From positions 1,877,501-1,941,500 of the forward strand of contig NZ_AP018795.1 of NCBI RefSeq assembly GCF_003966655.1: 64,000 bases of DNA. Direction: 5' to 3'. Shown piece by piece: positions 1-64,000 of the stretch. Position 1 is the first letter of the stretch. Each line of letters begins with the position of its first letter. Source of the DNA: Acidithiobacillus ferridurans. Lineage in GTDB: Bacteria; Pseudomonadota; Gammaproteobacteria; Acidithiobacillales; Acidithiobacillaceae. Below the pieces are notes generated by a model, which saw nothing but the letters and a program-made list of their open reading frames with translations, was not told the origin of the DNA and ran no database searches. A program made the position numbers and the translations under genes.

Positions 1-2
1 GA

Positions 3-569
3 GCCGGGAAGACGACCCTGCTGGAAAAAACCCTGGCAGAACTGGCGGGCGAGTTCCCCCTGGCGGTAGTGGAGGGCGATCAGGAAACCACCCACGATGC
101 GGAACGCATACGCCAGGCGGGTTGCAACGTGGTGCAGATCAATACCGGCCAGGGCTGTCATCTGGAGGCGGATATGGTGGCGCAGGGACTGCAGGAGATC
201 GACCCGGCCGCCGGTTCCGTCGTCTTCATCGAGAACGTGGGAAACCTGGTATGCCCGGCCCTCTTTGATCTCGGTGAAGCGGCGCGGGTGGTCATCCTGG
301 CGGTCACCGAGGGCGAAGACAAGCCGGCAAAGTACCCCCACATGTTTCACGGCGCGGACCTGATTCTGATCAACAAGATCGATCTGCTGCCCTACCTCTC
401 CTTCGACCTGGAACGTTGCCTCGGTTACTTGCACGAAGTCGCGCATCATGCCGAGGTGCTGCAGATCTCCGCCGCCACGGGAGCGGGTCTGGAGCCGTGG
501 TTTGCCTGGTTGCGCGAGCATCGAAACAAGGCGTTGTCGGAGGCCGGAAAAGTGTTGGCCGGTTCCTGA
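3..569 (+). CDS. hypB: Hydrogenase nickel incorporation GTPase HypB, 3' part
   Basis: The reading frame is open from the left edge, so the N-terminus (including any His-rich nickel-binding region) is missing. HypB is a SIMIBI-class GTPase that works with HypA to deliver Ni to [NiFe]-hydrogenase large subunits in the cytoplasm. Seen here: the end of the P-loop (AGKTTL) at the very edge, then VVEGDQETTHDAERI, NTGQGCHLEADM, FIENVGNLVCPALFDLGE, VTEGEDKPAKYPHMF and the NKIDLLPY G4 motif, all closely matching the HypB family. It suggests that a hydrogenase maturation cluster lies to the left. Nothing odd in the visible part. Confidence 0.95.
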   Translation, partial: AGKTTLLEKTLAELAGEFPLAVVEGDQETTHDAERIRQAGCNVVQINTGQGCHLEADMVAQGLQEIDPAAGSVVFIENVGNLVCPALFDLGEAARVVILAVTEGEDKPAKYPHMFHGADLILINKIDLLPYLSFDLERCLGYLHEVAHHAEVLQISAATGAGLEPWFAWLREHRNKALSEAGKVLAGS

Positions 570-594
570 GCTTCCTCGTGCCCAGGAGGCGGTC

Positions 595-2004
595 ATGCCC
601 ACGGACGCCCATCAGACGCTGCACAAGACATTTCAGCTCGTTGATTTGTCCAGTCTGTCCATCTCCAGCGTGGGTCCCATCTTCAGCGTGGCGGCGGCAG
701 GGTCGGCCATGGTCCAGGCAGCAGGAGCAGAGGTGCCCCTGGCGATCGTACTGATTGCCATTCCCTTCATTCTGTGTTCCTGGATATTTCTGTCGCTGAA
801 TCAGTATTTTCCCAACGCCGGTGCCTCCTATCACTGGTCCCGGCGGATCATGGGCATCGATTACTCGAATTTTCAGGCATGGATCGTGATCATGGCCTAT
901 TTCTGGTCGATCCCGCCGATCCTGATCCCGGCGGCGCGGTTCACTCTAGAGGCGCTGGGAGTACCGCACCCCGGCGCCGGATTGCAGATCGTGGTGGCCA
1001 CGTTCTGGGCACTGTTCGCGGCGGGTGTTTTGTTGTTCGGGGCGCGTATCACCGCCAGGGTCACCCAGATATTTCTACTCATCGAGATGGTATCCGTCGC
1101 CTTCATGGCCATCGTCGGCTATTCCCATTGGGGGCCGCCGGCGGTGGGGGCGGGGTCCTTCTCCCTCAGCCATATTCACTGGGCCGGCGTCATCGTCTGC
1201 ATGGTGGTGGGCGCCACCATCGTGGACGGCTGGGAAATCGACTCCTACGCCTCGGAAGAATCCAGAAAACCGCGCATCACCCCGGGATGGGGAGGAATCA
1301 TCGGGGCTGTGAGCGTGGTGCTCTACTACCTGCTGATCTGGCCCCTGCTTCTGCATCAGGTACCCCTCGACCAGTTGCAAAACACCAATGATACCCTGAG
1401 TCTCTGGGCGGCAACGGTATCCCCGCAATTACTCCCGTGGATGCGCATAGCGATTATCGCGTCGACCGCCGGTGGTCTCTGGCTCACCACCTTCATCCTG
1501 TCCCGCGCCCTTTTCGCCATGTCCCGGGATAGGGTGATGCCGGGGTGGCTGGGCCGACTGAATGGCGAACACGTGCCGTACTGGTCCGTCATCCTGCCCA
1601 TCCTGCTGGCCATGGCGGTTGTCCTCATGCAGGTTTTCTTCCACAGTATGCGGGACCTCTTCAACCTGGTGCTGAGCGCGGCGGGGTTCTTTCTGGTGGC
1701 GGAGTTTTTATTGGATGGGGTCAACATGATGCGTTTTTTATTGCTTCAGCACCGCTCCGTCCGGCACCATTTCAGTGCGCATCATCACGCCGGTCTCCTG
1801 CTCGGATCGCTGGTCGTGATCATCAGCCTTTCCGCCGTGGAGGTGCTGTTCCTCATCTATGGCCCGCAATATATTGCGGCCGGCATCGATCAGACCGTTG
1901 GGGTGTTTTTGCTGTTGGGCATCTTTTATGTGCTCTGGCTGCGCCGGCGGAAGGCGGGGCAAGACATTTACGTCTTCGATGAGCTGGAGTTGCAGGAAGA
2001 TTGA
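595..2004 (+). CDS. APC-superfamily amino-acid permease
   Basis: A 469-residue integral membrane protein with about twelve hydrophobic segments. The N-terminal stretch with SISSVGPIFSVAAAG followed by a long hydrophobic helix, and the internal EIDSYASEESRKPR loop, resemble amino-acid/polyamine/organocation transporters. The ATG at 595 is chosen because AGGAGG lies five bases upstream (584-589); upstream in-frame starts would overlap hypB. The next gene, a D-amino-acid dehydrogenase, follows after 64 bases, so the pair may import and oxidise an amino acid. Substrate cannot be told from sequence. No histidine kinase or regulatory domain is attached. Confidence 0.85.
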   Translation: MPTDAHQTLHKTFQLVDLSSLSISSVGPIFSVAAAGSAMVQAAGAEVPLAIVLIAIPFILCSWIFLSLNQYFPNAGASYHWSRRIMGIDYSNFQAWIVIMAYFWSIPPILIPAARFTLEALGVPHPGAGLQIVVATFWALFAAGVLLFGARITARVTQIFLLIEMVSVAFMAIVGYSHWGPPAVGAGSFSLSHIHWAGVIVCMVVGATIVDGWEIDSYASEESRKPRITPGWGGIIGAVSVVLYYLLIWPLLLHQVPLDQLQNTNDTLSLWAATVSPQLLPWMRIAIIASTAGGLWLTTFILSRALFAMSRDRVMPGWLGRLNGEHVPYWSVILPILLAMAVVLMQVFFHSMRDLFNLVLSAAGFFLVAEFLLDGVNMMRFLLLQHRSVRHHFSAHHHAGLLLGSLVVIISLSAVEVLFLIYGPQYIAAGIDQTVGVFLLLGIFYVLWLRRRKAGQDIYVFDELELQED

Positions 2005-2068
2005 CCAGGACTGCGGCCTCTGCTATATCGGGCGGACGCTAACCTTCTCAACTTTCCCCGGGGTTTTT

Positions 2069-3319
2069 ATGGCAGTACATGGTGAAGTGGTGGTTCTGGG
2101 AGCAGGCATCGTCGGGGTTTCCATTGCCCTGCAGTTGCAGTTACGGGGCCGTCCCACCATTCTTCTGGACCAGCAAGGGGCCGGAGAGGGGACGTCCTTC
2201 GGCAATGCCGGCCTGATTCAGCGCGAGGCGGTCATGCCGCACCCCTTCCCCCGTGCCCTGGTGACGCTGCTCAGCTACGCCCGCAATCAGTCGACCGAGG
2301 CCTACTACCGGGGGACGATGCTGCCGCGTCTGGCCATTCCCTTCCTGCGGTACTGGTATAACTCCCGTGAAGACCGTCACCGGATGATTGCCCGGCATTA
2401 TGCGGCATTGATCGCGCACTGCCTGGATGATCATCTGGCTCTGGCCGGTGCGGCGGGGGCGATCGACCTGCTCCGTCCCGGTGGCTGGTTGCAGGTACAC
2501 CAAAATCCCGAGTCTCTGGACCATGCCCTGAAAGAGGCGGCGTATAACGCCGGGAATTTCGAGGTGGCTTACGACGCACTTGATAGCGCGCAGGTGGCGG
2601 CGATGGAGTGCAGTCTGCGTCCCGGACTGGCCGGCGGTATCCACTGGACCCAGCCCCTGGCCGTTGTCGATCCCCACGCGCTCACTCTCGCGTACCTGAA
2701 CTATTTTACCCGGATGGGCGGCGAGTTTCGCACCAGCGCCGTGCGGAGCATAGAGCGTGGTTCGACGGGGTGGCGCATCGCTACGGTGCATGAGCCGGTG
2801 GAGGCCGCCGAGGTAGTGGTGGCTTTGGGCGCCTGGTCGCCGGATGTGACTGGACCTCTGGGTTACCACCCGCCGCTTTTCGTGAAAAGGGGCTATCACA
2901 TGCACTACGCCCAACCGGACGCCACACCACTCGGTCACCCGGTGCTCGATGCCGATCAGGGTTATATGCTGGTGCCCATGCAGCGTGGTATCCGGCTGAC
3001 GACCGGTGCGGAGTTTGCGCATCGGGACGCCCCTCCTTCCGCTATTCCGCTTGCTCGGGCGGAAGCGCAGGCACGGCGGTTATTGCCTGCCCTCGGCGGG
3101 CGTCTGGACGCCGACCCCTGGATGGGGGTGCGCCCCTGCACCCCCGACATGCTGCCGATCATTGGTCGGGCGCCGGGGCATCCGGGTGTGTGGTATGCCT
3201 TCGGCCATTGTCACCAGGGTCTGACCTTGGGGCCGACCACCGGGCGTTTGCTGGCCGAGATGATGTTGGGTGAAACGCCGTTTACGGACCCTGCTCCCTA
3301 CCGACCGGAGCGGTTCTGA
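2069..3319 (+). CDS. dadA: FAD-dependent D-amino-acid dehydrogenase (DadA family)
   Basis: A 416-residue flavoprotein of the DAO/DadA family. It starts with the FAD-binding Rossmann motif VVVLGAGIVGVSIALQL, followed by LLDQQGAGEGTSFGNAGLI, which is the DadA-like segment near the flavin. The C-terminal half contains GVRPCTPDMLPIIGRAP and YAFGHCHQGLTLGPTTG, the usual second FAD contact of this family. Such enzymes oxidatively deaminate D-amino acids and pass electrons to the respiratory chain. The ATG at 2069 begins directly at the family N-terminus. The upstream permease probably shares its transcript. Before the insertion sequence arrived, the globin gene began 52 bases after this stop and may have been in the same operon. 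Confidence 0.88.
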   Translation: MAVHGEVVVLGAGIVGVSIALQLQLRGRPTILLDQQGAGEGTSFGNAGLIQREAVMPHPFPRALVTLLSYARNQSTEAYYRGTMLPRLAIPFLRYWYNSREDRHRMIARHYAALIAHCLDDHLALAGAAGAIDLLRPGGWLQVHQNPESLDHALKEAAYNAGNFEVAYDALDSAQVAAMECSLRPGLAGGIHWTQPLAVVDPHALTLAYLNYFTRMGGEFRTSAVRSIERGSTGWRIATVHEPVEAAEVVVALGAWSPDVTGPLGYHPPLFVKRGYHMHYAQPDATPLGHPVLDADQGYMLVPMQRGIRLTTGAEFAHRDAPPSAIPLARAEAQARRLLPALGGRLDADPWMGVRPCTPDMLPIIGRAPGHPGVWYAFGHCHQGLTLGPTTGRLLAEMMLGETPFTDPAPYRPERF

Positions 3320-3373
3320 ACGTGGGATTTTTGGATATTGAAACGCAGTCTGCGAACGCCTGGAGCCAATCAT

Positions 3374-3390
3374 CCTAAATTCGGCAGTTA
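3374..3390 (+). repeat. Left terminal inverted repeat of the IS
   Basis: CCTAAATTCGGCAGTTA; pairs with the right end with 13 of 17 matching positions. The target duplication ATCAT (3369-3373) abuts it on the left. Confidence 0.9.
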
Positions 3391-3456
3391 CCCCTGCTGA
3401 TTTGGCAGGATTCCTCTGATAGGATTGATTTTTCCCCTGTGTTGGAGGCTCACCCA

Positions 3457-4980
3457 ATGGGTGAACGCACTAAGCGGCCCCAAAAGCCCATTCCTGAGGC
3501 TATACAGAGCATGATTGTGGATACGATGGGCGGTCGTGTTCAGGTATCCTGGGATAAGGAATCGGCAGCCACTCCCTTTGGCCAGTTGGTGTTCTTTGCC
3601 GAGTTTCAGAAAGTCAGTGGTTTGTTTGATGCTTGGGTAGAAGAATGTCCCTTGATCTATAACAGCCCCAACGCACCCAAGAAGCGCGATGTATTGGGCA
3701 CTTGGGATCTCTCCATACTGGCGGGTCACCGACGCTATGCACATGTCACTGGATTACGCAGTGATGGTGTCAGTCCGCAGATTCTGGGGATGAGCAAGAT
3801 CGTCAGCGAAGACGCCCTGCGCCGGGCGCTGGGTAAAATCCCCGAAGGCGAAGGCACCGAATGGATGCGCAAGCACTTGTTCAAAAGCGCAAAGGCAGCC
3901 TGTGACACGCCTTGGATTCTTGATATCGACACCACCATCAAAACGTTATTCGGGCATCAGCAAGGGGCTGAAGTAGGCTACAATCCGCACAAACCGGGGC
4001 GTCCATCCCATGCCTATCATGCGTACTGGGTCGGTAATCTGCGGCTATTGCTGGATGTAGAAGTGACAGCCGGCAACACCACGGCCTCCAACCATGCCCA
4101 ACCGGGGCTGAACCGCGTACTGGACACCCTGAGTGCCGAACAGCGTCCTTATCTGGTCCGTGGCGACTGTGGCTTTGGCAATGATGCGGTTATCCGCGAG
4201 ATGGAAGCGCGGCAGCAGTCCTATCTCTTCAAATTGCGTCAATCGCCCCGGGTCAAGCGCCTGTTACAGCGGGAATTTACCCGCCGTGACTGGGCGGATG
4301 CAGGACAAGGCTGGGAAGGCCGCGAAGACACGATTCAACTGGCCGGGTGGCAGCAGAGCCGCCGGGTAGTCATTCTCCGTCGCCTACTCAAAGACCATCT
4401 AATCGCCACCCAGGAACATCAAGGCCAGCTGGAATTTGCTTTCGTGGACCGTCGCCAGACCAAGGTCTACGAATACGCCGTACTGGTGACGGATATCCAA
4501 GAAGGCATTCTGAGTATCGCGCAGTTGTACCGCGACCGGGCCGATGCGGAGAACGGTTTTGACGAACTCAAGAACCAGTGGGGATGGGGCGGGTACACCA
4601 CTCGTGATCTGGCCCGTTGTCGGCTCTCCGCGCGTGCCGTGGGGCTGGTCTACAACTGGTGGAGCTGGTATTCCCGACTGGCTTTTCCGGGGTCACGGAG
4701 AGAAGCCATCACCAGTCGTCCATTGCTGCTCTCCGCTATAGGTCGCAGCACCAAACACGCTGGACAGATTCATCTTTTTCTGACACCCATGCATGCCGCG
4801 CAGAAAAAGGTGGAGCGCGGAATTGAGAATATCCGTAGAGGGTTGCGGATAGTTCGGGAGACTGCGGAGCAGTTCCTGGAACACCAGCCCTGGGACCTCC
4901 TCGTGAGCTACATCGTTGCGCAAATTACGCGATCACCATGGTCACCGCCGGGGACTTTTCCGGCACTTGCCGGACCTTAA
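3457..4980 (+). CDS. IS1380-family DDE transposase
   Basis: A 507-residue transposase. The catalytic core is visible: first Asp in LDIDTTIKTLFGHQ followed by GYNPHKPGRPSHAY; second Asp in LVRGDCGFGNDAVI; the Glu in RDRADAENGFDELK, followed by WGWGGYTTRD. These blocks are typical of the IS1380 group of DDE_Tnp_1 transposases. The ATG at 3457 is preferred to GTG 3439 because GGAGG (3444-3448) is eight bases upstream. Full length, with no internal stop, so probably functional. The stop codon lies inside the right inverted repeat. Confidence 0.93.
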   Translation: MGERTKRPQKPIPEAIQSMIVDTMGGRVQVSWDKESAATPFGQLVFFAEFQKVSGLFDAWVEECPLIYNSPNAPKKRDVLGTWDLSILAGHRRYAHVTGLRSDGVSPQILGMSKIVSEDALRRALGKIPEGEGTEWMRKHLFKSAKAACDTPWILDIDTTIKTLFGHQQGAEVGYNPHKPGRPSHAYHAYWVGNLRLLLDVEVTAGNTTASNHAQPGLNRVLDTLSAEQRPYLVRGDCGFGNDAVIREMEARQQSYLFKLRQSPRVKRLLQREFTRRDWADAGQGWEGREDTIQLAGWQQSRRVVILRRLLKDHLIATQEHQGQLEFAFVDRRQTKVYEYAVLVTDIQEGILSIAQLYRDRADAENGFDELKNQWGWGGYTTRDLARCRLSARAVGLVYNWWSWYSRLAFPGSRREAITSRPLLLSAIGRSTKHAGQIHLFLTPMHAAQKKVERGIENIRRGLRIVRETAEQFLEHQPWDLLVSYIVAQITRSPWSPPGTFPALAGP

Positions 4981-4994
4981 CTGCTTTTTTTAGG
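4978..4994 (-). repeat. Right terminal inverted repeat of the IS
   Basis: Read on the minus strand it is CCTAAAAAAAGCAGTTA. The second target-duplication copy ATCAT (4995-4999) follows, and its last two bases are the first two of the globin start codon. Confidence 0.9.
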
Positions 4995-4997
4995 ATC

Positions 4998-5402
4998 ATG
5001 GAACAGGTAAGCCCTCCCAAACGCCGTCTCGAACCCCTGTGCGAAAAGATTACGCTGCCAGTGATCCGTGCCGTGGTGGATGATTTCTACAATCGTATCC
5101 AGCATCACCCGACCCTGGCGGAGCCTTTCTCCGTCGTTCAGGACTGGGAGTTGCACAAGGATCGTCTCGTTCACTACTGGTGGACCGTGTCTGGCGGACT
5201 TCCCTACAAAGATTACCGCTATGCGCTGGGCGACAAGCATGCTCCGGTCGGAATAACCCATCCGCTGGTGGATGACTGGCTCGCGCTTTTTCACGAAACC
5301 ATGCTGGACCACATGGATGCGGATATGGCCCGTCGCTGGCATGGTATGGCCACCGGCATTGGCGAGTCTCTGCGCCTGATGTTCGCCCCGCGCGGGGATT
5401 AA
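4998..5402 (+). CDS. Truncated hemoglobin, probably group III
   Basis: A 134-residue protein with the 2-over-2 globin pattern: VVDDFYNRIQHHPTLAEPF, then DWELHKDRLVHYWWTVSGG, then HPLVDDWLALFHETM. The FY, Trp-rich E-helix region and WLALF block fit group III truncated globins, which bind heme and handle O2, NO or peroxide in the cytoplasm. By eye the usual proximal His four residues before the WLALF Trp is Leu here, with a His two residues earlier; this needs a real alignment. The start at MEQVSPP is supported by the pre-insertion sequence: GGAG (3362-3365) would sit six bases from this ATG if the IS were removed. Today only AGGA at 4992-4995 lies upstream, too close. Its stop overlaps the ilvA stop (tail to tail). 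Confidence 0.8.
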   Translation: MEQVSPPKRRLEPLCEKITLPVIRAVVDDFYNRIQHHPTLAEPFSVVQDWELHKDRLVHYWWTVSGGLPYKDYRYALGDKHAPVGITHPLVDDWLALFHETMLDHMDADMARRWHGMATGIGESLRLMFAPRGD

Positions 5403-6931
5403 GCAAAGGGTCGGTGCTGACCCTGATCCAAAAAAAACCGGTAGGCGGGGTTGGCGGTTTCCGCCACATGCGGGTAGTCGAGTCCGGCAAGCAGTGACTC
5501 GAATCGTGCCATCTCGCTGTCCGGCACCTCAAAGCCCGCCAGCACCCGGCCCAGGTCGACGCCATTATTGCGATAGTGGAAGAGGCTGATATTCCAGTGC
5601 CCGCCCAGTTTGTCGAGAAACTCCATCAGTGCCCCCGGCCGTTCGGGAAACTCAAAACGGTAAATCCGCTCATTCTGTGCGGCCGCCGCATGCCCGCCCA
5701 CCATATGGCGGATGTGCAGTTTGGCCATTTCGTCGTCACTCAGGTCCAGCGCTTCGTGACCCGTGACTCGTAAGCTCTCCAGCAATGCATTGGCGTCTTC
5801 CCGGTCGCGGATGGCCACTCCGACGAAAATATGCGCCCGATCCCGGTGGTGCAGGCGGTAATTGAATTCCGTCACGACTCGTTGACCAATCGCCGCGCAG
5901 AAGGCGCGAAAGGCTCCCGGTCGCTCCGGGATGGTGACCGCAAACAGCGCCTCGCGTGCCTCGCCCAGTTCCGCCCGCTCGGCGATGAAGCGCAGGCGGT
6001 CAAAGTTCATATTGGCGCCGGAGAGGAGGGCGACCCAGGCCCCGCCCCGACCGGGGTCGGTTGCCGCCATCCGCTTGAGACCCGCCAAGGCCAGCGCACC
6101 GGCCGGCTCCATGACGGAACGGGTTTCGTCAAATACATCCTTGATGGCCGCACAGATCTCATCATTGGTCACCCGCACGATTTCATCCACATATTTGCGG
6201 CAGAGGGCAAAGGTGTGTTCTCCCACCTGGCGCACAGCCACGCCATCGGCGAAAATACCGACCTGGGGCAGAGTAATGCGTTCCCCCGCCTGCAAAGACC
6301 GATACATGGCGTCGGCCTCAAAGGGCTCTACGCCGATGATGCGAATCTCGGGCACGATGGATTTCAGGTAAGCCGCCACCCCGGCAATGAGGCCACCGCC
6401 GCCCACCGGAACAAAAATCGCTTCCAGGCCGGCGCCCCGCTGACGGAGTATCTCTGCGCCTATGGTCCCCTGTCCCGCAATCACCAGCGGATCGTCAAAG
6501 GGCGGAATGAAGACCATGCCCGATTCGGCGATCAGGGCGTCGCAATGCGCCTGCGCGTCGGAGTAGCTGTCACCATGAAGAATGACCTCCGCACCTCGCG
6601 CCCGTACCGCGTTGACCTTGATTTCCGGAGTGGTGCCGGGCATGACGATCACCGCACGGATACCCAGCTTCTGGGCAGCATAGGCGACGCCCTGCGCATG
6701 ATTGCCGGCGCTGGCGGTGATGACGCCGCGTGCCTTTTCCGTATCCGAAAGCTGGGCGATCTTGTTGTAGGCGCCGCGCAGTTTGAAGCTGAACACCGGT
6801 TGCAGGTCTTCACGCTTGAACAGCACCTCGCGCTGCAGGCGTGCGCTCAATTTGGGCGCGGCTTCCAGGGGCGTTTCCCGAGCCACATCGTAGACCCTGC
6901 TGCATAGCACTTCGCGCAGAAGATTTTTCAC
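5399..6931 (-). CDS. ilvA: Threonine ammonia-lyase, biosynthetic
   Basis: A 510-residue PLP enzyme converting threonine to 2-oxobutanoate, the first step to isoleucine. The PLP lysine lies in VFSFKLRGAYNKI (about residue 50), with SAGNHAQGVAYAAQ and the glycine loop PVGGGGLIAGVAAYLK binding the cofactor phosphate. The C-terminal ~190 residues form two ACT-like regulatory repeats (ALFAVTIPERPGAFR and IYRFEFPERPGALMEF), so isoleucine feedback is expected. Start is GTG at 6931, overlapping the stop of the upstream modE-like gene (GTGA). It is the last gene of a four-gene overlapping operon and is separate from ilvBHC at 30-33 kb. Confidence 0.96.
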   Translation of the reverse strand: MKNLLREVLCSRVYDVARETPLEAAPKLSARLQREVLFKREDLQPVFSFKLRGAYNKIAQLSDTEKARGVITASAGNHAQGVAYAAQKLGIRAVIVMPGTTPEIKVNAVRARGAEVILHGDSYSDAQAHCDALIAESGMVFIPPFDDPLVIAGQGTIGAEILRQRGAGLEAIFVPVGGGGLIAGVAAYLKSIVPEIRIIGVEPFEADAMYRSLQAGERITLPQVGIFADGVAVRQVGEHTFALCRKYVDEIVRVTNDEICAAIKDVFDETRSVMEPAGALALAGLKRMAATDPGRGGAWVALLSGANMNFDRLRFIAERAELGEAREALFAVTIPERPGAFRAFCAAIGQRVVTEFNYRLHHRDRAHIFVGVAIRDREDANALLESLRVTGHEALDLSDDEMAKLHIRHMVGGHAAAAQNERIYRFEFPERPGALMEFLDKLGGHWNISLFHYRNNGVDLGRVLAGFEVPDSEMARFESLLAGLDYPHVAETANPAYRFFLDQGQHRPFA

Positions 6932-7299
6932 GAAGCGTTTTCTTCCGGTTTGTGGAGCTGCATGAGTTTGCGGAATTCAGCGATATCAGGCGCCAGGGTC
7001 AGGTTTGCCTTGGCTTCCATGGCCTCGTAACGGGTGAGTATTTCTTCGCCCATTTCGGTCAGATGCGCACCGCCGCCGTGGCTGCCCCCGGTGGCGGTGC
7101 TCACCACCGGTGCCAGAAAACAGTGATTCATGGTGTCCACCAGCAACCAGGCGCGCCGGTAACTCATATTCATCGCCCGCGCCGCCGCAGAGATGGAGCC
7201 TTCTTCGCGAATATGGCGAAGCAGTTCGGCCTTGCCAGGGCCGATGGCGATGGCTTCCGCCAGCAAGACGCGAAGACGGGGTTGCAGGTGGTCTGTCAT
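6928..7299 (-). CDS. ModE-like winged-helix regulator without molybdate domain
   Basis: A 123-residue protein matching the N-terminal DNA-binding part of ModE: GPGKAELLRHIREEGSISAAARAMNMSYRRAWLLVDTMN, with the Gly-rich GGSHGGGAHLTEMGEEILTRYEAM wing. The C-terminal molbindin (TOBE) domains of full ModE are absent, so molybdate sensing cannot be assumed. The ATG at 7299 has AGGAGG six bases upstream. It overlaps yheT upstream and ilvA downstream by four bases each, so it is translationally coupled. A link to the molybdenum-dependent xanthine dehydrogenase at 60 kb is only speculation. Confidence 0.85.
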   Translation of the reverse strand: MTDHLQPRLRVLLAEAIAIGPGKAELLRHIREEGSISAAARAMNMSYRRAWLLVDTMNHCFLAPVVSTATGGSHGGGAHLTEMGEEILTRYEAMEAKANLTLAPDIAEFRKLMQLHKPEENAS

Positions 7300-8261
7300 G
7301 GGATCCTCCTCTCAAAATAGTCGAGCAGCGTGTTTGGCAACCAACGCAGATGACCCGGAAAGGCGCCATCGATAAAGCCAACATGACCGCCTTGCTCGGT
7401 GATGCAACGTGTCACGGTCAGGCTTATCTGAACATTGCGCAGGCTGTCGACGGGTACGATAGGGTCATCCGCGCTGTTCAGAAGCAAAGTGGGTACCTGT
7501 ATCCACGGCAACAACGGCGCCGCCGAGCCCTCTTCCCAGAGCTGCCGGGCGCCCGAGAAACCATGTACTGGCGCCGTAAAATATTCATCGAAATCATACA
7601 CGCTTTTTGCCGAAAAGACCCGTGACCAGTCCGCCATGTCCGGGTATTTGGCTTCGTAACGGCGGACAGAAGCCTTCATTTTCTGGAGAAAATACCGGTT
7701 GTAGAAGCGAAGATGACTGGATTGCAGATACTCTGCCGTCGCGACCAGATCAACCGGGGCGCAGACCGCAGCCGCAGATTCCAGGTTTTTATGCGCCTCG
7801 TCTCCTGCCTCGCCCAGATATTTGAGCAAGGCGTTGCCGCCGAGGGAAACGCCGACGGCGTAGCGAGGGCGACATGGAAGCAGTGCCGTCGCGCGCTCCA
7901 GCATCCAGCGAATCTCGGCACTATCCCCCGCGTGGTAGCTACGGGGCAGTAAGTTGTCCATTCCTCCGCAGCCGCGGAAATTGATAAAACAGCCTGCCCA
8001 GCCCCTCCGCCGCAGGCCTGCCGCGAGGGCGCGGGCATAATGTCCCTGTGAACTACTTGCCAGGCCATGAAAGAGCATGACCACCGGCGCAGCGGCTGAC
8101 GCGTCCACCCAGTCTACGGCGACCCGGTCGCCATCGGGGGTTTCCCAGATTTCCCGGCGAAAATCGACAGGATCCGAGCGCGCAAAAAAGGGCGCCCAGA
8201 TGGTCTGAAAGTCACCACCCCGCGACCACCAGGGCGGATGAAAAGCGCAGAAAGGATTCAA
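7296..8261 (-). CDS. yheT: YheT-family alpha/beta hydrolase
   Basis: A 321-residue cytoplasmic alpha/beta-hydrolase. It begins with FHPPWWSRGGDFQTIWAPFF, the hallmark N-terminus of the YheT/EMB8 family. The oxyanion segment is LFHGLASSSQGHYA, the nucleophile elbow is GVSLGGNALLKYLGE, and the acid and His are likely in LLNSADDPIVP and EQGGHVGFID. The natural substrate of the family is not settled; esterase activity is usual. Start is TTG at 8261 overlapping the stop of the upstream ferredoxin gene; the family N-terminus supports it. Second gene of the operon ending in ilvA. Confidence 0.88.
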   Translation of the reverse strand: MNPFCAFHPPWWSRGGDFQTIWAPFFARSDPVDFRREIWETPDGDRVAVDWVDASAAAPVVMLFHGLASSSQGHYARALAAGLRRRGWAGCFINFRGCGGMDNLLPRSYHAGDSAEIRWMLERATALLPCRPRYAVGVSLGGNALLKYLGEAGDEAHKNLESAAAVCAPVDLVATAEYLQSSHLRFYNRYFLQKMKASVRRYEAKYPDMADWSRVFSAKSVYDFDEYFTAPVHGFSGARQLWEEGSAAPLLPWIQVPTLLLNSADDPIVPVDSLRNVQISLTVTRCITEQGGHVGFIDGAFPGHLRWLPNTLLDYFERRIP

Positions 8262-8467
8262 TCCTCTAGGTAGGCGTCATGGCTGCGCAAGTAGGCTTCG
8301 AGATCGCCGATGCAACTGCCGCAACCAGCGCCACAGCCGGCGTGGACCATCAACAGCTCCATAAAGGGCAGGGGGTTGGCGCGCTGGCGCTCAAGAATTT
8401 CCTGAAAAGTGGCGGCCGAACAGCAGCAATAGGGGCTGTCATCGACTTCCTCGGGGACGGCGGACAT
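8258..8467 (-). CDS. BFD-like [2Fe-2S] protein
   Basis: A 69-residue protein resembling bacterioferritin-associated ferredoxin: YCCCSAATFQEILERQ near the N-terminus and GCGAGCGSCIGDLEAYL near the C-terminus supply the Cys ligands of a BFD-type [2Fe-2S] cluster. BFD proteins reduce and mobilise iron from bacterioferritin; small relatives also serve as electron-transfer modules. The ATG at 8467 is used; it is the last Met before the domain and has AGAGGTG upstream. A longer in-frame start at 8683 would add 72 residues of low-complexity character and is rejected. First gene of a four-gene operon; its link to ilvA is unexplained. Confidence 0.8.
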   Translation of the reverse strand: MSAVPEEVDDSPYCCCSAATFQEILERQRANPLPFMELLMVHAGCGAGCGSCIGDLEAYLRSHDAYLED

Positions 8468-8827
8468 GGCGGAACTTTCACCTCTGATACAGCGCAAAAA
8501 GCAAAGCCATACAGTAGCCATTGAGGGCGTGCGGTGCAAGAGGGAGGCTACCACGATCCGTTCTGAAAACACCGTGGCCGAAGGCACGGGGCTGCTATTA
8601 TCCTGGTCATGATATAAAATGTCTGTATCGGCGTTGGCGCCCGATGCAACCGCCCGATGCAACGGCCACCACAGAGAAGCCAACGCCCTTTTTGGGAAGA
8701 GGTTCCCATGTCTGTGAGCGTCAGCAGGTCATTGTCACAAAAAGTTCATCACAGTGCCGCACTATTGTCATATTTATGAGTCATAATGGGTGGAGATTTG
8801 CTATCGTTTTTGCACGGAGAACTCTGC
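8468..8827. other. Divergent intergenic region with tandem repeat and hairpin
   Basis: About 360 bases between the bfd-like operon (left, minus) and olsBA (right, plus). No convincing gene is seen. It holds two perfect tandem copies of a 13-base unit CGCCCGATGCAAC (8638-8650, 8651-8663). These sit in the 40-base loop of a perfect 9-bp inverted repeat GGCGTTGGC / GCCAACGCC (8630-8638, 8679-8687) followed by CTTTTT (8688-8693). An AT-rich TATAAA lies at 8613-8618 upstream. The arrangement could be a leader terminator or a structured RNA. Confidence 0.5.
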
Positions 8828-9604
8828 ATGCTCAGCACTCAGTCTCACGGCAGTACCAGTCACGCCGCCACCAGGAAAGAGCGCTCATTGCGCCTCTATC
8901 TGGCGCGTCACCAGGATGACGTAGAAGCAGCGCAGCGCCTGCGCTATGACGTGTTCAGCGCCGAGTACGGCGCGCAGCTCAGCGGTCGCCCCGGGCTGGA
9001 TCAGGATGAATACGATCCATTTTGTGAGCATCTGATCGTCGAAGATGAGGTCCGTCAGGAGGTGGTCGGTACCTATCGGCTCTTTCTTCCAGAGAAGGTC
9101 GCCCGGGTGGGTCGCTATTATGCCGAGACCGAGTTTGACCTCTCCCGTCTGCTGACCATGAATGCGCGGATTATGGAGTTGGGACGATCCTGCGTACATC
9201 CCGAATACCGTCAGGGCGCGGTGATCGCGCTGCTCTGGTCGGGGCTCGCCGAGGCAATGACGATGTGGCAGATCGATTACCTCATGGGATGCGCCAGTGT
9301 CCACAGTACGGATGGTCAGGCGGTCGGCGCCCTGTATCAGAGTCTTGGCACCCATCTTACGCCGCTGGAACAACGTGTATTCCCCTTGCGGGCCCTGCCC
9401 CATTTTGACGCGCAGGCGCAGGTCGAACCGGCGCCACTGCCGAGCTTGCTCAAGGGGTATTTGCGGGCCGGGGTGCGCCTCGGCGGTGAGCCCTTCTGGG
9501 ATCCGCAATTCCATTGCGCGGATTTTTTCGTCTGGTGCGAATCGACGTTGATCTCCCCACGCTACCAGCAGCGCTTCCTGGAACCGGCGGATGCGCGTAA
9601 ATGA
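8828..9604 (+). CDS. olsB: L-ornithine N(alpha)-acyltransferase OlsB
   Basis: A 258-residue GNAT-fold acyltransferase of the OlsB type (Acetyltransf_5). OlsB transfers a 3-hydroxyacyl group from ACP to ornithine, giving lyso-ornithine lipid. Seen: LYLARHQDDVEAAQRLRYDVFSAEY, CEHLIVEDE, VVGTYRLF, MELGRSCVHPEYRQGAVIALLWSGLAEAM, and YLMGCASVHS, the family blocks in order. The ATG at 8828 follows GGAGA at 8816-8820; the earlier in-frame ATG at 8786 lacks a good site. Its stop overlaps the ATG of an olsA-like acyltransferase (ATGA), making a two-gene ornithine-lipid operon. These phosphorus-free lipids stabilise outer membranes under phosphate stress or acid. Confidence 0.88.
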   Translation: MLSTQSHGSTSHAATRKERSLRLYLARHQDDVEAAQRLRYDVFSAEYGAQLSGRPGLDQDEYDPFCEHLIVEDEVRQEVVGTYRLFLPEKVARVGRYYAETEFDLSRLLTMNARIMELGRSCVHPEYRQGAVIALLWSGLAEAMTMWQIDYLMGCASVHSTDGQAVGALYQSLGTHLTPLEQRVFPLRALPHFDAQAQVEPAPLPSLLKGYLRAGVRLGGEPFWDPQFHCADFFVWCESTLISPRYQQRFLEPADARK

Positions 9605-10503
9605 TGCGTCGTAGAAAGCCCGCCCCGGTATTGGTGCCATACCCGGGGCGGCGCTGGCGCCGTTCGCGGCCCAAGGCTGTGCGGCGCATCTGGCGGCTGC
9701 CGGTGCTGGTATTTTATCTGCTTCTGGCCTTTCCGTTAGCGGTGTGGACCTGCGCCCGAAAGCCCGCACCGGACGCCGGTAGCTATCGGGCTTTTGCCTG
9801 GTGGAGTCGGCAGGCCCTGCGCATTTTTGGGATTCATCTGCGCGTGGATGGGGTCATCCCGGAAGCGCCGGTGCTGGTCGCCGCCAACCACGTTTCCTAC
9901 CTCGACATTCTTGCGTTGGCGACCTTGATTCCCAGCCGTTTCGTAGCGAAGAAGGAAATGCGCGCATGGCCCTTTTTCGGGATTATGGGTGCGTGGTTGG
10001 GCACGCTTTTTATCGATCGCAGCGATGCCCGCGCCAGCCAGCGCATCCTGCGTCAGGCCGGTGAGATTCTGGCAGCCGGTACCAGCGTAACCGTCTTTCC
10101 GGAGGGGACTACCAGCGACGGCAGGGAAGTCGGCGATTTTTTTGCAGCGCCTTTTGAGGCCGCCTGCTGGGCAGGGACGCCCACCATACCAGTTGCACTG
10201 CGTTATGAAGACGTGCTCCGTCCCGGCCAGCCCGACGCACTTTGCCCCTTTGTCGGTGACGACAGCCTATTCGGCCATCTCTGGCGACTGGCGGCGGCCG
10301 CACCCCTGACGCTGCGGCTGGAATTCCTGCCCGCACTGGCCCCCGGATTGGGACGCCGCGAGTTGGCGACGGCCGCCCGGCAGGCCATCACCGAGGCCCT
10401 GCAGCGGATGGAACAGGGGGCGTCTGTCACCTATCTGCGCGACCCTCGCCGTCACTCCCTACGGGATGCCTGGGTGGCGTGGCGGCGGGGACATGGCGGC
10501 TGA
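9601..10503 (+). CDS. olsA: 1-acyl-glycerol-phosphate/lyso-ornithine lipid O-acyltransferase
   Basis: A 300-residue PlsC-family membrane acyltransferase. A hydrophobic N-terminal segment (LPVLVFYLLLAFPLAVW) is followed by the HX4D catalytic motif in ANHVSYLDILAL and the acceptor-binding FPEGTTSDG. Coupled by a four-base overlap to olsB, it most likely esterifies the 3-hydroxyl of lyso-ornithine lipid (OlsA), although a PlsC role in phosphatidic acid synthesis cannot be excluded from motifs alone. The highly basic N-terminus before the first helix suits inner-membrane insertion. It ends 20 bases before the convergent hemE gene. Confidence 0.87.
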   Translation: MMRRRKPAPVLVPYPGRRWRRSRPKAVRRIWRLPVLVFYLLLAFPLAVWTCARKPAPDAGSYRAFAWWSRQALRIFGIHLRVDGVIPEAPVLVAANHVSYLDILALATLIPSRFVAKKEMRAWPFFGIMGAWLGTLFIDRSDARASQRILRQAGEILAAGTSVTVFPEGTTSDGREVGDFFAAPFEAACWAGTPTIPVALRYEDVLRPGQPDALCPFVGDDSLFGHLWRLAAAAPLTLRLEFLPALAPGLGRRELATAARQAITEALQRMEQGASVTYLRDPRRHSLRDAWVAWRRGHGG

Positions 10504-10522
10504 GGAGGTATCCACAGGAGAA

Positions 10523-11587
10523 CTAGGCGGTCTTCGGTCGCCAGCTCTGCACGCTTTCGACAAGAATGGCAACATGTTCAACGGGGGTCTGCGGGGTGAT
10601 GCCGTGGCCGAGGTTGAAGATATGACCGGTCCCCGACCCGTGACTTTCCAGAATGCGCGTCGCTTCCCTGACAATCCCTTCGGGGCTGCCGTAGAGGGCG
10701 ATGGGGTCCATATTACCCTGTAGCGCAACGCTGTTACCCAGACGCTGGCGGGCGACGCCCAGTTCCGTCGTCCAATCGAGGCTCAGTGCATCGGCGCCGC
10801 TCGCGGCCATGGCCTCGAGCCAGTTGCCTCCGCCCTTGGTAAAGAGTATGACCGGCACTCGGCGGCCTTCGGCTTCGCGCCGCAAAGCGGCGACGATCTC
10901 GCTCATATAGGCGAGGGAGAACTCCGCATACGCAGGAGTACTGAGGCTGCCGCCCCAGGTATCAAAAATCATGACCGCCTGGGCACCCGCGGCAATCTGA
11001 GCGTTGAGGTAGCTGGCCACCGACTGCGCCAGGTGGCGCAGCAGCCGATGCAGCAGCGCCGGATCGCTGTACAGCAGCCCTTTGATGTGGGTGAAATCGC
11101 GGCTGCCACGCCCTTCGATCATATAGCAGGCGAGGGTCCACGGACTGCCTGCAAAACCGATGAGGGGCACACGTCCGTCGATCTCACGGCGGATGAGCCG
11201 CACGGCGTCCATCACAAAGCGCAACTCCGTTTCCGGGTCGGGCTGGCGGAGTGCGGAGATATCGGCAGCGCTGCGCAAGGGGCGTGCAAAAACCGGACCT
11301 TCTCCTTCCTGAAATTCCAGCCCGAGTCCCATGACATAGGGGATGGTCAGGATATCCGAAAAAAGGATGGCGGCATCCAGGGGGAAGCGGTTGATGGGCT
11401 GTAAAGTGACCTCGCAGGCCAGTTCCGGCGTGGTGCAGAGGCTGAGAAAATCGCCGGCCCGGGCGCGGGTGGCGCGGTACTCAGGCAGGTACCGCCCGGC
11501 CTGACGCATCAGCCAGACGGGTACGTGATCCACCGGCTGACGCAGGCAGGCGCGCAGGAAATTATCGTTCTGCAATGTGGGTTTCAC
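10523..11587 (-). CDS. hemE: Uroporphyrinogen decarboxylase
   Basis: A 354-residue cytoplasmic enzyme removing four acetate carboxyls from uroporphyrinogen III to give coproporphyrinogen III in heme synthesis. The N-terminal signature [16 protein letters not shown] carries the substrate-binding Arg residues; [25 protein letters not shown] and [15 protein letters not shown] follow as in the family. Length is normal. Start is GTG at 11587, three bases after the gltD stop, so it is probably co-transcribed with gltBD and translationally coupled. Confidence 0.97.
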
Positions 11588-11590
11588 CGT

Positions 11591-12997
<1,407 letters not shown>

Positions 12998-13011
12998 TCA
13001 GGGTGACGCGG

Positions 13012-16000
13012 TCAGCTCGCTTCTTCGAGCAGGACATCCAGTTTGGCGGCCTTGGGCACCACCAGCCAGACATCGCGGATAAAGTGGGTCCAGTCCTTGA
13101 GTAGCCCCGCGGCATAATCGCTGCCGGTGGCGGCCACATGGGCCTCGATATGGCGCCGCAGGAGGGCCTCGTAGCCGCGCATGGATTCGGTTTCGATCCC
13201 GTGGTAATTCACCAGCTCACCATTCACTTGATCAGGGAACTGGCGGGCCTGATCGCGGACGAAGGCGAGGCCGCCGGTCATGCCCGCCCCGAAATTCACG
13301 CCGACCGGGCCGAGGATGACGATCTGGCCCCCGGTCATGTATTCGCAGGCGTGATCTCCGGCGCCTTCGATCACGGCGATGGCTCCTGAATTGCGCACTG
13401 CAAAGCGCTCACCGGCGCGTCCCGCGGCGTAGAGGTGTCCCCCGGTGGCTCCGTACAGGCAGGTGTTGCCGACGATGGCCGAGTCCCAACTCGCATAAGT
13501 GACACCTGCCGGCGGCGCGATGATGATCGTACCGCCATTCATGGCTTTGCCCACATAATCGTTGGCATCGCCATGCAGATGCAGGGTCATCCCCTGTACG
13601 CAGAAGGCACCAAAGGATTGGCCCGCGGTGCCCTGTAAGTCGACTTGTACCGCATCTTCCCGCAACCCGGAATTCCCATAGCGGCGGGCGATCTCTCCGG
13701 CAAGGCGGGCGCCGATGGAGCGGTTCACGTTACGGATCGGGTAGTGCAGGCGGGTGGGGATTTGTTCTTCCAGCGCGGGCCGGGCGTCCTTCACCATGGT
13801 TTCCGCCAGATCACCCTTGTCGAAAGGCGGGTTGCGGTCCTGGGTCTGAATGTTGGTGCCGGCATGGTGCAGGTCGGTATTGCCCAGCAGCGGACGCAGA
13901 TCCAGATGTGCCTGTTTTTCCGTCTGCGCCCCACCGATTTCCAGCATCTGGCTGGCGCCGACGAGGTCATCGAAGCGACGGATACCGAGTTGCGCCATGA
14001 TTTCGCGGGCTTCCTCGGCGACGAAACGGAAGTAGTTGATGACCATTTCCGGCAGGCCGGTGAAATGTTTGCGCAGGGTCTCATCCTGGGTGGCGATGCC
14101 CGTGGCGCAGTTGTTGAGATGACAGATGCGCAGATATTTGCAGCCCAGCGCGATCATCGGCGCGGTACCAAAACCGAAGCTCTCCGCACCCAGCAGAGCG
14201 CCTTTGATCACGTCCAGCCCGGTTTTGAAGCCGCCGTCGGCCTGCAAACGCACCCGATGCCGCAAGTGGTTGCGGCGTAGGGTGACCTGGGTTTCTGCCA
14301 GCCCCAGTTCCCACGGCGAGCCGGCATATTTGACCGAACTCAGCGGACTGGCGCCGGTGCCACCGTCGTAACCGGCGATGGTGATACGGTCGGCATAGGC
14401 CTTGGCCACGCCGGCGGCGATGGTGCCGACACCAGCTTCCGAGACCAGCTTCACGGAGACGTAGGCCTGTGGATTGACCTGCTTCAGGTCAAAAATGAGC
14501 TGTGCCAGATCCTCGATGGAATAGATGTCATGGTGCGGCGGCGGGCTGATGAGGGCGACGCCTTCCTTGGCGTAGCGCAGGCGGGCAATGATGCCGCTGA
14601 CCTTGTGCCCCGGCAACTGACCGCCCTCTCCAGGCTTGGCGCCCTGTGCCACCTTGATCTGCAACTCTTCGGCGTTGACCGCATACTCCGGCGTCACACC
14701 AAAACGACCTGAGGCGATCTGCTTGATCTTGCTGACTTTATTGTTGTGGTAACGGGCCGGATCCTCACCGCCTTCGCCGGAGTTGGAACGCCCGCCTATG
14801 GTATTCATGGCGATGGCCAGGGCCTCGTGGGCTTCCGGCGACAGGGCACCCAAAGACATGGCCGCCGTGTCGAAACGGCGGGTAATCGCCTCGATGGGCT
14901 CCACTTCGCTGAGTGGGATGGGCTGTGCGGCCGGGCGCAACTGCAGCAGATCGCGCAGGTTGGTGACCGGGCGATCGTTCACCAGCCCGGCAAAAACCCG
15001 GTAGTCGGCGTAGCGCCCTGAACGGACCGCCGTTTGCAGGCTCTGGACGACATCCGGGTGGTAGGCGTGATATTCACCGCCGTTGACATATTTGAGCAGA
15101 CCGCCCAGTGACAGCGCCTTTCGGGGCATGTACGCATCGCGAACTTGCTGGCGGATATCGTTTTCGAGATGGCTGAACGACGCCCCGCCGATGCGGTTGA
15201 CCGTCCCCTTGAAACAGCGCTCCACCACCATCTGATCCAGGCCGAGTGCCTCGAAGAGCTGGGTGCTGCGGTACGATGCCAGGGTGGAAATCCCCATTTT
15301 TGAGAGGATCTTATAGAGGCCTTTGTCGATGCCCTTGCGATAATTTTCCAGTGCCTTGAGAACCGTCACCGGCTGGCTGAAGGCGTGCCGTTCGGCCAGG
15401 CTGCGGATGATGGCATAGCTCAGGTAGGGGTAGACGGCAGTGGCGCCATAACCGATCAGGGTGGCGAACTGGTGGGAATCGCGGGCATGGGCCGTGGCTG
15501 CCACGATGTTACAGCGGGTGCGCAGGCCGGCATCGATGAGGGCATGGTGGACGGCACCTACCGCCATCAGCGCCGGGATGTAGAGCCGGTCACGCTCCAG
15601 GGCGTGATCCGAGAGCACCAGGATGACGGCCCCGTGCCGCACCGCCTCGATGACCGCCTCGCAGAGGGCCTCGATGGCCCCTCCCAGATTATTGTCCGCA
15701 GCGGAATAGCAGAGATCGAAGGTCTGGCTGCGGAAGGCGGGTTCCGTGTGGCTGGTGAGGGCGCTGAAAATGGCATCGGAGAGCACCGGGGAGTGCACCT
15801 CGATGCGCCGGGCATACTGGGGTCGCTCGGCAAACAGATTGCTTTCGCTGCCGATGACCGTGTTGAGGGACATTACCAGCGCTTCGCGCAGGGGGTCTAT
15901 GGGGGGTTGGTGACCTGGGCGAACTGCTGTCGGAAATAATCGGCGATGTGCCGGGTCTGCCGCGACAGGACCGCCATGGGGGTATCGTCACCCATGGAAC

Positions 16001-17438
16001 CGACGGCTTCCTGGGCACCTTCGGCGAGGACGCGGATCACCTGGTCTTCTTCCTCAAAGCTGACGCCAAAGGCCTTTTCACTGACCAGCAGGTCGTTCAC
16101 CGGTAACGCGGGGGTGGCAGTCCGGTCGTCGCTGTCGAGATGTTCGGCATACAGATCCAGCCATTCCCGGTAGGGGTGGCTGTTCTGGATTTGCGCGTCG
16201 ATGTCCGCCGACTCCAGAAATTTTCCCGTGGCCATATCCACCGCCACCAGTTGTCCCGGCCCGACTCGGCCCTGCACGACGATGTCGCGGTGATCGTAGT
16301 CGAAGACGCCCACTTCGGAGGAGATGTTGATGATCCGGTCTTTGGTGATGACATAGCGGGCCGGACGCAGACCGTTGCGATCCAGTGCGCAGGCCGCGAT
16401 GCGTCCGGTGTTGAGCACCAGTCCGGCGGGGCCGTCCCAGGCCTCCATGCGCATGGAGTGATATTCGTAGAAGGCACGCAGGGCGGGTTCAATGCGCGGG
16501 ACGTTATGCCAGGCGGGCGGCACCAGCAGACGGATGGCCTTGAAAAAGTCCATGCCGCCCTGCACCAGCAGTTCCAGCATGTTGTCGAGACTAAAGGAAT
16601 CACTGCCGCCGCCCACCGCCGGAAGCACTTCCGCCATGGGTAACAGCTCGCATTGGAGCTGCGCCTCGCGGGCCTTGGCCCACAGACGGTTGCCCTGCAC
16701 GGTATTCAACTCGCCATTGTGGGCGAGGATGCGGAAGGGCTGGCACAGCCGCCATTCCGGCCAGGTATTGGTGGAAAAACGCTGGTGGTAGGTGACGAGG
16801 GCGGAGGCGAAGCGCGGGTCGCGGAGGTCGGGGTAAAAAACCGGGAGATTTTCCGGCAATACCATGCCTTTGTAGCCGATGACCTGAGAGGAGCAGGTCA
16901 CCGCAAAAAAACTGCCCTCGTCGGCAAAGCGTTTCTCTACCCGCCGCCGCATGCGGTAGAGAAGGCGCTCCCGGTTGTCCGTATCCATACCGTCGGGGAG
17001 GCCCACAAAAGCCTGCCAGATTCCCGGCAGACTCTGCAGGGCTTCTTCACCACAGGCGCCAAGGTCGGCAGGTACCTCGCGCCAACCCAGGCAGCGCAGT
17101 CCGAGATCTTCCGCTTCAGCACCCAGCGCTGTTCGAATAGTCGTTGCAACCGTTTCGTCCCGAGGCAGGAAAAACTGACCGATACCAAAGTGCGTACCGA
17201 GAGTGATGCCCTGTTCGGCAGCGATGGCGCGGAAAAAGGCCTCCGGCATCTGCAACAGCAGGCCGCAACCGTCGCCGCTTTTGCCGTCGGCGGCTATGGC
17301 GCCGCGGTGGGTGAGCCGCGCCAATGAGACGATGGCCGTCGCGACGATGGCGTGACTGGCCTGGTTGTCCATCTGGGCAATCAGCCCGAAGCCACAGGAG
17401 TCCCGTTCAAAATCGGAGGAGTATAAGCTTTGCGTCAT
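13012..17438 (-). pseudogene. gltB: Glutamate synthase large subunit, single-base frameshift
   Basis: As given, the gene is two open frames: a 513-residue N-terminal part (15897-17438) and a 953-residue C-terminal part beginning at MSLNTV (13012-15873). At the junction (15901-15906, six G on the plus strand) the frame ends as AQVTNPP-stop. Adding one base to this run restores AQVTNPPIDPLREALVMSLN and a single 1,475-residue GltB of normal length. The N-terminal part has the amidotransferase nucleophile Cys after a short propeptide (ERDSCGFGLIAQMD) and the central domain; the C-terminal part has the FMN/Fe-S synthase domain (GEGGEDPARY, CHLNNCATGIATQ) and the beta-helix GXGXG domain. A sequencing undercall is as likely as real inactivation, since ammonium assimilation would depend on it. 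Confidence 0.9.
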
Positions 17439-17493
17439 ATCGTCACCTGGTCGTCACATCACCCTGTCGCCGGACTGCAAAGCAGGGCCGGGC

Positions 17494-17522
17494 ATTATAA
17501 CGCGCTCATGGGTACCATCCAA
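17494..17522 (-). promoter_or_regulatory. Sigma-70 promoter for gltBD-hemE
   Basis: Read on the minus strand: -35 TTGGAT (17517-17522), 17-base spacer, perfect -10 TATAAT (17494-17499). The start point would be near 17487, giving a leader of about 50 bases to the gltB ATG at 17438. It is the clearest promoter in the window. Confidence 0.75.
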
Positions 17523-17575
17523 GGGTGCGAATGGATCATTCCCGGAATAACGGGGCAGGATGGGCAAGAGAAGGT

Positions 17576-18748
17576 TCAGGCCTCGCCGTGCGGGTCAAAC
17601 AGACGGTCATACTCGGCGATGGCAAAGCGGTCGGTCATGCCCGCCACATAGTCGGCAACGACACGCGCCCGACGCTTTGCTGCACCGTCACACTCGTTGA
17701 TGCGCACCTGGTATTTCAGTGGCAGCAGCCGCGGATCTTCGAGCAGGGTATGGAACAGCTTGCGTACCAGGCGCTTGGCTTTTTCCGCCTGACGGTGCAC
17801 CCGGGGGTGGCGGTACATGCGCTGAAAGAGAAAGCGTTTGAGGGTGGCGACTTCGTGGGCGATGGCCGGACTGTGGGCGGCGAGCGGCTGCGACGCGGCC
17901 CGCACTTCCGCTATGGTGGTGACGCCTTCGGCCGCGATGCGGCGCCGGGTCTCACGGACCAGATCGTGGATGAGCAGATTGATGAGGCGGCGGCCCGTCT
18001 CGTGACGCAATATGGTCGCGGAAGCGTCGGGAAAGCGTTGCTGCACCTCGGCGAAAATCGTCCCGTATAAAGTATTGGCGCAGAGTTCTTCGCGGCTCAG
18101 CAGGCCGGCGCGCAGACCGTCATCGATATCATGGTTGTTATAGGCGATCTCGTCGGCGAGATTGGTGATCTGCGCCTCCAGGCTGGGCTGGGAGCCCCGC
18201 AGAAAGCGTTCACCCACGTCGCCTAGGTCGGGGGCTTTATTTTTGGCGCAATGCTTGAGAATACCCTCGCGGGTTTCGAAGGTCAGGTTCAGGCCTGGAA
18301 AGTCGCCGTAGCGCTTTTCCAGATGGTCCACGATTCGCAGGGACTGGATGTTGTGCTCGAAACCGCCGAGGTCGGCCATGCATTCCTGCAGGGCATCCTG
18401 TCCGGCATGGCCGAAAGGGGTATGACCCAGATCGTGGGCCAGGGCGATGGCTTCGACCAGATCCTCGTTCAAGGCCAACTGGCGGGCGATGGCGCGCCCC
18501 ACCTGTCCGACTTCCAGGCTGTGGGTGAGGCGAGTGCGGTAGAGATCCCCCTCGTGATTCACGAAGACCTGGGTCTTGTATTCCAGACGGCGGAACGCGC
18601 CGGAGTGAATGACCCGGTCGCGGTCGCGCTGAAAGGCGCTGCGACCGGCGGGCGGCTCCTCTGCGTGTTTGCGGCCACGGCTCTGCGCGGGGTCGGCGGC
18701 GTATGGCGCCAAGCCCCCGGGCTGTCCCGGAGAGGCCAGGTCAGGCAT
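17576..18748 (-). CDS. dgt: dGTPase-like HD-domain triphosphohydrolase
   Basis: A 390-residue HD-superfamily phosphohydrolase related to deoxyguanosinetriphosphate triphosphohydrolase. The metal-binding His/Asp set is in YRTRLTHSLEVGQVGRAIAR and AHDLGHTPFGHAGQDAL; EIAYNNHDIDDGLRAGLL provides the later Asp. It hydrolyses dNTPs to nucleoside and triphosphate, controlling the dNTP pool. The ATG at 18748 is favoured: it overlaps the thyX stop by eight bases, and the extended upstream frame is just thyX sequence in another frame. Pairing with thyX, a dTMP-making enzyme, gives a nucleotide-balance theme at the end of the pil-aro operon. Confidence 0.88.
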   Translation of the reverse strand: MPDLASPGQPGGLAPYAADPAQSRGRKHAEEPPAGRSAFQRDRDRVIHSGAFRRLEYKTQVFVNHEGDLYRTRLTHSLEVGQVGRAIARQLALNEDLVEAIALAHDLGHTPFGHAGQDALQECMADLGGFEHNIQSLRIVDHLEKRYGDFPGLNLTFETREGILKHCAKNKAPDLGDVGERFLRGSQPSLEAQITNLADEIAYNNHDIDDGLRAGLLSREELCANTLYGTIFAEVQQRFPDASATILRHETGRRLINLLIHDLVRETRRRIAAEGVTTIAEVRAASQPLAAHSPAIAHEVATLKRFLFQRMYRHPRVHRQAEKAKRLVRKLFHTLLEDPRLLPLKYQVRINECDGAAKRRARVVADYVAGMTDRFAIAEYDRLFDPHGEA

Positions 18749-19583
18749 GCCCGGACGATTCCTGCAGTGTGGCACCGGCGGCCGCGGATTCGTCCAGCAC
18801 CCGCTGCATGGTTTCGGCGAGTAGCGGCAGGCGGGCGGCGAACAGCGCGAAGGCCGCATCGGCATACTCGCGAATTTCATACTGGGCGTCCTGCTTGCGC
18901 CGTAGTTTGAAAAAATTCATCAAACTGCGGAAGTTGACCGTCCAGTAGACGTCCGAGTAGGTCGCGACCGGCATCACATTGCGCAGCAGTTCGCGGACCC
19001 GGCCACGGTAAGGGTCGCGCCCACCTTCTTTGGGAGCCAGTTCACCGCGTTCGCGCGCACCGTCAATGCGGCTGCATGCCGCGCTATATTGTTTCTCATA
19101 CCAGGCGAAGAGTTGCGCCATCAGCGCTTCATATTCGTCTATGGCGGCCTCATCCAAAACCGCAAAGCCATCCACCGTGCGCGCGGCGACATCGGGCACA
19201 TAGGCGACGGAGATGGGCTTGCGATAGCGCATGGAAAACTCGTTCCAACTGGAAACGCGGTGTTTGACCCACTGGCGCAGCACGAAAATCGGCGCGATGA
19301 AGCGGAAACGAAAATAGACGGTCTCGAAGGGGGTGCCATGCTGATCGCGCAGCAACTGGTAAAGCAGGGCGCGGTCGCGATCCGTAAATTCGTGCCCGTT
19401 GGCGAGGCGCTGGTTGGTGGTGCTGATGCGCGCGGTGTTGATGATGGTGGCCTCATCACCCCAGGTTTCCTCCAGTTCGATGAAACCGAAGTTGCCAATG
19501 CGGCGGGTACCGCCGGGATTGAGTGCGCTACGCCGCGCCATTTCCTCCCGCAATTCCGCGGTCGCCTTGTTGATCTCATGCAT
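18741..19583 (-). CDS. thyX: Flavin-dependent thymidylate synthase
   Basis: A 280-residue ThyX homologue, methylating dUMP to dTMP with FAD and methylene-tetrahydrofolate. The signature RHRxxSxNExSxR appears as KHRVSSWNEFSMRY, so the first Arg is Lys. Other family blocks: GHEFTDRDRALLYQLL, HGTPFETVYFRFRFIAPIFVLRQW, YWTVNFRSLMNFFKLR, DAQYEIREYA. The ATG at 19583 overlaps the restored aroB stop (19576-19578). In the sequence as given, the frameshift in aroB makes the two genes read as one 642-residue frame, which should not be read as a real fusion. The dgt gene follows with an 8-base overlap. Confidence 0.92.
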   Translation of the reverse strand: MHEINKATAELREEMARRSALNPGGTRRIGNFGFIELEETWGDEATIINTARISTTNQRLANGHEFTDRDRALLYQLLRDQHGTPFETVYFRFRFIAPIFVLRQWVKHRVSSWNEFSMRYRKPISVAYVPDVAARTVDGFAVLDEAAIDEYEALMAQLFAWYEKQYSAACSRIDGARERGELAPKEGGRDPYRGRVRELLRNVMPVATYSDVYWTVNFRSLMNFFKLRRKQDAQYEIREYADAAFALFAARLPLLAETMQRVLDESAAAGATLQESSGHA

Positions 19584-20669
19584 GTCCGTGCTCCATGAAC
19601 GCCTGAAGGGTTTGAGTGATGGCGGCCGGGGGAACTTCTCCGGTGATGACCGCACTCCCGATGCCGCGCAGCAGGATGAAGCGCACCCGCCCCCCTCCGC
19701 TTTCTTGTCGACGCGCATGAAGCCGAAATAGTCGGCGACGGGGAGGGCCGGGGCCAGGGTGGGCAATCCGGTGGCTTCGATCAGGGCGTAGATGCGATCC
19801 TGCTCACTTTCCCGGATCAGATCCAGGCGACGCGACAGATCCGCCGCCATGACCATGCCGATGGCCACCGCCTCACCGTGCAGGTACTGGCCGTAGCCCG
19901 TCGCCGCCTCGATGGCATGACCAAAGGTGTGTCCAAGGTTGAGAATGGCCCGCAGCCCGCCTTCCAGCTCGTCGCGCGCCACGATATCCGCCTTGTCCTT
20001 GCAGGAGTGCCGGATCACTTTGGTCAGTGCGTCCGGCTCCCGGGCCAGTACGGCATCCATGTGATCTTCGAGCCAGGAGAAAAAGCCCTGATCGTTGATG
20101 AGACCATATTTGATCACTTCTGCCAGGCCCGAACGGAATTCCCGTTCGGGCAGGCTGTCCAGGGTGTCGGTGTCGGCGATCACTGCCTGCGGTTGGTAAA
20201 AAGCGCCGATCATGTTCTTGCCGAGCGGGTGGTTGACCCCGGTCTTGCCGCCAACCGAGGAGTCCACCATCGCGAGCAGGGTGGTCGGCACCTGAATGTA
20301 GGCCACCCCCCGCTGATAGACCGCCGCGGCAAAACCGGTGATGTCCCCCACGACCCCGCCGCCGAGGGCGCACAGGGTACAGTCGCGGCCGTACCCTGCG
20401 CTCAACAGGCGCCCGGCGATTTCCTGAATGTTGTCCAGGGATTTGCTCTCTTCGCCGGCGGGCAGGATGATGCTCAGCGACGGCTTGTCCAGGGCCTTGA
20501 GGGTGTTTTGCAGGGTCTCCAGATAGAGGGGCGCGACATTGCTGTCCGTGACGACCGCCACAGGACCTTTGCTCAGAGCAGGCGCAAAGAGCGCGGAGTC
20601 GGCGAGAATGCCTGTGCCGGTGTGAATAGGGTAACTGCGCTGACCCAGATCGACGCAAAGACTACGCAT
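19576..20669 (-). pseudogene. aroB: 3-dehydroquinate synthase, single-base frameshift near 3' end
   Basis: The NAD-dependent second enzyme of the shikimate pathway. Clear family blocks: NVAPLYLETL, GGGVVGDITGFAAAVYQRGV, QVPTTLLAMVDSSVGGKTGVNHPLGKN, EFRSGLAEVIKYGLI, LNLGHTFGHAIEA. After MRVDKKAEGG the frame is lost at a six-base C run on the plus strand (19690-19695). One added base gives GGRVRFILLRGIGSAVITG and a stop at 19576-19578, for a normal 364-residue AroB. As given, the frame instead runs through into thyX. It follows aroK by 105 bases in the common pil-aroK-aroB arrangement. Probably an assembly undercall, because this pathway is essential in an autotroph. Confidence 0.9.
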
Positions 20670-20774
20670 GGTATGTTTTCTCTTATGGACCGGTTATGCC
20701 CCATTGTTGTGGTTCTTTTGCGTTGAGGCAAGTGCGCCGCGCCATTGTGGTCGTTTGGCGCCGGTTTGACCCCT

Positions 20775-21314
20775 CTATCTCCGGCCGGGGGCGTGCCCTG
20801 CGCGCTGCTGGAGGTGGCGCAGTATTCGGCGCAGAACCTGATCCGAGCGCAGGCCGTCTCCCACCACCCGCCAGTGTGCAGCCTCCCGGTACAGGGTGTT
20901 GCGTTGCTCCGCCAGTGTTTTCAGACGGCAACCGAGGTCCGTATTTTGCAGCAGTGGGCGGTTGCGGTCATGGCGAATACGTCTGAGTTGCTCGTCGACG
21001 CTGATATCCAGATGAATGACCTGGCCCATCTGCCGCAGATGATGTCGATTGGCCGGGTCGAGTATGGCACCGCCGCCGGTGGCGAGTACCATCGGTTCGC
21101 TCCGGGTGGAGAGGTCGGCGATGATTTTGCGTTCCCGTTCGCGGAAGCCCGATTCCCCCTCGATCTCAAAAATAGTGGGAATATCCACCCCCGTATGATG
21201 GACGATGAGCGCGTCGCTATCCACATAAGGAAGACGCAAGCGGGCGGCCAGAAGCCGCCCGATGGTCGATTTGCCCGATCCCATGGGACCGATGAGGATG
21301 ATGCTGCCGGTCAT
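20775..21314 (-). CDS. aroK: Shikimate kinase
   Basis: A 179-residue P-loop kinase phosphorylating shikimate at O3. Walker A LIGPMGSGKSTIGRLLA, substrate-binding DSD (YVDSDALI), GESGFRERE, and the GGG loop LATGGGAILDP are all present, with the lid Arg in RNRPLLQ. The ATG at 21314 overlaps the pilQ stop (ATGA), giving the widespread pilQ-aroK coupling. The C-terminus is somewhat Arg/His-rich. Confidence 0.95.
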   Translation of the reverse strand: MTGSIILIGPMGSGKSTIGRLLAARLRLPYVDSDALIVHHTGVDIPTIFEIEGESGFRERERKIIADLSTRSEPMVLATGGGAILDPANRHHLRQMGQVIHLDISVDEQLRRIRHDRNRPLLQNTDLGCRLKTLAEQRNTLYREAAHWRVVGDGLRSDQVLRRILRHLQQRAGHAPGRR

Positions 21315-23665
21315 GTTCCCGGATTGCTGCCGGCGGAAGCGACGCCGAGTCCCCCTGGAGACTCGCCACCGACGACCTTGGGGGTCAGGAAGACCAGCAG
21401 TTCGGTCTTGGCCACACTGTTGATGTGGCTTTTGAAGAGCCAGCCCAGCACGGGAATATCCCGGAGCAGCGGAACGCCGGTTTCATTCCGGGTGGTCGAA
21501 TCGGTGTAAATGCCGCCAATCACCACGGTCTGGCCATTATTGACCAGCAGCTTGGTTTTGACCTGTTGGGTATTGATGGGGATACCGGAAGGCATGGCCT
21601 GAGCATAGTTGGGTTGGTCGTTGCGCGCATCCACATCCAGGGTGATCTTGCCGTTGGGCGAGATGTGCGGGGTGACGTCCAGGCTCAGCACCGCTTTTTT
21701 GAAAGACACGGCCGTCGCACCACTGCTGGTGGCCTGCTGATAGGGGATTTCCTGGCCCTGTTCGATAACCGCTTTTTCGTTGTCCTGAGTGAGGACTTTG
21801 GGGCTGGAGATGATCTTGGCGCGGTTATCGGCCTGCAGAGCCTGTAGCTGCAGATTCAGGATCCGATTGCCGGCGGCGGTGCCCAGAGCAAAACCCAGCG
21901 ATGCCGGATTCATGCTGGCGAGGGCGGTGCCGGCAGTGGAGGGTACCAGATTTACCAGTGCCGGGGTGGTGAAGCCGGTTCCGGTGGTAGTGGTTGTTCC
22001 AGACATCGGGTAGGCGCCGCCCTGTGTCGAGGTAACCCCCGTAGCACCGGTGCCCGATAGGTTGACGACGCCACCGCCACCGCCGCTGGTATAGGTGCCG
22101 CCCCAGTTTACGCCCAGGGACTGGGCCGCACTGGTGGTGACCTGCACGATGCGCGCTTCGATCAATACCTGGGGGACCGGGCGATCGATCTTGGCGATCA
22201 GGTGCTTGATGTTGGCGATATCCTGGGGGGTGTCCCGGACCAGCAAACTGTTGGTGCGAGTCACTACCGCCACGGAGCCGCGTGGGCCGAGCAGGGAATT
22301 ACCGATGAGGCTGGAGTTGGGAATGCCCAGCGCACTGGCCAGTGCGGCATTCTGCGCCGGATTCATTTCGTTGCCGGTATCTCCGCCGCCGGGTTCCTTG
22401 TTCTGGTCGAAACCCTGCAACAGCGAGGCGATCTCTGAGGCTTTGGCATATCTGATCCGGATCAATTCCGTCTCCAGCGGTTCCAGCTTGCGCTTGCTGG
22501 CGTCGGCCTTCAGTTGTGCCTCTTCCTGGCTGGTGATCTGGTTGGCGGGTGCCACCCAGAGAATGTTGCCGATGTGTTTTACCGCCAGCCCCTGAGATTG
22601 CAGGATCACCTGGAAGGCCTGTTCCCACGGTTCATTCTTGAGGCGGATGGAAAGGCTGCCGGTCACATTGTTGGAGACGACGATGTTCTGATGGGTGAAG
22701 TCGGCGATGACCTGCAGGGCATCGCGCACGCTGATATTCTGGAAATCCATGCTCAGGCGCGCGCCGGCGTTGGCATTGTCGCCCGCCTCAGCGGCTTTGG
22801 GATGTACATCGATCAAGGTGCGCTGCCCCAGTTGATAAGCCGAATACTCGTAAGGACCATGAATGGCGAATACCAGGCGGGTACTTCGCCCCAGGGGATA
22901 GCTATCCACATACTGAACCGGGGTGCCGAACTGACTGACGCCGAAGCGGTGAGTATAGCTGGACGGAATGCCCGTGTCTTTGAGCTGGACGACGAGAGCG
23001 CCGTCCTCGCGGGTGACGTTCATCTGCGGTTGTGGACCGGAGATGGAAAGATCGAGAATGCCGCCGCCGTTTTTGCCACGCTTGAAACTCAGGCCGTTGA
23101 TTTGGGTGCCTGAAGCGATGGCCGGTGCGGGAGCCGGCGGCGCCGAGTCTGCCGGTGCGGGGGCCGCGCTGCCGGTGGCGGGTACCGCCGAAGTACCCGC
23201 TGCGGAAGTCGCCGCGTTACCTTTGTCGGCGACGAGCGCGAGCCGATAACCCTCGGGGGCGGGCTCCATCATGATCGCTTGCGGAGACTTCAGCAGCAGA
23301 TCAAGGCGGGCGTGATGACCGATATTCTCCGTGAGTACATTTTGCACCGCGCCGCTGCCCGCGACGGTGCCCACGGAGTTCAGGAAGTGGGCATCACTGA
23401 AATCGATGCGTACGCGGTAGCCACCGTTGAGCGTATTCACATCATAGGCGGGGCGACTGTCACTACGGATGAGAAAGGCTGTGCCATGCTGATCCTGTAC
23501 CGGCGTAATGCTGCTGATGAGGCTCTCCGCCCACGCCGCACCGGAACTCAGGCAGAGGGTCGCCGCCAGAATGGCAAGGTGTGCAGGCCTTGGCAGCGGA
23601 AGCCGTGGGTGCGAACTTGCGCTGACACGGCGGGTGTGGCGGGAGGTACTGGATGCAGTGCTCAT
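21311..23665 (-). CDS. pilQ: Type IV pilus secretin PilQ
   Basis: A 784-residue outer-membrane secretin through which the pilus passes. A hydrophobic signal segment (LAILAATLCLSSGAAWA) is followed by two AMIN-like peptidoglycan-binding domains separated by an Ala/Pro-rich linker (about residues 170-200). An STN/N0 domain (MDFQNISVRDALQVIADF), secretin N domains with a Gly/Met insert and the C-terminal secretin channel follow, starting near QVLIEARIVQVTT and ending in KTELLVFLTPKVV. It is last of pilMNOPQ; a 44-base gap from pilP precedes it. Confidence 0.95.
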   Translation of the reverse strand: MSTASSTSRHTRRVSASSHPRLPLPRPAHLAILAATLCLSSGAAWAESLISSITPVQDQHGTAFLIRSDSRPAYDVNTLNGGYRVRIDFSDAHFLNSVGTVAGSGAVQNVLTENIGHHARLDLLLKSPQAIMMEPAPEGYRLALVADKGNAATSAAGTSAVPATGSAAPAPADSAPPAPAPAIASGTQINGLSFKRGKNGGGILDLSISGPQPQMNVTREDGALVVQLKDTGIPSSYTHRFGVSQFGTPVQYVDSYPLGRSTRLVFAIHGPYEYSAYQLGQRTLIDVHPKAAEAGDNANAGARLSMDFQNISVRDALQVIADFTHQNIVVSNNVTGSLSIRLKNEPWEQAFQVILQSQGLAVKHIGNILWVAPANQITSQEEAQLKADASKRKLEPLETELIRIRYAKASEIASLLQGFDQNKEPGGGDTGNEMNPAQNAALASALGIPNSSLIGNSLLGPRGSVAVVTRTNSLLVRDTPQDIANIKHLIAKIDRPVPQVLIEARIVQVTTSAAQSLGVNWGGTYTSGGGGGVVNLSGTGATGVTSTQGGAYPMSGTTTTTGTGFTTPALVNLVPSTAGTALASMNPASLGFALGTAAGNRILNLQLQALQADNRAKIISSPKVLTQDNEKAVIEQGQEIPYQQATSSGATAVSFKKAVLSLDVTPHISPNGKITLDVDARNDQPNYAQAMPSGIPINTQQVKTKLLVNNGQTVVIGGIYTDSTTRNETGVPLLRDIPVLGWLFKSHINSVAKTELLVFLTPKVVGGESPGGLGVASAGSNPGT

Positions 23666-23709
23666 CTTTTCGCTATCCTCTGTATTCTTTGGGGTTAGGC
23701 AAGTCGTGT

Positions 23710-24258
23710 TCAGTGGCTGTTCTGCATCTGCAGGACAGTCTGCTCTTTTTGGAATCCACCGAAGGCGTTGGGCATGAATTGTTCGACGGTAACCGACCGC
23801 TTCGTCATGCCGTCGTCAATATGGACGATGCGACCGTCATGGGTACCGATGTAACTGCCGACCGTAGCGCGATACACCTTATGATCCGGCGTGAGGAACA
23901 CGGCCCAGAGCTTGCCCTGGCTGTCGCGAACGATGCCGGTCACGCTCAGGCTGGAAAGCGCGTACTTCTCCAGGGGTTGGAGTGGTCCATGACTGGCGGG
24001 ACGTGGACCCGTGCTGGCGGCGGCGGCCTCCTTGCGAAGCAGCAGTTCCGAAAAGCTCGTGAAGGGGTCGCGATTTGTCGGATTTTCATAAGCCTTCGGC
24101 TGGTAAGCAGGGGTCTTGGGCAGCGGCGTGACATGCGCGCTGATTTTCGGTCCGTTGGCCACAAAAGCCTGAAGATGACTGAGGTTGTCGCTCTCCGAGC
24201 AGCCGCCCAGCAACGCCATGCCGGTAAGCACCATCATGAACCGGAAAGAACGCTTCAT
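23710..24258 (-). CDS. pilP: Type IV pilus lipoprotein PilP
   Basis: A 182-residue lipoprotein. The N-terminal signal MMVLTGMALLGGCSES contains a lipobox LGGC, so the mature protein is anchored by Cys20. The C-terminal part (YALSSLSVTGIVRDSQGKLWAVFLTPDHKVYRATVG) is the PilP homology domain that links the PilNO inner-membrane complex to the PilQ secretin. The ATG at 24258 overlaps the pilO stop. Confidence 0.93.
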   Translation of the reverse strand: MKRSFRFMMVLTGMALLGGCSESDNLSHLQAFVANGPKISAHVTPLPKTPAYQPKAYENPTNRDPFTSFSELLLRKEAAAASTGPRPASHGPLQPLEKYALSSLSVTGIVRDSQGKLWAVFLTPDHKVYRATVGSYIGTHDGRIVHIDDGMTKRSVTVEQFMPNAFGGFQKEQTVLQMQNSH

Positions 24259-24908
24259 GACTTGCCCCCATTCTTGTTCCGGCCACCGGCATTGTCCCGG
24301 CTATCCAGGTAACGATAGGTGGTTGCCGTGCATTGCATGACCAGTTTCTGGGAGGCCTGCGCCTTGGCGAGGCTGGTCGCACCCGCATCAGGCATCCGCG
24401 CAATGTCGATATCGTTGATGGTGACGATACGGGGCATGGCGGCCACCGCAGCGGCGAAGCGACCGATATCATTGTAGGTACCGACCACTTTGAGCTTTAC
24501 CGGAATTTTCGCGTAGAAATTTTTGTTGACCTCGCTGGTCGGCTGGAAAAGTTCGAAATCCAGCCCACGGCTGCGTCCCGCCAGGGTTACGTCATCCAGC
24601 AAGGATGGGATCTGGGTGCGGTTGGGCAACTGCTGCAGAAAGTCCTGAAAACGCCGGTTCATTTCTTTGATCTGGGCTTGGTAGGCGGGCAGGGAGGCGG
24701 CCAGCAACTGTTTTTGACGCACCTGGGTCTTCAGGCTGTCCTCCTGGGTTTTTAGCTGATGGTATTGGTTGTTCTCGGGTGAGATGAACTCCAACCAGGC
24801 CACGATACCGAGTATGAGGACGATGATAACGATGGCGACGAGTTTGGTTTTGGCGGGCCAGCGGACGATGTCGTCGATTTGCAGATTGCGGAGTTCGTCA
24901 AAGGTCAT
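24255..24908 (-). CDS. pilO: Type IV pilus alignment protein PilO
   Basis: A 217-residue bitopic inner-membrane protein: one transmembrane helix (KLVAIVIIVLILGIVAWLEFI, about residues 21-41), a periplasmic coiled coil (residues 45-90), then a ferredoxin-like PilO domain ending in a Cys-containing segment and Lys/Asn-rich tail. It pairs with PilN in the alignment subcomplex. Four-base overlaps on both sides indicate translational coupling. Confidence 0.93.
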   Translation of the reverse strand: MTFDELRNLQIDDIVRWPAKTKLVAIVIIVLILGIVAWLEFISPENNQYHQLKTQEDSLKTQVRQKQLLAASLPAYQAQIKEMNRRFQDFLQQLPNRTQIPSLLDDVTLAGRSRGLDFELFQPTSEVNKNFYAKIPVKLKVVGTYNDIGRFAAAVAAMPRIVTINDIDIARMPDAGATSLAKAQASQKLVMQCTATTYRYLDSRDNAGGRNKNGGKS

Positions 24909-25498
24909 GGCCGGATCTCCTTATTCTGCGCAGGCGCGCCACTTTTATCCGCGGCAGTTGGCGTGCGGATGCTCATCTGCAGCGTGAATTGCCCTACTTC
25001 TTCATTACCCAGTTTGGATTTACTGATGATGTTGAGTTCCGGCTTCGCAAAAATCCTGGAGGCCTCGATGTTGCGCATGAATGCCGCGACCTGATCGTTT
25101 GCCTGGGAATAGCCGTCGACGGTAATGCTGTCGCCTACCTGCTTGAGGTGGGTCAGAAATACGCCATCGGGTGTAACCCTGGCGAGGGTATTGAAGAGAC
25201 GCACCACCATATCCCGCTGGTCCTGCAGGTCAGTGATGATGCTCTCGCGGGCGAGCAGTTGGTCGCGTTTCTTGCGCAGGTCGGCAACGGACGCGATTTT
25301 TTGATCCAGTTGGGTGGTGACGTTTTGCAGATACTGCACTTTTTGCTGTTCGGCGGAAACGCGTGCGCTGAAAATGCTGTAGATGCCGTAGTAGAAAAGC
25401 GCGGTGAGCAGCAGGATACCGACGAGAGCTAGCGCCAAAAGCTGGCTGCGCTGAACCCGCCGGGCCTCCCGATAAGGCAGCAGATTGATGCGGATCAT
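24905..25498 (-). CDS. pilN: Type IV pilus alignment protein PilN
   Basis: A 197-residue bitopic protein. The conserved cytoplasmic N-terminus MIRINLLPYREARR is the PilM-binding motif. One transmembrane helix (LLALALVGILLLTALFYYGIYSIF) and a periplasmic coiled coil plus PilN ferredoxin-like fold follow. Partner of PilO; overlaps pilM and pilO by four bases each. Confidence 0.95.
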   Translation of the reverse strand: MIRINLLPYREARRVQRSQLLALALVGILLLTALFYYGIYSIFSARVSAEQQKVQYLQNVTTQLDQKIASVADLRKKRDQLLARESIITDLQDQRDMVVRLFNTLARVTPDGVFLTHLKQVGDSITVDGYSQANDQVAAFMRNIEASRIFAKPELNIISKSKLGNEEVGQFTLQMSIRTPTAADKSGAPAQNKEIRP

Positions 25499-26559
25499 GC
25501 AGAAATCCTCCTTAACGCCAACCCGCAGGCCACCGCCAGGGATGACCGGTCTGCATCCATGAAACGACGACTGATCTGAGGGGCCATTTCCATGCCCGCA
25601 AAAGGATCTGGCACGTGGACCGGAAAGTTCACGAGCTGGCGCAGTTGTTCGGCAAGTTGCGGAATCCGGGCTCCGACACCAAAGAGATGCACCGATCCCG
25701 CCGGAATATCCGGCATACTGGCCTGAAAGAAATCCAGAGAGCGAAATAGTTCCTGGGCCGTGCTCCGGGTAAAGGGGCCGAGCACATCACGCCCGTAGTC
25801 CGGTGGTAGACCGCCGAAGCGCTCCATGCGTTGCGCATCGTTGAGGGCGAGGTCGTAGCGGCGCTGGATTTCTTCGATCAGACGACTGAGACCGAAATGA
25901 TGTTCTCGGGAGTAAACCGGGTGGCCTCCCTGAAAAGCGTAAATGGTGGTGGTGATGCTACCCATCTCCACCAGAATGACTGCGCTGCCCGGAATACTGC
26001 GCTGGGGTGGGGACAGACTGGCAAGGTGCTCATACAACAACCAGAGCGCAAAGGGCTTGACGTCGACAATTCTGGGCTTGAGGCCGGCCTCTTCCAGCAC
26101 CGCCGCGCGGTCTTCGACGGCTTCTTTTTTGCACGCCACCAATAATATATGGTTATACCCTTTTCTGTCGGCGTCTGGTCCGAGCACCGCGAAATCGAAA
26201 TGGACGGCATCCATGCTATAGGGAATGTACTGGCCACCATCGAAGCGGATCTGCTCCTCCATACCCACCTCATCGAGGCCTTCCGGAAGTGCTATGACCT
26301 TGACGATGGCGGCATTGGCGGGCAGAGCGGTCGCCACGGCCTTGGTGCGGATGCGGGATCGTTCCAGAATGGCGCGCAGCGCGCGCCTGACCGCCTCGGT
26401 GTCGAGGATGTCGCGATCATTGACGGCGCCTGGCGGAAGCGCTTCGGAGTCGGCGTGTTCGACGCGAATTCCCCCCCGGGACTTCGAGAGTTCCACGAGT
26501 TTTACCGCGTCCGGACTGATATCCAGGCCGAGCAAAGGAGGACTTGGTAGACGCAGCAC
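25495..26559 (-). CDS. pilM: Type IV pilus actin-like ATPase PilM
   Basis: A 354-residue cytoplasmic FtsA-like protein binding ATP and the PilN tail. Seen: GLDISPDAVKLVEL (phosphate 1 loop), ILVEMGSITTTIYAF (phosphate 2) and VHLFGVGARIPQLAEQL (adenosine motif). Start is GTG at 26559 with AGGGAG five bases upstream. First gene of the pilMNOPQ-aroKB-thyX-dgt run, so its promoter must lie in 26560-26783. Confidence 0.94.
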   Translation of the reverse strand: MLRLPSPPLLGLDISPDAVKLVELSKSRGGIRVEHADSEALPPGAVNDRDILDTEAVRRALRAILERSRIRTKAVATALPANAAIVKVIALPEGLDEVGMEEQIRFDGGQYIPYSMDAVHFDFAVLGPDADRKGYNHILLVACKKEAVEDRAAVLEEAGLKPRIVDVKPFALWLLYEHLASLSPPQRSIPGSAVILVEMGSITTTIYAFQGGHPVYSREHHFGLSRLIEEIQRRYDLALNDAQRMERFGGLPPDYGRDVLGPFTRSTAQELFRSLDFFQASMPDIPAGSVHLFGVGARIPQLAEQLRQLVNFPVHVPDPFAGMEMAPQISRRFMDADRSSLAVACGLALRRISA

Positions 26560-26610
26560 GTTTACTCCCTTTTTATAGTCTGACGGATACTACAACCAAT
26601 GTGATTTGCA

Positions 26611-26647
26611 AAAAGCCAACAACGCTTGTGCAAGTTGTGAGGCTTTT
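26611..26647. repeat. Imperfect 37-bp inverted repeat between pilM and tadA
   Basis: AAAAGCC (26611-26617) pairs with GGCTTTT (26641-26647), and inner ACAAC (26619-26623) pairs with GTTGT (26634-26638). It sits between divergent genes, where a terminator has no obvious purpose, so an operator or remnant hairpin is possible. On the minus strand five T follow the stem. Confidence 0.4.
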
Positions 26648-26783
26648 GCGCAACTGGTAGAGGAGATTAGCCGCATTCCCGATTCTGTCAAGGCGGGCGG
26701 CGGCGGAAATTGTTACCATGCACCCAAACACCGGCGGTGCTGCGTGGCCGCCCGGTCTTCAGTGACGTGATCTGAGGAGTTTC

Positions 26784-27320
26784 ATGATGGTAACGGACGA
26801 AGACTCCGATTCCCGGGATGCCGCGTGGATGGCGCTGGCGCTGGACTATGCAGCGCGTGCGGCAGGGCAGGGTGAGGTGCCCGTGGGCGCCGTCCTGGTG
26901 GATGTCGGCGGGCATCTGCTCGCGGCCGCGCACAATACGCCGGTGCGGGACCACGACCCCAGCGCCCACGCGGAAATGCGCGTACTGCGCCAGGCGGCAC
27001 GGTCCCGGCAAAACTATCGGTTGACCGGCACCACCCTCTACGTCACTCTGGAGCCGTGTGTGATGTGTGTGGGGGCGCTGCTGCACGCGCGGGTCGCGCG
27101 TCTCGTCTATGGCGCGCCAGACCCCAAAGCCGGTGCAGTGGAAAGTCTTTACCAACTGTTGAAAGATGACCGCTTTAATCACCGCGTCATGGCGCAGGGT
27201 GGCTTGTTGGCGGAGCCATCCGCAACTCTGCTGAGGGGTTTTTTCCAGGCGCGGCGCCGTGGCAAGCGATCCGGGATTGCAGGCATTGCCGGGGCTGAGG
27301 AGCGGGGGGAAGAGGAATGA
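26784..27320 (+). CDS. tadA: tRNA adenosine(34) deaminase
   Basis: A 178-residue zinc deaminase converting A34 to inosine in tRNA-Arg(ACG). Zinc ligands and catalytic Glu are in SAHAEMRVL and EPCVMCVGALLHARV, with VYGAPDPKAGAVESLYQLL typical of TadA. GAGGAG at 26774-26779 supports either of the paired ATG codons at 26784 and 26787. The C-terminal tail after residue 155 is Arg/Gly/Glu-rich. Overlaps yjbQ (ATGA). Confidence 0.95.
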   Translation: MMVTDEDSDSRDAAWMALALDYAARAAGQGEVPVGAVLVDVGGHLLAAAHNTPVRDHDPSAHAEMRVLRQAARSRQNYRLTGTTLYVTLEPCVMCVGALLHARVARLVYGAPDPKAGAVESLYQLLKDDRFNHRVMAQGGLLAEPSATLLRGFFQARRRGKRSGIAGIAGAEERGEEE

Positions 27321-27748
27321 AGCAGCACAGTAGTGTATGGCAGATGGACAATGGTGGTCGCGGACTCTACGATCTCACCCCGAAATTGCAGGAGTGGTTG
27401 GAGGAGGTGTGTGCTGGAGAGGGGTGGGTGAACCTCTTCGTCCCCCACACGTCGGCCAGTCTGTTGTTGCAGGAAAACGCTGATCCGGATGTGCAAAGGG
27501 ATATCCTTGATTATTTTGCACGCATGGTCCCGGATGGTGATCCCGGCTTTCGTCATCGCAATGAAGGGCCGGATGATATGTCGGCACATCTGCGCAGCGC
27601 GCTGACCCAGAATAGTCTGATCATTCCGGTGCGGGAGGGGCGGGCGGGGCTGGGGGGCTGGCAGGGGGTTTTTCTGTTTGAACACCGGGTGCGACCAGTC
27701 AGCCGCCGGGTGCTGGTCAGCTTCCAGGGTGTTGTAAAGGAGGTGTAA
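27317..27748 (+). CDS. yjbQ: YjbQ/UPF0047 family protein
   Basis: A 143-residue protein of the UPF0047 family (secondary thiamine-phosphate synthase activity is reported for members). Family blocks: GWVNLFVPHTSASLLLQENADPDV, the His-rich FRHRNEGPDDMSAHLRSAL, and GWQGVFLFEHR near the end. Conserved His residues suggest a metal or phosphate site. Physiological role is uncertain. Overlaps tadA by four bases and the next gene by one base (TAATG). Confidence 0.9.
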   Translation: MKQHSSVWQMDNGGRGLYDLTPKLQEWLEEVCAGEGWVNLFVPHTSASLLLQENADPDVQRDILDYFARMVPDGDPGFRHRNEGPDDMSAHLRSALTQNSLIIPVREGRAGLGGWQGVFLFEHRVRPVSRRVLVSFQGVVKEV

Positions 27749-28173
27749 TGTCTGAGTTCATGAAATTATACAATGGCATGCTACGCGGCATCCGGGACTG
27801 GGCGCGCTGGGATACATTTCAGAAAACGCTGGTGGAACAGGCGGATGGCGGATGGTATGTGTATTTCGTCGGGGTGGATTTTCCGCAGGCGCCGCTGGAC
27901 GCGGTGACCTTCTGCAAGGCGCTGGGTGCGATCGATATATTGTTGCATCACGACCACAAAGAAAGATATCTCGGCATCGTCTATGTGGATGATTTTGAAC
28001 ATCCGCAACTGGTCAAGATTTATGATCCCAACAATCTGGGTGCGTCCTGTGGCAGCAGCGGCAAAGTGGTTCCGGCCGGCTGGATACTCTCCCGGGTTTC
28101 TCCCGAGCCTTTGGGGGAGTTCGTGGTGCCCGAAGGACGCAAGCGCTGGTGGCGGGAGATTTTTCAGGACTGA
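27748..28173 (+). CDS. Conserved hypothetical protein
   Basis: A 141-residue soluble protein I do not recognise. It is Trp/Asp-rich with GGWYVYFVGVDFPQAP, HHDHKERYLGIVYVDDFEHPQLVKIYDP and ASCGSSGKVVPAGWILSR. No signal peptide or membrane helix. The TAATG overlap with yjbQ and coding-like composition support it as a real gene in the tadA-yjbQ operon. Two His/Asp clusters hint at metal binding, but no function can be assigned. Confidence 0.8.
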   Translation: MSEFMKLYNGMLRGIRDWARWDTFQKTLVEQADGGWYVYFVGVDFPQAPLDAVTFCKALGAIDILLHHDHKERYLGIVYVDDFEHPQLVKIYDPNNLGASCGSSGKVVPAGWILSRVSPEPLGEFVVPEGRKRWWREIFQD

Positions 28174-28236
28174 GCGGGTTGGCATTGCCGCCCCGCCTTT
28201 TGCCCCCTTTTTGTCAACCAATCGCCAGGAGTACAC

Positions 28237-29775
28237 ATGGAAGCTGACCTCAAGCCCCTGGAATTCGAGGGTATCCGCCGGCTGCTCGAAAGGCTCTGCG
28301 CAACGCCTTTCGGGGCCGAAGCCGCGCGCAATATTGCCCCCGCCCCAACGCTGACGGCCGCTCGCCAGTTGCAGGCGGCCATCACCGCCGCCCGCCTGGG
28401 CCTGGAATCCGGTGAAGGCCCAGTCCTCCCGGAGCTGCCGGATGTACGGGCTGCCATCCGCCAGGTGGCCTCGCCCGGGGCGGCGCTGGCCGGCACCGCC
28501 TTTCGCAAGCTCGCACTGTTGTTGCGCGTCGGCGTGCAGTTGCGGCCTTATGTGGAAAACCGGCCGGCGCTTCTGCCTGCCGGACCCGAGCGCCTGGATG
28601 CGGCGGCGGACCTGTTGCCCCGGATGGACGCTGTACTCCTGCCCAACGGCAACGTACGCGAGGATGGTAATGAGGCGCTGCGCCGACTGCATGGTGAACT
28701 GAGGACGGAGCGCGAACAGATTCAGAAAACCCTGCAGGGGCACCTGCGGGTAGCGGGAGCGAAGATCCACTGGGCCGGTCAACGTGCTTGCGTGCATTTG
28801 CCCGATGGGGCGGCGGACAATATTCGTGGTGTGCGGCGCGGCACAGGTCCGGGCGGGCATGGTATCCTGATAGAGCCGATGGAGATGGTGGCGGGCAACA
28901 ACCGGCTGGAGAAGCTCGCCGGCCATATCGAGCAGGAAAACCAGGCTATCCTCCGTGCCCTTAGTGACGCGGCACGTGACCGTCTGAGCGGCCTGCAGCA
29001 CTTGGTGGAGTCACTCACCTGGCTGGATCTCGCCATCGCCGGCGCGCAACTGTCCATCCATCTCCATGGCAAAGCGGCGGAGATGGTGGATGAGCCGGTG
29101 CTGGTGCTGGAAGGGGCTTATCATCCACAACTGATCCTCGCCTATGCGGAGAAGCGTGGCCCCCAGCCCCGGCCGCTATCGGTGCATATCGATGCGGAGT
29201 GTCCGATTCTGGTGGTGACCGGACCCAATACGGGCGGCAAGAGCGTTTCGCTGAAGACGGTCGGATTGCTCACGGTGATGGCCCACTGCGGTTTGCACGT
29301 TCCGGTAAGCGGGCGCGCTGTGGTCGGAAATTTCACCCGCATTTTTGTGGATATGGGCGATCCGCAGAGCGTCGCTTTTGCGTTGTCTACTTATTCCGGC
29401 CATGTAGAAGTTCTCAAGAGACTGCTGGCGGATGCGAATGACCATACCCTTATCCTGCTCGACGAACTGGGCACTGGTACGGACCCGGAGGAGGGGGCCG
29501 CACTGGCGATGGCGGTGCTCGACGACCTGGCGGGACGCGGAGTGCGTGGAATGGTGACGACCCATCTCACACCACTCAAGGCCTTTGCCGATGGCCACTC
29601 TTGTCTGCGTAACGCCTCCATGCGCTTTGATCAGGAGCGCCTGGAGCCCACCTATGATCTGCAGATCGGCGTGCCGGGGTCTTCCATGGGGCTGGCCATC
29701 GCGGCTCGGCGCGGGCTACCTGAGGCGTTGGTCAGCAAGGCACGCGCTTATCTGGAGTCTCTGCACCACCGGTAA
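28237..29775 (+). CDS. Short MutS2-like ATPase without Smr domain
   Basis: A 512-residue MutS-family protein. The N-terminal ~300 residues match the MutS2 core helical region (LEFEGIRRLLERLCATPFGAEAAR at the start). The ATPase domain follows: Walker A VTGPNTGGKSVSLKTVGLL, FVDMGDPQSVAFALSTYSGHV, Walker B LILLDELGTGTDPEEGAALA, and MVTTHLTPLKAFA. The KOW and C-terminal Smr endonuclease domains of full MutS2 (about 780 residues) are absent, and only ~125 bases follow before ilvB, so a frameshift cannot hide them. MutS2 proteins act in recombination control and ribosome rescue; the role of this short form is unknown. ATG has AGGAG upstream. Confidence 0.88.
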   Translation: MEADLKPLEFEGIRRLLERLCATPFGAEAARNIAPAPTLTAARQLQAAITAARLGLESGEGPVLPELPDVRAAIRQVASPGAALAGTAFRKLALLLRVGVQLRPYVENRPALLPAGPERLDAAADLLPRMDAVLLPNGNVREDGNEALRRLHGELRTEREQIQKTLQGHLRVAGAKIHWAGQRACVHLPDGAADNIRGVRRGTGPGGHGILIEPMEMVAGNNRLEKLAGHIEQENQAILRALSDAARDRLSGLQHLVESLTWLDLAIAGAQLSIHLHGKAAEMVDEPVLVLEGAYHPQLILAYAEKRGPQPRPLSVHIDAECPILVVTGPNTGGKSVSLKTVGLLTVMAHCGLHVPVSGRAVVGNFTRIFVDMGDPQSVAFALSTYSGHVEVLKRLLADANDHTLILLDELGTGTDPEEGAALAMAVLDDLAGRGVRGMVTTHLTPLKAFADGHSCLRNASMRFDQERLEPTYDLQIGVPGSSMGLAIAARRGLPEALVSKARAYLESLHHR

Positions 29776-29841
29776 AACAAAGCACTGACGACGGGCTATG
29801 ATGCCATAACTGGCAAGCCGAGGGTGTAAAGGCTTTTTTAT

Positions 29842-29870
29842 TTGACCTCACCGCAAAAAATGTCTAGCTT
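29842..29870 (+). promoter_or_regulatory. Probable sigma-70 promoter for ilvBHC
   Basis: TTGACC (29842-29847), 17-base spacer, TAGCTT (29865-29870), about 34 bases before the ilvB start. The -35 is strong and the -10 weak. No branched-chain leader peptide with attenuator is seen. Confidence 0.45.
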
Positions 29871-29903
29871 TTGCTGACACTTTGTTCCCAGAGGAGTATG
29901 ACG

Positions 29904-31649
29904 ATGACGTCCCCGACGACCACGCAGGAACGCCCCGGTCCCGGACAGCAGACAGAAGAGCTGACGGGAGCGGAGATTGTGGTCCGTGCCTTGCGTGACG
30001 AAGGCGTGGAATATGTTTTCGGCTATCCGGGCGGCGCCGTGCTGTATATCTATGACAAACTGGCCCAGGAAGATGCCGTCAAGCATGTTCTGGTGCGCCA
30101 CGAGCAGGCGGCGGTACATGCGGCGGATGCGTATTCCCGGGTGACCGGCAAGGTTGGCGTGGTGCTGGTCACCAGCGGCCCGGGTGCCACCAATGCGGTT
30201 ACCGGCATTGCCACGGCGTATATGGATTCCGTGCCCCTGGTGGTGATCACCGGGCAGGTGCCCGTTGCGCTCATCGGTAATGACGCCTTCCAGGAAGTGG
30301 ATACGGTGGGTATCACGCGGCCCTGCACCAAGCATAATTTTTTGGTGAAGGACGTTCGTGATCTGGCGAGCACCCTGAAGACCGCGTTTTATCTGGCGGC
30401 GACGGGACGACCTGGGCCAGTGCTGGTGGACATCCCCAAAGATGTCACCAGCCATAAGGCCGCCTATCACTATCCCGAAAAAATCACTCTGCGTTCCTAC
30501 AAACCGACGGTGAAAGGTCACTCGGGGCAGGTGCGTAAGGCGTTGCAGACCATTACCAGCGCGCAGCGGCCGATGTTCTATACCGGCGGTGGCATTATCC
30601 TTGGTAACGCCTCTGAGGCGCTTCGCAAGCTGGTCCGTACCCTGGGCGCACCCATTACCCATACCCTCATGGGGTTGGGCGCTTATCCGGCGTCAGATCG
30701 CCAGTTCCTCGGGATGCTGGGCATGCATGGCACCTATGAGGCCAACATGGCGGTGCAGCATTGCGATGTGCTGGTGGCCCTGGGTGCGCGTTTTGATGAC
30801 CGTGTCACGGGTAACCTCGCCAAATTCGCGCCGCACGCACGGATTGTACATGTGGATGTCGACCCTTCCTCCATCTCCAAGAATGTACGGGTGGATGTGC
30901 CCGTCGTCGGCGATTTGCAGCAGGTGCTGCTGGAGATGAATCATATGCTGGAGGAGAACGATCAACGCAACGACCCCCAAGCCATGCAGGCCTGGTGGGC
31001 ACAGATCGAGGAGTGGAGGGGGCGTGACTGTCTGCACTATAACCAGGATGATCGCGTCATCAAACCGCAGTTTGTGGTGCAGAAACTCTTTGAACTGACG
31101 GAAGGTAACGCCATCATCACCTCGGATGTGGGGCAGCACCAGATGTGGGCGGCACAGTTTTATGGTTTTGACCGGCCACGGCGCTGGGTCAACAGTGGCG
31201 GGCTGGGCACCATGGGCTTCGGGCTTCCGGCGGCCATGGGCGCACAGGTTGCCGAGCCGGATTCGACGGTGGTCTGCATTACGGGTGACGGCAGTATCCA
31301 GATGAATATTCAGGAGTTGTCCACCTGTCTACAACATCGTTTGCCCGTCAAGGTGGCGTGTCTCAACAATCATTATCTGGGGATGGTGCGCCAGTGGCAG
31401 GAGTTCTTCTATGAGAACCGTTATGCGATGAGTTATGTGGATGCCTTACCGGATTTCGTCAAGTTGGCCGAAGCCTATGGGCACGTCGGTCTGCGCGCCC
31501 ACACGCCTGCCGATGTGGAACCGGTGATCCGCGAGGCACTGCGTCTGAAAGACCGGATGGTGTTCATGGACTTCCAGGTGGACCCGACCGAGAACGTCTA
31601 CCCCATGGTGCCTGCGGGTGCAGCCCTCTCCGAAATGATTCTGGTATAA
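29904..31649 (+). CDS. ilvB: Acetolactate synthase large subunit
   Basis: A 581-residue ThDP-dependent enzyme making acetolactate and acetohydroxybutyrate for valine, leucine and isoleucine. The catalytic Glu is in LVRHEQAAVHAADAY, FAD-binding region in the middle, and the ThDP/Mg motif GDGSIQMNIQELSTCLQHRLPVKVACLNNHYLGMVRQWQ. Two ATG codons (29898, 29904) follow GAGGAG (29891-29896); the second has the better seven-base spacing. The ilvH gene starts two bases after the stop. Confidence 0.96.
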   Translation: MTSPTTTQERPGPGQQTEELTGAEIVVRALRDEGVEYVFGYPGGAVLYIYDKLAQEDAVKHVLVRHEQAAVHAADAYSRVTGKVGVVLVTSGPGATNAVTGIATAYMDSVPLVVITGQVPVALIGNDAFQEVDTVGITRPCTKHNFLVKDVRDLASTLKTAFYLAATGRPGPVLVDIPKDVTSHKAAYHYPEKITLRSYKPTVKGHSGQVRKALQTITSAQRPMFYTGGGIILGNASEALRKLVRTLGAPITHTLMGLGAYPASDRQFLGMLGMHGTYEANMAVQHCDVLVALGARFDDRVTGNLAKFAPHARIVHVDVDPSSISKNVRVDVPVVGDLQQVLLEMNHMLEENDQRNDPQAMQAWWAQIEEWRGRDCLHYNQDDRVIKPQFVVQKLFELTEGNAIITSDVGQHQMWAAQFYGFDRPRRWVNSGGLGTMGFGLPAAMGAQVAEPDSTVVCITGDGSIQMNIQELSTCLQHRLPVKVACLNNHYLGMVRQWQEFFYENRYAMSYVDALPDFVKLAEAYGHVGLRAHTPADVEPVIREALRLKDRMVFMDFQVDPTENVYPMVPAGAALSEMILV

Positions 31650-31651
31650 CC

Positions 31652-32137
31652 ATGCGCCATATCATTTCCATTTTACTGGAAAACGAGGCGGGGGCCCTGT
31701 CGCGGGTGGCGGGGCTGTTCTCGGCGCGTGGCTATAACATCGAGGCGATGACGGTCGCGCCGACCCATGACCCGAGTATCTCGCGGATGACCGTGGCTAC
31801 CCGCGGCTCCGACGAGATCATGGAACAGGTCCTCAAGCAGTTGAACAAGCTGGTGGAAGTGGTCCGCGTCCATGACCTGACCGAAGGACCGCATATCGAG
31901 CGTGAGTTGATGCTCGTCAAGGTCCATGCCATGGGGCCGGATCGCGAGGAAGTCAAAAGGCTGTCGGATATTTTCCGGGGGCGCATCATCGACGTGACGG
32001 ATTGTTCCTATACCATGGAGCTGACTGGTACCGGCGAGAAGCTGGACGCCTTTATTCAGTCTCTTGATCCCGGCATGGTCATCGAGGTGGTGCGCAGCGG
32101 GGCCAGTGCCATCAGTCGCGGTGCCAAGGCCATATAG
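31652..32137 (+). CDS. ilvH: Acetolactate synthase small regulatory subunit
   Basis: A 161-residue regulatory partner of IlvB. The N-terminal ACT domain MRHIISILLENEAGALSRVAGLFSARGYNIEAMTVAPT carries the valine-feedback site; the C-terminal half (ERELMLVKVHAMGPDREEVKRLSDIFRGRIIDV) is the ALS_ss_C domain. Normal length and directly coupled to ilvB. Confidence 0.96.
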   Translation: MRHIISILLENEAGALSRVAGLFSARGYNIEAMTVAPTHDPSISRMTVATRGSDEIMEQVLKQLNKLVEVVRVHDLTEGPHIERELMLVKVHAMGPDREEVKRLSDIFRGRIIDVTDCSYTMELTGTGEKLDAFIQSLDPGMVIEVVRSGASAISRGAKAI

Positions 32138-32168
32138 GATCGGAACAAATCCGTTTATCATCCCTTAA

Positions 32169-33206
<1,038 letters not shown>

Positions 33207-33324
33207 GTTCGCAACCAGGATCGGCGGCGATCTGCACGGGGTGAAATAGCTGTGGGCAAAAACGCAATTTGCCTGTGGTGATTCCGCCCTTTTATCGTTG
33301 CCCGGCTCCTGATACGCTCCGCGC

Positions 33325-33987
33325 ATGAAAACAGACTATCCATATCCGTTGCTGGCGCGCGAGGGTTGGCCTTTTATCGCACTCTTTCTGGGTGTGGCCA
33401 TCGTGCTCCAGGTGCTCACCAACAGTTGGTGGGCATTGCCCTTCTATCTGCTTTTTCTCTTCAGTCTTCAGTTTTTCCGCGACCCGCGGCGACCGTTGCC
33501 CACTTTGTCGGAGCGATCAGTGCTGTGTCCGGCAGACGGCAAGGTAATCGCCATCGAGCAGGTCGAAGACCCCTATCTTTCCCGTCCCGCGCTCAAGATC
33601 AGCATTTTTATGAACGTGTTCGATGTGCACGTCAATCGCATGCCGGTCAGCGGACAGGTGCAGAAAGTCTGGTATTTCCCCGGTAAGTTCTTCAATGCTG
33701 CCCTTGACAAGGCATCTCTGGAGAATGAACGCAACGCCCTCTGGGTCAGGACGGGCGACGGCAGCGATGTGACCGTCGTGCAGGTGGCAGGCCTGGTCGC
33801 ACGACGTATCGTCTGTTATATCGGTGCCGATGCGGCAGTGGTGTCGGGGCAGCGCTTCGGCTTTATCCGCTTCGGTTCGCGGGTGGACACCTACTTGCCG
33901 CTGGGTGCCCAGCCTTTGGTGGCCATAGGGGAGCGGGTGCGTTCCGGCGCCCAGTGTATTGCGACCTTGGGTGTGCGGCAGGCATGA
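33325..33987 (+). CDS. psd: Phosphatidylserine decarboxylase, short form
   Basis: A 220-residue type-B Psd. Two N-terminal membrane segments (FIALFLGVAIVLQVL and WWALPFYLLFLFSLQFF) are followed by CPADGKVIAIE, FMNVFDVHVNRMPVSG and the cleavage site FIRFGSRVD, where self-cleavage at Gly-Ser creates the pyruvoyl cofactor. It makes phosphatidylethanolamine from phosphatidylserine. Overlaps pssA by four bases, so the enzyme and its supplier are coupled. Confidence 0.94.
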   Translation: MKTDYPYPLLAREGWPFIALFLGVAIVLQVLTNSWWALPFYLLFLFSLQFFRDPRRPLPTLSERSVLCPADGKVIAIEQVEDPYLSRPALKISIFMNVFDVHVNRMPVSGQVQKVWYFPGKFFNAALDKASLENERNALWVRTGDGSDVTVVQVAGLVARRIVCYIGADAAVVSGQRFGFIRFGSRVDTYLPLGAQPLVAIGERVRSGAQCIATLGVRQA

Positions 33988-34736
33988 ATCCCAGATATCC
34001 GCGCCGTGGCGTTTATGTCCTGCCCAATCTCTTTACCACGGCCAGCCTTTTTGCGGGTTTCTACTCCATCATCGCTTCCATCAATGGCCACTACCGAGTG
34101 GCGGCCATGGTCATCTTCATCGCGATGATGCTCGATGGGCTGGACGGGCGTGTGGCACGGATGACCCATACGGAAAGCGCATTCGGCGCGGAATATGATT
34201 CATTGGCGGATGTGATCGCTTTTGGTATGGCACCGGCCATTCTGGTTTTTCTGTGGGGGCTGCGGGATTTCGGCAATTTTGGCTGGCTGGGGGCCTTTGT
34301 TTATACGGCCTGTGGCGCCCTGCGCCTGGCTCGCTTCAATACCCAGATACATAGCGCATCCAAGCGCTACTTCCAGGGTTTGCCCATACCTACGGCAGCG
34401 GCCGTGCTGGCCAGTCTGGTTTGGGTGGCGGTAGGGGAGGGATACCCCTGGCTGACGCAGATCAGCGAATATCTGGCGCTGGGACTGGTCTACGCGCTGG
34501 GTTTGCTGATGGTCAGCAATGTTCGCTTCCGCAGTTTCAAGGATTTCGACCTGCACGGGCGGGTGCCCTTTGCGTTGGCGATTCTGGTGGTGCTGGCGGT
34601 CGCCCTGGTGGCCGTGCATCCGCCGCTGGTCCTGTTTATCGCCGTGATTTCCTATGTAGCGATAGGTCTGTTGCAGACCCTGTGGCAAATTCGCAGCCGC
34701 CGTATTCAGCGTCAGCGCGGTGGTTCCGGCCACTGA
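33984..34736 (+). CDS. pssA: CDP-diacylglycerol-serine O-phosphatidyltransferase
   Basis: A 250-residue polytopic membrane enzyme of the CDP-alcohol phosphotransferase family. The catalytic motif is DGLDGRVARMTHTESAFGAEYDSLAD (DGxDGxxAR...G...D...D). About seven hydrophobic helices. The ATG at 33984 overlaps the psd stop (ATGA). Its 3' end overlaps the convergent pyruvate kinase-like gene by 25 bases. Confidence 0.94.
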   Translation: MNPRYPRRGVYVLPNLFTTASLFAGFYSIIASINGHYRVAAMVIFIAMMLDGLDGRVARMTHTESAFGAEYDSLADVIAFGMAPAILVFLWGLRDFGNFGWLGAFVYTACGALRLARFNTQIHSASKRYFQGLPIPTAAAVLASLVWVAVGEGYPWLTQISEYLALGLVYALGLLMVSNVRFRSFKDFDLHGRVPFALAILVVLAVALVAVHPPLVLFIAVISYVAIGLLQTLWQIRSRRIQRQRGGSGH

Positions 34737-36586
34737 TCCGGCGGTTCTTCCGTCGCGCCCCAGTGCAGGGCACGTAACTGGCTGAATTTTTTGTGTTGGT
34801 GTGCCTGCATACGGGTGAGAATGTCGTTCAGGGTATGCACCGCCTCCACGGCGTACGGGCCTTTGTTGAGCATCACGCACTCGGCGCGTACCCCCATGGC
34901 CGCGTCAGTGAATTCGGGCCGGGAGATGACGCCTTTTTTGGTGAGTTGTTCCAACACCTGAGTGGCCCAGATGACGGGCAGATGTGCCGCCTCCGCCAGC
35001 CAGAGTATCTCTTCCTGGACTTCTGCCAGCCGTTCCGGACCCACTTCGACAGCCAGATCACCGCGCGCGATCATTACGCCCATCGGTTGGCGCCCGAGCG
35101 CGGCAAGCAGGATCTCCGGCAAGTGGTGAAAGGCGCTGGCCGTTTCTATTTTCGCGATGACACCCAAGTGTTCGCCTTGCCGCTGACGCAGGGCCTCCAG
35201 CATGCTGCGCATGTTCCCGGCGTTCTCCACAAAAGAAAAACCGACGAGATCCGCCAGGGGAATAATCGTGCCCAGATCGTCCAGGTCTTTGGCGCTAAGA
35301 GCCGGAAGTTCCAGGGCGAGGCCGGGAAAATTGAGACCCCGGTCCGGCAGCAGGCGGGCGCCTCCTGGTTTGGTTTTGGTGATGCGCAGTAGCGCTCCTT
35401 CGGAGGTCTGTTCCAAGACTACGGCGGCGATCTTGCCATCGTCCACCCACACCTGCTGACCGATGGGCAACTGGGGAATGACCTCGGGGACGGTGCAGGA
35501 AATCCTGGCCGGCCGCCCGTTCAGGGCGGGTCCGCCGGGTCCGCCCTGACTTTGCAGCAGGAGCGAATCGCCGATTTCCAGATGCAGGGGGACGACGCTT
35601 TGGGGAATGCCGGCGAAGTATCCCTGCACATGGCGGCGGCGCCGGCTCTGGCAACGGTTCCCGGCAGTGAAATAACAGCCTTGCGTGGCTTGCAGCGTGA
35701 TCACCTCGTTTTCAACCCGTTCCACCACCAGCACACGCTCCTTGCCGCGGGCGTCGTGGCAGAGCAGGTCTTCGCCCTGCTGGGGCATCGCGCTGCCGGA
35801 TACCAGGAGGAGCAGGCAGTCCACTCCCGAGGGCAGCGAGGATGACGCCTGATGGCAGGCCATCGCGGTCATGCGCGCCGGTTCCAGCAGACGGCCGAGG
35901 CGGTCCCGTTCGGGACGCAGATGGATCACTCCCGGTGCATCGGGAAGGGGGCCGGTGCGGATCTTATGCCCGGCGAGGTCGGCGAGAATTCGGCAGGGCT
36001 GGCCCGTATCCCGACTCGCGGTACGAACCTGTTCAGCGAGCCTCCGCCATATGCCTGGGCTATCATGGGCGCAGTTGATCCGCGCGATGTTCATGCCGGC
36101 AGTGAAGAGTCTGCGGAAAAAATCGGCATCGTCGGCGCGATCGCCGGACAGGGTCACCATGATGTGGGTGCTGCGCTGGTGCGGCGGACTGCCGAGTAGG
36201 GCCAGGGTGTTGTCCGTAAGAGCCCGCTGACCCTGCTCCCGAGTGATGGCCGTGGCGTCGCTGAAATCGGCGGGTGGCATTTGCAGGGCAGCATACAATA
36301 TCTGCAGGGTACACTGCACGCTGTCGAGCACGTGACTTTCGGCGCGGCCGAGGGAAGAGAGTCCAGCGTCTGACAGGGCCCCCTGCAGGGGGCGCAAATC
36401 GACGCTGCGCAGAGCCAGGTAGTGCAGCATGTTACGGATGCCGGGATGCCACGGCAGGCTGGGGTCCTGCTGCTCCAAAAGAGGAAGTTGGGCCGCTTCA
36501 CTCTGGACAATCCGCGTGCGAAGCCCTTCAAGGGCTTCCCGAAGGTCCTGCCATGCCTTGTTCAAGCGTTTCGGCCGCTGCGTCAT
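34712..36586 (-). CDS. Pyruvate kinase-like protein with N-terminal extension
   Basis: A 624-residue protein of atypical pyruvate kinase type. Residues 1-130 form an Arg/Leu-rich extension not found in standard enzymes. From about 135 the catalytic barrel follows: TLSGDRADDADFFRRLFTAGMNIARINCAHDS, RILADLAGHKIRTG, then a B-domain that is longer than usual, and GVIAKIETASAFHHLPEIL with GVMIARGDLAVEVGPERLAEVQ, which carry the catalytic Lys and metal Glu/Asp. The normal MLSGETAKG becomes VMLNKGPYAVEAV, and the C-terminal allosteric domain is missing. It could phosphorylate ADP from PEP, but regulation must differ. Convergent with pssA. Confidence 0.8.
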   Translation of the reverse strand: MTQRPKRLNKAWQDLREALEGLRTRIVQSEAAQLPLLEQQDPSLPWHPGIRNMLHYLALRSVDLRPLQGALSDAGLSSLGRAESHVLDSVQCTLQILYAALQMPPADFSDATAITREQGQRALTDNTLALLGSPPHQRSTHIMVTLSGDRADDADFFRRLFTAGMNIARINCAHDSPGIWRRLAEQVRTASRDTGQPCRILADLAGHKIRTGPLPDAPGVIHLRPERDRLGRLLEPARMTAMACHQASSSLPSGVDCLLLLVSGSAMPQQGEDLLCHDARGKERVLVVERVENEVITLQATQGCYFTAGNRCQSRRRRHVQGYFAGIPQSVVPLHLEIGDSLLLQSQGGPGGPALNGRPARISCTVPEVIPQLPIGQQVWVDDGKIAAVVLEQTSEGALLRITKTKPGGARLLPDRGLNFPGLALELPALSAKDLDDLGTIIPLADLVGFSFVENAGNMRSMLEALRQRQGEHLGVIAKIETASAFHHLPEILLAALGRQPMGVMIARGDLAVEVGPERLAEVQEEILWLAEAAHLPVIWATQVLEQLTKKGVISRPEFTDAAMGVRAECVMLNKGPYAVEAVHTLNDILTRMQAHQHKKFSQLRALHWGATEEPPDQWPEPPR

Positions 36587-36751
36587 AGCCGAAGTATATC
36601 CGATGAATATTGCAGTATGATGACAGTATGGCTTCGTCTGGAAAGAGGATATGCTGAACCCTCCATAGGGGGGCAGTCCTACCTGGCGGGTGCCAGTGAT
36701 CGCGGTTGATCGTGAACCCGTGGGGGCCGAAGGAGAAGGGAGGTTTGGCAG

Positions 36752-37177
36752 ATGTTTAACCAGATATTACTGGCGGCAGACGGGAGCGATGCCTCCGCAG
36801 CCGCAGTGGCGACCGCCATTGGACTGGCGCGGGAGCAGCGGGCCCAGTTGCTGGTCGTGCATGTCGTCGATGTCTACGCCATGTATTTCGCAACGCCTGA
36901 GTCCATCGACTTTCTGGTGGCTGCCGGCGAAGGCATCCTCAAGGCGGTACAGGACCAGGCGCTCCAGTCGGGCGTGGTGGCCCACACCAAACTGCTGCAG
37001 TCGGATGTGGGCGGGCGTCATATCAGCGAATTGATCATCGATGAAAGTAACGCCTGGCCGGCCGACCTGGTTATCATCGGCAGTCATGGCCGACGCGGCC
37101 TGAACCATTTTTTGCTCGGGAGTGTTGCGGAGGGGGTTTGTCAGCGCGCCAGGACGCCGGTGCTTTTGTCGCGATAG
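36752..37177 (+). CDS. Universal stress protein UspA family
   Basis: A 141-residue single Usp domain. It begins MFNQILLAADGSDASAAAV and ends with the ATP-binding motif GSHGRRGLNHFLLGSVAEGV, followed by PVLLSR, so it is of the ATP-binding subclass. GGGAGG lies nine bases upstream of the ATG. Stands alone, divergent from the pyruvate kinase-like gene. Confidence 0.92.
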   Translation: MFNQILLAADGSDASAAAVATAIGLAREQRAQLLVVHVVDVYAMYFATPESIDFLVAAGEGILKAVQDQALQSGVVAHTKLLQSDVGGRHISELIIDESNAWPADLVIIGSHGRRGLNHFLLGSVAEGVCQRARTPVLLSR

Positions 37178-37265
37178 CGAAGCCCTGCGCGGCGGTAGTC
37201 CGGTAGGAAGGGTTTTTTCCGTTGGCGGCATTTATTGGGACAGCGGGCAGCGCATGGGCGGCGCG

Positions 37266-37691
37266 TCAGTGACCCGGCTGGTGTTGTGCCCAGCGCACGG
37301 TTGGTAATTGACTGAGTATGTCGGGATTCTGCCAGCCGGGCTGACGATGTTCGATGAGCACATCGGTGGTGATGCCGCCGCGCACATACCAGCGTCCCAG
37401 CAGGCGCAGATAGCGCGGGTTGATCAAGCAGATCAGATCGTCGGCGATACGGTTGGTCATCGCTTCGTGAAAGGCGCCCTCGTCGCGGAAGCTCCAGAGG
37501 TAGAGCTTGAGGGATTTCAGTTCGACATTGTGCTGATCCGGGATAAAATCCAGCATGAAATGCGCAAAGTCGGGTTGTCCCGTTAGCGGGCAGAGGCAGG
37601 TAAATTCGGGCAGATCCATGTGTACCACATAGTCCCGCTCGGGGTGGGGATTGGGGAAACGCTCTAATTCCCTGCTGGGTTGACTGGGCAT
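37266..37691 (-). CDS. queF: NADPH-dependent 7-cyano-7-deazaguanine reductase
   Basis: A 141-residue unimodular QueF reducing preQ0 to preQ1 in queuosine synthesis. FTCLCPLTGQPDFA holds the catalytic Cys and Asp, and ELKSLKLYLWSFRDEGAFHE is the QueF signature with the substrate Glu/His. The ATG at 37691 is favoured over TTG 37697 because GAGGAG then has six-base spacing. Divergent from smc with only 60 bases between the starts. Confidence 0.95.
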   Translation of the reverse strand: MPSQPSRELERFPNPHPERDYVVHMDLPEFTCLCPLTGQPDFAHFMLDFIPDQHNVELKSLKLYLWSFRDEGAFHEAMTNRIADDLICLINPRYLRLLGRWYVRGGITTDVLIEHRQPGWQNPDILSQLPTVRWAQHQPGH

Positions 37692-37751
37692 TCGCAACTC
37701 CTCATCATCGGTGCTTCATCCATTCGGCACACTATAGCAAAACACCCTTTC

Positions 37752-40700
37752 ATGCGCCTCTCGGCCATCATCCTTCAGGGCTTTAAATCTTTTCGCGAAA
37801 GTACGCGCATCCAGTTCGACGCCAATCCGGTGGTGATCATCGGCCCCAATGGCTGCGGCAAATCCAATACCGTTGATGCGGTGCGCTGGGTACTCGGTGA
37901 ATCCTCGGCACGCCAACTGCGCGGTGGCTCCCTCAGTGACGTGATCTCCAATGGCGGCGGCAGTCGGCCGGCCGCATCGGTGGCGACAGTCGAACTGCGC
38001 TTCGATAACAGTGACGGGGCGGCACCGGGTGCCTTTGCCGGAGCGGCTGAAATCAGCGTCCGGCGCAGTCTGGACCGCAAGGGCGATGGCCATTACCGGA
38101 TCAACGGCGCCCGCTGCCGGCGACGCGATGTGGGGGATCTGTTTCTCGGTACGGGACTCGGCGGCAATGCCTACGCCATCGTTGAGCAGGGGACCGTCGG
38201 GCGCATCGTCGATGCGCGGCCGGACGATCTGCGCGCCATTCTCGAAGAGGCGGGGGGCATCAGCCGATATAAGGAGCGTCGGCGGGAGACCACACAACGC
38301 ATCGCCGAAACGCGGGAGCACCTTCAGCGCTTGTATGATATCCACGGCGAGATGGACGGCCAGTGGCAGCGCCTGCAGCGGCAGGCCGAGTCTGCGCAAA
38401 GGTTGCGCGCCCTGCGGATGGAGGAGCGTCAATGGCAGTGGTGGGGTCTGACCCTGCGCGTGGATGCCCTGGAAGCAGAGCGTCGGCAGAGCCTGGAGCA
38501 GCGCTCCCGGCTGCAGGCGAAATACCGAAGGGAGGAGCACCTTCTTGACGCGGTGACCCAGTCCCTGGACCAACTCCGTGCGGAGGACCGGCGCATGCAG
38601 GAAAACATCGCCGCGGCGCAGGGCGAACTGTATGCGGTGCAAGCCCAGCAGAGCGATATGGAACATCAGCTGCGAGAGCACCAAGCTGCCCTTCAGCGCG
38701 TGCAGACCAGTCTGGACCAGGGCCAGGCACAGCAGCAGAAAGTCCGGTCTGAGCAGACATGCCAGGCGGAAGACGAAAACCAGCGGCAGCGGCGTTTGCA
38801 GGATTTGGCTGCGCGACGGCAGGCACTGAGCGGCGAGGAGGACAGTGCCCGACGCCTGCGGCGGGAAGCGGAGCGGGAACTCGAAAAACAGGATGAGGAA
38901 CGTCAGAACCAACAACAGGCTCTGGCCGAAATGCGTCGCAAACGGGATGTGACGACGGCGCAAATCCGCGAACTGGAGCCTCGCCTGGAGGATATCGAAC
39001 GCCGCCTGCAGCAGCAGTCCGCGAACATACCCTCGGAACGCGCCGCCATGGAAGCCCTGGCAGCGCTTTGCGATGCCGCAGAAACCGTGTTGGCGGAAGC
39101 CGCATCGGACCTTCGGACACATCGGGAAGCGCTGGAAACCCTCCAGACCCGGATCGTCGTTTTGCGAAATGCCCGCGATGACACTCTGGCCAAGGCGCAG
39201 GAATATGGTGCCCGGCAGAAGGCGCTGGAGGGCCTGCTGCAGCGGCTGCAAAAACCGCAGGCGCGAAATGACCCCGCTGGCTCGCGGCTGGTGGACCAGA
39301 TACGCGTGCAGCCCCGCTGGGAGCGTGCGCTGGAGGAGGTCTTGGGCGATCGCCTGAACGCTCTGGTGATGGAGGGCAACAACATGGTCACCCAGGGCAG
39401 CATGTTGTGGGTGAGCACGGTCATGCCGGTCGATCTGCCGCCGGATGCGTTGCTGCAGGTCTTGGAAATGCCTGAGACTTTAACTTTGGGATTGAGTGAC
39501 TGGCTGTGGGGGCTGCGCATGGCGCCGGACTTGGCCTCCGCCCTTGATCAACGTCACCAGCTACGGGCGGGAGAGGCCTGGATTACGCCGCAGGGGGTGC
39601 TGGTGCATCGTTCCGGGGTCGCGTATCCGGAGCATGAAGACGGCGCCAGCCTGCTCCAGTGCCGCCGTGAATTGGCGGAAAATGGGGAGTGTTTCCAGCG
39701 GGCGCAGGCGGATGCAGCCGCCGCCCATGCCGCGTTGATCGCGGCGGAACAACAGGCGCGCACCCTGCAGGAGCAGGTCAGAAGGGCAGATGCCCGCTGG
39801 CAGGAGATGGGCCGGCAAAGCGCCCGGGAGCGGGAGTCTCTGGTTCGTCTGCGCAGCCGGGTAGAGACAGAAGAACGGCAGCGTGCGGAAAGGGCGGCCG
39901 AGTCCCAGCGCCTCGACGTCGAACGCAACGCCTTGGAAACTCGTTTGTATGGACTTCGTCAGGAACTGGCGGCTGACGACCGCGGATGGCAGGACCTCGA
40001 GCAGGCGGTGCTGGACTCTCGACGGATGACGGATACGTTGCGTCGCCGGGTGGACGAACTGCGCGGAATTCATGGACGCGTGCGGGGGGAATATCAGGCG
40101 CTGGAACTCCGGCAGCAGCGCCTGCAGGCCGAATCGGAAGCCGCCATCGCCCGCGCCAAAGACCTGCAACAGCAGTGGGACCAGCTTGCTGCCACTGTCG
40201 CCGAGAATGAAGGGGAACTGCTTCGGCTACAGGCTGCCCTTCCGGAAATGCTCGAGGCACGAGATGCGGTGGGAGCATTGCGGGCGGATCGTAGTGTGCA
40301 TCTGGAGGCCTTGCAGTCAGCGGCACAGACTGCAGAGCAGCAGATTCGCGAACAGGAAAGCCATCTCCATGCCCTGGACAATGGGTTGCGCGCCTTGCAG
40401 AAGTCCGAGGCTGCCGTCGATCAGCAACTCGCGGGCCTACAGGCGCGTCTGGATGAACTGCAGCAGCGTGCCGCAGTGCTTGCGCAGGATTTAGGCGACG
40501 ATCCGGGGCCTTGCCCGGATGCGACACGCTGCGAAGAGAGTCTTACCCGAATCGGCGCGGCCATCGCCAGCCTCGGCAACGTGAATCTAGCCGCGGAAGA
40601 CGAGTTGCGGGAACTGGAAGGGCGCCGCGATAACCTGCAGGCTCAGGTGGAAGATGTGGAATCTGCTCTGCACGGCCTGGCGGAGGCTATGGCGGCCATG

Positions 40701-41204
40701 GATCTGGAGACGACGGTTCGCTTTCGAGACACCCTGGATAAGGTCAATCAGGCCTTGCAGGAACTCTTTGCCGTTCTTTTTGGCGGCGGACAGGCGCAAC
40801 TCAGTCTGGTGGGCGAGGATGTGCTGGACGCGGGACTGGTGCTGCGCGCCCAGCCTCCGGGCAAGCGTAACGCCACTCTGCAGCAGCTTTCCGGTGGCGA
40901 AAAGGCCCTCACCGCCATCGCGCTGGTGTTTGCGCTGTTCCACCTGAACCCCGCGCCCTTCTGCATATTGGATGAAGTGGATGCGCCACTGGACGACGCA
41001 AATGTGGGGCGATTCTGTCATCTGGTGCAGAAAATGGCGGCGCAGACCCAGTTTTTGATTGTGACCCACCGCAGCCTGACCATGCAGGTCGCAGAGCAAC
41101 TGGTGGGTGTTACCATGACCGAACCGGGTGTCTCCCGCGTCGTACGGGTGGATGTGGCGGATACCCTGGCGCAGACAGCCTCCCGTGAGGGAACTGCGCC
41201 CTAG
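37752..41204 (+). CDS. smc: Chromosome segregation protein SMC
   Basis: A 1,150-residue SMC ATPase. Walker A GPNGCGKSNTVDAVRWVLGE lies near residue 32; long coiled coils (about 170-480 and 640-940, Gln/Arg/Ala-rich) flank a hinge near residues 500-620; the C-terminal head has the signature LSGGEKALTAIALVFAL and Walker B FCILDEVDAPLDDANV. It condenses and segregates the chromosome. Internal ATG 37752 begins at the family N-terminus MRLSAIILQGFKSFRE; the in-frame upstream region overlaps queF and its RBS. No scpA/scpB partner in the window. Confidence 0.96.
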   Translation: MRLSAIILQGFKSFRESTRIQFDANPVVIIGPNGCGKSNTVDAVRWVLGESSARQLRGGSLSDVISNGGGSRPAASVATVELRFDNSDGAAPGAFAGAAEISVRRSLDRKGDGHYRINGARCRRRDVGDLFLGTGLGGNAYAIVEQGTVGRIVDARPDDLRAILEEAGGISRYKERRRETTQRIAETREHLQRLYDIHGEMDGQWQRLQRQAESAQRLRALRMEERQWQWWGLTLRVDALEAERRQSLEQRSRLQAKYRREEHLLDAVTQSLDQLRAEDRRMQENIAAAQGELYAVQAQQSDMEHQLREHQAALQRVQTSLDQGQAQQQKVRSEQTCQAEDENQRQRRLQDLAARRQALSGEEDSARRLRREAERELEKQDEERQNQQQALAEMRRKRDVTTAQIRELEPRLEDIERRLQQQSANIPSERAAMEALAALCDAAETVLAEAASDLRTHREALETLQTRIVVLRNARDDTLAKAQEYGARQKALEGLLQRLQKPQARNDPAGSRLVDQIRVQPRWERALEEVLGDRLNALVMEGNNMVTQGSMLWVSTVMPVDLPPDALLQVLEMPETLTLGLSDWLWGLRMAPDLASALDQRHQLRAGEAWITPQGVLVHRSGVAYPEHEDGASLLQCRRELAENGECFQRAQADAAAAHAALIAAEQQARTLQEQVRRADARWQEMGRQSARERESLVRLRSRVETEERQRAERAAESQRLDVERNALETRLYGLRQELAADDRGWQDLEQAVLDSRRMTDTLRRRVDELRGIHGRVRGEYQALELRQQRLQAESEAAIARAKDLQQQWDQLAATVAENEGELLRLQAALPEMLEARDAVGALRADRSVHLEALQSAAQTAEQQIREQESHLHALDNGLRALQKSEAAVDQQLAGLQARLDELQQRAAVLAQDLGDDPGPCPDATRCEESLTRIGAAIASLGNVNLAAEDELRELEGRRDNLQAQVEDVESALHGLAEAMAAMDLETTVRFRDTLDKVNQALQELFAVLFGGGQAQLSLVGEDVLDAGLVLRAQPPGKRNATLQQLSGGEKALTAIALVFALFHLNPAPFCILDEVDAPLDDANVGRFCHLVQKMAAQTQFLIVTHRSLTMQVAEQLVGVTMTEPGVSRVVRVDVADTLAQTASREGTAP

Positions 41205-41462
41205 TGCGGATTCCGGCTGGAATCGATGTTTCCGGATATTAGTACAACGCCATATCAACATGTTATAGTATCGCTTCTATGTTCCCCGGACGCCAAGCAA
41301 AAATGTCGAGCGCAAAATTTACCGTATCTCGATGTAGATGTTCCGGTTCGCGGCGTGGAGCAGGTACGGCAGATCAAGGTGTTTCGTGTTTCACATGGGC
41401 GAACGATATCTTATTTATATGTTGGCATGATATACATATACTGCCACAGTATGGAGCGTGAT

Positions 41463-42431
41463 ATGGATACGGATTTGCTACCATATGCTGCATATAATAA
41501 TCGGGCTATAGAGTTGTTGTCCCGTATGCAGGCCATAATCTCTGAACAAGCGAACGATGCTGTCGAGTCGTTTTATCGTTCTTTAAATGATATTCCCGAA
41601 GCGCAAAGCATCATATCCATACTCTCGGAAGATGATTTTTATTTTCTCAAACGTAAACAGGTTCAGCATCTTTTGCTGTTGTTGTCGCCTGGCACCGCAA
41701 TGACGGATCAGGCTCTTTTATCGCGGTCAGCGGGATATAGGCATGCATCCATAGGCGTTGATCAGATCGTTTTAAAGAAGGCAAGCGAGCACTATTTGAA
41801 GTACTTGTTGAATTCTATAGAGAGACGTGATTTTTCTATGTTCTATCAATTGGTAACCATGCGTCTCGCATTTGATATCAAATCTCAAATAGATGGATAC
41901 AAGGATTATGAGTTGTATTATATAAATGCTATAGATGGACTTGGTGTTGATTCAGAATGTATCGGTCCTGCCGCAGACGTTAATTCTTGCGCACGTAATA
42001 TGGCAAGAAAAATAATGCAGATTCAGTTTGTTGAAGGAGTTGTAATCGGTAATGTCGATGGTGAGGTTGTGGATGTATTTTACCGCCTAGGGATAACCCC
42101 AGGAGTTGATCGCCATACAAGAAGAATGCGTCTGGAATTGTTAAAAATTGTTACCTCTGTTTGGGAGGACAGGAATCCTGTATATATTCAAAATGTAGAG
42201 AATTGTCCATTATTGGAGGGGCATGATATGCGTCGGTGTTTATCCGCCGGCATCCGGTCAATCGGGGTCTGGCCGTGTCAGGGGGCGGGTGGGCACGTTG
42301 AAGGTTATTTGATGATATTTTTTAAGTACCCAGGTGCCATGCATGGCGAGCAGAACATTATGTACTGGTCTACCATTTCCCAAAAAGTTGGTTCGGCGTT
42401 GGAGGCTGTAATGGCCAGGCGTATCACCTGA
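41463..42431 (+). CDS. Globin-coupled sensor-like protein with C-terminal GAF-like domain
   Basis: A 322-residue protein, notably AT-rich against its neighbours. Residues ~25-150 resemble the sensor-globin fold: ANDAVESFYRSLNDIPEAQ, FLKRKQVQHLLLLLSP, then SAGYRHASIGV, where the His would be the proximal heme ligand (compare GRxHxxIGL in globin-coupled sensors). Residues ~185-320 look GAF-like, ending IGVWPCQGAGGHVEGYLMIFFKYPG and a helix. No GGDEF, kinase or methyl-acceptor output domain follows. The start at 41463 has GGAG six bases upstream; in-frame codons before it look non-coding. Probably an O2/NO-sensing regulatory protein acting by protein contact; assignment is by eye. Confidence 0.65.
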   Translation: MDTDLLPYAAYNNRAIELLSRMQAIISEQANDAVESFYRSLNDIPEAQSIISILSEDDFYFLKRKQVQHLLLLLSPGTAMTDQALLSRSAGYRHASIGVDQIVLKKASEHYLKYLLNSIERRDFSMFYQLVTMRLAFDIKSQIDGYKDYELYYINAIDGLGVDSECIGPAADVNSCARNMARKIMQIQFVEGVVIGNVDGEVVDVFYRLGITPGVDRHTRRMRLELLKIVTSVWEDRNPVYIQNVENCPLLEGHDMRRCLSAGIRSIGVWPCQGAGGHVEGYLMIFFKYPGAMHGEQNIMYWSTISQKVGSALEAVMARRIT

Positions 42432-42436
42432 CAGGT

Positions 42437-45779
<3,343 letters not shown>

Positions 45780-45795
45780 CGGCTCCGGGCCGGGT

Positions 45796-46446
45796 ATGGG
45801 GCCGATGGACGCCGCCGCCTATGACGCCTGGTATGATACCCCTCGCGGGCGCTGGATCGGCATGGCGGAGTTCCGCCTGCTTTCCAGGCTCCTGCAGACG
45901 CAGCCGGGGAACACACTTCTGGACGTGGGGTGTGGTACCGGCTGGTTCACCCGCCGCTTTGCCGAAGAGGGCCTCCTCGTCACTGGCCTGGATCCCAACC
46001 CGGACTGGCTTGCCTTCGCCCGCGCCAAGGGCCCCCCTGAGATCCGCTGGATAGCCGGAGATGCTCGCGCACTGTCTTTTCCCGACCGCAGTTTCGACCA
46101 GGTGGTTTCGGTTGCGGCACTGTGTTTTGTGGAAGATGAGCGGCGGGCCGTGGCCGAGATCGTGCGGGTGGCGCGCCGGCGTTTCGTCATCGGCTGGCTC
46201 AACCGGGCAAGCCTGCTTTATCGACAGAAAGGGCAGGGCGGCGGGAGCGGGGCCTACCATGGGGCGCACTGGCATCGTCCCAACGAGTTGCTCGACTTTT
46301 TCTCCGGTTTGCCGGTACGCCGACTGGCGGTGCATTCCGCCATATTTCTTCCTGCCGGGGACGGGATGGCGCGAACGCTGGAACATCTGCTGCCCCACAC
46401 GCTGCCCTGGGGCGGCCTGGTAGTCATTTCGGGGGAGGCGGAATAG
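45796..46446 (+). CDS. Class I SAM-dependent methyltransferase
   Basis: A 216-residue methyltransferase of the type-11 class. Motif I LLDVGCGTGWFTRRFAEEG, the acidic loop GLDPNPDW, and IAGDARALSFPDRSFDQVVSVAALCFVED are clear. No membrane part. Substrate unknown. Lies 16 bases after the epsilon-like gene, probably co-transcribed with ligA. Confidence 0.88.
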   Translation: MGPMDAAAYDAWYDTPRGRWIGMAEFRLLSRLLQTQPGNTLLDVGCGTGWFTRRFAEEGLLVTGLDPNPDWLAFARAKGPPEIRWIAGDARALSFPDRSFDQVVSVAALCFVEDERRAVAEIVRVARRRFVIGWLNRASLLYRQKGQGGGSGAYHGAHWHRPNELLDFFSGLPVRRLAVHSAIFLPAGDGMARTLEHLLPHTLPWGGLVVISGEAE

Positions 46447-46453
46447 CCACGCC

Positions 46454-46564
46454 ATGGGAATGGTGGCCATCGATTGGATCGCCGGCGTCTACGGGGCCGT
46501 CTGGGGGCTCTCACAACCCAGGACCGGCTATCTGACCGATCGTATCGGGCGCAAGATCCCCATT
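46454..46564 (+). pseudogene. Fragment of an MFS transporter gene
   Basis: Translation from 46454 gives about 37 residues with AGVYGAVWGLSQPRTGYLTDRIGRKIPI, an unmistakable MFS helix 2 plus motif A (G-xLxDRxGRK). The rest of a ~400-residue transporter is absent; the frame soon runs into the 3' end of the convergent ygjP gene. It is a remnant from a deletion or rearrangement, not an expressed gene. Confidence 0.6.
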
Positions 46565-46593
46565 TGTCAGCGGCATTTTCCTTATGCGTCATT

Positions 46594-47328
46594 TCAGCCG
46601 CCCAATGGTTCAGGGGTTGTCAACGGTACGCCTTTTTTCAGAACCGCCCGCACGGCCCGCCAATCCGGCATTACCTGATCCAGAATGCGCTTGAAGCGGT
46701 CATTGTGCAGGCGCTCCAGCAGGTGCGCCATTTCGTGGACTACCAGGTATTCCAGGCATTCCTCGTCGTAATGCACCAGTTCCAGATTCAGCCAGATTCG
46801 GCGTGCCCGGATATTGCAGGTGCCCCAACGGGTTCGCATGCGCTTGATACCCCACTCAGCGACTCTGACACCCATGATGGGCTCATAATGGGCAATGAGC
46901 GCCGGGATGCGCTCTTTCAGCGTCTGCCGGTGCCAGGCTTCGATAACCCGTGCCTTGTGGTCGCGGCTCGCCCCTTCCCGCACATGGAGATCCAGGTAAT
47001 GGGCCTGCTGGCAGGCGACATGGGCGGCCTGCGTCGTAGGATATACCCGCAACCGGTAACATCTGCCCAGATAATAATGGCTTTCTCCGGAGACATACTC
47101 CCGGGGCGAGAGCCGGTCCTGCTGGGCGAAGTTCTGCTGATGTTTTTTAATCCACTGCAAGCGAATCAGTACGGCGGCACGGATGGCTTCTTCACTGAGA
47201 TGCCAAGGCGCCGTTACCCGGACTCTGCCCTCCGGCGGATACACCCCCAGATGCAGATTTTTGATTCGTTTCCGGACCACCTGCACGGTCAGGTCGCTGA
47301 CTTCCAGCGTGTAGGCCTCAGGAATCAC
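46594..47328 (-). CDS. YgjP-like zinc metallopeptidase-fold protein
   Basis: A 244-residue protein of the YgjP/WLM-like family (DUF45). The zinc motif is VVHEMAHLLERLHNDRF (HExxH plus downstream His), preceded by WGIKRMRTRWGTCNIRARRIWLNLELV, the family signature. Function of the family is poorly known; members sit near restriction or repair genes. GTG 47328 with AAGGA five bases upstream is chosen; an earlier GTG at 47376 has no ribosome site. It ends next to the MFS remnant. Confidence 0.85.
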   Translation of the reverse strand: MIPEAYTLEVSDLTVQVVRKRIKNLHLGVYPPEGRVRVTAPWHLSEEAIRAAVLIRLQWIKKHQQNFAQQDRLSPREYVSGESHYYLGRCYRLRVYPTTQAAHVACQQAHYLDLHVREGASRDHKARVIEAWHRQTLKERIPALIAHYEPIMGVRVAEWGIKRMRTRWGTCNIRARRIWLNLELVHYDEECLEYLVVHEMAHLLERLHNDRFKRILDQVMPDWRAVRAVLKKGVPLTTPEPLGG

Positions 47329-47525
47329 GCTGTTCCTTGACCAAGGCGATATTGAATCTGTAGGTATGAATACCACCCCCGAAGATCAGTAGTCATGTCG
47401 TGGCGTGTTCACCTAGTGTGCCTGAACTCATCCTGGTGATTGAGGGCTACATCCCCCATCACCATACCAACGTGCTAACGGCCATTTAAGCAGCAAACAG
47501 AATTCAACGCTACACTAGCACCATA

Positions 47526-48434
47526 TTATTCCATGATATTCATATTATTTAGCTCCTCGGCTAGGTAATTGGAAAAACGGGCGGCAGAGACCGAAATCCC
47601 TCGGTTTTTGAGTTGCGCACATACTAATGGTACGGGGCGTATGTCCACGGCAGAAAACGGTCGATACACGATATTTTCGTTAATGCGATTTTTGGGTATC
47701 CCCGTTGAAATGACAAAGCCAATATTTTGCGTGCCGTACAGCAGGCCACGCATCACCTCATAGGAGTTGCTCTCGGCGGCGATATGAGTTTCTGATCGTC
47801 GACCGTGGAGCACGGACTCCAGCATTTCGCGTGAGGTAAGCCCCGGTGTCGGCAACACCAAAGGATACTGGATGCAATCACTCAAGCGAAGTGTACCTTG
47901 ACTGGCAAGAGGGTGTGCGCGATCCATCGCCGCTACCAGAGGCTGCTCGGATATAGCAAGGTCGATGACGTCTGGGTGTCTGGGCGGTGCCACGATGACC
48001 ACCAGATCGGCTTCAAATGCTAACAACGCACGAATCGCATCGCTATGTTTCGCTACGGTCACCGAGAAGGAAACCCCAGGATACTGCTCTCTGAATGTAT
48101 TAATAATTCGTGGGATGAAATCGGCCGCCAATGCGGGGCTGACGGCGAGGGCAACATGGCCGCGGCGAAGTCCCTTGAGGCTATCAATTTCTGAGCGTAG
48201 GCGCTGCATGTCGGAAAGGTGCTGGCGTATATAACCCAGAAAAACTTCGCCTGCGGCCGAGAGACGCATCCCGCGCGGGTGCCGCTCGAAAATGCCAGTA
48301 CCCAGTTCTTCTTCCAGATCCTGAACGCGGCGATCCAGTGCCGATGCCGTGATATGCAGCTTTTCGGCAGCGCGGCGAACCGAGCCTTCCCTGACAATCA
48401 TGTCAATGTAGTTAAACAAGCGCAGGTGTTTCAT
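47526..48434 (-). CDS. LysR-type regulator, probable controller of the purine island
   Basis: A 302-residue LysR family regulator. Helix-turn-helix at the N-terminus (LFNYIDMIVREGSVRRAAEKLHITASALDRRVQDLEEELGTGIFERHPRG), then the effector-binding domain (VALAVSPALAADFIPRIINTFREQYPGVSFSV). The ATG at 48434 is preferred (GAGGGG upstream); an in-frame ATG at 48476 would add 14 residues and cover a palindrome. Divergent from the TonB-dependent receptor, the common layout for an activator controlling the adjacent genes. The effector could be a purine intermediate such as xanthine or urate, but this is inference. Confidence 0.9.
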   Translation of the reverse strand: MKHLRLFNYIDMIVREGSVRRAAEKLHITASALDRRVQDLEEELGTGIFERHPRGMRLSAAGEVFLGYIRQHLSDMQRLRSEIDSLKGLRRGHVALAVSPALAADFIPRIINTFREQYPGVSFSVTVAKHSDAIRALLAFEADLVVIVAPPRHPDVIDLAISEQPLVAAMDRAHPLASQGTLRLSDCIQYPLVLPTPGLTSREMLESVLHGRRSETHIAAESNSYEVMRGLLYGTQNIGFVISTGIPKNRINENIVYRPFSAVDIRPVPLVCAQLKNRGISVSAARFSNYLAEELNNMNIME

Positions 48435-48453
48435 GGCCAACCCCTCAAAGCGT

Positions 48454-48471
48454 TGCGTTTTATGTAACGCA
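48454..48471. promoter_or_regulatory. Palindrome at lysR start, candidate autoregulatory site
   Basis: TGCGTT and AACGCA with six bases between. It is 20 bases before the chosen lysR start, a usual position for LysR autorepression. A TGCGTTTT half-site also occurs upstream of exbB near 52617-52626. Confidence 0.4.
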
Positions 48472-48558
48472 TTCACAACAAAATAACACTTTAATCATAC
48501 ATTGTATATGGTCAGTATGTCTTAACAGACAAGATGCACAGAATCATAAGGCGATAGC

Positions 48559-48607
48559 TGGTGCATCGTTTTTGGGCAGAGAATATCGGTATGCACCATT
48601 ATGGTGC
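48559..48607. promoter_or_regulatory. Clustered TGGTGCA half-sites upstream of the receptor
   Basis: TGGTGCAT (48559-48566) is inverted by ATGCACCA (48591-48598) over 24 bases. The second copy is also half of a perfect 15-bp palindrome GCACCAT-T-ATGGTGC (48593-48607). A -10-like TATAAA lies at 48636-48641, so the palindrome would sit just upstream of the -35 region. Candidate binding site for the adjacent LysR protein or another purine regulator. Confidence 0.5.
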
Positions 48608-48709
48608 GGATAGAGAAAGGATACCTTACGTATCGTATAAATATACTGGTAGATCGGCATGGTATGGATATTGCGTATCTGGTAAGCAGTATAACCTCTG
48701 GAGTCTACA

Positions 48710-51043
48710 ATGAAGAAATCAAATAAACACCCTTTAAGGCAGAGCCTATTGGTAGCAACAGGACTACTGGGCAGCTCACTTCTACCGGTCTATGCAGAAG
48801 TGGCCACCCCTACATCGCCTCCGGCCAAAAAAGTATATAAAATTAAGTCGGTTTCTAAGAATTTGTTGAGAATCGTCGAGAAGGCGGCGCTTACCCAGGT
48901 CAAACCAGTCTATGGTGCAGAAACTGCACTCATCCCCCAAAAGTTTTTGGAGGGCCAGGAGTCTACGCAGAATGCCTCGACCATTCTGAGTTTTGTGCCT
49001 GGGGTCAATGCCACCAGCACGAACCCCATTGGCGTCAAGACCCATATTTCTGTACGTGGTTTCTCTCAGACACAAGTAGGCTACACCTTTGATAATTTGC
49101 CCATAGCTGATTTGTTCAATGGCGGTTTATCCGGAGGTAATAACAATTATGCGGATTTGACGAATCTCATCCCGGTTACGCTGGGCGAAACCTCCGGCAT
49201 CCGGGTGACCTATGGCACACCATCGCCAGATATCAACGCTGTCGGCGCTATTGGTGGGAATATTGATTATCTGCCAAAGATTCCGTCGGCAAAACGTTAC
49301 GAGTCAGTATTTGCCGGTTATGGTTCTTTCGACACACGCAGCTATGGTGCCGAGATCAATACCGGCGCAAACCCTGGTTATGGCAACCTCCTGTTGAGAT
49401 TCTCTTCGCGCCAGACTGCAGGCTACCTGGACCACAGCCCTGATCGCGAATATTCCTACTATGCGGCCTATGATTTACCGCAGATATCGCCGACCTCCAA
49501 GTGGTCAGTCATATTTTTGCTGAACAAAAACAAGGGCGCGACCGCGGCGCGAATGCCGGTTGCGCTGTTGCAGCAATATGGACCCTATTACCAGTGGCCG
49601 CTGTCCGTCACTTATGCGAATGGCACGGCGGAACATATGATGGCTATTGTGCAAAATAAAACGCTTATCTCATCTCACGCCGTTTTTGGTTTCAAGGGAT
49701 TTTATGCCTTTACCAACTCCAATCGTTTGGAGTATGTGAATCCCAGTGTCAATATGCCTTATAACAGCTTTGTTACTTTTTATCTCAATCCGGCACAAAC
49801 TGTCTGTCAGTATTCTGGAAATGATTTTGCAGGTAATAATTCTGCGGCATGTCAGGCGCAAACAATTAACGGGGATAATTATCACAGTTACAGCTATACC
49901 ACAAATACTTTCGGGTTTAATCCTTCTGTCGAGTGGCTCAGTCATTATGTGGACTTAAAAGCCGGAGGATTAGGCGCGTTCTCTCTGTATCATTCGCGGG
50001 ACTATGTTTACGGAACCCCGAATGTTCCCGAAGTGGCTGGTTACAATAACCTCTGGGATGAGCACGCATGGCGTCTGTACGGTAAGCTCTATGCGCAAGC
50101 AAAAATCAAGCTGGCGCACTCTTTGGCGATTACCCCTGGTCTGAAATATGAGACGGTGAGCACGCATATCAATGATGTGCCGGGGTACTACTACACCGTA
50201 GGTGCGAGCAGTGGCCGCTCTTACAGTGAGGTGAGTCCATACGCTGGTATCCAGTATAAGCCGATAAAAGCGGTAACTCTGTATGCCAACTATGCGGTTG
50301 GCTACAAGTATCCGAATATCACCGCATTCTATGCGGCTGACAGCAATGCTACATCGACATCGCCATCGACGCCAGTGACGATAAAACCGGAGCAAGTCAA
50401 CACCTACCAGTTTGGGGCGGCTTACAAGCATGATGGCCTTGATGCGAGTATTTCTTTCTATCGCTCAGACTTCACACATACGTTCAGCTCTTACTATGAT
50501 ACAACAACAGGGTTGACTTATGAGTACAATATCGGTTCTTCATCGTATCAAGGTATAAACATTGCCACTGCTTACGCATTAGATAATTATATATCGATTT
50601 ATGGTAACTACTCACTTCAGTCGGCACATTACACCTCAAACTCGTCAAGCGCTTATGGAGTTGCCACCAGCATTGGAGAGCCGCGGGCCAATACCCCGAC
50701 TTATCTTGCGGGTGTGGGGATAGAAGGGCATTACATGGGTACGCGCGCCCGATTGTACGGCAATCTGGTCGGCCCGCAATATATTGAGGCCAGTACGGGT
50801 GCACCAACTTCTATCAGTATGCCCGCCTATGCGACCATGAACTTCAACCTTGCGCATACCTTTCGAATACATCAGTACGGGTTTAAAAATGTGACGTTCA
50901 GCTTGAGCGGGGTGAATCTCCTGAACTCCGAAGCCTCGGTGCTGGAAAAGCAGTTTCCTTATATCAATCAGCCCGGCAATTATTTAGAAGCGGAGCCGAT
51001 GATGCCGCGCTCCTTCTTTGGGACGGTGAAATTAGTATTTTAA
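48710..51043 (+). CDS. TonB-dependent outer-membrane receptor
   Basis: A 777-residue receptor. Signal peptide QSLLVATGLLGSSLLPVYA (cleavage near residue 29), a short linker with VYKIKSV that may hold the TonB box, plug domain (residues ~85-200, with ILSFVPGVNATSTNPIGVKTHISVRGFSQTQVGYTFDNLPIA), then a 22-strand barrel rich in Tyr/Asn/Ser and ending SFFGTVKLVF with the typical terminal Phe. Base composition is lower in GC than the housekeeping part. Lying between the regulator and purine-degrading genes with its own ExbBD-TonB, it may import purines or nucleosides, but a siderophore-like ligand is not excluded. Confidence 0.92.
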   Translation: MKKSNKHPLRQSLLVATGLLGSSLLPVYAEVATPTSPPAKKVYKIKSVSKNLLRIVEKAALTQVKPVYGAETALIPQKFLEGQESTQNASTILSFVPGVNATSTNPIGVKTHISVRGFSQTQVGYTFDNLPIADLFNGGLSGGNNNYADLTNLIPVTLGETSGIRVTYGTPSPDINAVGAIGGNIDYLPKIPSAKRYESVFAGYGSFDTRSYGAEINTGANPGYGNLLLRFSSRQTAGYLDHSPDREYSYYAAYDLPQISPTSKWSVIFLLNKNKGATAARMPVALLQQYGPYYQWPLSVTYANGTAEHMMAIVQNKTLISSHAVFGFKGFYAFTNSNRLEYVNPSVNMPYNSFVTFYLNPAQTVCQYSGNDFAGNNSAACQAQTINGDNYHSYSYTTNTFGFNPSVEWLSHYVDLKAGGLGAFSLYHSRDYVYGTPNVPEVAGYNNLWDEHAWRLYGKLYAQAKIKLAHSLAITPGLKYETVSTHINDVPGYYYTVGASSGRSYSEVSPYAGIQYKPIKAVTLYANYAVGYKYPNITAFYAADSNATSTSPSTPVTIKPEQVNTYQFGAAYKHDGLDASISFYRSDFTHTFSSYYDTTTGLTYEYNIGSSSYQGINIATAYALDNYISIYGNYSLQSAHYTSNSSSAYGVATSIGEPRANTPTYLAGVGIEGHYMGTRARLYGNLVGPQYIEASTGAPTSISMPAYATMNFNLAHTFRIHQYGFKNVTFSLSGVNLLNSEASVLEKQFPYINQPGNYLEAEPMMPRSFFGTVKLVF

Positions 51044-51381
51044 ACCATGCCACCACCGGTCTATGGCTGATCCCGTGAATAGCGGCGCCGCGTTGGAGAT
51101 TCACCATCTGGAAACCTTCTGGGTAGCGCCAGTCCCCGACCGGGATCGGTGCATGCATCCCGGTATGCCCTTCGTGATCTGGGTGTTGGGATCCCGCCTT
51201 GGCAGCGACGCCCGTGATCGGTGTGCCCCTTTATGGGATGGGATTGTGGAATTTTACCCTGTTCGTGTGTCGTCGGGCACGCTGATCTAGCTAGCTCCAG
51301 CCATGCTGCTATCGCTCATGGTCCGCCAGGTGCCATCATCTTCCTGGGATAGCGCGATGTACTTTAGGAAGTTAAATAACT
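51044..51381. other. Intergenic region between receptor and TSUP gene
   Basis: About 340 bases. A 75-codon frame at 51063-51290 reads through most of it but matches no family I know and has no ribosome site, so it may be chance or a gene remnant. No hairpin terminator seen after the receptor. Confidence 0.4.
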
Positions 51382-52188
51382 ATGGGTACGAGCATGAACA
51401 TCGTCTGGCTTTATGCGTTTTCTGGGGCGATCGCGGGCATAATTTCAGGAATGCTAGGAGTTGGCGGCGGGATCGTCCTGGTCCCTATCCTGATTTTTAT
51501 CTTTGGTGTTCTCGCCATACCCGAAGGCATAGCAGCGCATATGGCAATCGGAACGTCCCTGGCAACAATTATATTTACCTCAATGTCGGCAATATATGCT
51601 CAGCACAGGCGAAAAGCAATTGACTGGAATCTGGTCAGAAAGCTTGCTCCGGCGACCATTCTTGGAAGCCTCATCAGCGGTTATCTGGCAGGGCTGATTC
51701 CCGGGCTGGCATTGAAAGCAATATTTGGCGTATTTTTAGTGGCGGCGGCGGTGCAAATGTTTTTTGAATGGCGACCGGCACCTCATCGTACCCTGCCAAG
51801 CCCCTTAGCCCTTTTGGGCATCGGTACGGGTATTGGCGCGCTCTCCGCAATGTTGGGGATTGGCGGTGGCACGCTCACGGTTCCATTCTTCAATTGGTGT
51901 AATGTGGATTTGCGTCGGGCCATAGCTACATCAACGACTTTGGGGTTTGGACTGGCGATCTTTGGCACCATTGGTTTCATTGCATCCGGATTTCAACGGC
52001 CCGGGTTGCCGTCGGCCAGTTTTGGTTATGTTTCCTTGCCAGCTATGCTAGGAATAGCAAGTACTGCAGTGCTATTCGCGCCGTTTGGCGTTCATTTATC
52101 ATATCGTCTTCCCGTGCGCCGACTCAAACGTATATTCGCTTTACTCCTCCTCTGCCTTGCGTTTAATATACTCCTGAATTTCATATAA
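51382..52188 (+). CDS. TSUP (TauE/SafE) family carrier
   Basis: A 268-residue membrane protein with about eight helices and the duplicated TSUP motif: SGMLGVGGGIVLVPILI in the first half and SAMLGIGGGTLTVPFFNW in the second. TSUP carriers move sulfite, sulfonates, sulfoacetate or other organic anions. Presence inside a purine island suggests export or import of an anionic intermediate, such as a ureide or glyoxylate, but sulfur chemistry of the host is an alternative. ATG 51382 has AGGAAG eleven bases upstream; ATG 51394 is an alternative. Confidence 0.88.
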   Translation: MGTSMNIVWLYAFSGAIAGIISGMLGVGGGIVLVPILIFIFGVLAIPEGIAAHMAIGTSLATIIFTSMSAIYAQHRRKAIDWNLVRKLAPATILGSLISGYLAGLIPGLALKAIFGVFLVAAAVQMFFEWRPAPHRTLPSPLALLGIGTGIGALSAMLGIGGGTLTVPFFNWCNVDLRRAIATSTTLGFGLAIFGTIGFIASGFQRPGLPSASFGYVSLPAMLGIASTAVLFAPFGVHLSYRLPVRRLKRIFALLLLCLAFNILLNFI

Positions 52189-52891
52189 CTATGGCATATA
52201 TGATTTGCCCATCAGCCGGAAGTAGCCTTCCCTACCACCTGAATTGTGATCTGGTAACCTGGTGGCCACTAAAGTCGACCAGGAAGAACTTACGGGTTAC
52301 CTTAAACATGCTGACTAATGCGGAGAAATCCGTCTACAAGCAGATGGTGTATGACTCCGTCACGAACTGTACGCCAAACTCCCCAGCTGGTTCAAGGTAC
52401 TTGCGTCCCTAGCAGCAATACTGTTTAGTTGGAAACAATCCCGGGGCATCGGTCACACGTCAATCGCAATGGATTGCCCCTATCCCTGATTAGGTATGCG
52501 CTCATTTCTCCGCGTACGCCGAGTGGCTTACGTTTGTCACGACCGGTAACGGCCGACCGGAAGCGATTGACGAGCGATCAATAGTGAACCCAACAGGTCT
52601 TTAACAGCGGCAAACCGTTGCGTTTTTTGAATACGTATCGCACCAAAAAAGAACTTTACCGAATCCAAAAATATGTCCATCATCATTATGAAAGAATTTT
52701 TTGGATGGAGGCGAAGCCTGCACTATTGTAGTGCAGTACAGCATTTCCTGCACCAAAAAAGAAGTTGCCAACTTGTGTTAGTGCGGTAACTATATGATCG
52801 TACGTGTGATATAGTCAATTGGTGCAAATGGCATGTTCTATGCTTAGTCTATGCCGGAGAGTTTTATCAATCACCTTGTGATGGAGTTTAT
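52189..52891. other. 700-bp gene-free region upstream of exbB with repeated sites
   Basis: No convincing gene: short frames (for example 52191-52412) match nothing. The left half looks like degraded sequence. The right half is AT-rich and full of repeats: GCACCAAAAAAGAA twice (52640-52653, 52750-52763, exactly 110 bases apart), the palindrome at 52718-52736, and TTGGTGCA (52819-52826), which inverts TGCACCAA (52749-52756). It most likely carries the exbB promoter and its operators. Confidence 0.55.
52718..52736. promoter_or_regulatory. Perfect 19-bp palindrome upstream of exbB
   Basis: CTGCACTA-TTG-TAGTGCAG, with 8-bp perfect arms. A related half TTAGTGCGG follows near 52779. Suits a dimeric repressor or activator site 156 bases before the exbB start. 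Confidence 0.5.
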
Positions 52892-53596
52892 ATGACCTCG
52901 TTCAGTTATCTCGTACACCTTGCCAATTACTCAGATGGTGTTCTGTACCTGTTGATGATTCTTTTCGTGGTTGAGCTTGCCGTGATTTTCGATCGGGGCT
53001 GGTATCTTCGTAACGCCATCAGCAAAGGTAAGAAAATTCTTTGGGGAATATCCGTCCGCGGCAAGTTGAGGCGCCCCGACCTGGAAGATCTGGTGGCTTT
53101 GTCCAAGGGTCTTCCCGAAGAATCTCTGCTGGGCGTGGCGCTCCGGCATTTCAATTTGATTCATCATTACGGTAGCGCGCGTGGAGAAGCCTTCGCGAAT
53201 CGTTTGGATGAAGCTATTTTTCTAATGACGCCCAATCTGGATAAGCGCCTTTGGATTTTGGACACCATCGTCACTCTGGCGCCCCTGCTGGGCCTGTTCG
53301 GAACCATACTGGGTATGTTCCACGCGTTCTCCATTCTTGCGGTGCCTGGTCATAATCCCACTTCTGTTACTGGCGGTGTTGCGGATGCGCTGATTGCCAC
53401 CGCGTCTGGACTCTTTATTGCCATGATCGGCTTACTGAGTTTTAACGCATTCAACAATGCTATCGAGAAAACCATTTTCCAGCTTGAGTCGCTGAAAGTG
53501 GTGCTCATGAATCGCTTGGATGGGGCGCCCGTGGTGCTAGAGGAGACAGCAGTCAACGCCACGTCATCAATTACCGCATCTGAAATGGCCGTATGA
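52892..53596 (+). CDS. exbB: ExbB-type proton channel subunit
   Basis: A 234-residue MotA/TolQ/ExbB protein. Three membrane helices: residues ~12-33 (VLYLLMILFVVELAVIF), ~128-155 (IVTLAPLLGLFGTILGMFHAFSIL) and ~165-190 (ALIATASGLFIAMIGLLSFNAF), with the large cytoplasmic loop between the first two. ExbB with ExbD uses proton motive force to energise TonB. Directly followed by exbD and tonB, so it is a dedicated set. RBS GGAG lies upstream of the ATG. Confidence 0.93.
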   Translation: MTSFSYLVHLANYSDGVLYLLMILFVVELAVIFDRGWYLRNAISKGKKILWGISVRGKLRRPDLEDLVALSKGLPEESLLGVALRHFNLIHHYGSARGEAFANRLDEAIFLMTPNLDKRLWILDTIVTLAPLLGLFGTILGMFHAFSILAVPGHNPTSVTGGVADALIATASGLFIAMIGLLSFNAFNNAIEKTIFQLESLKVVLMNRLDGAPVVLEETAVNATSSITASEMAV

Positions 53597-53644
53597 CGTT
53601 TCGGAAGATCTTTTTACTTTGGCAGGCAACGCAAGGAGTAAAGC

Positions 53645-54043
53645 ATGTTACCCCAACGCCGGCCCCGCAAAAAAGGGCGTGTAGAAATCATCCCGATGAT
53701 TGACGTTATGCTGTTTCTGTTGGTTTTTTTCATCATGATTACTTTGCAGATGATTACGGATAAGGGGTTAAAGCTAGACTTGCCCACATCCAGTGATACA
53801 AAAGTACTGCCGCATCCGCATTTCGTGCTCAATATACTGAAGGATGGCGGTGTTGTGGCGAAGGGCAAAAAAATGAGTCTGGATCAACTGCAGAGTTTCC
53901 TCGCTGGCGATGGCGATGCTAAACACACACAGGTGACGATTGCTGCCGATAAAATGGTGCCCTTCAAGGATTTTGTGCAGGTGATGGATGCATGTCAAAA
54001 AGCGGGTGTAACCAACATTGGTATTGCGGCGAAGCCAGCATGA
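53645..54043 (+). CDS. exbD: ExbD-type energy transducer
   Basis: A 132-residue ExbD/TolR. One transmembrane helix near residues 16-38 with the proton-relay Asp in IPMIDVMLFLLVFFIM, then a periplasmic domain (KMSLDQLQSFLAG...KDFVQVMDACQKAGVTNIGIAAKPA). AAGGAG lies upstream of the ATG. Partner of the preceding ExbB. Confidence 0.94.
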   Translation: MLPQRRPRKKGRVEIIPMIDVMLFLLVFFIMITLQMITDKGLKLDLPTSSDTKVLPHPHFVLNILKDGGVVAKGKKMSLDQLQSFLAGDGDAKHTQVTIAADKMVPFKDFVQVMDACQKAGVTNIGIAAKPA

Positions 54044-54134
54044 GTATCCGTGTCTGTGCTCTGGGTGACGTGAGCGGATACCAAACGTACAGTTGGCGAG
54101 TGAGACAGTATTTGAAGATTGGGAATAGATTTGT

Positions 54135-54884
54135 ATGACTACCACGATGCCTAGGATTGCGAATAATGCACTCATGCCGGAGCCGAAGGAACGCCATTTC
54201 AAGTATGCCGTGGGCGGTGCAGTGGTGGTTGAGGCTCTGCTCGTGCTCGGCTTGATCTGGTATGGACACAGCACGCCTCCGGTAAAGGCCGTTAAGCCCA
54301 AGGAGCACGTCATTGCGGTACAAATGGTGACTTTGCCGCAACCATCGCCGAAGGTGGTACCCAAGCCTTTACCGAAACCGGTTCCACCCAAACCAGTGGT
54401 GCATCATGTGCCTCCGCCACCGCCCCGTCCGCACCCGAAGGTGGTGATTCCGCCGAAACAACCGGCGCCAACGCCACCCGCGCCGCCGGTAAAACAGGTT
54501 ACTCCTCCGAAGCCGGTGCCAATGCCGGCCCCTAAGCCGGTGGTGACTCCGCCGCCTGCGCCACCACCGATGTCAGCTCAGCAGACGGCGTCAATGATGG
54601 GGCGTTATGTTGGTATGGTACGGCCGATAATTCAGCAGAGCCTGCGTGTTCCCGCTGAGTTGCGGGCGATGGGGCTGAGTGGCAAAGCTACTGTGGAGTT
54701 CGAAATTTCTCCATCGGGTCAATTGCTTTGGGCGAAAATTATCAAGCCGAGTCCGTTAGGCGCGGTAAATCGTGCGGCACTTGCCGCGATTCAAAAGGGT
54801 GGCTTTCCACCATTTTTGAAAAAGATGCCTAAGCAGAATACGGTTTTTCAAATTGATGTAAAAGTAGGTGCTGGATCAAATTAG
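54135..54884 (+). CDS. tonB: TonB energy-transducing protein
   Basis: A 249-residue TonB. Cytoplasmic N-terminus, one signal-anchor helix (YAVGGAVVVEALLVLGLIWYG, about residues 24-44), a long Pro/Lys/Val-rich periplasmic linker (residues ~70-145) and the C-terminal TonB domain (LRAMGLSGKATVEFEISPSGQLLWAKIIKPSP ... FPPFLKKMP). It contacts the TonB box of outer-membrane receptors. Lies 91 bases after exbD with a weak ribosome site, so it may be made at lower level. Confidence 0.92.
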   Translation: MTTTMPRIANNALMPEPKERHFKYAVGGAVVVEALLVLGLIWYGHSTPPVKAVKPKEHVIAVQMVTLPQPSPKVVPKPLPKPVPPKPVVHHVPPPPPRPHPKVVIPPKQPAPTPPAPPVKQVTPPKPVPMPAPKPVVTPPPAPPPMSAQQTASMMGRYVGMVRPIIQQSLRVPAELRAMGLSGKATVEFEISPSGQLLWAKIIKPSPLGAVNRAALAAIQKGGFPPFLKKMPKQNTVFQIDVKVGAGSN

Positions 54885-54944
54885 CGCTCTTACGAGTTAG
54901 TAGTGCTTCGGTCCAACGGGTTGTAACACTGAGGGAGAAGGGTG

Positions 54945-56362
54945 ATGGGTGACAGACATTCAATAAGCGCCACGACAGAGGCAGAACGTACCAGCTCGGC
55001 GCCTCATGTCGCTCTGATCTGGCTCGCCGCGACCATGACCGCCTCCAGCCTGCCGGTCGGCGTCCTCATCGCCCAGTTGTTTCCTTTGGCGCCATTTCTG
55101 TGGGTTGTGCTGCTGGCGTCCACACTATTTGCCGCCGTGGGCATCCTCAGCATCCCGGGATTCCTGTATGGGATTCCGACCATGGCGGTTTCCGCACGCG
55201 TTTTTGGAAAGCCAGTCAATAAGCTGATTTCTCTAAGTAACTGGTTGTCTCAGTTGGGTTGGCAGGCCGTGGTGTTGGTACTTGTGGTGTATATCCTCCG
55301 CAGTGTTTTTGACAGCTATGGATTAGCACCTGCGAATAGCAGTATTTATTATGCCTTGGTATTGGCTATACTGGGCAATTTTGTGGTGCCCATTATCGGA
55401 TATAAGGCCATCGTGACGGCGCAGACGGTGGGGGCGCTATTCCTCGCCCTGTTTGCGATAGCCATACTGGTATATCTGCATGGTGGACAGGCGCTTCCGA
55501 TGCTGTCTGCCGTAGGCAACATTGACGGAATTCAAACCCTGGGTGGAATTTCATTGGCGCTCATGGGCGGCGCGTTCTCATGGACGATGTTTGCTTCGGA
55601 TTATTCGCGGTATGTGCGGTGTGACACGAGCCTGGCTAAAATGGCGCTATGGCCGAGCCTCGGCGGATTTGCGGGGGTAGCCTCATCCTCGCATTAGCCA
55701 TCACGCTGTATGTGCATGGCGGTATCCAGGTAGGACCTGCAGGAATAAGTCTCACGGCGGCCGGACTGGGCACTTCGGTACTGTATTTAGGTTTTTGCAC
55801 TTTTGCGATATTGGGATTGTTGGCATCCAATTTCCTGAACTCTTACAGTTCCGCTTTCAGCCTCGCGGTGGTAGTGGGTAAAGATTTGGATCGCAAGAAA
55901 GTTACGGTACTGGATGCCCTGCTGGCAACATTGGTCGGTATCTATATGCTTTTTGTAGCGCCGTCATTCTGGGAATCTTTTCAAACTTTCCTGGATTTGC
56001 TGATTATTGTTGCGGCACCGTGGACCGGTGTGATGATCATCTACGTGCTGTGGGACGTGCTCCCGGAAGCACGCGGAGGGTGGAGCAGAATGCTATATAG
56101 GCCTGCCAATGTCTGGGTGCTCGCTATAGGGATCGCAGTTACCATATTGTTCTCCAATAATCCGATTTGGGAGGGATACGGAGCGCATCTATTGCATGGT
56201 ACAGATATATCTCCATTGGCGGGTGTCGCGACGACAATTGTGGCATCAATACTCTATCGGATTTTGTTTTGTCACCATACGGCTACTGACGAGATGTGGC
56301 AGGTGAGAACGTTATCCAAACCGATTGTCAGTGAGATTACCGATGAAGGCGCCAACGGGTAA
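54945..56362 (+). pseudogene. NCS1-family purine/cytosine permease, single-base frameshift
   Basis: A cytosine/purine permease of the NCS1 type with twelve predicted helices. As given it is cut in two at a five-base G run (55673-55677): the first frame ends LGGFAGVASSSH-stop, the second resumes GGSLILALAITLYVHGG. One added G gives a seamless 472-residue protein of normal size. The N-terminal half has MTASSLPVGVLIAQLF and the central FSWTMFASDYSRYV, which is the usual DYSRY motif. GAGGGAG is seven bases before the ATG at 54945. Just upstream of guanine deaminase (2-base gap), so a nucleobase substrate is likely. Confidence 0.85.
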
Positions 56363-56364
56363 AG

Positions 56365-57594
56365 ATGATGGAAAAAATATTTAGGGCGTCGATACTTAAT
56401 CCGATAGATGCCAATACCTGGAGATTTTTCCAGGATGGTGCTTTAGGTGTCGATCAGGGCATCATTATGCGTATGGGTGATTTCACTACGATGCTGAGTC
56501 AGATCGACGCTGATACGGAAGTAGAAGATCTGGATGGGGTTATCGTTCCAGGCTTTGTCGATGTCCATTTGCATTGGGTGCAACATCGTGTCAGGGGACG
56601 TTTCTCTGGCGAACTCCTGACCTGGCTGCGAGAGTATATCTGGCCAGAAGAGGCGCGCTATGTGGATACCGATTTCGCCAGGGCTGCGGCGGCGCAATTC
56701 TATGGCGATGTATTGCGTGCGGGGACCGTGATGGGCATGAGCTATTCCAGCCCGCATGCCGAGGCCACGCAGATTGCACTGACGTCGATGCGTGGCGATT
56801 GGGTCATTGGTAACGTCCTGATGGCGATTAATGCGCCCCGTACATTGACTGACTACAGCCTGCATGATCCTGACGCGTTGCGTGCGTTTATGCGCCAAAC
56901 GGATATTACACACTATGCACTGACACCCCGTTTTGCACCCAATCTGACGGCAGCATCGCTGAAGGCATTGGGACAGATCGCCGCCGAGAGTCCATGTTTA
57001 ATCCAGACGCATCTCGCGGAATCGGTCGCGGAGCTGCAATGGGTTAAAGAGCTGTTTCCCGACGCTGCTCACTATACTGAGGTGTATGACCGCGCGGGTC
57101 TTCTGACGCCCCGAACGATATTGGGCCACTGTATTGAGATGCGTGACGAGGAATGGCGCTGTCTTCGGGCACGCGGCTCCTGGGTGGCGCATTGTCCTAC
57201 CAGTAATGAGGCGCTGGGAAACCGACGCATGCCCTTGGAGCAAGTACGTGCTTACAACATCCCCTTTGCGCTGGCGAGTGACATAGGCGGTGGTCCCAGC
57301 CATAGCATGCTACATGTTATGCAGCGATTTCTGGGCGTACATCGGGAAGCTGGCGTTTCTGTTGTGCCGCAGGAGGCCTTGTATCGTTCTACCAAGGCGG
57401 GGGCCGAATGTATGGGCAGAGGATCCATCGGCGGTGATTTGACGGTGGGGAAACGTGCCGATTTTGTGCTCCTGCCGCAAAAGCCCGCAGTGGATTCTAT
57501 AGAGCACTGGTTTGAGGAATGCTTAAGTGGTAACCCCACTGATCTGGAACAGCGTCCGCTGGGGACCTGGCTCAGCGGTGCACGGGTGGCCTAG
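56365..57594 (+). CDS. guaD: Guanine deaminase-like amidohydrolase
   Basis: A 409-residue metal-dependent amidohydrolase. Zinc ligands: PGFVDVHLHWVQ, the His in QTHLAESVAELQWVKELFPDAAHYTEVYDRAGLL, GHCIEMRDEEW and the Asp in ASDIGGGPSHSMLHVMQRF. The AHCPTSNEALG segment and the spacing match guanine deaminase, which converts guanine to xanthine and ammonia. Some 8-oxoguanine or ammelide deaminases look similar, so substrate is likely but not certain. It lies two bases after the permease gene. Confidence 0.85.
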   Translation: MMEKIFRASILNPIDANTWRFFQDGALGVDQGIIMRMGDFTTMLSQIDADTEVEDLDGVIVPGFVDVHLHWVQHRVRGRFSGELLTWLREYIWPEEARYVDTDFARAAAAQFYGDVLRAGTVMGMSYSSPHAEATQIALTSMRGDWVIGNVLMAINAPRTLTDYSLHDPDALRAFMRQTDITHYALTPRFAPNLTAASLKALGQIAAESPCLIQTHLAESVAELQWVKELFPDAAHYTEVYDRAGLLTPRTILGHCIEMRDEEWRCLRARGSWVAHCPTSNEALGNRRMPLEQVRAYNIPFALASDIGGGPSHSMLHVMQRFLGVHREAGVSVVPQEALYRSTKAGAECMGRGSIGGDLTVGKRADFVLLPQKPAVDSIEHWFEECLSGNPTDLEQRPLGTWLSGARVA

Positions 57595-57641
57595 GAGATG
57601 TATATGCATAGCCTTATAAAACATACGGAGCAACACCTTTT

Positions 57642-58685
57642 ATGGAAGCTATAACAAACACTAAGGAAATACTGACAGATTTTGTGGGGAATCTGCCCAA
57701 GATAGAGCTGCATTTGCATATTGAGGGCACTCTGGAGCCTGAATTACTTATTGCGCTGGCTCAGCGTAACGGCGTGGATATTCCCTATAAGACGATAGAG
57801 GCGGCACGGGCCGCGTATCAATTTGAGGATCTGCAAAGTTTTCTGAATATCTATTATCTGGGGGCGTCAGTATTGCGGGAAGAGCGGGACTTTTATGAAC
57901 TGACCCTGGCCTATATGTCCCGCTGTAAAGCCCAGCAAATTCGTCATGTGGAACTGTTTTTTGATCCGCAGACGCATCTTGCCAATGGTGTGGCATTGGC
58001 GGCGGTGATGGGTGGCATCACCGCCGCCTTACGAGACGCCGAGCGTGACTGGCATATATCCAGCGCATTGATTCTTTGCTTTGAGCGGGATCGCGATCCG
58101 CAACCCGCGGTGGCGCTGTTGGAGCGTGCTTGTGCTTTGGGGCGCATCGCCGGCATCGGTCTCGACTCCGCTGAGTTGGGCAATCCCCCAGAAAAGTTTC
58201 AGGAAGTGTTTAAGGTGGCCAAGTCCATGGGTCTGCATCGTGTTGCCCATGCGGGGGAGGAAGGGCCGCCCTCCTATATCTGGCAGGCACTGGATGTGCT
58301 CGATGTCGAGCGCATAGATCACGGGGTTCGCTGTTTGGAGGATCCGGCACTGGTGCGTCGCTTGGTGGATGACCGAATCCCGTTGACGGTCTGTCCATTC
58401 TCCAATGTCGCGCTTAAAGTGTTTAGCCGGTTATCTGAACATAATCTGGGCCGAATGTTGAAAGCAGGTTTGTTGGCGACGATTCATTCGGACGACCCGG
58501 CGTACTTCGGCGGTTACCTAAGCGAGAACATCATCGGGACACTTTCCGATCTGGATTTAACTGCGAAAGACGCATTACTTCTTGAGCGTAACGCCGTTGA
58601 AGCGGCTTTTTGTACGGACCAACGAAAGCAATCCCTGTTCATGGATCTAGATCAGTACAGAGCATCATATCAGAACCTATTATGA
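57642..58685 (+). CDS. Adenine/adenosine deaminase
   Basis: A 347-residue member of the adenosine deaminase family. Metal site: ELHLHIEGTLEPELL, the catalytic His/Glu in VAHAGEEGPPSYIWQAL, ERIDHGVRCLEDP, LTVCPFSNVALKVF and the Asp pair in HSDDPAYFGGY. The HAGEEGPPxYI segment and ...SDDPAYFGGY resemble the adenine deaminase branch (Aah1-like) more than true adenosine deaminases, so adenine to hypoxanthine is the preferred reading; adenosine is an alternative. ATG 57642 has GGAG eleven bases upstream. With guaD, both purine bases can enter xanthine dehydrogenase. Confidence 0.85.
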   Translation: MEAITNTKEILTDFVGNLPKIELHLHIEGTLEPELLIALAQRNGVDIPYKTIEAARAAYQFEDLQSFLNIYYLGASVLREERDFYELTLAYMSRCKAQQIRHVELFFDPQTHLANGVALAAVMGGITAALRDAERDWHISSALILCFERDRDPQPAVALLERACALGRIAGIGLDSAELGNPPEKFQEVFKVAKSMGLHRVAHAGEEGPPSYIWQALDVLDVERIDHGVRCLEDPALVRRLVDDRIPLTVCPFSNVALKVFSRLSEHNLGRMLKAGLLATIHSDDPAYFGGYLSENIIGTLSDLDLTAKDALLLERNAVEAAFCTDQRKQSLFMDLDQYRASYQNLL

Positions 58686-58708
58686 AAAACTCATCAGGGA
58701 GAAATCTT

Positions 58709-59710
58709 GTGAAGAAATACACGGTTTGGAAGCATATAATGTTGTGTGGTGCAGCCGGCTTCTCATTGACGGTGCCGCTGGCATACGCTCAGGCTATACC
58801 GGCGGCTGCAAAAATGCGTCCGCAAGTGATCGTGCTGACAGCATTCCCGCCCGAATGGCAAGCATGGACGGTGCAAAAATCTTTTCAGCATCAAGTGTTG
58901 CATGTGCCAGGTCTCATCACGCCCTTGATTTGCGATAGTAAAGGCGTCTGTGTTACGGAAACCGGGGAAGGGGAAATCAATGCCGCAGTCACCGTCACCA
59001 GTCTGGTGAAAGACACGGCTCTGGATGTGAAGAAGACCATTTTTATTCGTAGCGGCATTGCCGGAGGTGTGGACGAAGAAAACTCTGCATTGGGCAGTGT
59101 GTACATCAATAATTGGATAATTTCTTGGGCTTTTGGACATCATTACCTGAGTGATAAAAAGCAGTTGGCATGGTCCCCTCCGGGCTGCACAGATTATGCC
59201 GTGCCAGGCCACTGCGAGAATTATACTCGGAATATCATGGAAAATCTAGCATATAAAATAAATCCGGCACTGCTGAACATGGCGGTAAATGCCTCTGCCC
59301 ATGTCGCGTTGGATAACTCAGTAGAAGCCAAGAAACTGGATAAAATATTTGGTATCTCTGCGGCGCCGAAAGTGATGGTGGGAGCCACTATCACGGGCAA
59401 TGATTTTTGGATAGGCAAAGAGAATCAGGCTATAGCCGAGCAAATTGTGCATCTCTATACCCATGGAAAGACGACGTATACCAATACCGCCATGGAGGAT
59501 CTTGGGGATGTGGCGGCGCTCTCGCGTTTCGGTTTGGCGGATCATTATCTGTCCATACGAGGGATCTCTGACGTGGATGTCCCGCCCCCCGGTAAGACCG
59601 AAGAGGAAATTTGGAAAACAGGCGATTTATATGCCAGCGCTCTCGCCGAGCGTAATGCGGTGATCGTCACCGAGGCCGTTATCGCGCGCGTGTTACAGGA
59701 TGCTGCATGA
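58709..59710 (+). CDS. Exported NUP-family purine nucleoside protein
   Basis: A 333-residue protein of the NUP (purine nucleoside permease) family, with a nucleoside-phosphorylase-like fold. A clear signal peptide (MLCGAAGFSLTVPLAYA) directs export; the body has VIVLTAFPPEWQAW, GVCVTETGEGEINAAVTVTSL, FIRSGIAGGVDEENSALGSVYI and TAMEDLGDVAALSRFG. The GTG 58709 is preferred (AGGGAG six bases upstream), giving a tidy signal peptide; ATG 58682 overlaps the deaminase stop and is an alternative. It probably binds or cleaves nucleosides in the periplasm, supplying free bases to the NCS1 permease; transport by this soluble-looking protein seems unlikely. Confidence 0.8.
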   Translation: MKKYTVWKHIMLCGAAGFSLTVPLAYAQAIPAAAKMRPQVIVLTAFPPEWQAWTVQKSFQHQVLHVPGLITPLICDSKGVCVTETGEGEINAAVTVTSLVKDTALDVKKTIFIRSGIAGGVDEENSALGSVYINNWIISWAFGHHYLSDKKQLAWSPPGCTDYAVPGHCENYTRNIMENLAYKINPALLNMAVNASAHVALDNSVEAKKLDKIFGISAAPKVMVGATITGNDFWIGKENQAIAEQIVHLYTHGKTTYTNTAMEDLGDVAALSRFGLADHYLSIRGISDVDVPPPGKTEEEIWKTGDLYASALAERNAVIVTEAVIARVLQDAA

Positions 59711-59771
59711 ACATACGGGTCACCGAAATATCCGTTGGTGCGTTTCTGGCCCCGGAGCAAGGAGTGTCACC

Positions 59772-62030
59772 GTGTCTTTGACCTTGATGAAGCAGCGACC
59801 TGACCAGCAGGCGGCGACCCCCAGCCGTGTCGACGGTGTTGCCAAAGTCAGGGGAGTGGCTCTCTATGTCGATGATCTGCCCTGCGCAGATGTGATCTAT
59901 GGAGCGACGGTGCGCACTACTGAGGCTGGTGGAACGCTGCAGGAGGTGGCTTTTGATCCCGCCATAGACTGGTCGGAATTTGTGGTGGTGACGGCGCGGG
60001 ATATTCCGGGTAGGAATGCCGTAAGGCTCCTGGAGGATGACCAGGTAGTGCTTGTTGACCACGCGTTTCGGCACGCTGGGGAGGCCGTGGTATTACTGGC
60101 TCACGCAGACCAGGAAAAACTCAGAAAAGCGCTGAAAGGTGTTTCTCTGGTGGAATTACCCAACCCATCTCCGATTTTTGACATCGATGCGGCACTCGCT
60201 GCGCAGCAAGAAATCATACCCGGCAATATTTATACGGATTATCTTCTGGATCGGGGTAATGTTGCGGAGGGAGAGCATCTTGCCGGTGTCGTCATCGAAG
60301 AGCGCTTTCTCACCCCATCCCAGGAGCAACTCTATATTGAGCCGCAAGGTATGCTGGCGCATTTGCAGAAAGACGGCAGCATTCTGGTAGAAGGTTCCAT
60401 GCAGTGTCCCTACTACGTGTTGGACGCATTGGTTCAGTGTCTGGGGATGGATAAGGATCATCTGCGGGTGGTGCAAAGTACCACCGGTGGGGCCTTTGGC
60501 GGCAAGGAAGATTATCCCTCGGTGATTGCCTGTCATGCGGCGTTACTGGCGCTCAAAGCGGGTGGCCGTCCGGTAAAACTCGTTTATGAGCGGGGTGAGG
60601 ATTTGCGGGTAACGCCTAAGCGTCATCCTTCCCGCACCCTGATTCGTTTGGGGGCCAATAAGGCCGGAGAATTGCAGTTTATCGATATGGATTTCGCCAT
60701 TGATGGCGGGGCTTATCGTACCCTCAGTCCGGTAGTGCTCTCCCGTGGTGTTATTCATGCACCGGGACCATATAAGTGCCCCCATATCCGGGTCAGGGGG
60801 CGCGCCGTGGCGACCAACCATCCGCCCTTTGGCGCATTTCGCGGATTTGGTGCGCCGCAAAGTATTTTTGCCATGGAAGTGGCCATGGACCGGCTGGCGG
60901 GAAAACTGGCTATGGACCCTGCCGAATTGCGCCGGATAAATTTGTTGCGTACCGGCGATGTGAATCCCACGGGTGATGTGATGGGAGCTGACTGCTTTGC
61001 CCATGCCGCGCTCGATGCGGCATTGGAGCACACGCATTACTACCATCGGCTGGCGGAGTATAGGGCCTGGAATGCGGCCGGACACCAGACCCGCAAAGGT
61101 ATTGGCCTGGCGACTTTTGCCCATGGCGCTGGTTTTACCGGCAATGGCGAATTGTATCTGGCGTCCCGGGTTTCTCTGCAAGCTCTGGCCAATGGCCATG
61201 TCGAAATTCTCTGTTCCAACACTGAAATGGGGCAGGGCGCGGCGACCACGCTGGTCCAAATTGCGGCTGACGCGCTGGGCCTGCCCATGGATTGCGTACA
61301 TCTGGCGCAGGCGGATACCTCCAGGGTGCCAAATTCCGGACCGACGGTCGCCTCCCGCACCTGTATGGTGGTCGGGGATCTCATCCAGAAGGCGGCGGGA
61401 CAATTATTGCAACGGCTGCGGGAAACGGCGGCGTTAGCGGCGTCCCATGACGCACAAAGTTTTGCCGCAGCCTGTGCCCGGCTTTGCGCAGCCGCCGGGG
61501 ATACGCTGGTGACCGCACAATACCAACCGCCGGCGGACATGCGTTGGGATGAGCAGGCCTTTTTGGGGCGGGCTTACGCCAGTTATGCCTGGGCGGCTTA
61601 CATTGCCGAAGTGGAAGTGGATGTGTTGACGCTCGCAACGCGGGTGCGTGATTTTACTGCGGTACAGGAAATCGGCAATGCGGTGCATCCGGTGATTGTG
61701 CAGGGCCAGATTGAGGGGGGCGTCGCCCAGGGTATTGGTTATGCCCTCTATGAGGATGTGCTCTGGAATGAGCGCGGGGTCATGGCCAATGACCGTCTGA
61801 CCAATTACATCATCCCCACTAGCGCGGATTTAGGATTTATTCACGTGGTGTTGCTGGAAGGCGGGTTGGGAGCTGGTCCCAAAGGAGCAAAGGGCGTCGG
61901 TGAATTGCCCATGGATGGTCCGGCGCCCGCTATCGTCAACGCGATTCAGCAGGCCTTGGATATCGATATTCGCCAGATCCCGGTCAGGCCTGAAATGCTG
62001 CTGGAGCTGACGGTGAGCGGAGGGAATTGA
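59772..62030 (+). CDS. Xanthine dehydrogenase molybdenum-binding subunit
   Basis: A 752-residue molybdopterin subunit of the XDH family. Pterin/Mo motifs: STTGGAFGGKEDYPSVIA, FGAFRGFGAPQSIFAMEVAMDRLA (Arg of the substrate pocket), and the C-terminal GAKGVGELPMDGPAPAI with the catalytic Glu. It hydroxylates hypoxanthine and xanthine to urate. Start is GTG 59772 with AAGGAG at 59759-59764; longer in-frame starts lie in a 60-base gap after the NUP gene. Followed by Fe-S and FAD subunits in the same operon; no XDH-specific chaperone is seen. Other hydroxylases of this family cannot be fully excluded. Confidence 0.9.
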   Translation: MSLTLMKQRPDQQAATPSRVDGVAKVRGVALYVDDLPCADVIYGATVRTTEAGGTLQEVAFDPAIDWSEFVVVTARDIPGRNAVRLLEDDQVVLVDHAFRHAGEAVVLLAHADQEKLRKALKGVSLVELPNPSPIFDIDAALAAQQEIIPGNIYTDYLLDRGNVAEGEHLAGVVIEERFLTPSQEQLYIEPQGMLAHLQKDGSILVEGSMQCPYYVLDALVQCLGMDKDHLRVVQSTTGGAFGGKEDYPSVIACHAALLALKAGGRPVKLVYERGEDLRVTPKRHPSRTLIRLGANKAGELQFIDMDFAIDGGAYRTLSPVVLSRGVIHAPGPYKCPHIRVRGRAVATNHPPFGAFRGFGAPQSIFAMEVAMDRLAGKLAMDPAELRRINLLRTGDVNPTGDVMGADCFAHAALDAALEHTHYYHRLAEYRAWNAAGHQTRKGIGLATFAHGAGFTGNGELYLASRVSLQALANGHVEILCSNTEMGQGAATTLVQIAADALGLPMDCVHLAQADTSRVPNSGPTVASRTCMVVGDLIQKAAGQLLQRLRETAALAASHDAQSFAAACARLCAAAGDTLVTAQYQPPADMRWDEQAFLGRAYASYAWAAYIAEVEVDVLTLATRVRDFTAVQEIGNAVHPVIVQGQIEGGVAQGIGYALYEDVLWNERGVMANDRLTNYIIPTSADLGFIHVVLLEGGLGAGPKGAKGVGELPMDGPAPAIVNAIQQALDIDIRQIPVRPEMLLELTVSGGN

Positions 62031-62032
62031 TC

Positions 62033-62482
62033 ATGACGACGATGCGCATCAACGGTAGGGCATTTCAGAGCAGCTCAGCGCCGAACACCCGTTTACTGGA
62101 TGTATTGCGTAATGAATGCGACCTCAAGGGGGCCAAAGAAGGCTGCGGTGAAGGAGAGTGTGGCGCCTGCGCGGTACTGGTGAATGGCAAGCTGGTGAAT
62201 AGCTGTCTGGTTCCTCTCGGGCAGATGGAGCAGGCGGAGATTACCACGGTGGAGGGCCTTCCCGAAGATAGTGCCCTGGCACGGGCCTTTGTTCACTGCG
62301 GCGCCACCCAATGCGGGATTTGTACGCCGGGTATGATGCTCGCGGCGACCGCCCTGTTGGCGGAGCATGCGAATCCGACACTGGAGGAGATTCGCTGGGG
62401 CCTGAGCGGCAATCTCTGTCGCTGTACCGGGTATGGGCGCATTTATGCGGCCATCGCCCAGGCCGCCGGAGGGGTCTGCTGA
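62033..62482 (+). CDS. Xanthine dehydrogenase iron-sulfur subunit
   Basis: A 149-residue protein with two [2Fe-2S] clusters: plant-ferredoxin type (KEGCGEGECGACAVLVNGKLVNSC) and the all-alpha type (HCGATQCGICTPGMMLAA ... LCRCTGYGRI). It passes electrons between Mo and FAD subunits. ATG 62033 is used, eight bases after GGAGGG; overlaps the FAD gene by one base (TGATG). Confidence 0.94.
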   Translation: MTTMRINGRAFQSSSAPNTRLLDVLRNECDLKGAKEGCGEGECGACAVLVNGKLVNSCLVPLGQMEQAEITTVEGLPEDSALARAFVHCGATQCGICTPGMMLAATALLAEHANPTLEEIRWGLSGNLCRCTGYGRIYAAIAQAAGGVC

Positions 62483-63348
62483 TGTCTGATTGGATAAGGC
62501 CGCGACATTTGCCGGAAGCCCTGGAGCTATTGGCGGCAGCCCCCCGCCCATATCGGGTGATTTCGGGCGGAACCGATCTTATGGTGGAGAGTCACCTCGC
62601 CCCGGAACGGCGCCCGGAGTCCTGGCTGGACATCAGCGGACTGCAGGAGTTGCAGGGGCTGCAGATTACGGAAGATGGTATCCGGATTGGCGCGGCTACT
62701 TCCCTGGAAGCGATTCGCCGGCATGCGGAAGTGGTCGCCCACTGGCCGATGCTGGCAGCCTCGGCGGCGGTGACCGGGGCGCCGCCCATTCAAAATCGCG
62801 CCACGCTGGGTGGCAACGTTTGCAATGCCTCACCTGCGGCGGATAACGCGCCGGTATTGCTGGCTTATGGCGCACGTCTGGAGATCGCCCATCATCACGG
62901 TTCGCGCTGGTTGCCTTATGGAGATTTCCATCAGGGGTATCGTAAGACGGCCTTGCAAGCTGGAGAGTTACTCAGCGCTCTGTGGATTCCTTACCCCCCC
63001 AAACACAGTCGCAGCTATTTTCGGAAAGTCGGAACACGGGCAGCGCAAGCTATTGCCAAGGTGAGTATCGCGGCGCTCATCGAAGAAGATAGTGATGGAA
63101 TTATTCGGAGCGCGCGTTTTGGCATGGCGAGTGTGGCGGCGACTCCCTGTACCTTGCCATCCGTGAGCCACTATCTGCTGGGACGTGCGTTGCGTGATAT
63201 TTCCGAAACTGATGTGCGCCATGGGGTAAGGCAGGATATTGCACCGATTCAGGATATTCGCTCGACGGCAGAATACCGTTTGGAGATAGTCTCCCGGTTG
63301 GTACTGGAGGCCATACATAGACGTAGTAAATCGAAAAAGGAGGATTAG
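62482..63348 (+). CDS. Xanthine dehydrogenase FAD-binding subunit
   Basis: A 288-residue FAD subunit. FAD motifs VISGGTDLMVE near residue 25 and ATLGGNVCNASPAADNAPVLLAYGARLEI near residue 110; the C-terminal CO_deh_flav_C domain has RKVGTRAAQAIAKVSIAAL. It completes the alpha-beta-gamma enzyme. The C-terminus is Lys/Arg-rich. Ureidoglycolate lyase follows after three bases. Confidence 0.93.
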   Translation: MSDWIRPRHLPEALELLAAAPRPYRVISGGTDLMVESHLAPERRPESWLDISGLQELQGLQITEDGIRIGAATSLEAIRRHAEVVAHWPMLAASAAVTGAPPIQNRATLGGNVCNASPAADNAPVLLAYGARLEIAHHHGSRWLPYGDFHQGYRKTALQAGELLSALWIPYPPKHSRSYFRKVGTRAAQAIAKVSIAALIEEDSDGIIRSARFGMASVAATPCTLPSVSHYLLGRALRDISETDVRHGVRQDIAPIQDIRSTAEYRLEIVSRLVLEAIHRRSKSKKED

Positions 63349-63351
63349 AAT

Positions 63352-63936
63352 ATGGGTACCTATGCAAAGCAGACAGAGGCGGTTTATGTAGATGTTCCAT
63401 TGCTGGATGCGACCCCGGAGAATCTCGCGGAATACGGTGTGATGATTGGCGAGGCGGTACACCGGCCTGGACTTTCGATTCCCTTTTATAAGGGGAGTGT
63501 GGAAGAGGGGCAAAATCTCGATTTTGAATATACCGGTCGCGCGGTGGTCCGCACGGCGCGGATATCCCACCGCAACCCCGAGATTACCTGGCTGGAACGG
63601 CACCTCAATATGACGCAGATTTTTGTCGGGCTGGGCAGCATTCCCTTCGCCATGGTGTTGGGTAAACCCAATCAGGGCAGCGGGGAAAATGTCCCCCGCC
63701 TGGACGACGTCCGCGCTTTTCGCATTCCAGCGGGGCAGGGGGTGATGATTTATGCGGGTACCTGGCACGATTTCCCCATGTCCATTGGCGATCCGGTGAC
63801 GGTGATGACCATGAATTCTGACGAGGTGGTCACTGCTTTGGCGAACGCTCAGGCAGCAGATGAGATGGATGACGGTGATGTGTACAAGATCGACATCCAA
63901 CGTCGCACCGGGCGGGTACTCCGGGTTCCCTTTTAG
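63352..63936 (+). CDS. allA: Ureidoglycolate lyase
   Basis: A 194-residue AllA-family protein cleaving (S)-ureidoglycolate to glyoxylate and urea at the end of the ureide pathway. Family blocks: ERHLNMTQIFVGLGSIPFAMVLG, AFRIPAGQGVMIYAGTWHDFPMSIGDPVTVMTMNSDE. AAGGAGG eight bases upstream of the ATG makes a strong ribosome site. Position right after the XDH genes shows the operon proceeds past urate. Confidence 0.88.
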   Translation: MGTYAKQTEAVYVDVPLLDATPENLAEYGVMIGEAVHRPGLSIPFYKGSVEEGQNLDFEYTGRAVVRTARISHRNPEITWLERHLNMTQIFVGLGSIPFAMVLGKPNQGSGENVPRLDDVRAFRIPAGQGVMIYAGTWHDFPMSIGDPVTVMTMNSDEVVTALANAQAADEMDDGDVYKIDIQRRTGRVLRVPF

Positions 63937-63954
63937 TCGCAGAAGGCGAAGACC

Positions 63955-64000
63955 ATGCGTACCTCCGTCTACCGGTTTTTTACGACAGACCCTGCCGACG
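63955..64000 (+). CDS. Start of a further gene, cut by the window edge
   Basis: ATG at 63955 after an AAGG-containing site opens a frame MRTSVYRFFTTDPAD that runs to the edge. Too short to name. Given its place after allA it may be another ureide or XDH-accessory gene. Confidence 0.4.
   Translation, partial: MRTSVYRFFTTDPAD

What the first reader, a model, noticed from the sequence alone, without database searches (positions are those of the whole stretch)
47526..64000. A purine acquisition and catabolism island combining TonB-dependent uptake with xanthine dehydrogenase and ureide genes
Seen: regulator, outer-membrane receptor, TSUP carrier, ExbB-ExbD-TonB, NCS1 permease, guanine deaminase, adenine/adenosine deaminase, exported NUP protein, three XDH subunits and AllA, all but the regulator in one direction, several with overlapping or 2-3 base junctions. 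Known: these families together cover base deamination, oxidation to urate and ureidoglycolate cleavage. Inferred: a complete envelope-to-cytoplasm route for using purines as nitrogen source, unusual in a presumed autotroph. The combination of a private TonB system with a purine pathway is not one I know as a described system.
Basis: partly seen in the sequence, partly recalled or inferred. Interest (0 to 1): 0.82.

Follow-up and report, generated by a model that had tools for sequence, protein, structure and literature searches.

The report
TonB-fed purine operon lacking uricase
An acid-loving sulfur/iron bacterium carries a conserved gene block that seems to import purines and break them down, but with an enzyme pair of unknown function where the usual urate-degrading enzymes were looked for and not found, which points to an undescribed way of opening the purine ring.

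Summary
The gene block is real and larger than reported. In this Acidithiobacillus genome the operon runs past the window: ExbB-ExbD-TonB-NCS1-guanine deaminase-adenine/adenosine deaminase-NUP-XDH(3)-AllA-like-AtzD-like-XdhC-AtzG-AtzE-AtzH/HpxZ-MobA-like-GGT. The order recurs in relatives, and a palindrome shared by the LysR/receptor interval and the ExbB upstream region supports one regulon. 'AllA' fails the ureidoglycolate-lyase cut-offs. It sits beside an AtzD-family ring-opening enzyme with the Group IV active-site signature, a group with no known substrate (Peat 2013). Of 80 named AtzD loci, 13 of 13 with this signature have the AllA-like gene directly upstream; 0 of 67 others do. Best reading: purines go to xanthine/urate, Group IV AtzD with its AllA-like partner opens the ring, and AtzGEH/HpxW-type enzymes release ammonium. 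The purine role is well supported; the ring-opening substrate is inferred and untested. In this assembly NCS1 is frameshifted and GGT is broken by a frameshift and an IS701-family element; 11 and 12 relatives have them open.

The parts
47526..48476 (-). LysR-family regulator; 41% identical to the LysR encoded beside atzD on pADP-1
   Evidence: PF00126, PF03466; in 12 of 14 related loci
48592..48607 (.). operator-like palindrome between LysR and the receptor, TGCACCATTATGGTGC
48710..51043 (+). TonB-dependent outer-membrane receptor
   Evidence: barrel 101.7 bits, plug 34.7; in 12 of 14 related loci; no PDB chain at E<=1e-5, so the substrate is not told by homology
51382..52188 (+). TauE/SafE (TSUP) carrier; not a conserved part of the island
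   Evidence: 187.6 bits; near the island in only 2 of 14 loci
52719..52734 (.). second copy of the palindrome upstream of ExbB, TGCACTATTGTAGTGC
   Evidence: exact GCAC-N7-GTGC within 350 bp before ExbB in 9 of 10 genomes where that region was held
52892..53596 (+). ExbB/TolQ-family proton channel
   Evidence: PF01618
53645..54043 (+). ExbD/TolR-family protein
   Evidence: PF02472
54135..54884 (+). TonB
   Evidence: (TIGR01352 47.9, cut-off 27.1)
54942..56362 (+). NCS1 nucleobase permease, frameshifted in this assembly (frames 54942-55697 and 55649-56362)
   Evidence: one base missing at 55673 relative to G014; longest open stretch 459-477 aa in 11 of 11 relatives examined
56365..57594 (+). 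guanine-deaminase-family amidohydrolase
   Evidence: (325.8 bits, below cut-off 351); best solved relative 6ohb guanine deaminase, 200 bits
57642..58685 (+). adenosine/adenine deaminase family; closest solved chain 3ou8 (recalled as an adenine deaminase)
   Evidence: 480.9 over cut-off 419; 359 bits
58682..59710 (+). NUP-family (purine nucleoside permease / PNP superfamily) protein with a signal-like N-terminus (judged by eye)
   Evidence: PF06516 161.5 bits; sequence
59700..62030 (+). XDH-family molybdopterin subunit (ORF; the true start is probably downstream)
   Evidence: GGKE glutamate of R. capsulatus XDH kept
62027..62482 (+). XDH-family [2Fe-2S] subunit
62482..63348 (+). XDH-family FAD subunit
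63352..63936 (+). AllA-like protein, a discrete subfamily found next to Group IV AtzD
63955..64000 (+). start of the AtzD-family (Group IV) ring-opening amidohydrolase, which runs to 65046 outside the window. After it, in coordinates that continue the window (L002 + 59000): XdhC about 65043-66005, AtzG-like 66002-66202, AtzE-like 66199-67596, AtzH/HpxZ-like up to 67996, MobA-like NTP transferase up to 68613, GGT/HpxW-like about 68616-71785 (broken)

Best explanation
A purine-scavenging operon under an AtzR-like LysR regulator. SHOWN (sequence, conservation): the gene set, its order, the shared palindrome, the absence from the genome of each classical urate-to-allantoin and allantoin-opening family that was searched, and the pairing of the AllA-like gene with Group IV AtzD in every such locus examined. 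INFERRED: (1) the receptor, energised by its own ExbB-ExbD-TonB, takes up scarce nucleosides or bases; the exported NUP protein frees bases in the periplasm; NCS1 imports them. (2) Adenine and guanine are deaminated to hypoxanthine and xanthine; XDH, matured by XdhC and perhaps the MobA-like protein, makes xanthine and urate. (3) Instead of uricase, the Group IV AtzD enzyme hydrolyses the imide of the six-membered ring (of xanthine or urate, or of a barbiturate-like product that the AllA-like protein makes by releasing urea from an oxidised urate), as barbiturase does with barbiturate. (4) The open-ring acyl-urea is deaminated and decarboxylated by AtzGE and AtzH (as carboxybiuret or oxalurate are elsewhere), and the resulting amide is hydrolysed by the HpxW-like GGT, giving ammonium. 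The presence of an HpxW-like enzyme without AtzF argues that the last intermediate is an amide of a carbon acid, not allophanate. Estimated probabilities: purine catabolism 0.82; AtzD and AllA-like act on a purine-derived ring 0.57; which ring (xanthine, urate, alloxan-like) is open.
For: Upstream enzymes are of purine type: guanine-deaminase family, adenine/adenosine deaminase, NUP, XDH family with XdhC. Conserved: AllA-like and AtzD in 14 of 14 Acidithiobacillaceae loci; XDH subunits, GDA, ADA, NUP, AtzG/E/H, GGT in 13 of 14; TBDR and LysR in 12 of 14; several absences are contig or stretch ends. Linkage recurs in other lineages: L058 (a TBDR fragment at the stretch edge, NUP, GGT, GDA, XDH, AllA-like, AtzD, XdhC, MobA-like, ExbB/D, TonB, NCS1 in another order; no ADA, AtzG/E/H or LysR hit there) and the Bacillota MAGs L053/L054 (XDH-family subunits at 27-43% identity, AllA-like, AtzD, an amidase, a deaminase-family amidohydrolase; NCS1 in L053 only). 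Classical steps not found: PF01014 0 of 30, PF09349 0 of 30, PF00576 0 of 28, PF06181 none in own or congeners (3 of 28, all in other families), HpxO below cut-off, allantoinase below cut-off (that gene is a dihydroorotase, 742.8 over 529), allophanate hydrolase below cut-off. Group IV signature (Met at AtzD 321, Thr345, Arg346) instead of the cyanurate (T, G, G) or barbiturate (H, V, S/A) signature. Pairing 13/13 against 0/67; the 28 Group IV rows are one side of a branch at 100/100.
Against: I found no assay of any of these enzymes on a purine ring (paper searches listed under Tried and rejected). NCBIfam calls the AtzD protein a cyanuric acid amidohydrolase above its curated cut-off (395.6 over 360). 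LysR, AtzD, AtzE and AtzH are recognisably related to the cyanuric-acid operon of pADP-1 (41, 42, 54, 65% identity), and three of four other non-Klebsiella AtzE neighbourhoods read on plasmids hold atzF. XDH scores stay below every NCBIfam equivalog cut-off, and the two best-scoring solved chains are aldehyde oxidoreductases (249.7, 248.8 bits) narrowly ahead of R. capsulatus XDH (240.9). The guanine deaminase is below its NCBIfam cut-offs. The deaminase-family gene of L053 is called 5'-deoxyadenosine deaminase (532.3 over 522), so that locus need not be about free bases. In G022 the three XDH genes, XdhC and the MobA-like gene are missing as a set while AllA-like, AtzD, AtzGEH and GGT stay; XDH elsewhere in that genome was not tested. 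In L051, L052, L055-L057 and L114 the pair has no XDH hit beside it. No urease is in this genome, so urea released by an AllA-type lyase would be wasted. The HpxO search had no control genome over its cut-off.
Confidence: 0.57

Rival explanations
1. Composite operon: the purine genes convert bases to xanthine/urate, while the LysR-AtzD-AtzG-AtzE-AtzH part is a true cyanuric-acid (or oxonate) branch that uses triazines, perhaps formed by oxidation of urate, as extra nitrogen.
For: NCBIfam cyanuric acid amidohydrolase above cut-off; pADP-1 has the order LysR, atzD, atzG, atzE, hpxZ, atzF with 41-65% identity to own LysR, AtzD, AtzE, AtzH; chemical oxidation of uric acid can yield cyanuric acid and triuret (PMC7948467, figure legend seen).
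Against: Specificity residues 321, 345, 346 differ from those given for the cyanurate-hydrolase groups; no allophanate hydrolase over cut-off in the genome; partnership with the AllA-like protein, which none of the 67 SGG-type loci has.
Confidence: 0.16
2. Ordinary uricolysis: uricase and the later enzymes exist but belong to unrecognised or divergent families elsewhere in the genome; AllA is a real ureidoglycolate lyase and AtzD a side activity.
For: Only named families were searched; AllA-like keeps the AllA fold (target-normalised TM 0.77-0.82).
Against: Four consecutive classical steps (urate oxidation, HIU hydrolysis, OHCU decarboxylation, allantoin opening) are missing at once in this genome, and PF01014, PF06181, PF00576 and PF09349 also in the congeners searched; AllA-like scores 302-357 bits to its own model while the 55 other matching genomes among 398 score 20-38.
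Confidence: 0.08
3. Oxidative pyrimidine route: the XDH-like enzyme is a uracil/thymine dehydrogenase making barbiturate, AtzD is a barbiturase, AtzGEH/GGT finish ureidomalonate to malonate and ammonium.
For: Barbiturase chemistry fits AtzD and the acyl-urea enzymes that follow; XDH equivalog cut-offs are not reached and aldehyde oxidoreductases score slightly higher than XDH; NCS1 carriers can take pyrimidines (Pfam description).
Against: Barbiturase signature (Asn195, His321, Lys325, Val345) absent; two purine-deaminase-family genes and a NUP protein lie in the operon; the XDH-like subunit keeps the GGKE glutamate of R. capsulatus XDH, which the two aldehyde oxidoreductases aligned in the same output lack.
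Confidence: 0.11
4. Urate is the end product and is excreted; the AtzD/AllA pair scavenges an unrelated ureide that happens to be co-regulated.
For: The pair occurs without an XDH hit nearby in L051, L052, L055-L057 and L114, and in G022.
Against: The pair directly follows the XDH genes in 13 of 14 Acidithiobacillaceae loci and follows XDH-family genes in L053, L054, L058.
Confidence: 0.08

Closest known systems
AtzD / cyanuric acid hydrolase operon atzDGEHF of Pseudomonas sp. ADP plasmid pADP-1
   Same: LysR next to AtzD, then AtzG, AtzE, AtzH(HpxZ); own LysR, AtzD, AtzG, AtzE, AtzH are 41, 42, 25, 54, 65% identical, AtzD to AtzH in the same relative order
   Different: Group IV specificity residues; AllA-like partner; XdhC inserted; no AtzF, an HpxW-like GGT instead; purine and TonB genes upstream; LysR not adjacent to AtzD here
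Group IV of the AtzD/barbiturase (Toblerone-fold) family, Peat et al. 2013 (PMC3758960)
   Same: Signature Arg195, Met/Thr321, Arg325, Thr345, Arg346; that paper's members are Acidithiobacillus and Sulfobacillus
   Different: That paper gives no substrate and, in the passages read, no gene context; here the group is tied to an AllA-like partner and in several lineages to XDH-family genes
hpxWXYZ oxalurate/oxamate module of Klebsiella
   Same: DUF4089-type protein, AtzE-family amidase, HpxZ, GGT/HpxW; the GGT of G014 matches 5hft chains A+B with 223 + 213 bits (identity of 5hft as HpxW recalled)
   Different: AtzE is about 50% identical to the Klebsiella amidase and 54% to pADP-1 AtzE; no source of oxalurate was recognised in this genome
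AllA ureidoglycolate lyase (PF04115)
   Same: Fold
   Different: 18-21% identity, fails equivalog cut-offs, no recognised ureidoglycolate supply
Aerobic purine operons with XDH, guanine deaminase and uricolytic genes (for example Klebsiella hpx, Bacillus puc; recalled)
   Same: Deaminases, XDH, XdhC, transporter
   Different: No uricase, HIU hydrolase, OHCU decarboxylase or allantoinase found; TonB receptor and private ExbBD-TonB included

Membership tests
Cyanuric acid hydrolase (AtzD/TrzD) | PF09663 domain over full length | tested here: met
   434.2 bits, residues 5-359; NCBIfam CyanAcHdlAtzD 395.6 over cut-off 360
Cyanuric acid hydrolase (AtzD/TrzD) | Specificity residues Arg195, Thr321, Arg325, Gly345, Gly346 (Peat 2013) | tested here: not met
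   Own residues R, M, R, T, R by the alignment to 4bvq
Cyanuric acid hydrolase (AtzD/TrzD) | Allophanate hydrolase AtzF in the genome | tested here: not met
   Best hits 219.6 and 185.4 bits against cut-off 511.05; the second is this operon's AtzE
Cyanuric acid hydrolase (AtzD/TrzD) | Activity on cyanuric acid | not testable with these tools
   needs assay
Barbiturase (Bar, Group VI) | Asn195, His321, Lys325, Val345, Ser/Ala346 | tested here: not met
Toblerone-fold Group IV | Arg195, Met/Thr321, Arg325, Thr345, Arg346 | tested here: met
   the 28 STR rows of 97 are one side of a branch, 100/100 (root unknown, some long branches)
Ureidoglycolate lyase AllA | PF04115 and AllA fold | tested here: met
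   44.6 bits over 23; Foldseek target TM 0.77-0.82 to 1xsq/1xsr/1yqc/2bdr
Ureidoglycolate lyase AllA | Reaches a curated equivalog cut-off | tested here: not met
   34.3 bits against 260 (best model), all five hits below cut-off
Ureidoglycolate lyase AllA | Ureidoglycolate-producing pathway in the genome | tested here: not met
   allantoinase below cut-off; allantoicase and allantoate amidohydrolase not searched
Classical urate-allantoin pathway | Uricase (PF01014), PuuD (PF06181) or HpxO (NF033623) | tested here: not met
   (no control genome passes the HpxO cut-off)
Classical urate-allantoin pathway | HIU hydrolase (PF00576) and OHCU decarboxylase (PF09349) | tested here: not met
   (4 control genomes positive in each)
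Xanthine dehydrogenase | Mo, FAD and 2Fe-2S subunits plus XdhC | tested here: met
   Pfam domains; XdhC NCBIfam 149.9 against cut-off 161.6
Xanthine dehydrogenase | Purine specificity | tested here: inconclusive
   GGKE glutamate kept, but XDH equivalog cut-offs not reached (442.5 against 783.65) and aldehyde oxidoreductases are the top solved hits
HpxWXYZ oxalurate/oxamate module | HpxX/Y/Z and HpxW homologues adjacent | tested here: inconclusive
   HpxZ model 193.7 over 135, but the pADP-1 AtzH is annotated hpxZ too; GGT fits 5hft best when its two chains are summed

The most novel reading that the evidence does not exclude
Group IV AtzD plus its AllA-like partner form a uricase-independent purine-ring-opening module, a previously undescribed step in bacterial purine catabolism. 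The acyl-urea processing enzymes known from cyanuric-acid degradation (AtzG, AtzE, AtzH) would here serve a natural purine pathway, a candidate for the pre-industrial role of this enzyme family.
Probability: 0.43. Interest if true: 0.88.

Novelty: new variant of a known kind. Interest (0 to 1): 0.7.

Why it matters
The role of Group IV AtzD enzymes was left open in 2013 (PMC3758960, section 16), and cyanuric acid, the substrate of most characterised family members, was described as not known to be a natural product (PMC4051656, passage). This locus gives a concrete, testable substrate class and a partner protein. If right, it adds a way to cleave the purine ring without uricase, explains how chemolithoautotrophic acidophiles could recover nitrogen from nucleic-acid debris, and offers a source from which triazine-degrading operons may have been assembled.

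Tried and rejected
Rejected: (a) that the missing uricolytic genes lie just right of the window: ORFs of at least 110 aa over about 15 kb listed, ten of them scanned, none such. (b) Allantoinase at C1:2219079: it is a dihydroorotase. (c) HpxO: two hits of about 32 bits against a cut-off of 500. (d) The count of GCAC-N7-GTGC in the window as evidence by itself: 4 found, 2.33 expected, 21 of 100 shuffles reach 4; the fuller pattern was made from the two sites themselves, so its low expectation is circular. What counts is recurrence at the same place in relatives; those are related genomes, and I computed no probability for it (exact sites run at 0.069 per kb over all the stretches). (e) HpxZ versus AtzH as a way to tell oxalurate from cyanurate chemistry: the pADP-1 protein carries the same label. 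(f) The receptor's substrate: no PDB chain at E<=1e-5. (g) Rfam: no match at gathering score in the window. (h) Promoter/terminator scan: numbers near those of shuffles.

Literature: 10 searches listed no paper that I recognised as describing this operon or a purine role for Group IV AtzD. In some searches only 20 of 358, 203, 346 and 161 papers were listed. Most subscription papers are not held, among them Seffernick 2012 and Aukema 2020. Of PMC3758960 I saw passages and section 16; of PMC4051656, PMC7948467, PMC12625717, PMC5270733, PMC11698098 passages; of PMC4016543 the abstract and outline; all others only as search listings.

L047-L050 and L052 are the same contigs as G015, G002, G006, G005, G043 by length, so the further loci with the pair are nine (L051-L058, L114; L058's family is not told). 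Several of these contigs are short. OHCU decarboxylase was absent in 8 of those 9 genomes and present in one (G065 = L114). XDH-family genes of L053/L054 rest on tblastn alone. The phylum survey scored at most 8 candidates a genome.

These weaken the purine evidence a little, so I lowered the main confidence from 0.60 to 0.57 and the novel case from 0.45 to 0.43, and moved three rivals up by 0.01.

Full report
WHAT IS THERE. The window is C1:1877501-1941500 of a 2.92 Mb single-contig genome. The genus is Acidithiobacillus: contigs of the 'same genus' genomes G002, G006 and G005 have the same lengths as the named Acidithiobacillus records L048, L049 and L050. Reading on to the right the gene run continues: AllA-like (63352-63936), an AtzD-family ring-opening amidohydrolase (63955-65046), XdhC, a 66-aa AtzG-like protein (similar to pADP-1 AtzG, 25% over 52 aa), an AtzE-family amidase, an AtzH/HpxZ protein, a MobA-like NTP transferase and a gamma-glutamyltransferase-family gene.

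DAMAGE IN THIS ASSEMBLY. The NCS1 permease lies in two frames; against G014 it lacks one base at 55673, while 11 of 11 relatives examined have one open stretch of 459-477 aa. The GGT gene has a one-base frameshift (L002:10155) and is interrupted by an IS701-family element flanked by imperfect inverted repeats; 12 of 12 relatives examined have an open stretch of 538-546 aa. The two single-base frameshifts could be sequencing errors; the insertion is harder to explain so. This strain may have lost part of the function that its relatives keep.

CONSERVATION. A protein search with AtzD in 57 relatives found it in 15: 11 of 17 genomes of the genus, 3 of 12 others of the family, and G043, a gammaproteobacterial MAG. 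In the 14 Acidithiobacillaceae loci, AllA-like and AtzD are present in 14; GDA, ADA, NUP, the three XDH genes, AtzG/E/H and GGT in 13; TonB, NCS1, XdhC, the MobA-like gene, TBDR and LysR in 12; ExbD in 11; ExbB in 10; TSUP in 2. Some absences are contig ends or the end of the stretch I fetched (G003, G011, G015); G005 has about 12.8 kb upstream with no hit to the block, and G022 lacks XDH, XdhC and the MobA-like gene as a set. LysR and TBDR lie upstream of ExbB in G000 and G014 and downstream of GGT in the other 10 loci that hold them. A copy on the A. caldus SM-1 megaplasmid is broken up by insertion sequences. A palindrome, GCAC-N7-GTGC, lies both between LysR and TBDR and before ExbB; before ExbB it is exact in 9 of 10 genomes where that region was held (not G019); in the LysR-TBDR interval it is exact in 6 of 12 and within one arm mismatch in 10 of 12, not always at the aligned place. 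This supports one regulon.

THE MISSING PATHWAY. Family searches found in this genome no uricase PF01014 (0 of 30 genomes), no OHCU decarboxylase PF09349 (0 of 30), no HIU hydrolase PF00576 (0 of 28), no PuuD PF06181 in own or congeners (3 of 28, all in other families), no HpxO over cut-off, no allantoinase (the best gene is a dihydroorotase), no allophanate hydrolase over cut-off and no urease (present in 6 of 28 genomes). The same searches rang over cut-off in 1-4 of 14 control genomes for all of these except HpxO (0 of 14). Allantoicase and allantoate amidohydrolase were not searched.

THE UNUSUAL PAIR. Peat et al. 2013 divided the AtzD/barbiturase fold into six groups by phylogeny and by residues 195, 321, 325, 345 and 346. 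Their Group IV (Arg, Met/Thr, Arg, Thr, Arg; Acidithiobacillus and Sulfobacillus) matched neither cyanurate nor barbiturate hydrolases, and its role was left open. The present protein has that signature. Against this, the NCBIfam cyanuric acid amidohydrolase model accepts it (395.6 over 360). In a named scan, 13 of 80 AtzD loci carry the STRAEH motif and all 13 have the AllA-like gene upstream on the same strand, 2-56 bases between the match ends; none of the 67 SGG-type loci has a hit to it. The 28 STR rows of a 97-row tree are one side of a branch (100/100; one change in 100% of 200 bootstrap trees; root unknown, some long branches). The AllA-like subfamily is discrete: in 398 phylum genomes it scores 356 and 302 bits in two, both AtzD-paired, and at most 38 bits in the 55 others with a match. 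Its model (pLDDT 90.8) has the AllA fold at 18-21% identity. Outside the 14 Acidithiobacillaceae loci, XDH-family genes are adjacent in L053, L054 and L058 and not seen in L051, L052, L055-L057, L114, some of which are short contigs. Rows with XDH-family genes beside them have Met at 321; those without have Thr, except G022, which has Met and no XDH in the locus. That is a correlation over few lineages.

THE LOWER PART. Own LysR, AtzD, AtzG, AtzE and AtzH are 41, 42, 25, 54 and 65% identical to those of the pADP-1 cyanuric-acid operon, AtzD to AtzH in the same relative order. The intact GGT of G014 fits 5hft chains A and B (223 + 213 bits); the best single chains are 2nlz and 2i3o (241 and 231), and the best whole chain named gamma-glutamyltranspeptidase is 2e0w (184). 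5hft as the Klebsiella oxamate amidohydrolase HpxW is recalled. Besides A. caldus and pADP-1, five AtzE neighbourhoods were read: three hold atzF, the Klebsiella one holds hpxX and hpxZ, one holds neither, so the amidase does not decide between the two chemistries. In established chemistry (recalled), AtzGE plus AtzH convert R-CO-NH-CO-NH2 to R-CO-NH2 with release of ammonium and CO2. With AtzF absent and an HpxW-like enzyme present, R is more likely a carbon acid than a carbamate, which disfavours cyanurate and favours a barbiturate-like or purine-derived ring.

HOW FIRM THE PURINE PART IS. ADA passes its model (480.9 over 419). The guanine deaminase does not (325.8 against 351), though its best solved relative is guanine deaminase. 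The XDH subunits pass Pfam but no XDH equivalog, and two aldehyde oxidoreductases score slightly above R. capsulatus XDH, while the XDH-type GGKE glutamate is kept. In L053 the deaminase-family gene is named 5'-deoxyadenosine deaminase. The set as a whole still reads as purine catabolism.

MECHANISM AND DOUBT. I propose purine uptake, deamination, XDH, ring opening by Group IV AtzD with the AllA-like protein, then AtzGEH and HpxW. Uptake and deamination rest on family assignment; ring opening on gene context, missing alternatives and active-site residues; no activity is shown. Whether the ring is xanthine, urate or an oxidised derivative is undecided: G022's XDH-less locus hints at xanthine, the gene order at urate. 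The acid oxidation of urate to alloxan and urea (recalled) would give the AllA-like enzyme a urea-releasing role and AtzD a barbiturate-like substrate, but no oxidase for urate was found.

VERDICT. The interest lies just beyond the window edge. Novelty: a new variant of a purine catabolic operon; categorically new chemistry only if the ring-opening step is confirmed.

Noticed in passing
L043/L044 (G022): The island lacks XDH (3 genes), XdhC and the MobA-like gene as a set, but keeps NCS1, GDA, ADA, NUP, AllA-like, AtzD, AtzGEH and GGT. XDH elsewhere in that genome was not tested.
   Followed up: partly
L055, L056, L057: The AllA-like/AtzD pair lies next to a 2-dehydropantoate-reductase-like gene (family confirmed in L056 and L057) and an alpha/beta-hydrolase-like gene that in L057 is fused to a thiamine-pyrophosphate enzyme: another unknown pathway using the same pair.
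   Followed up: partly
AtzD alignment, column of AtzD residue 321: Within Group IV, Met at this site goes with XDH-family genes nearby and Thr with their absence (G022 excepted); few lineages.
   Followed up: partly
L020 / L045 (G005): Second AtzD-family gene with the cyanurate-type SGGAEH motif in the same genus, without an AllA-like hit beside it.
   Followed up: no
L171 (A. caldus SM-1 megaplasmid NC_015851): Copy of the island on a megaplasmid, split by IS5, IS21 and ISNCY transposases.
   Followed up: no
L175 (NZ_CP131786): Plasmid cluster LysR, ring-opening amidohydrolase, atzF, DUF4089 protein, AtzE, hpxZ, SLC23 permease, OprD porin: a triazine-type operon with its own uptake genes.
   Followed up: no
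AllA-like model: DUF4867 (9gyy/9gyz, unmodelled ligand density) is the next structural neighbour of the AllA-like protein after the AllA structures.
   Followed up: no
window 54135-54884: The TonB protein has a long proline-rich middle; it aligns from end to end in four relatives (G014, G007, G013, G002), and in the others only its C-terminal part matched.
   Followed up: no
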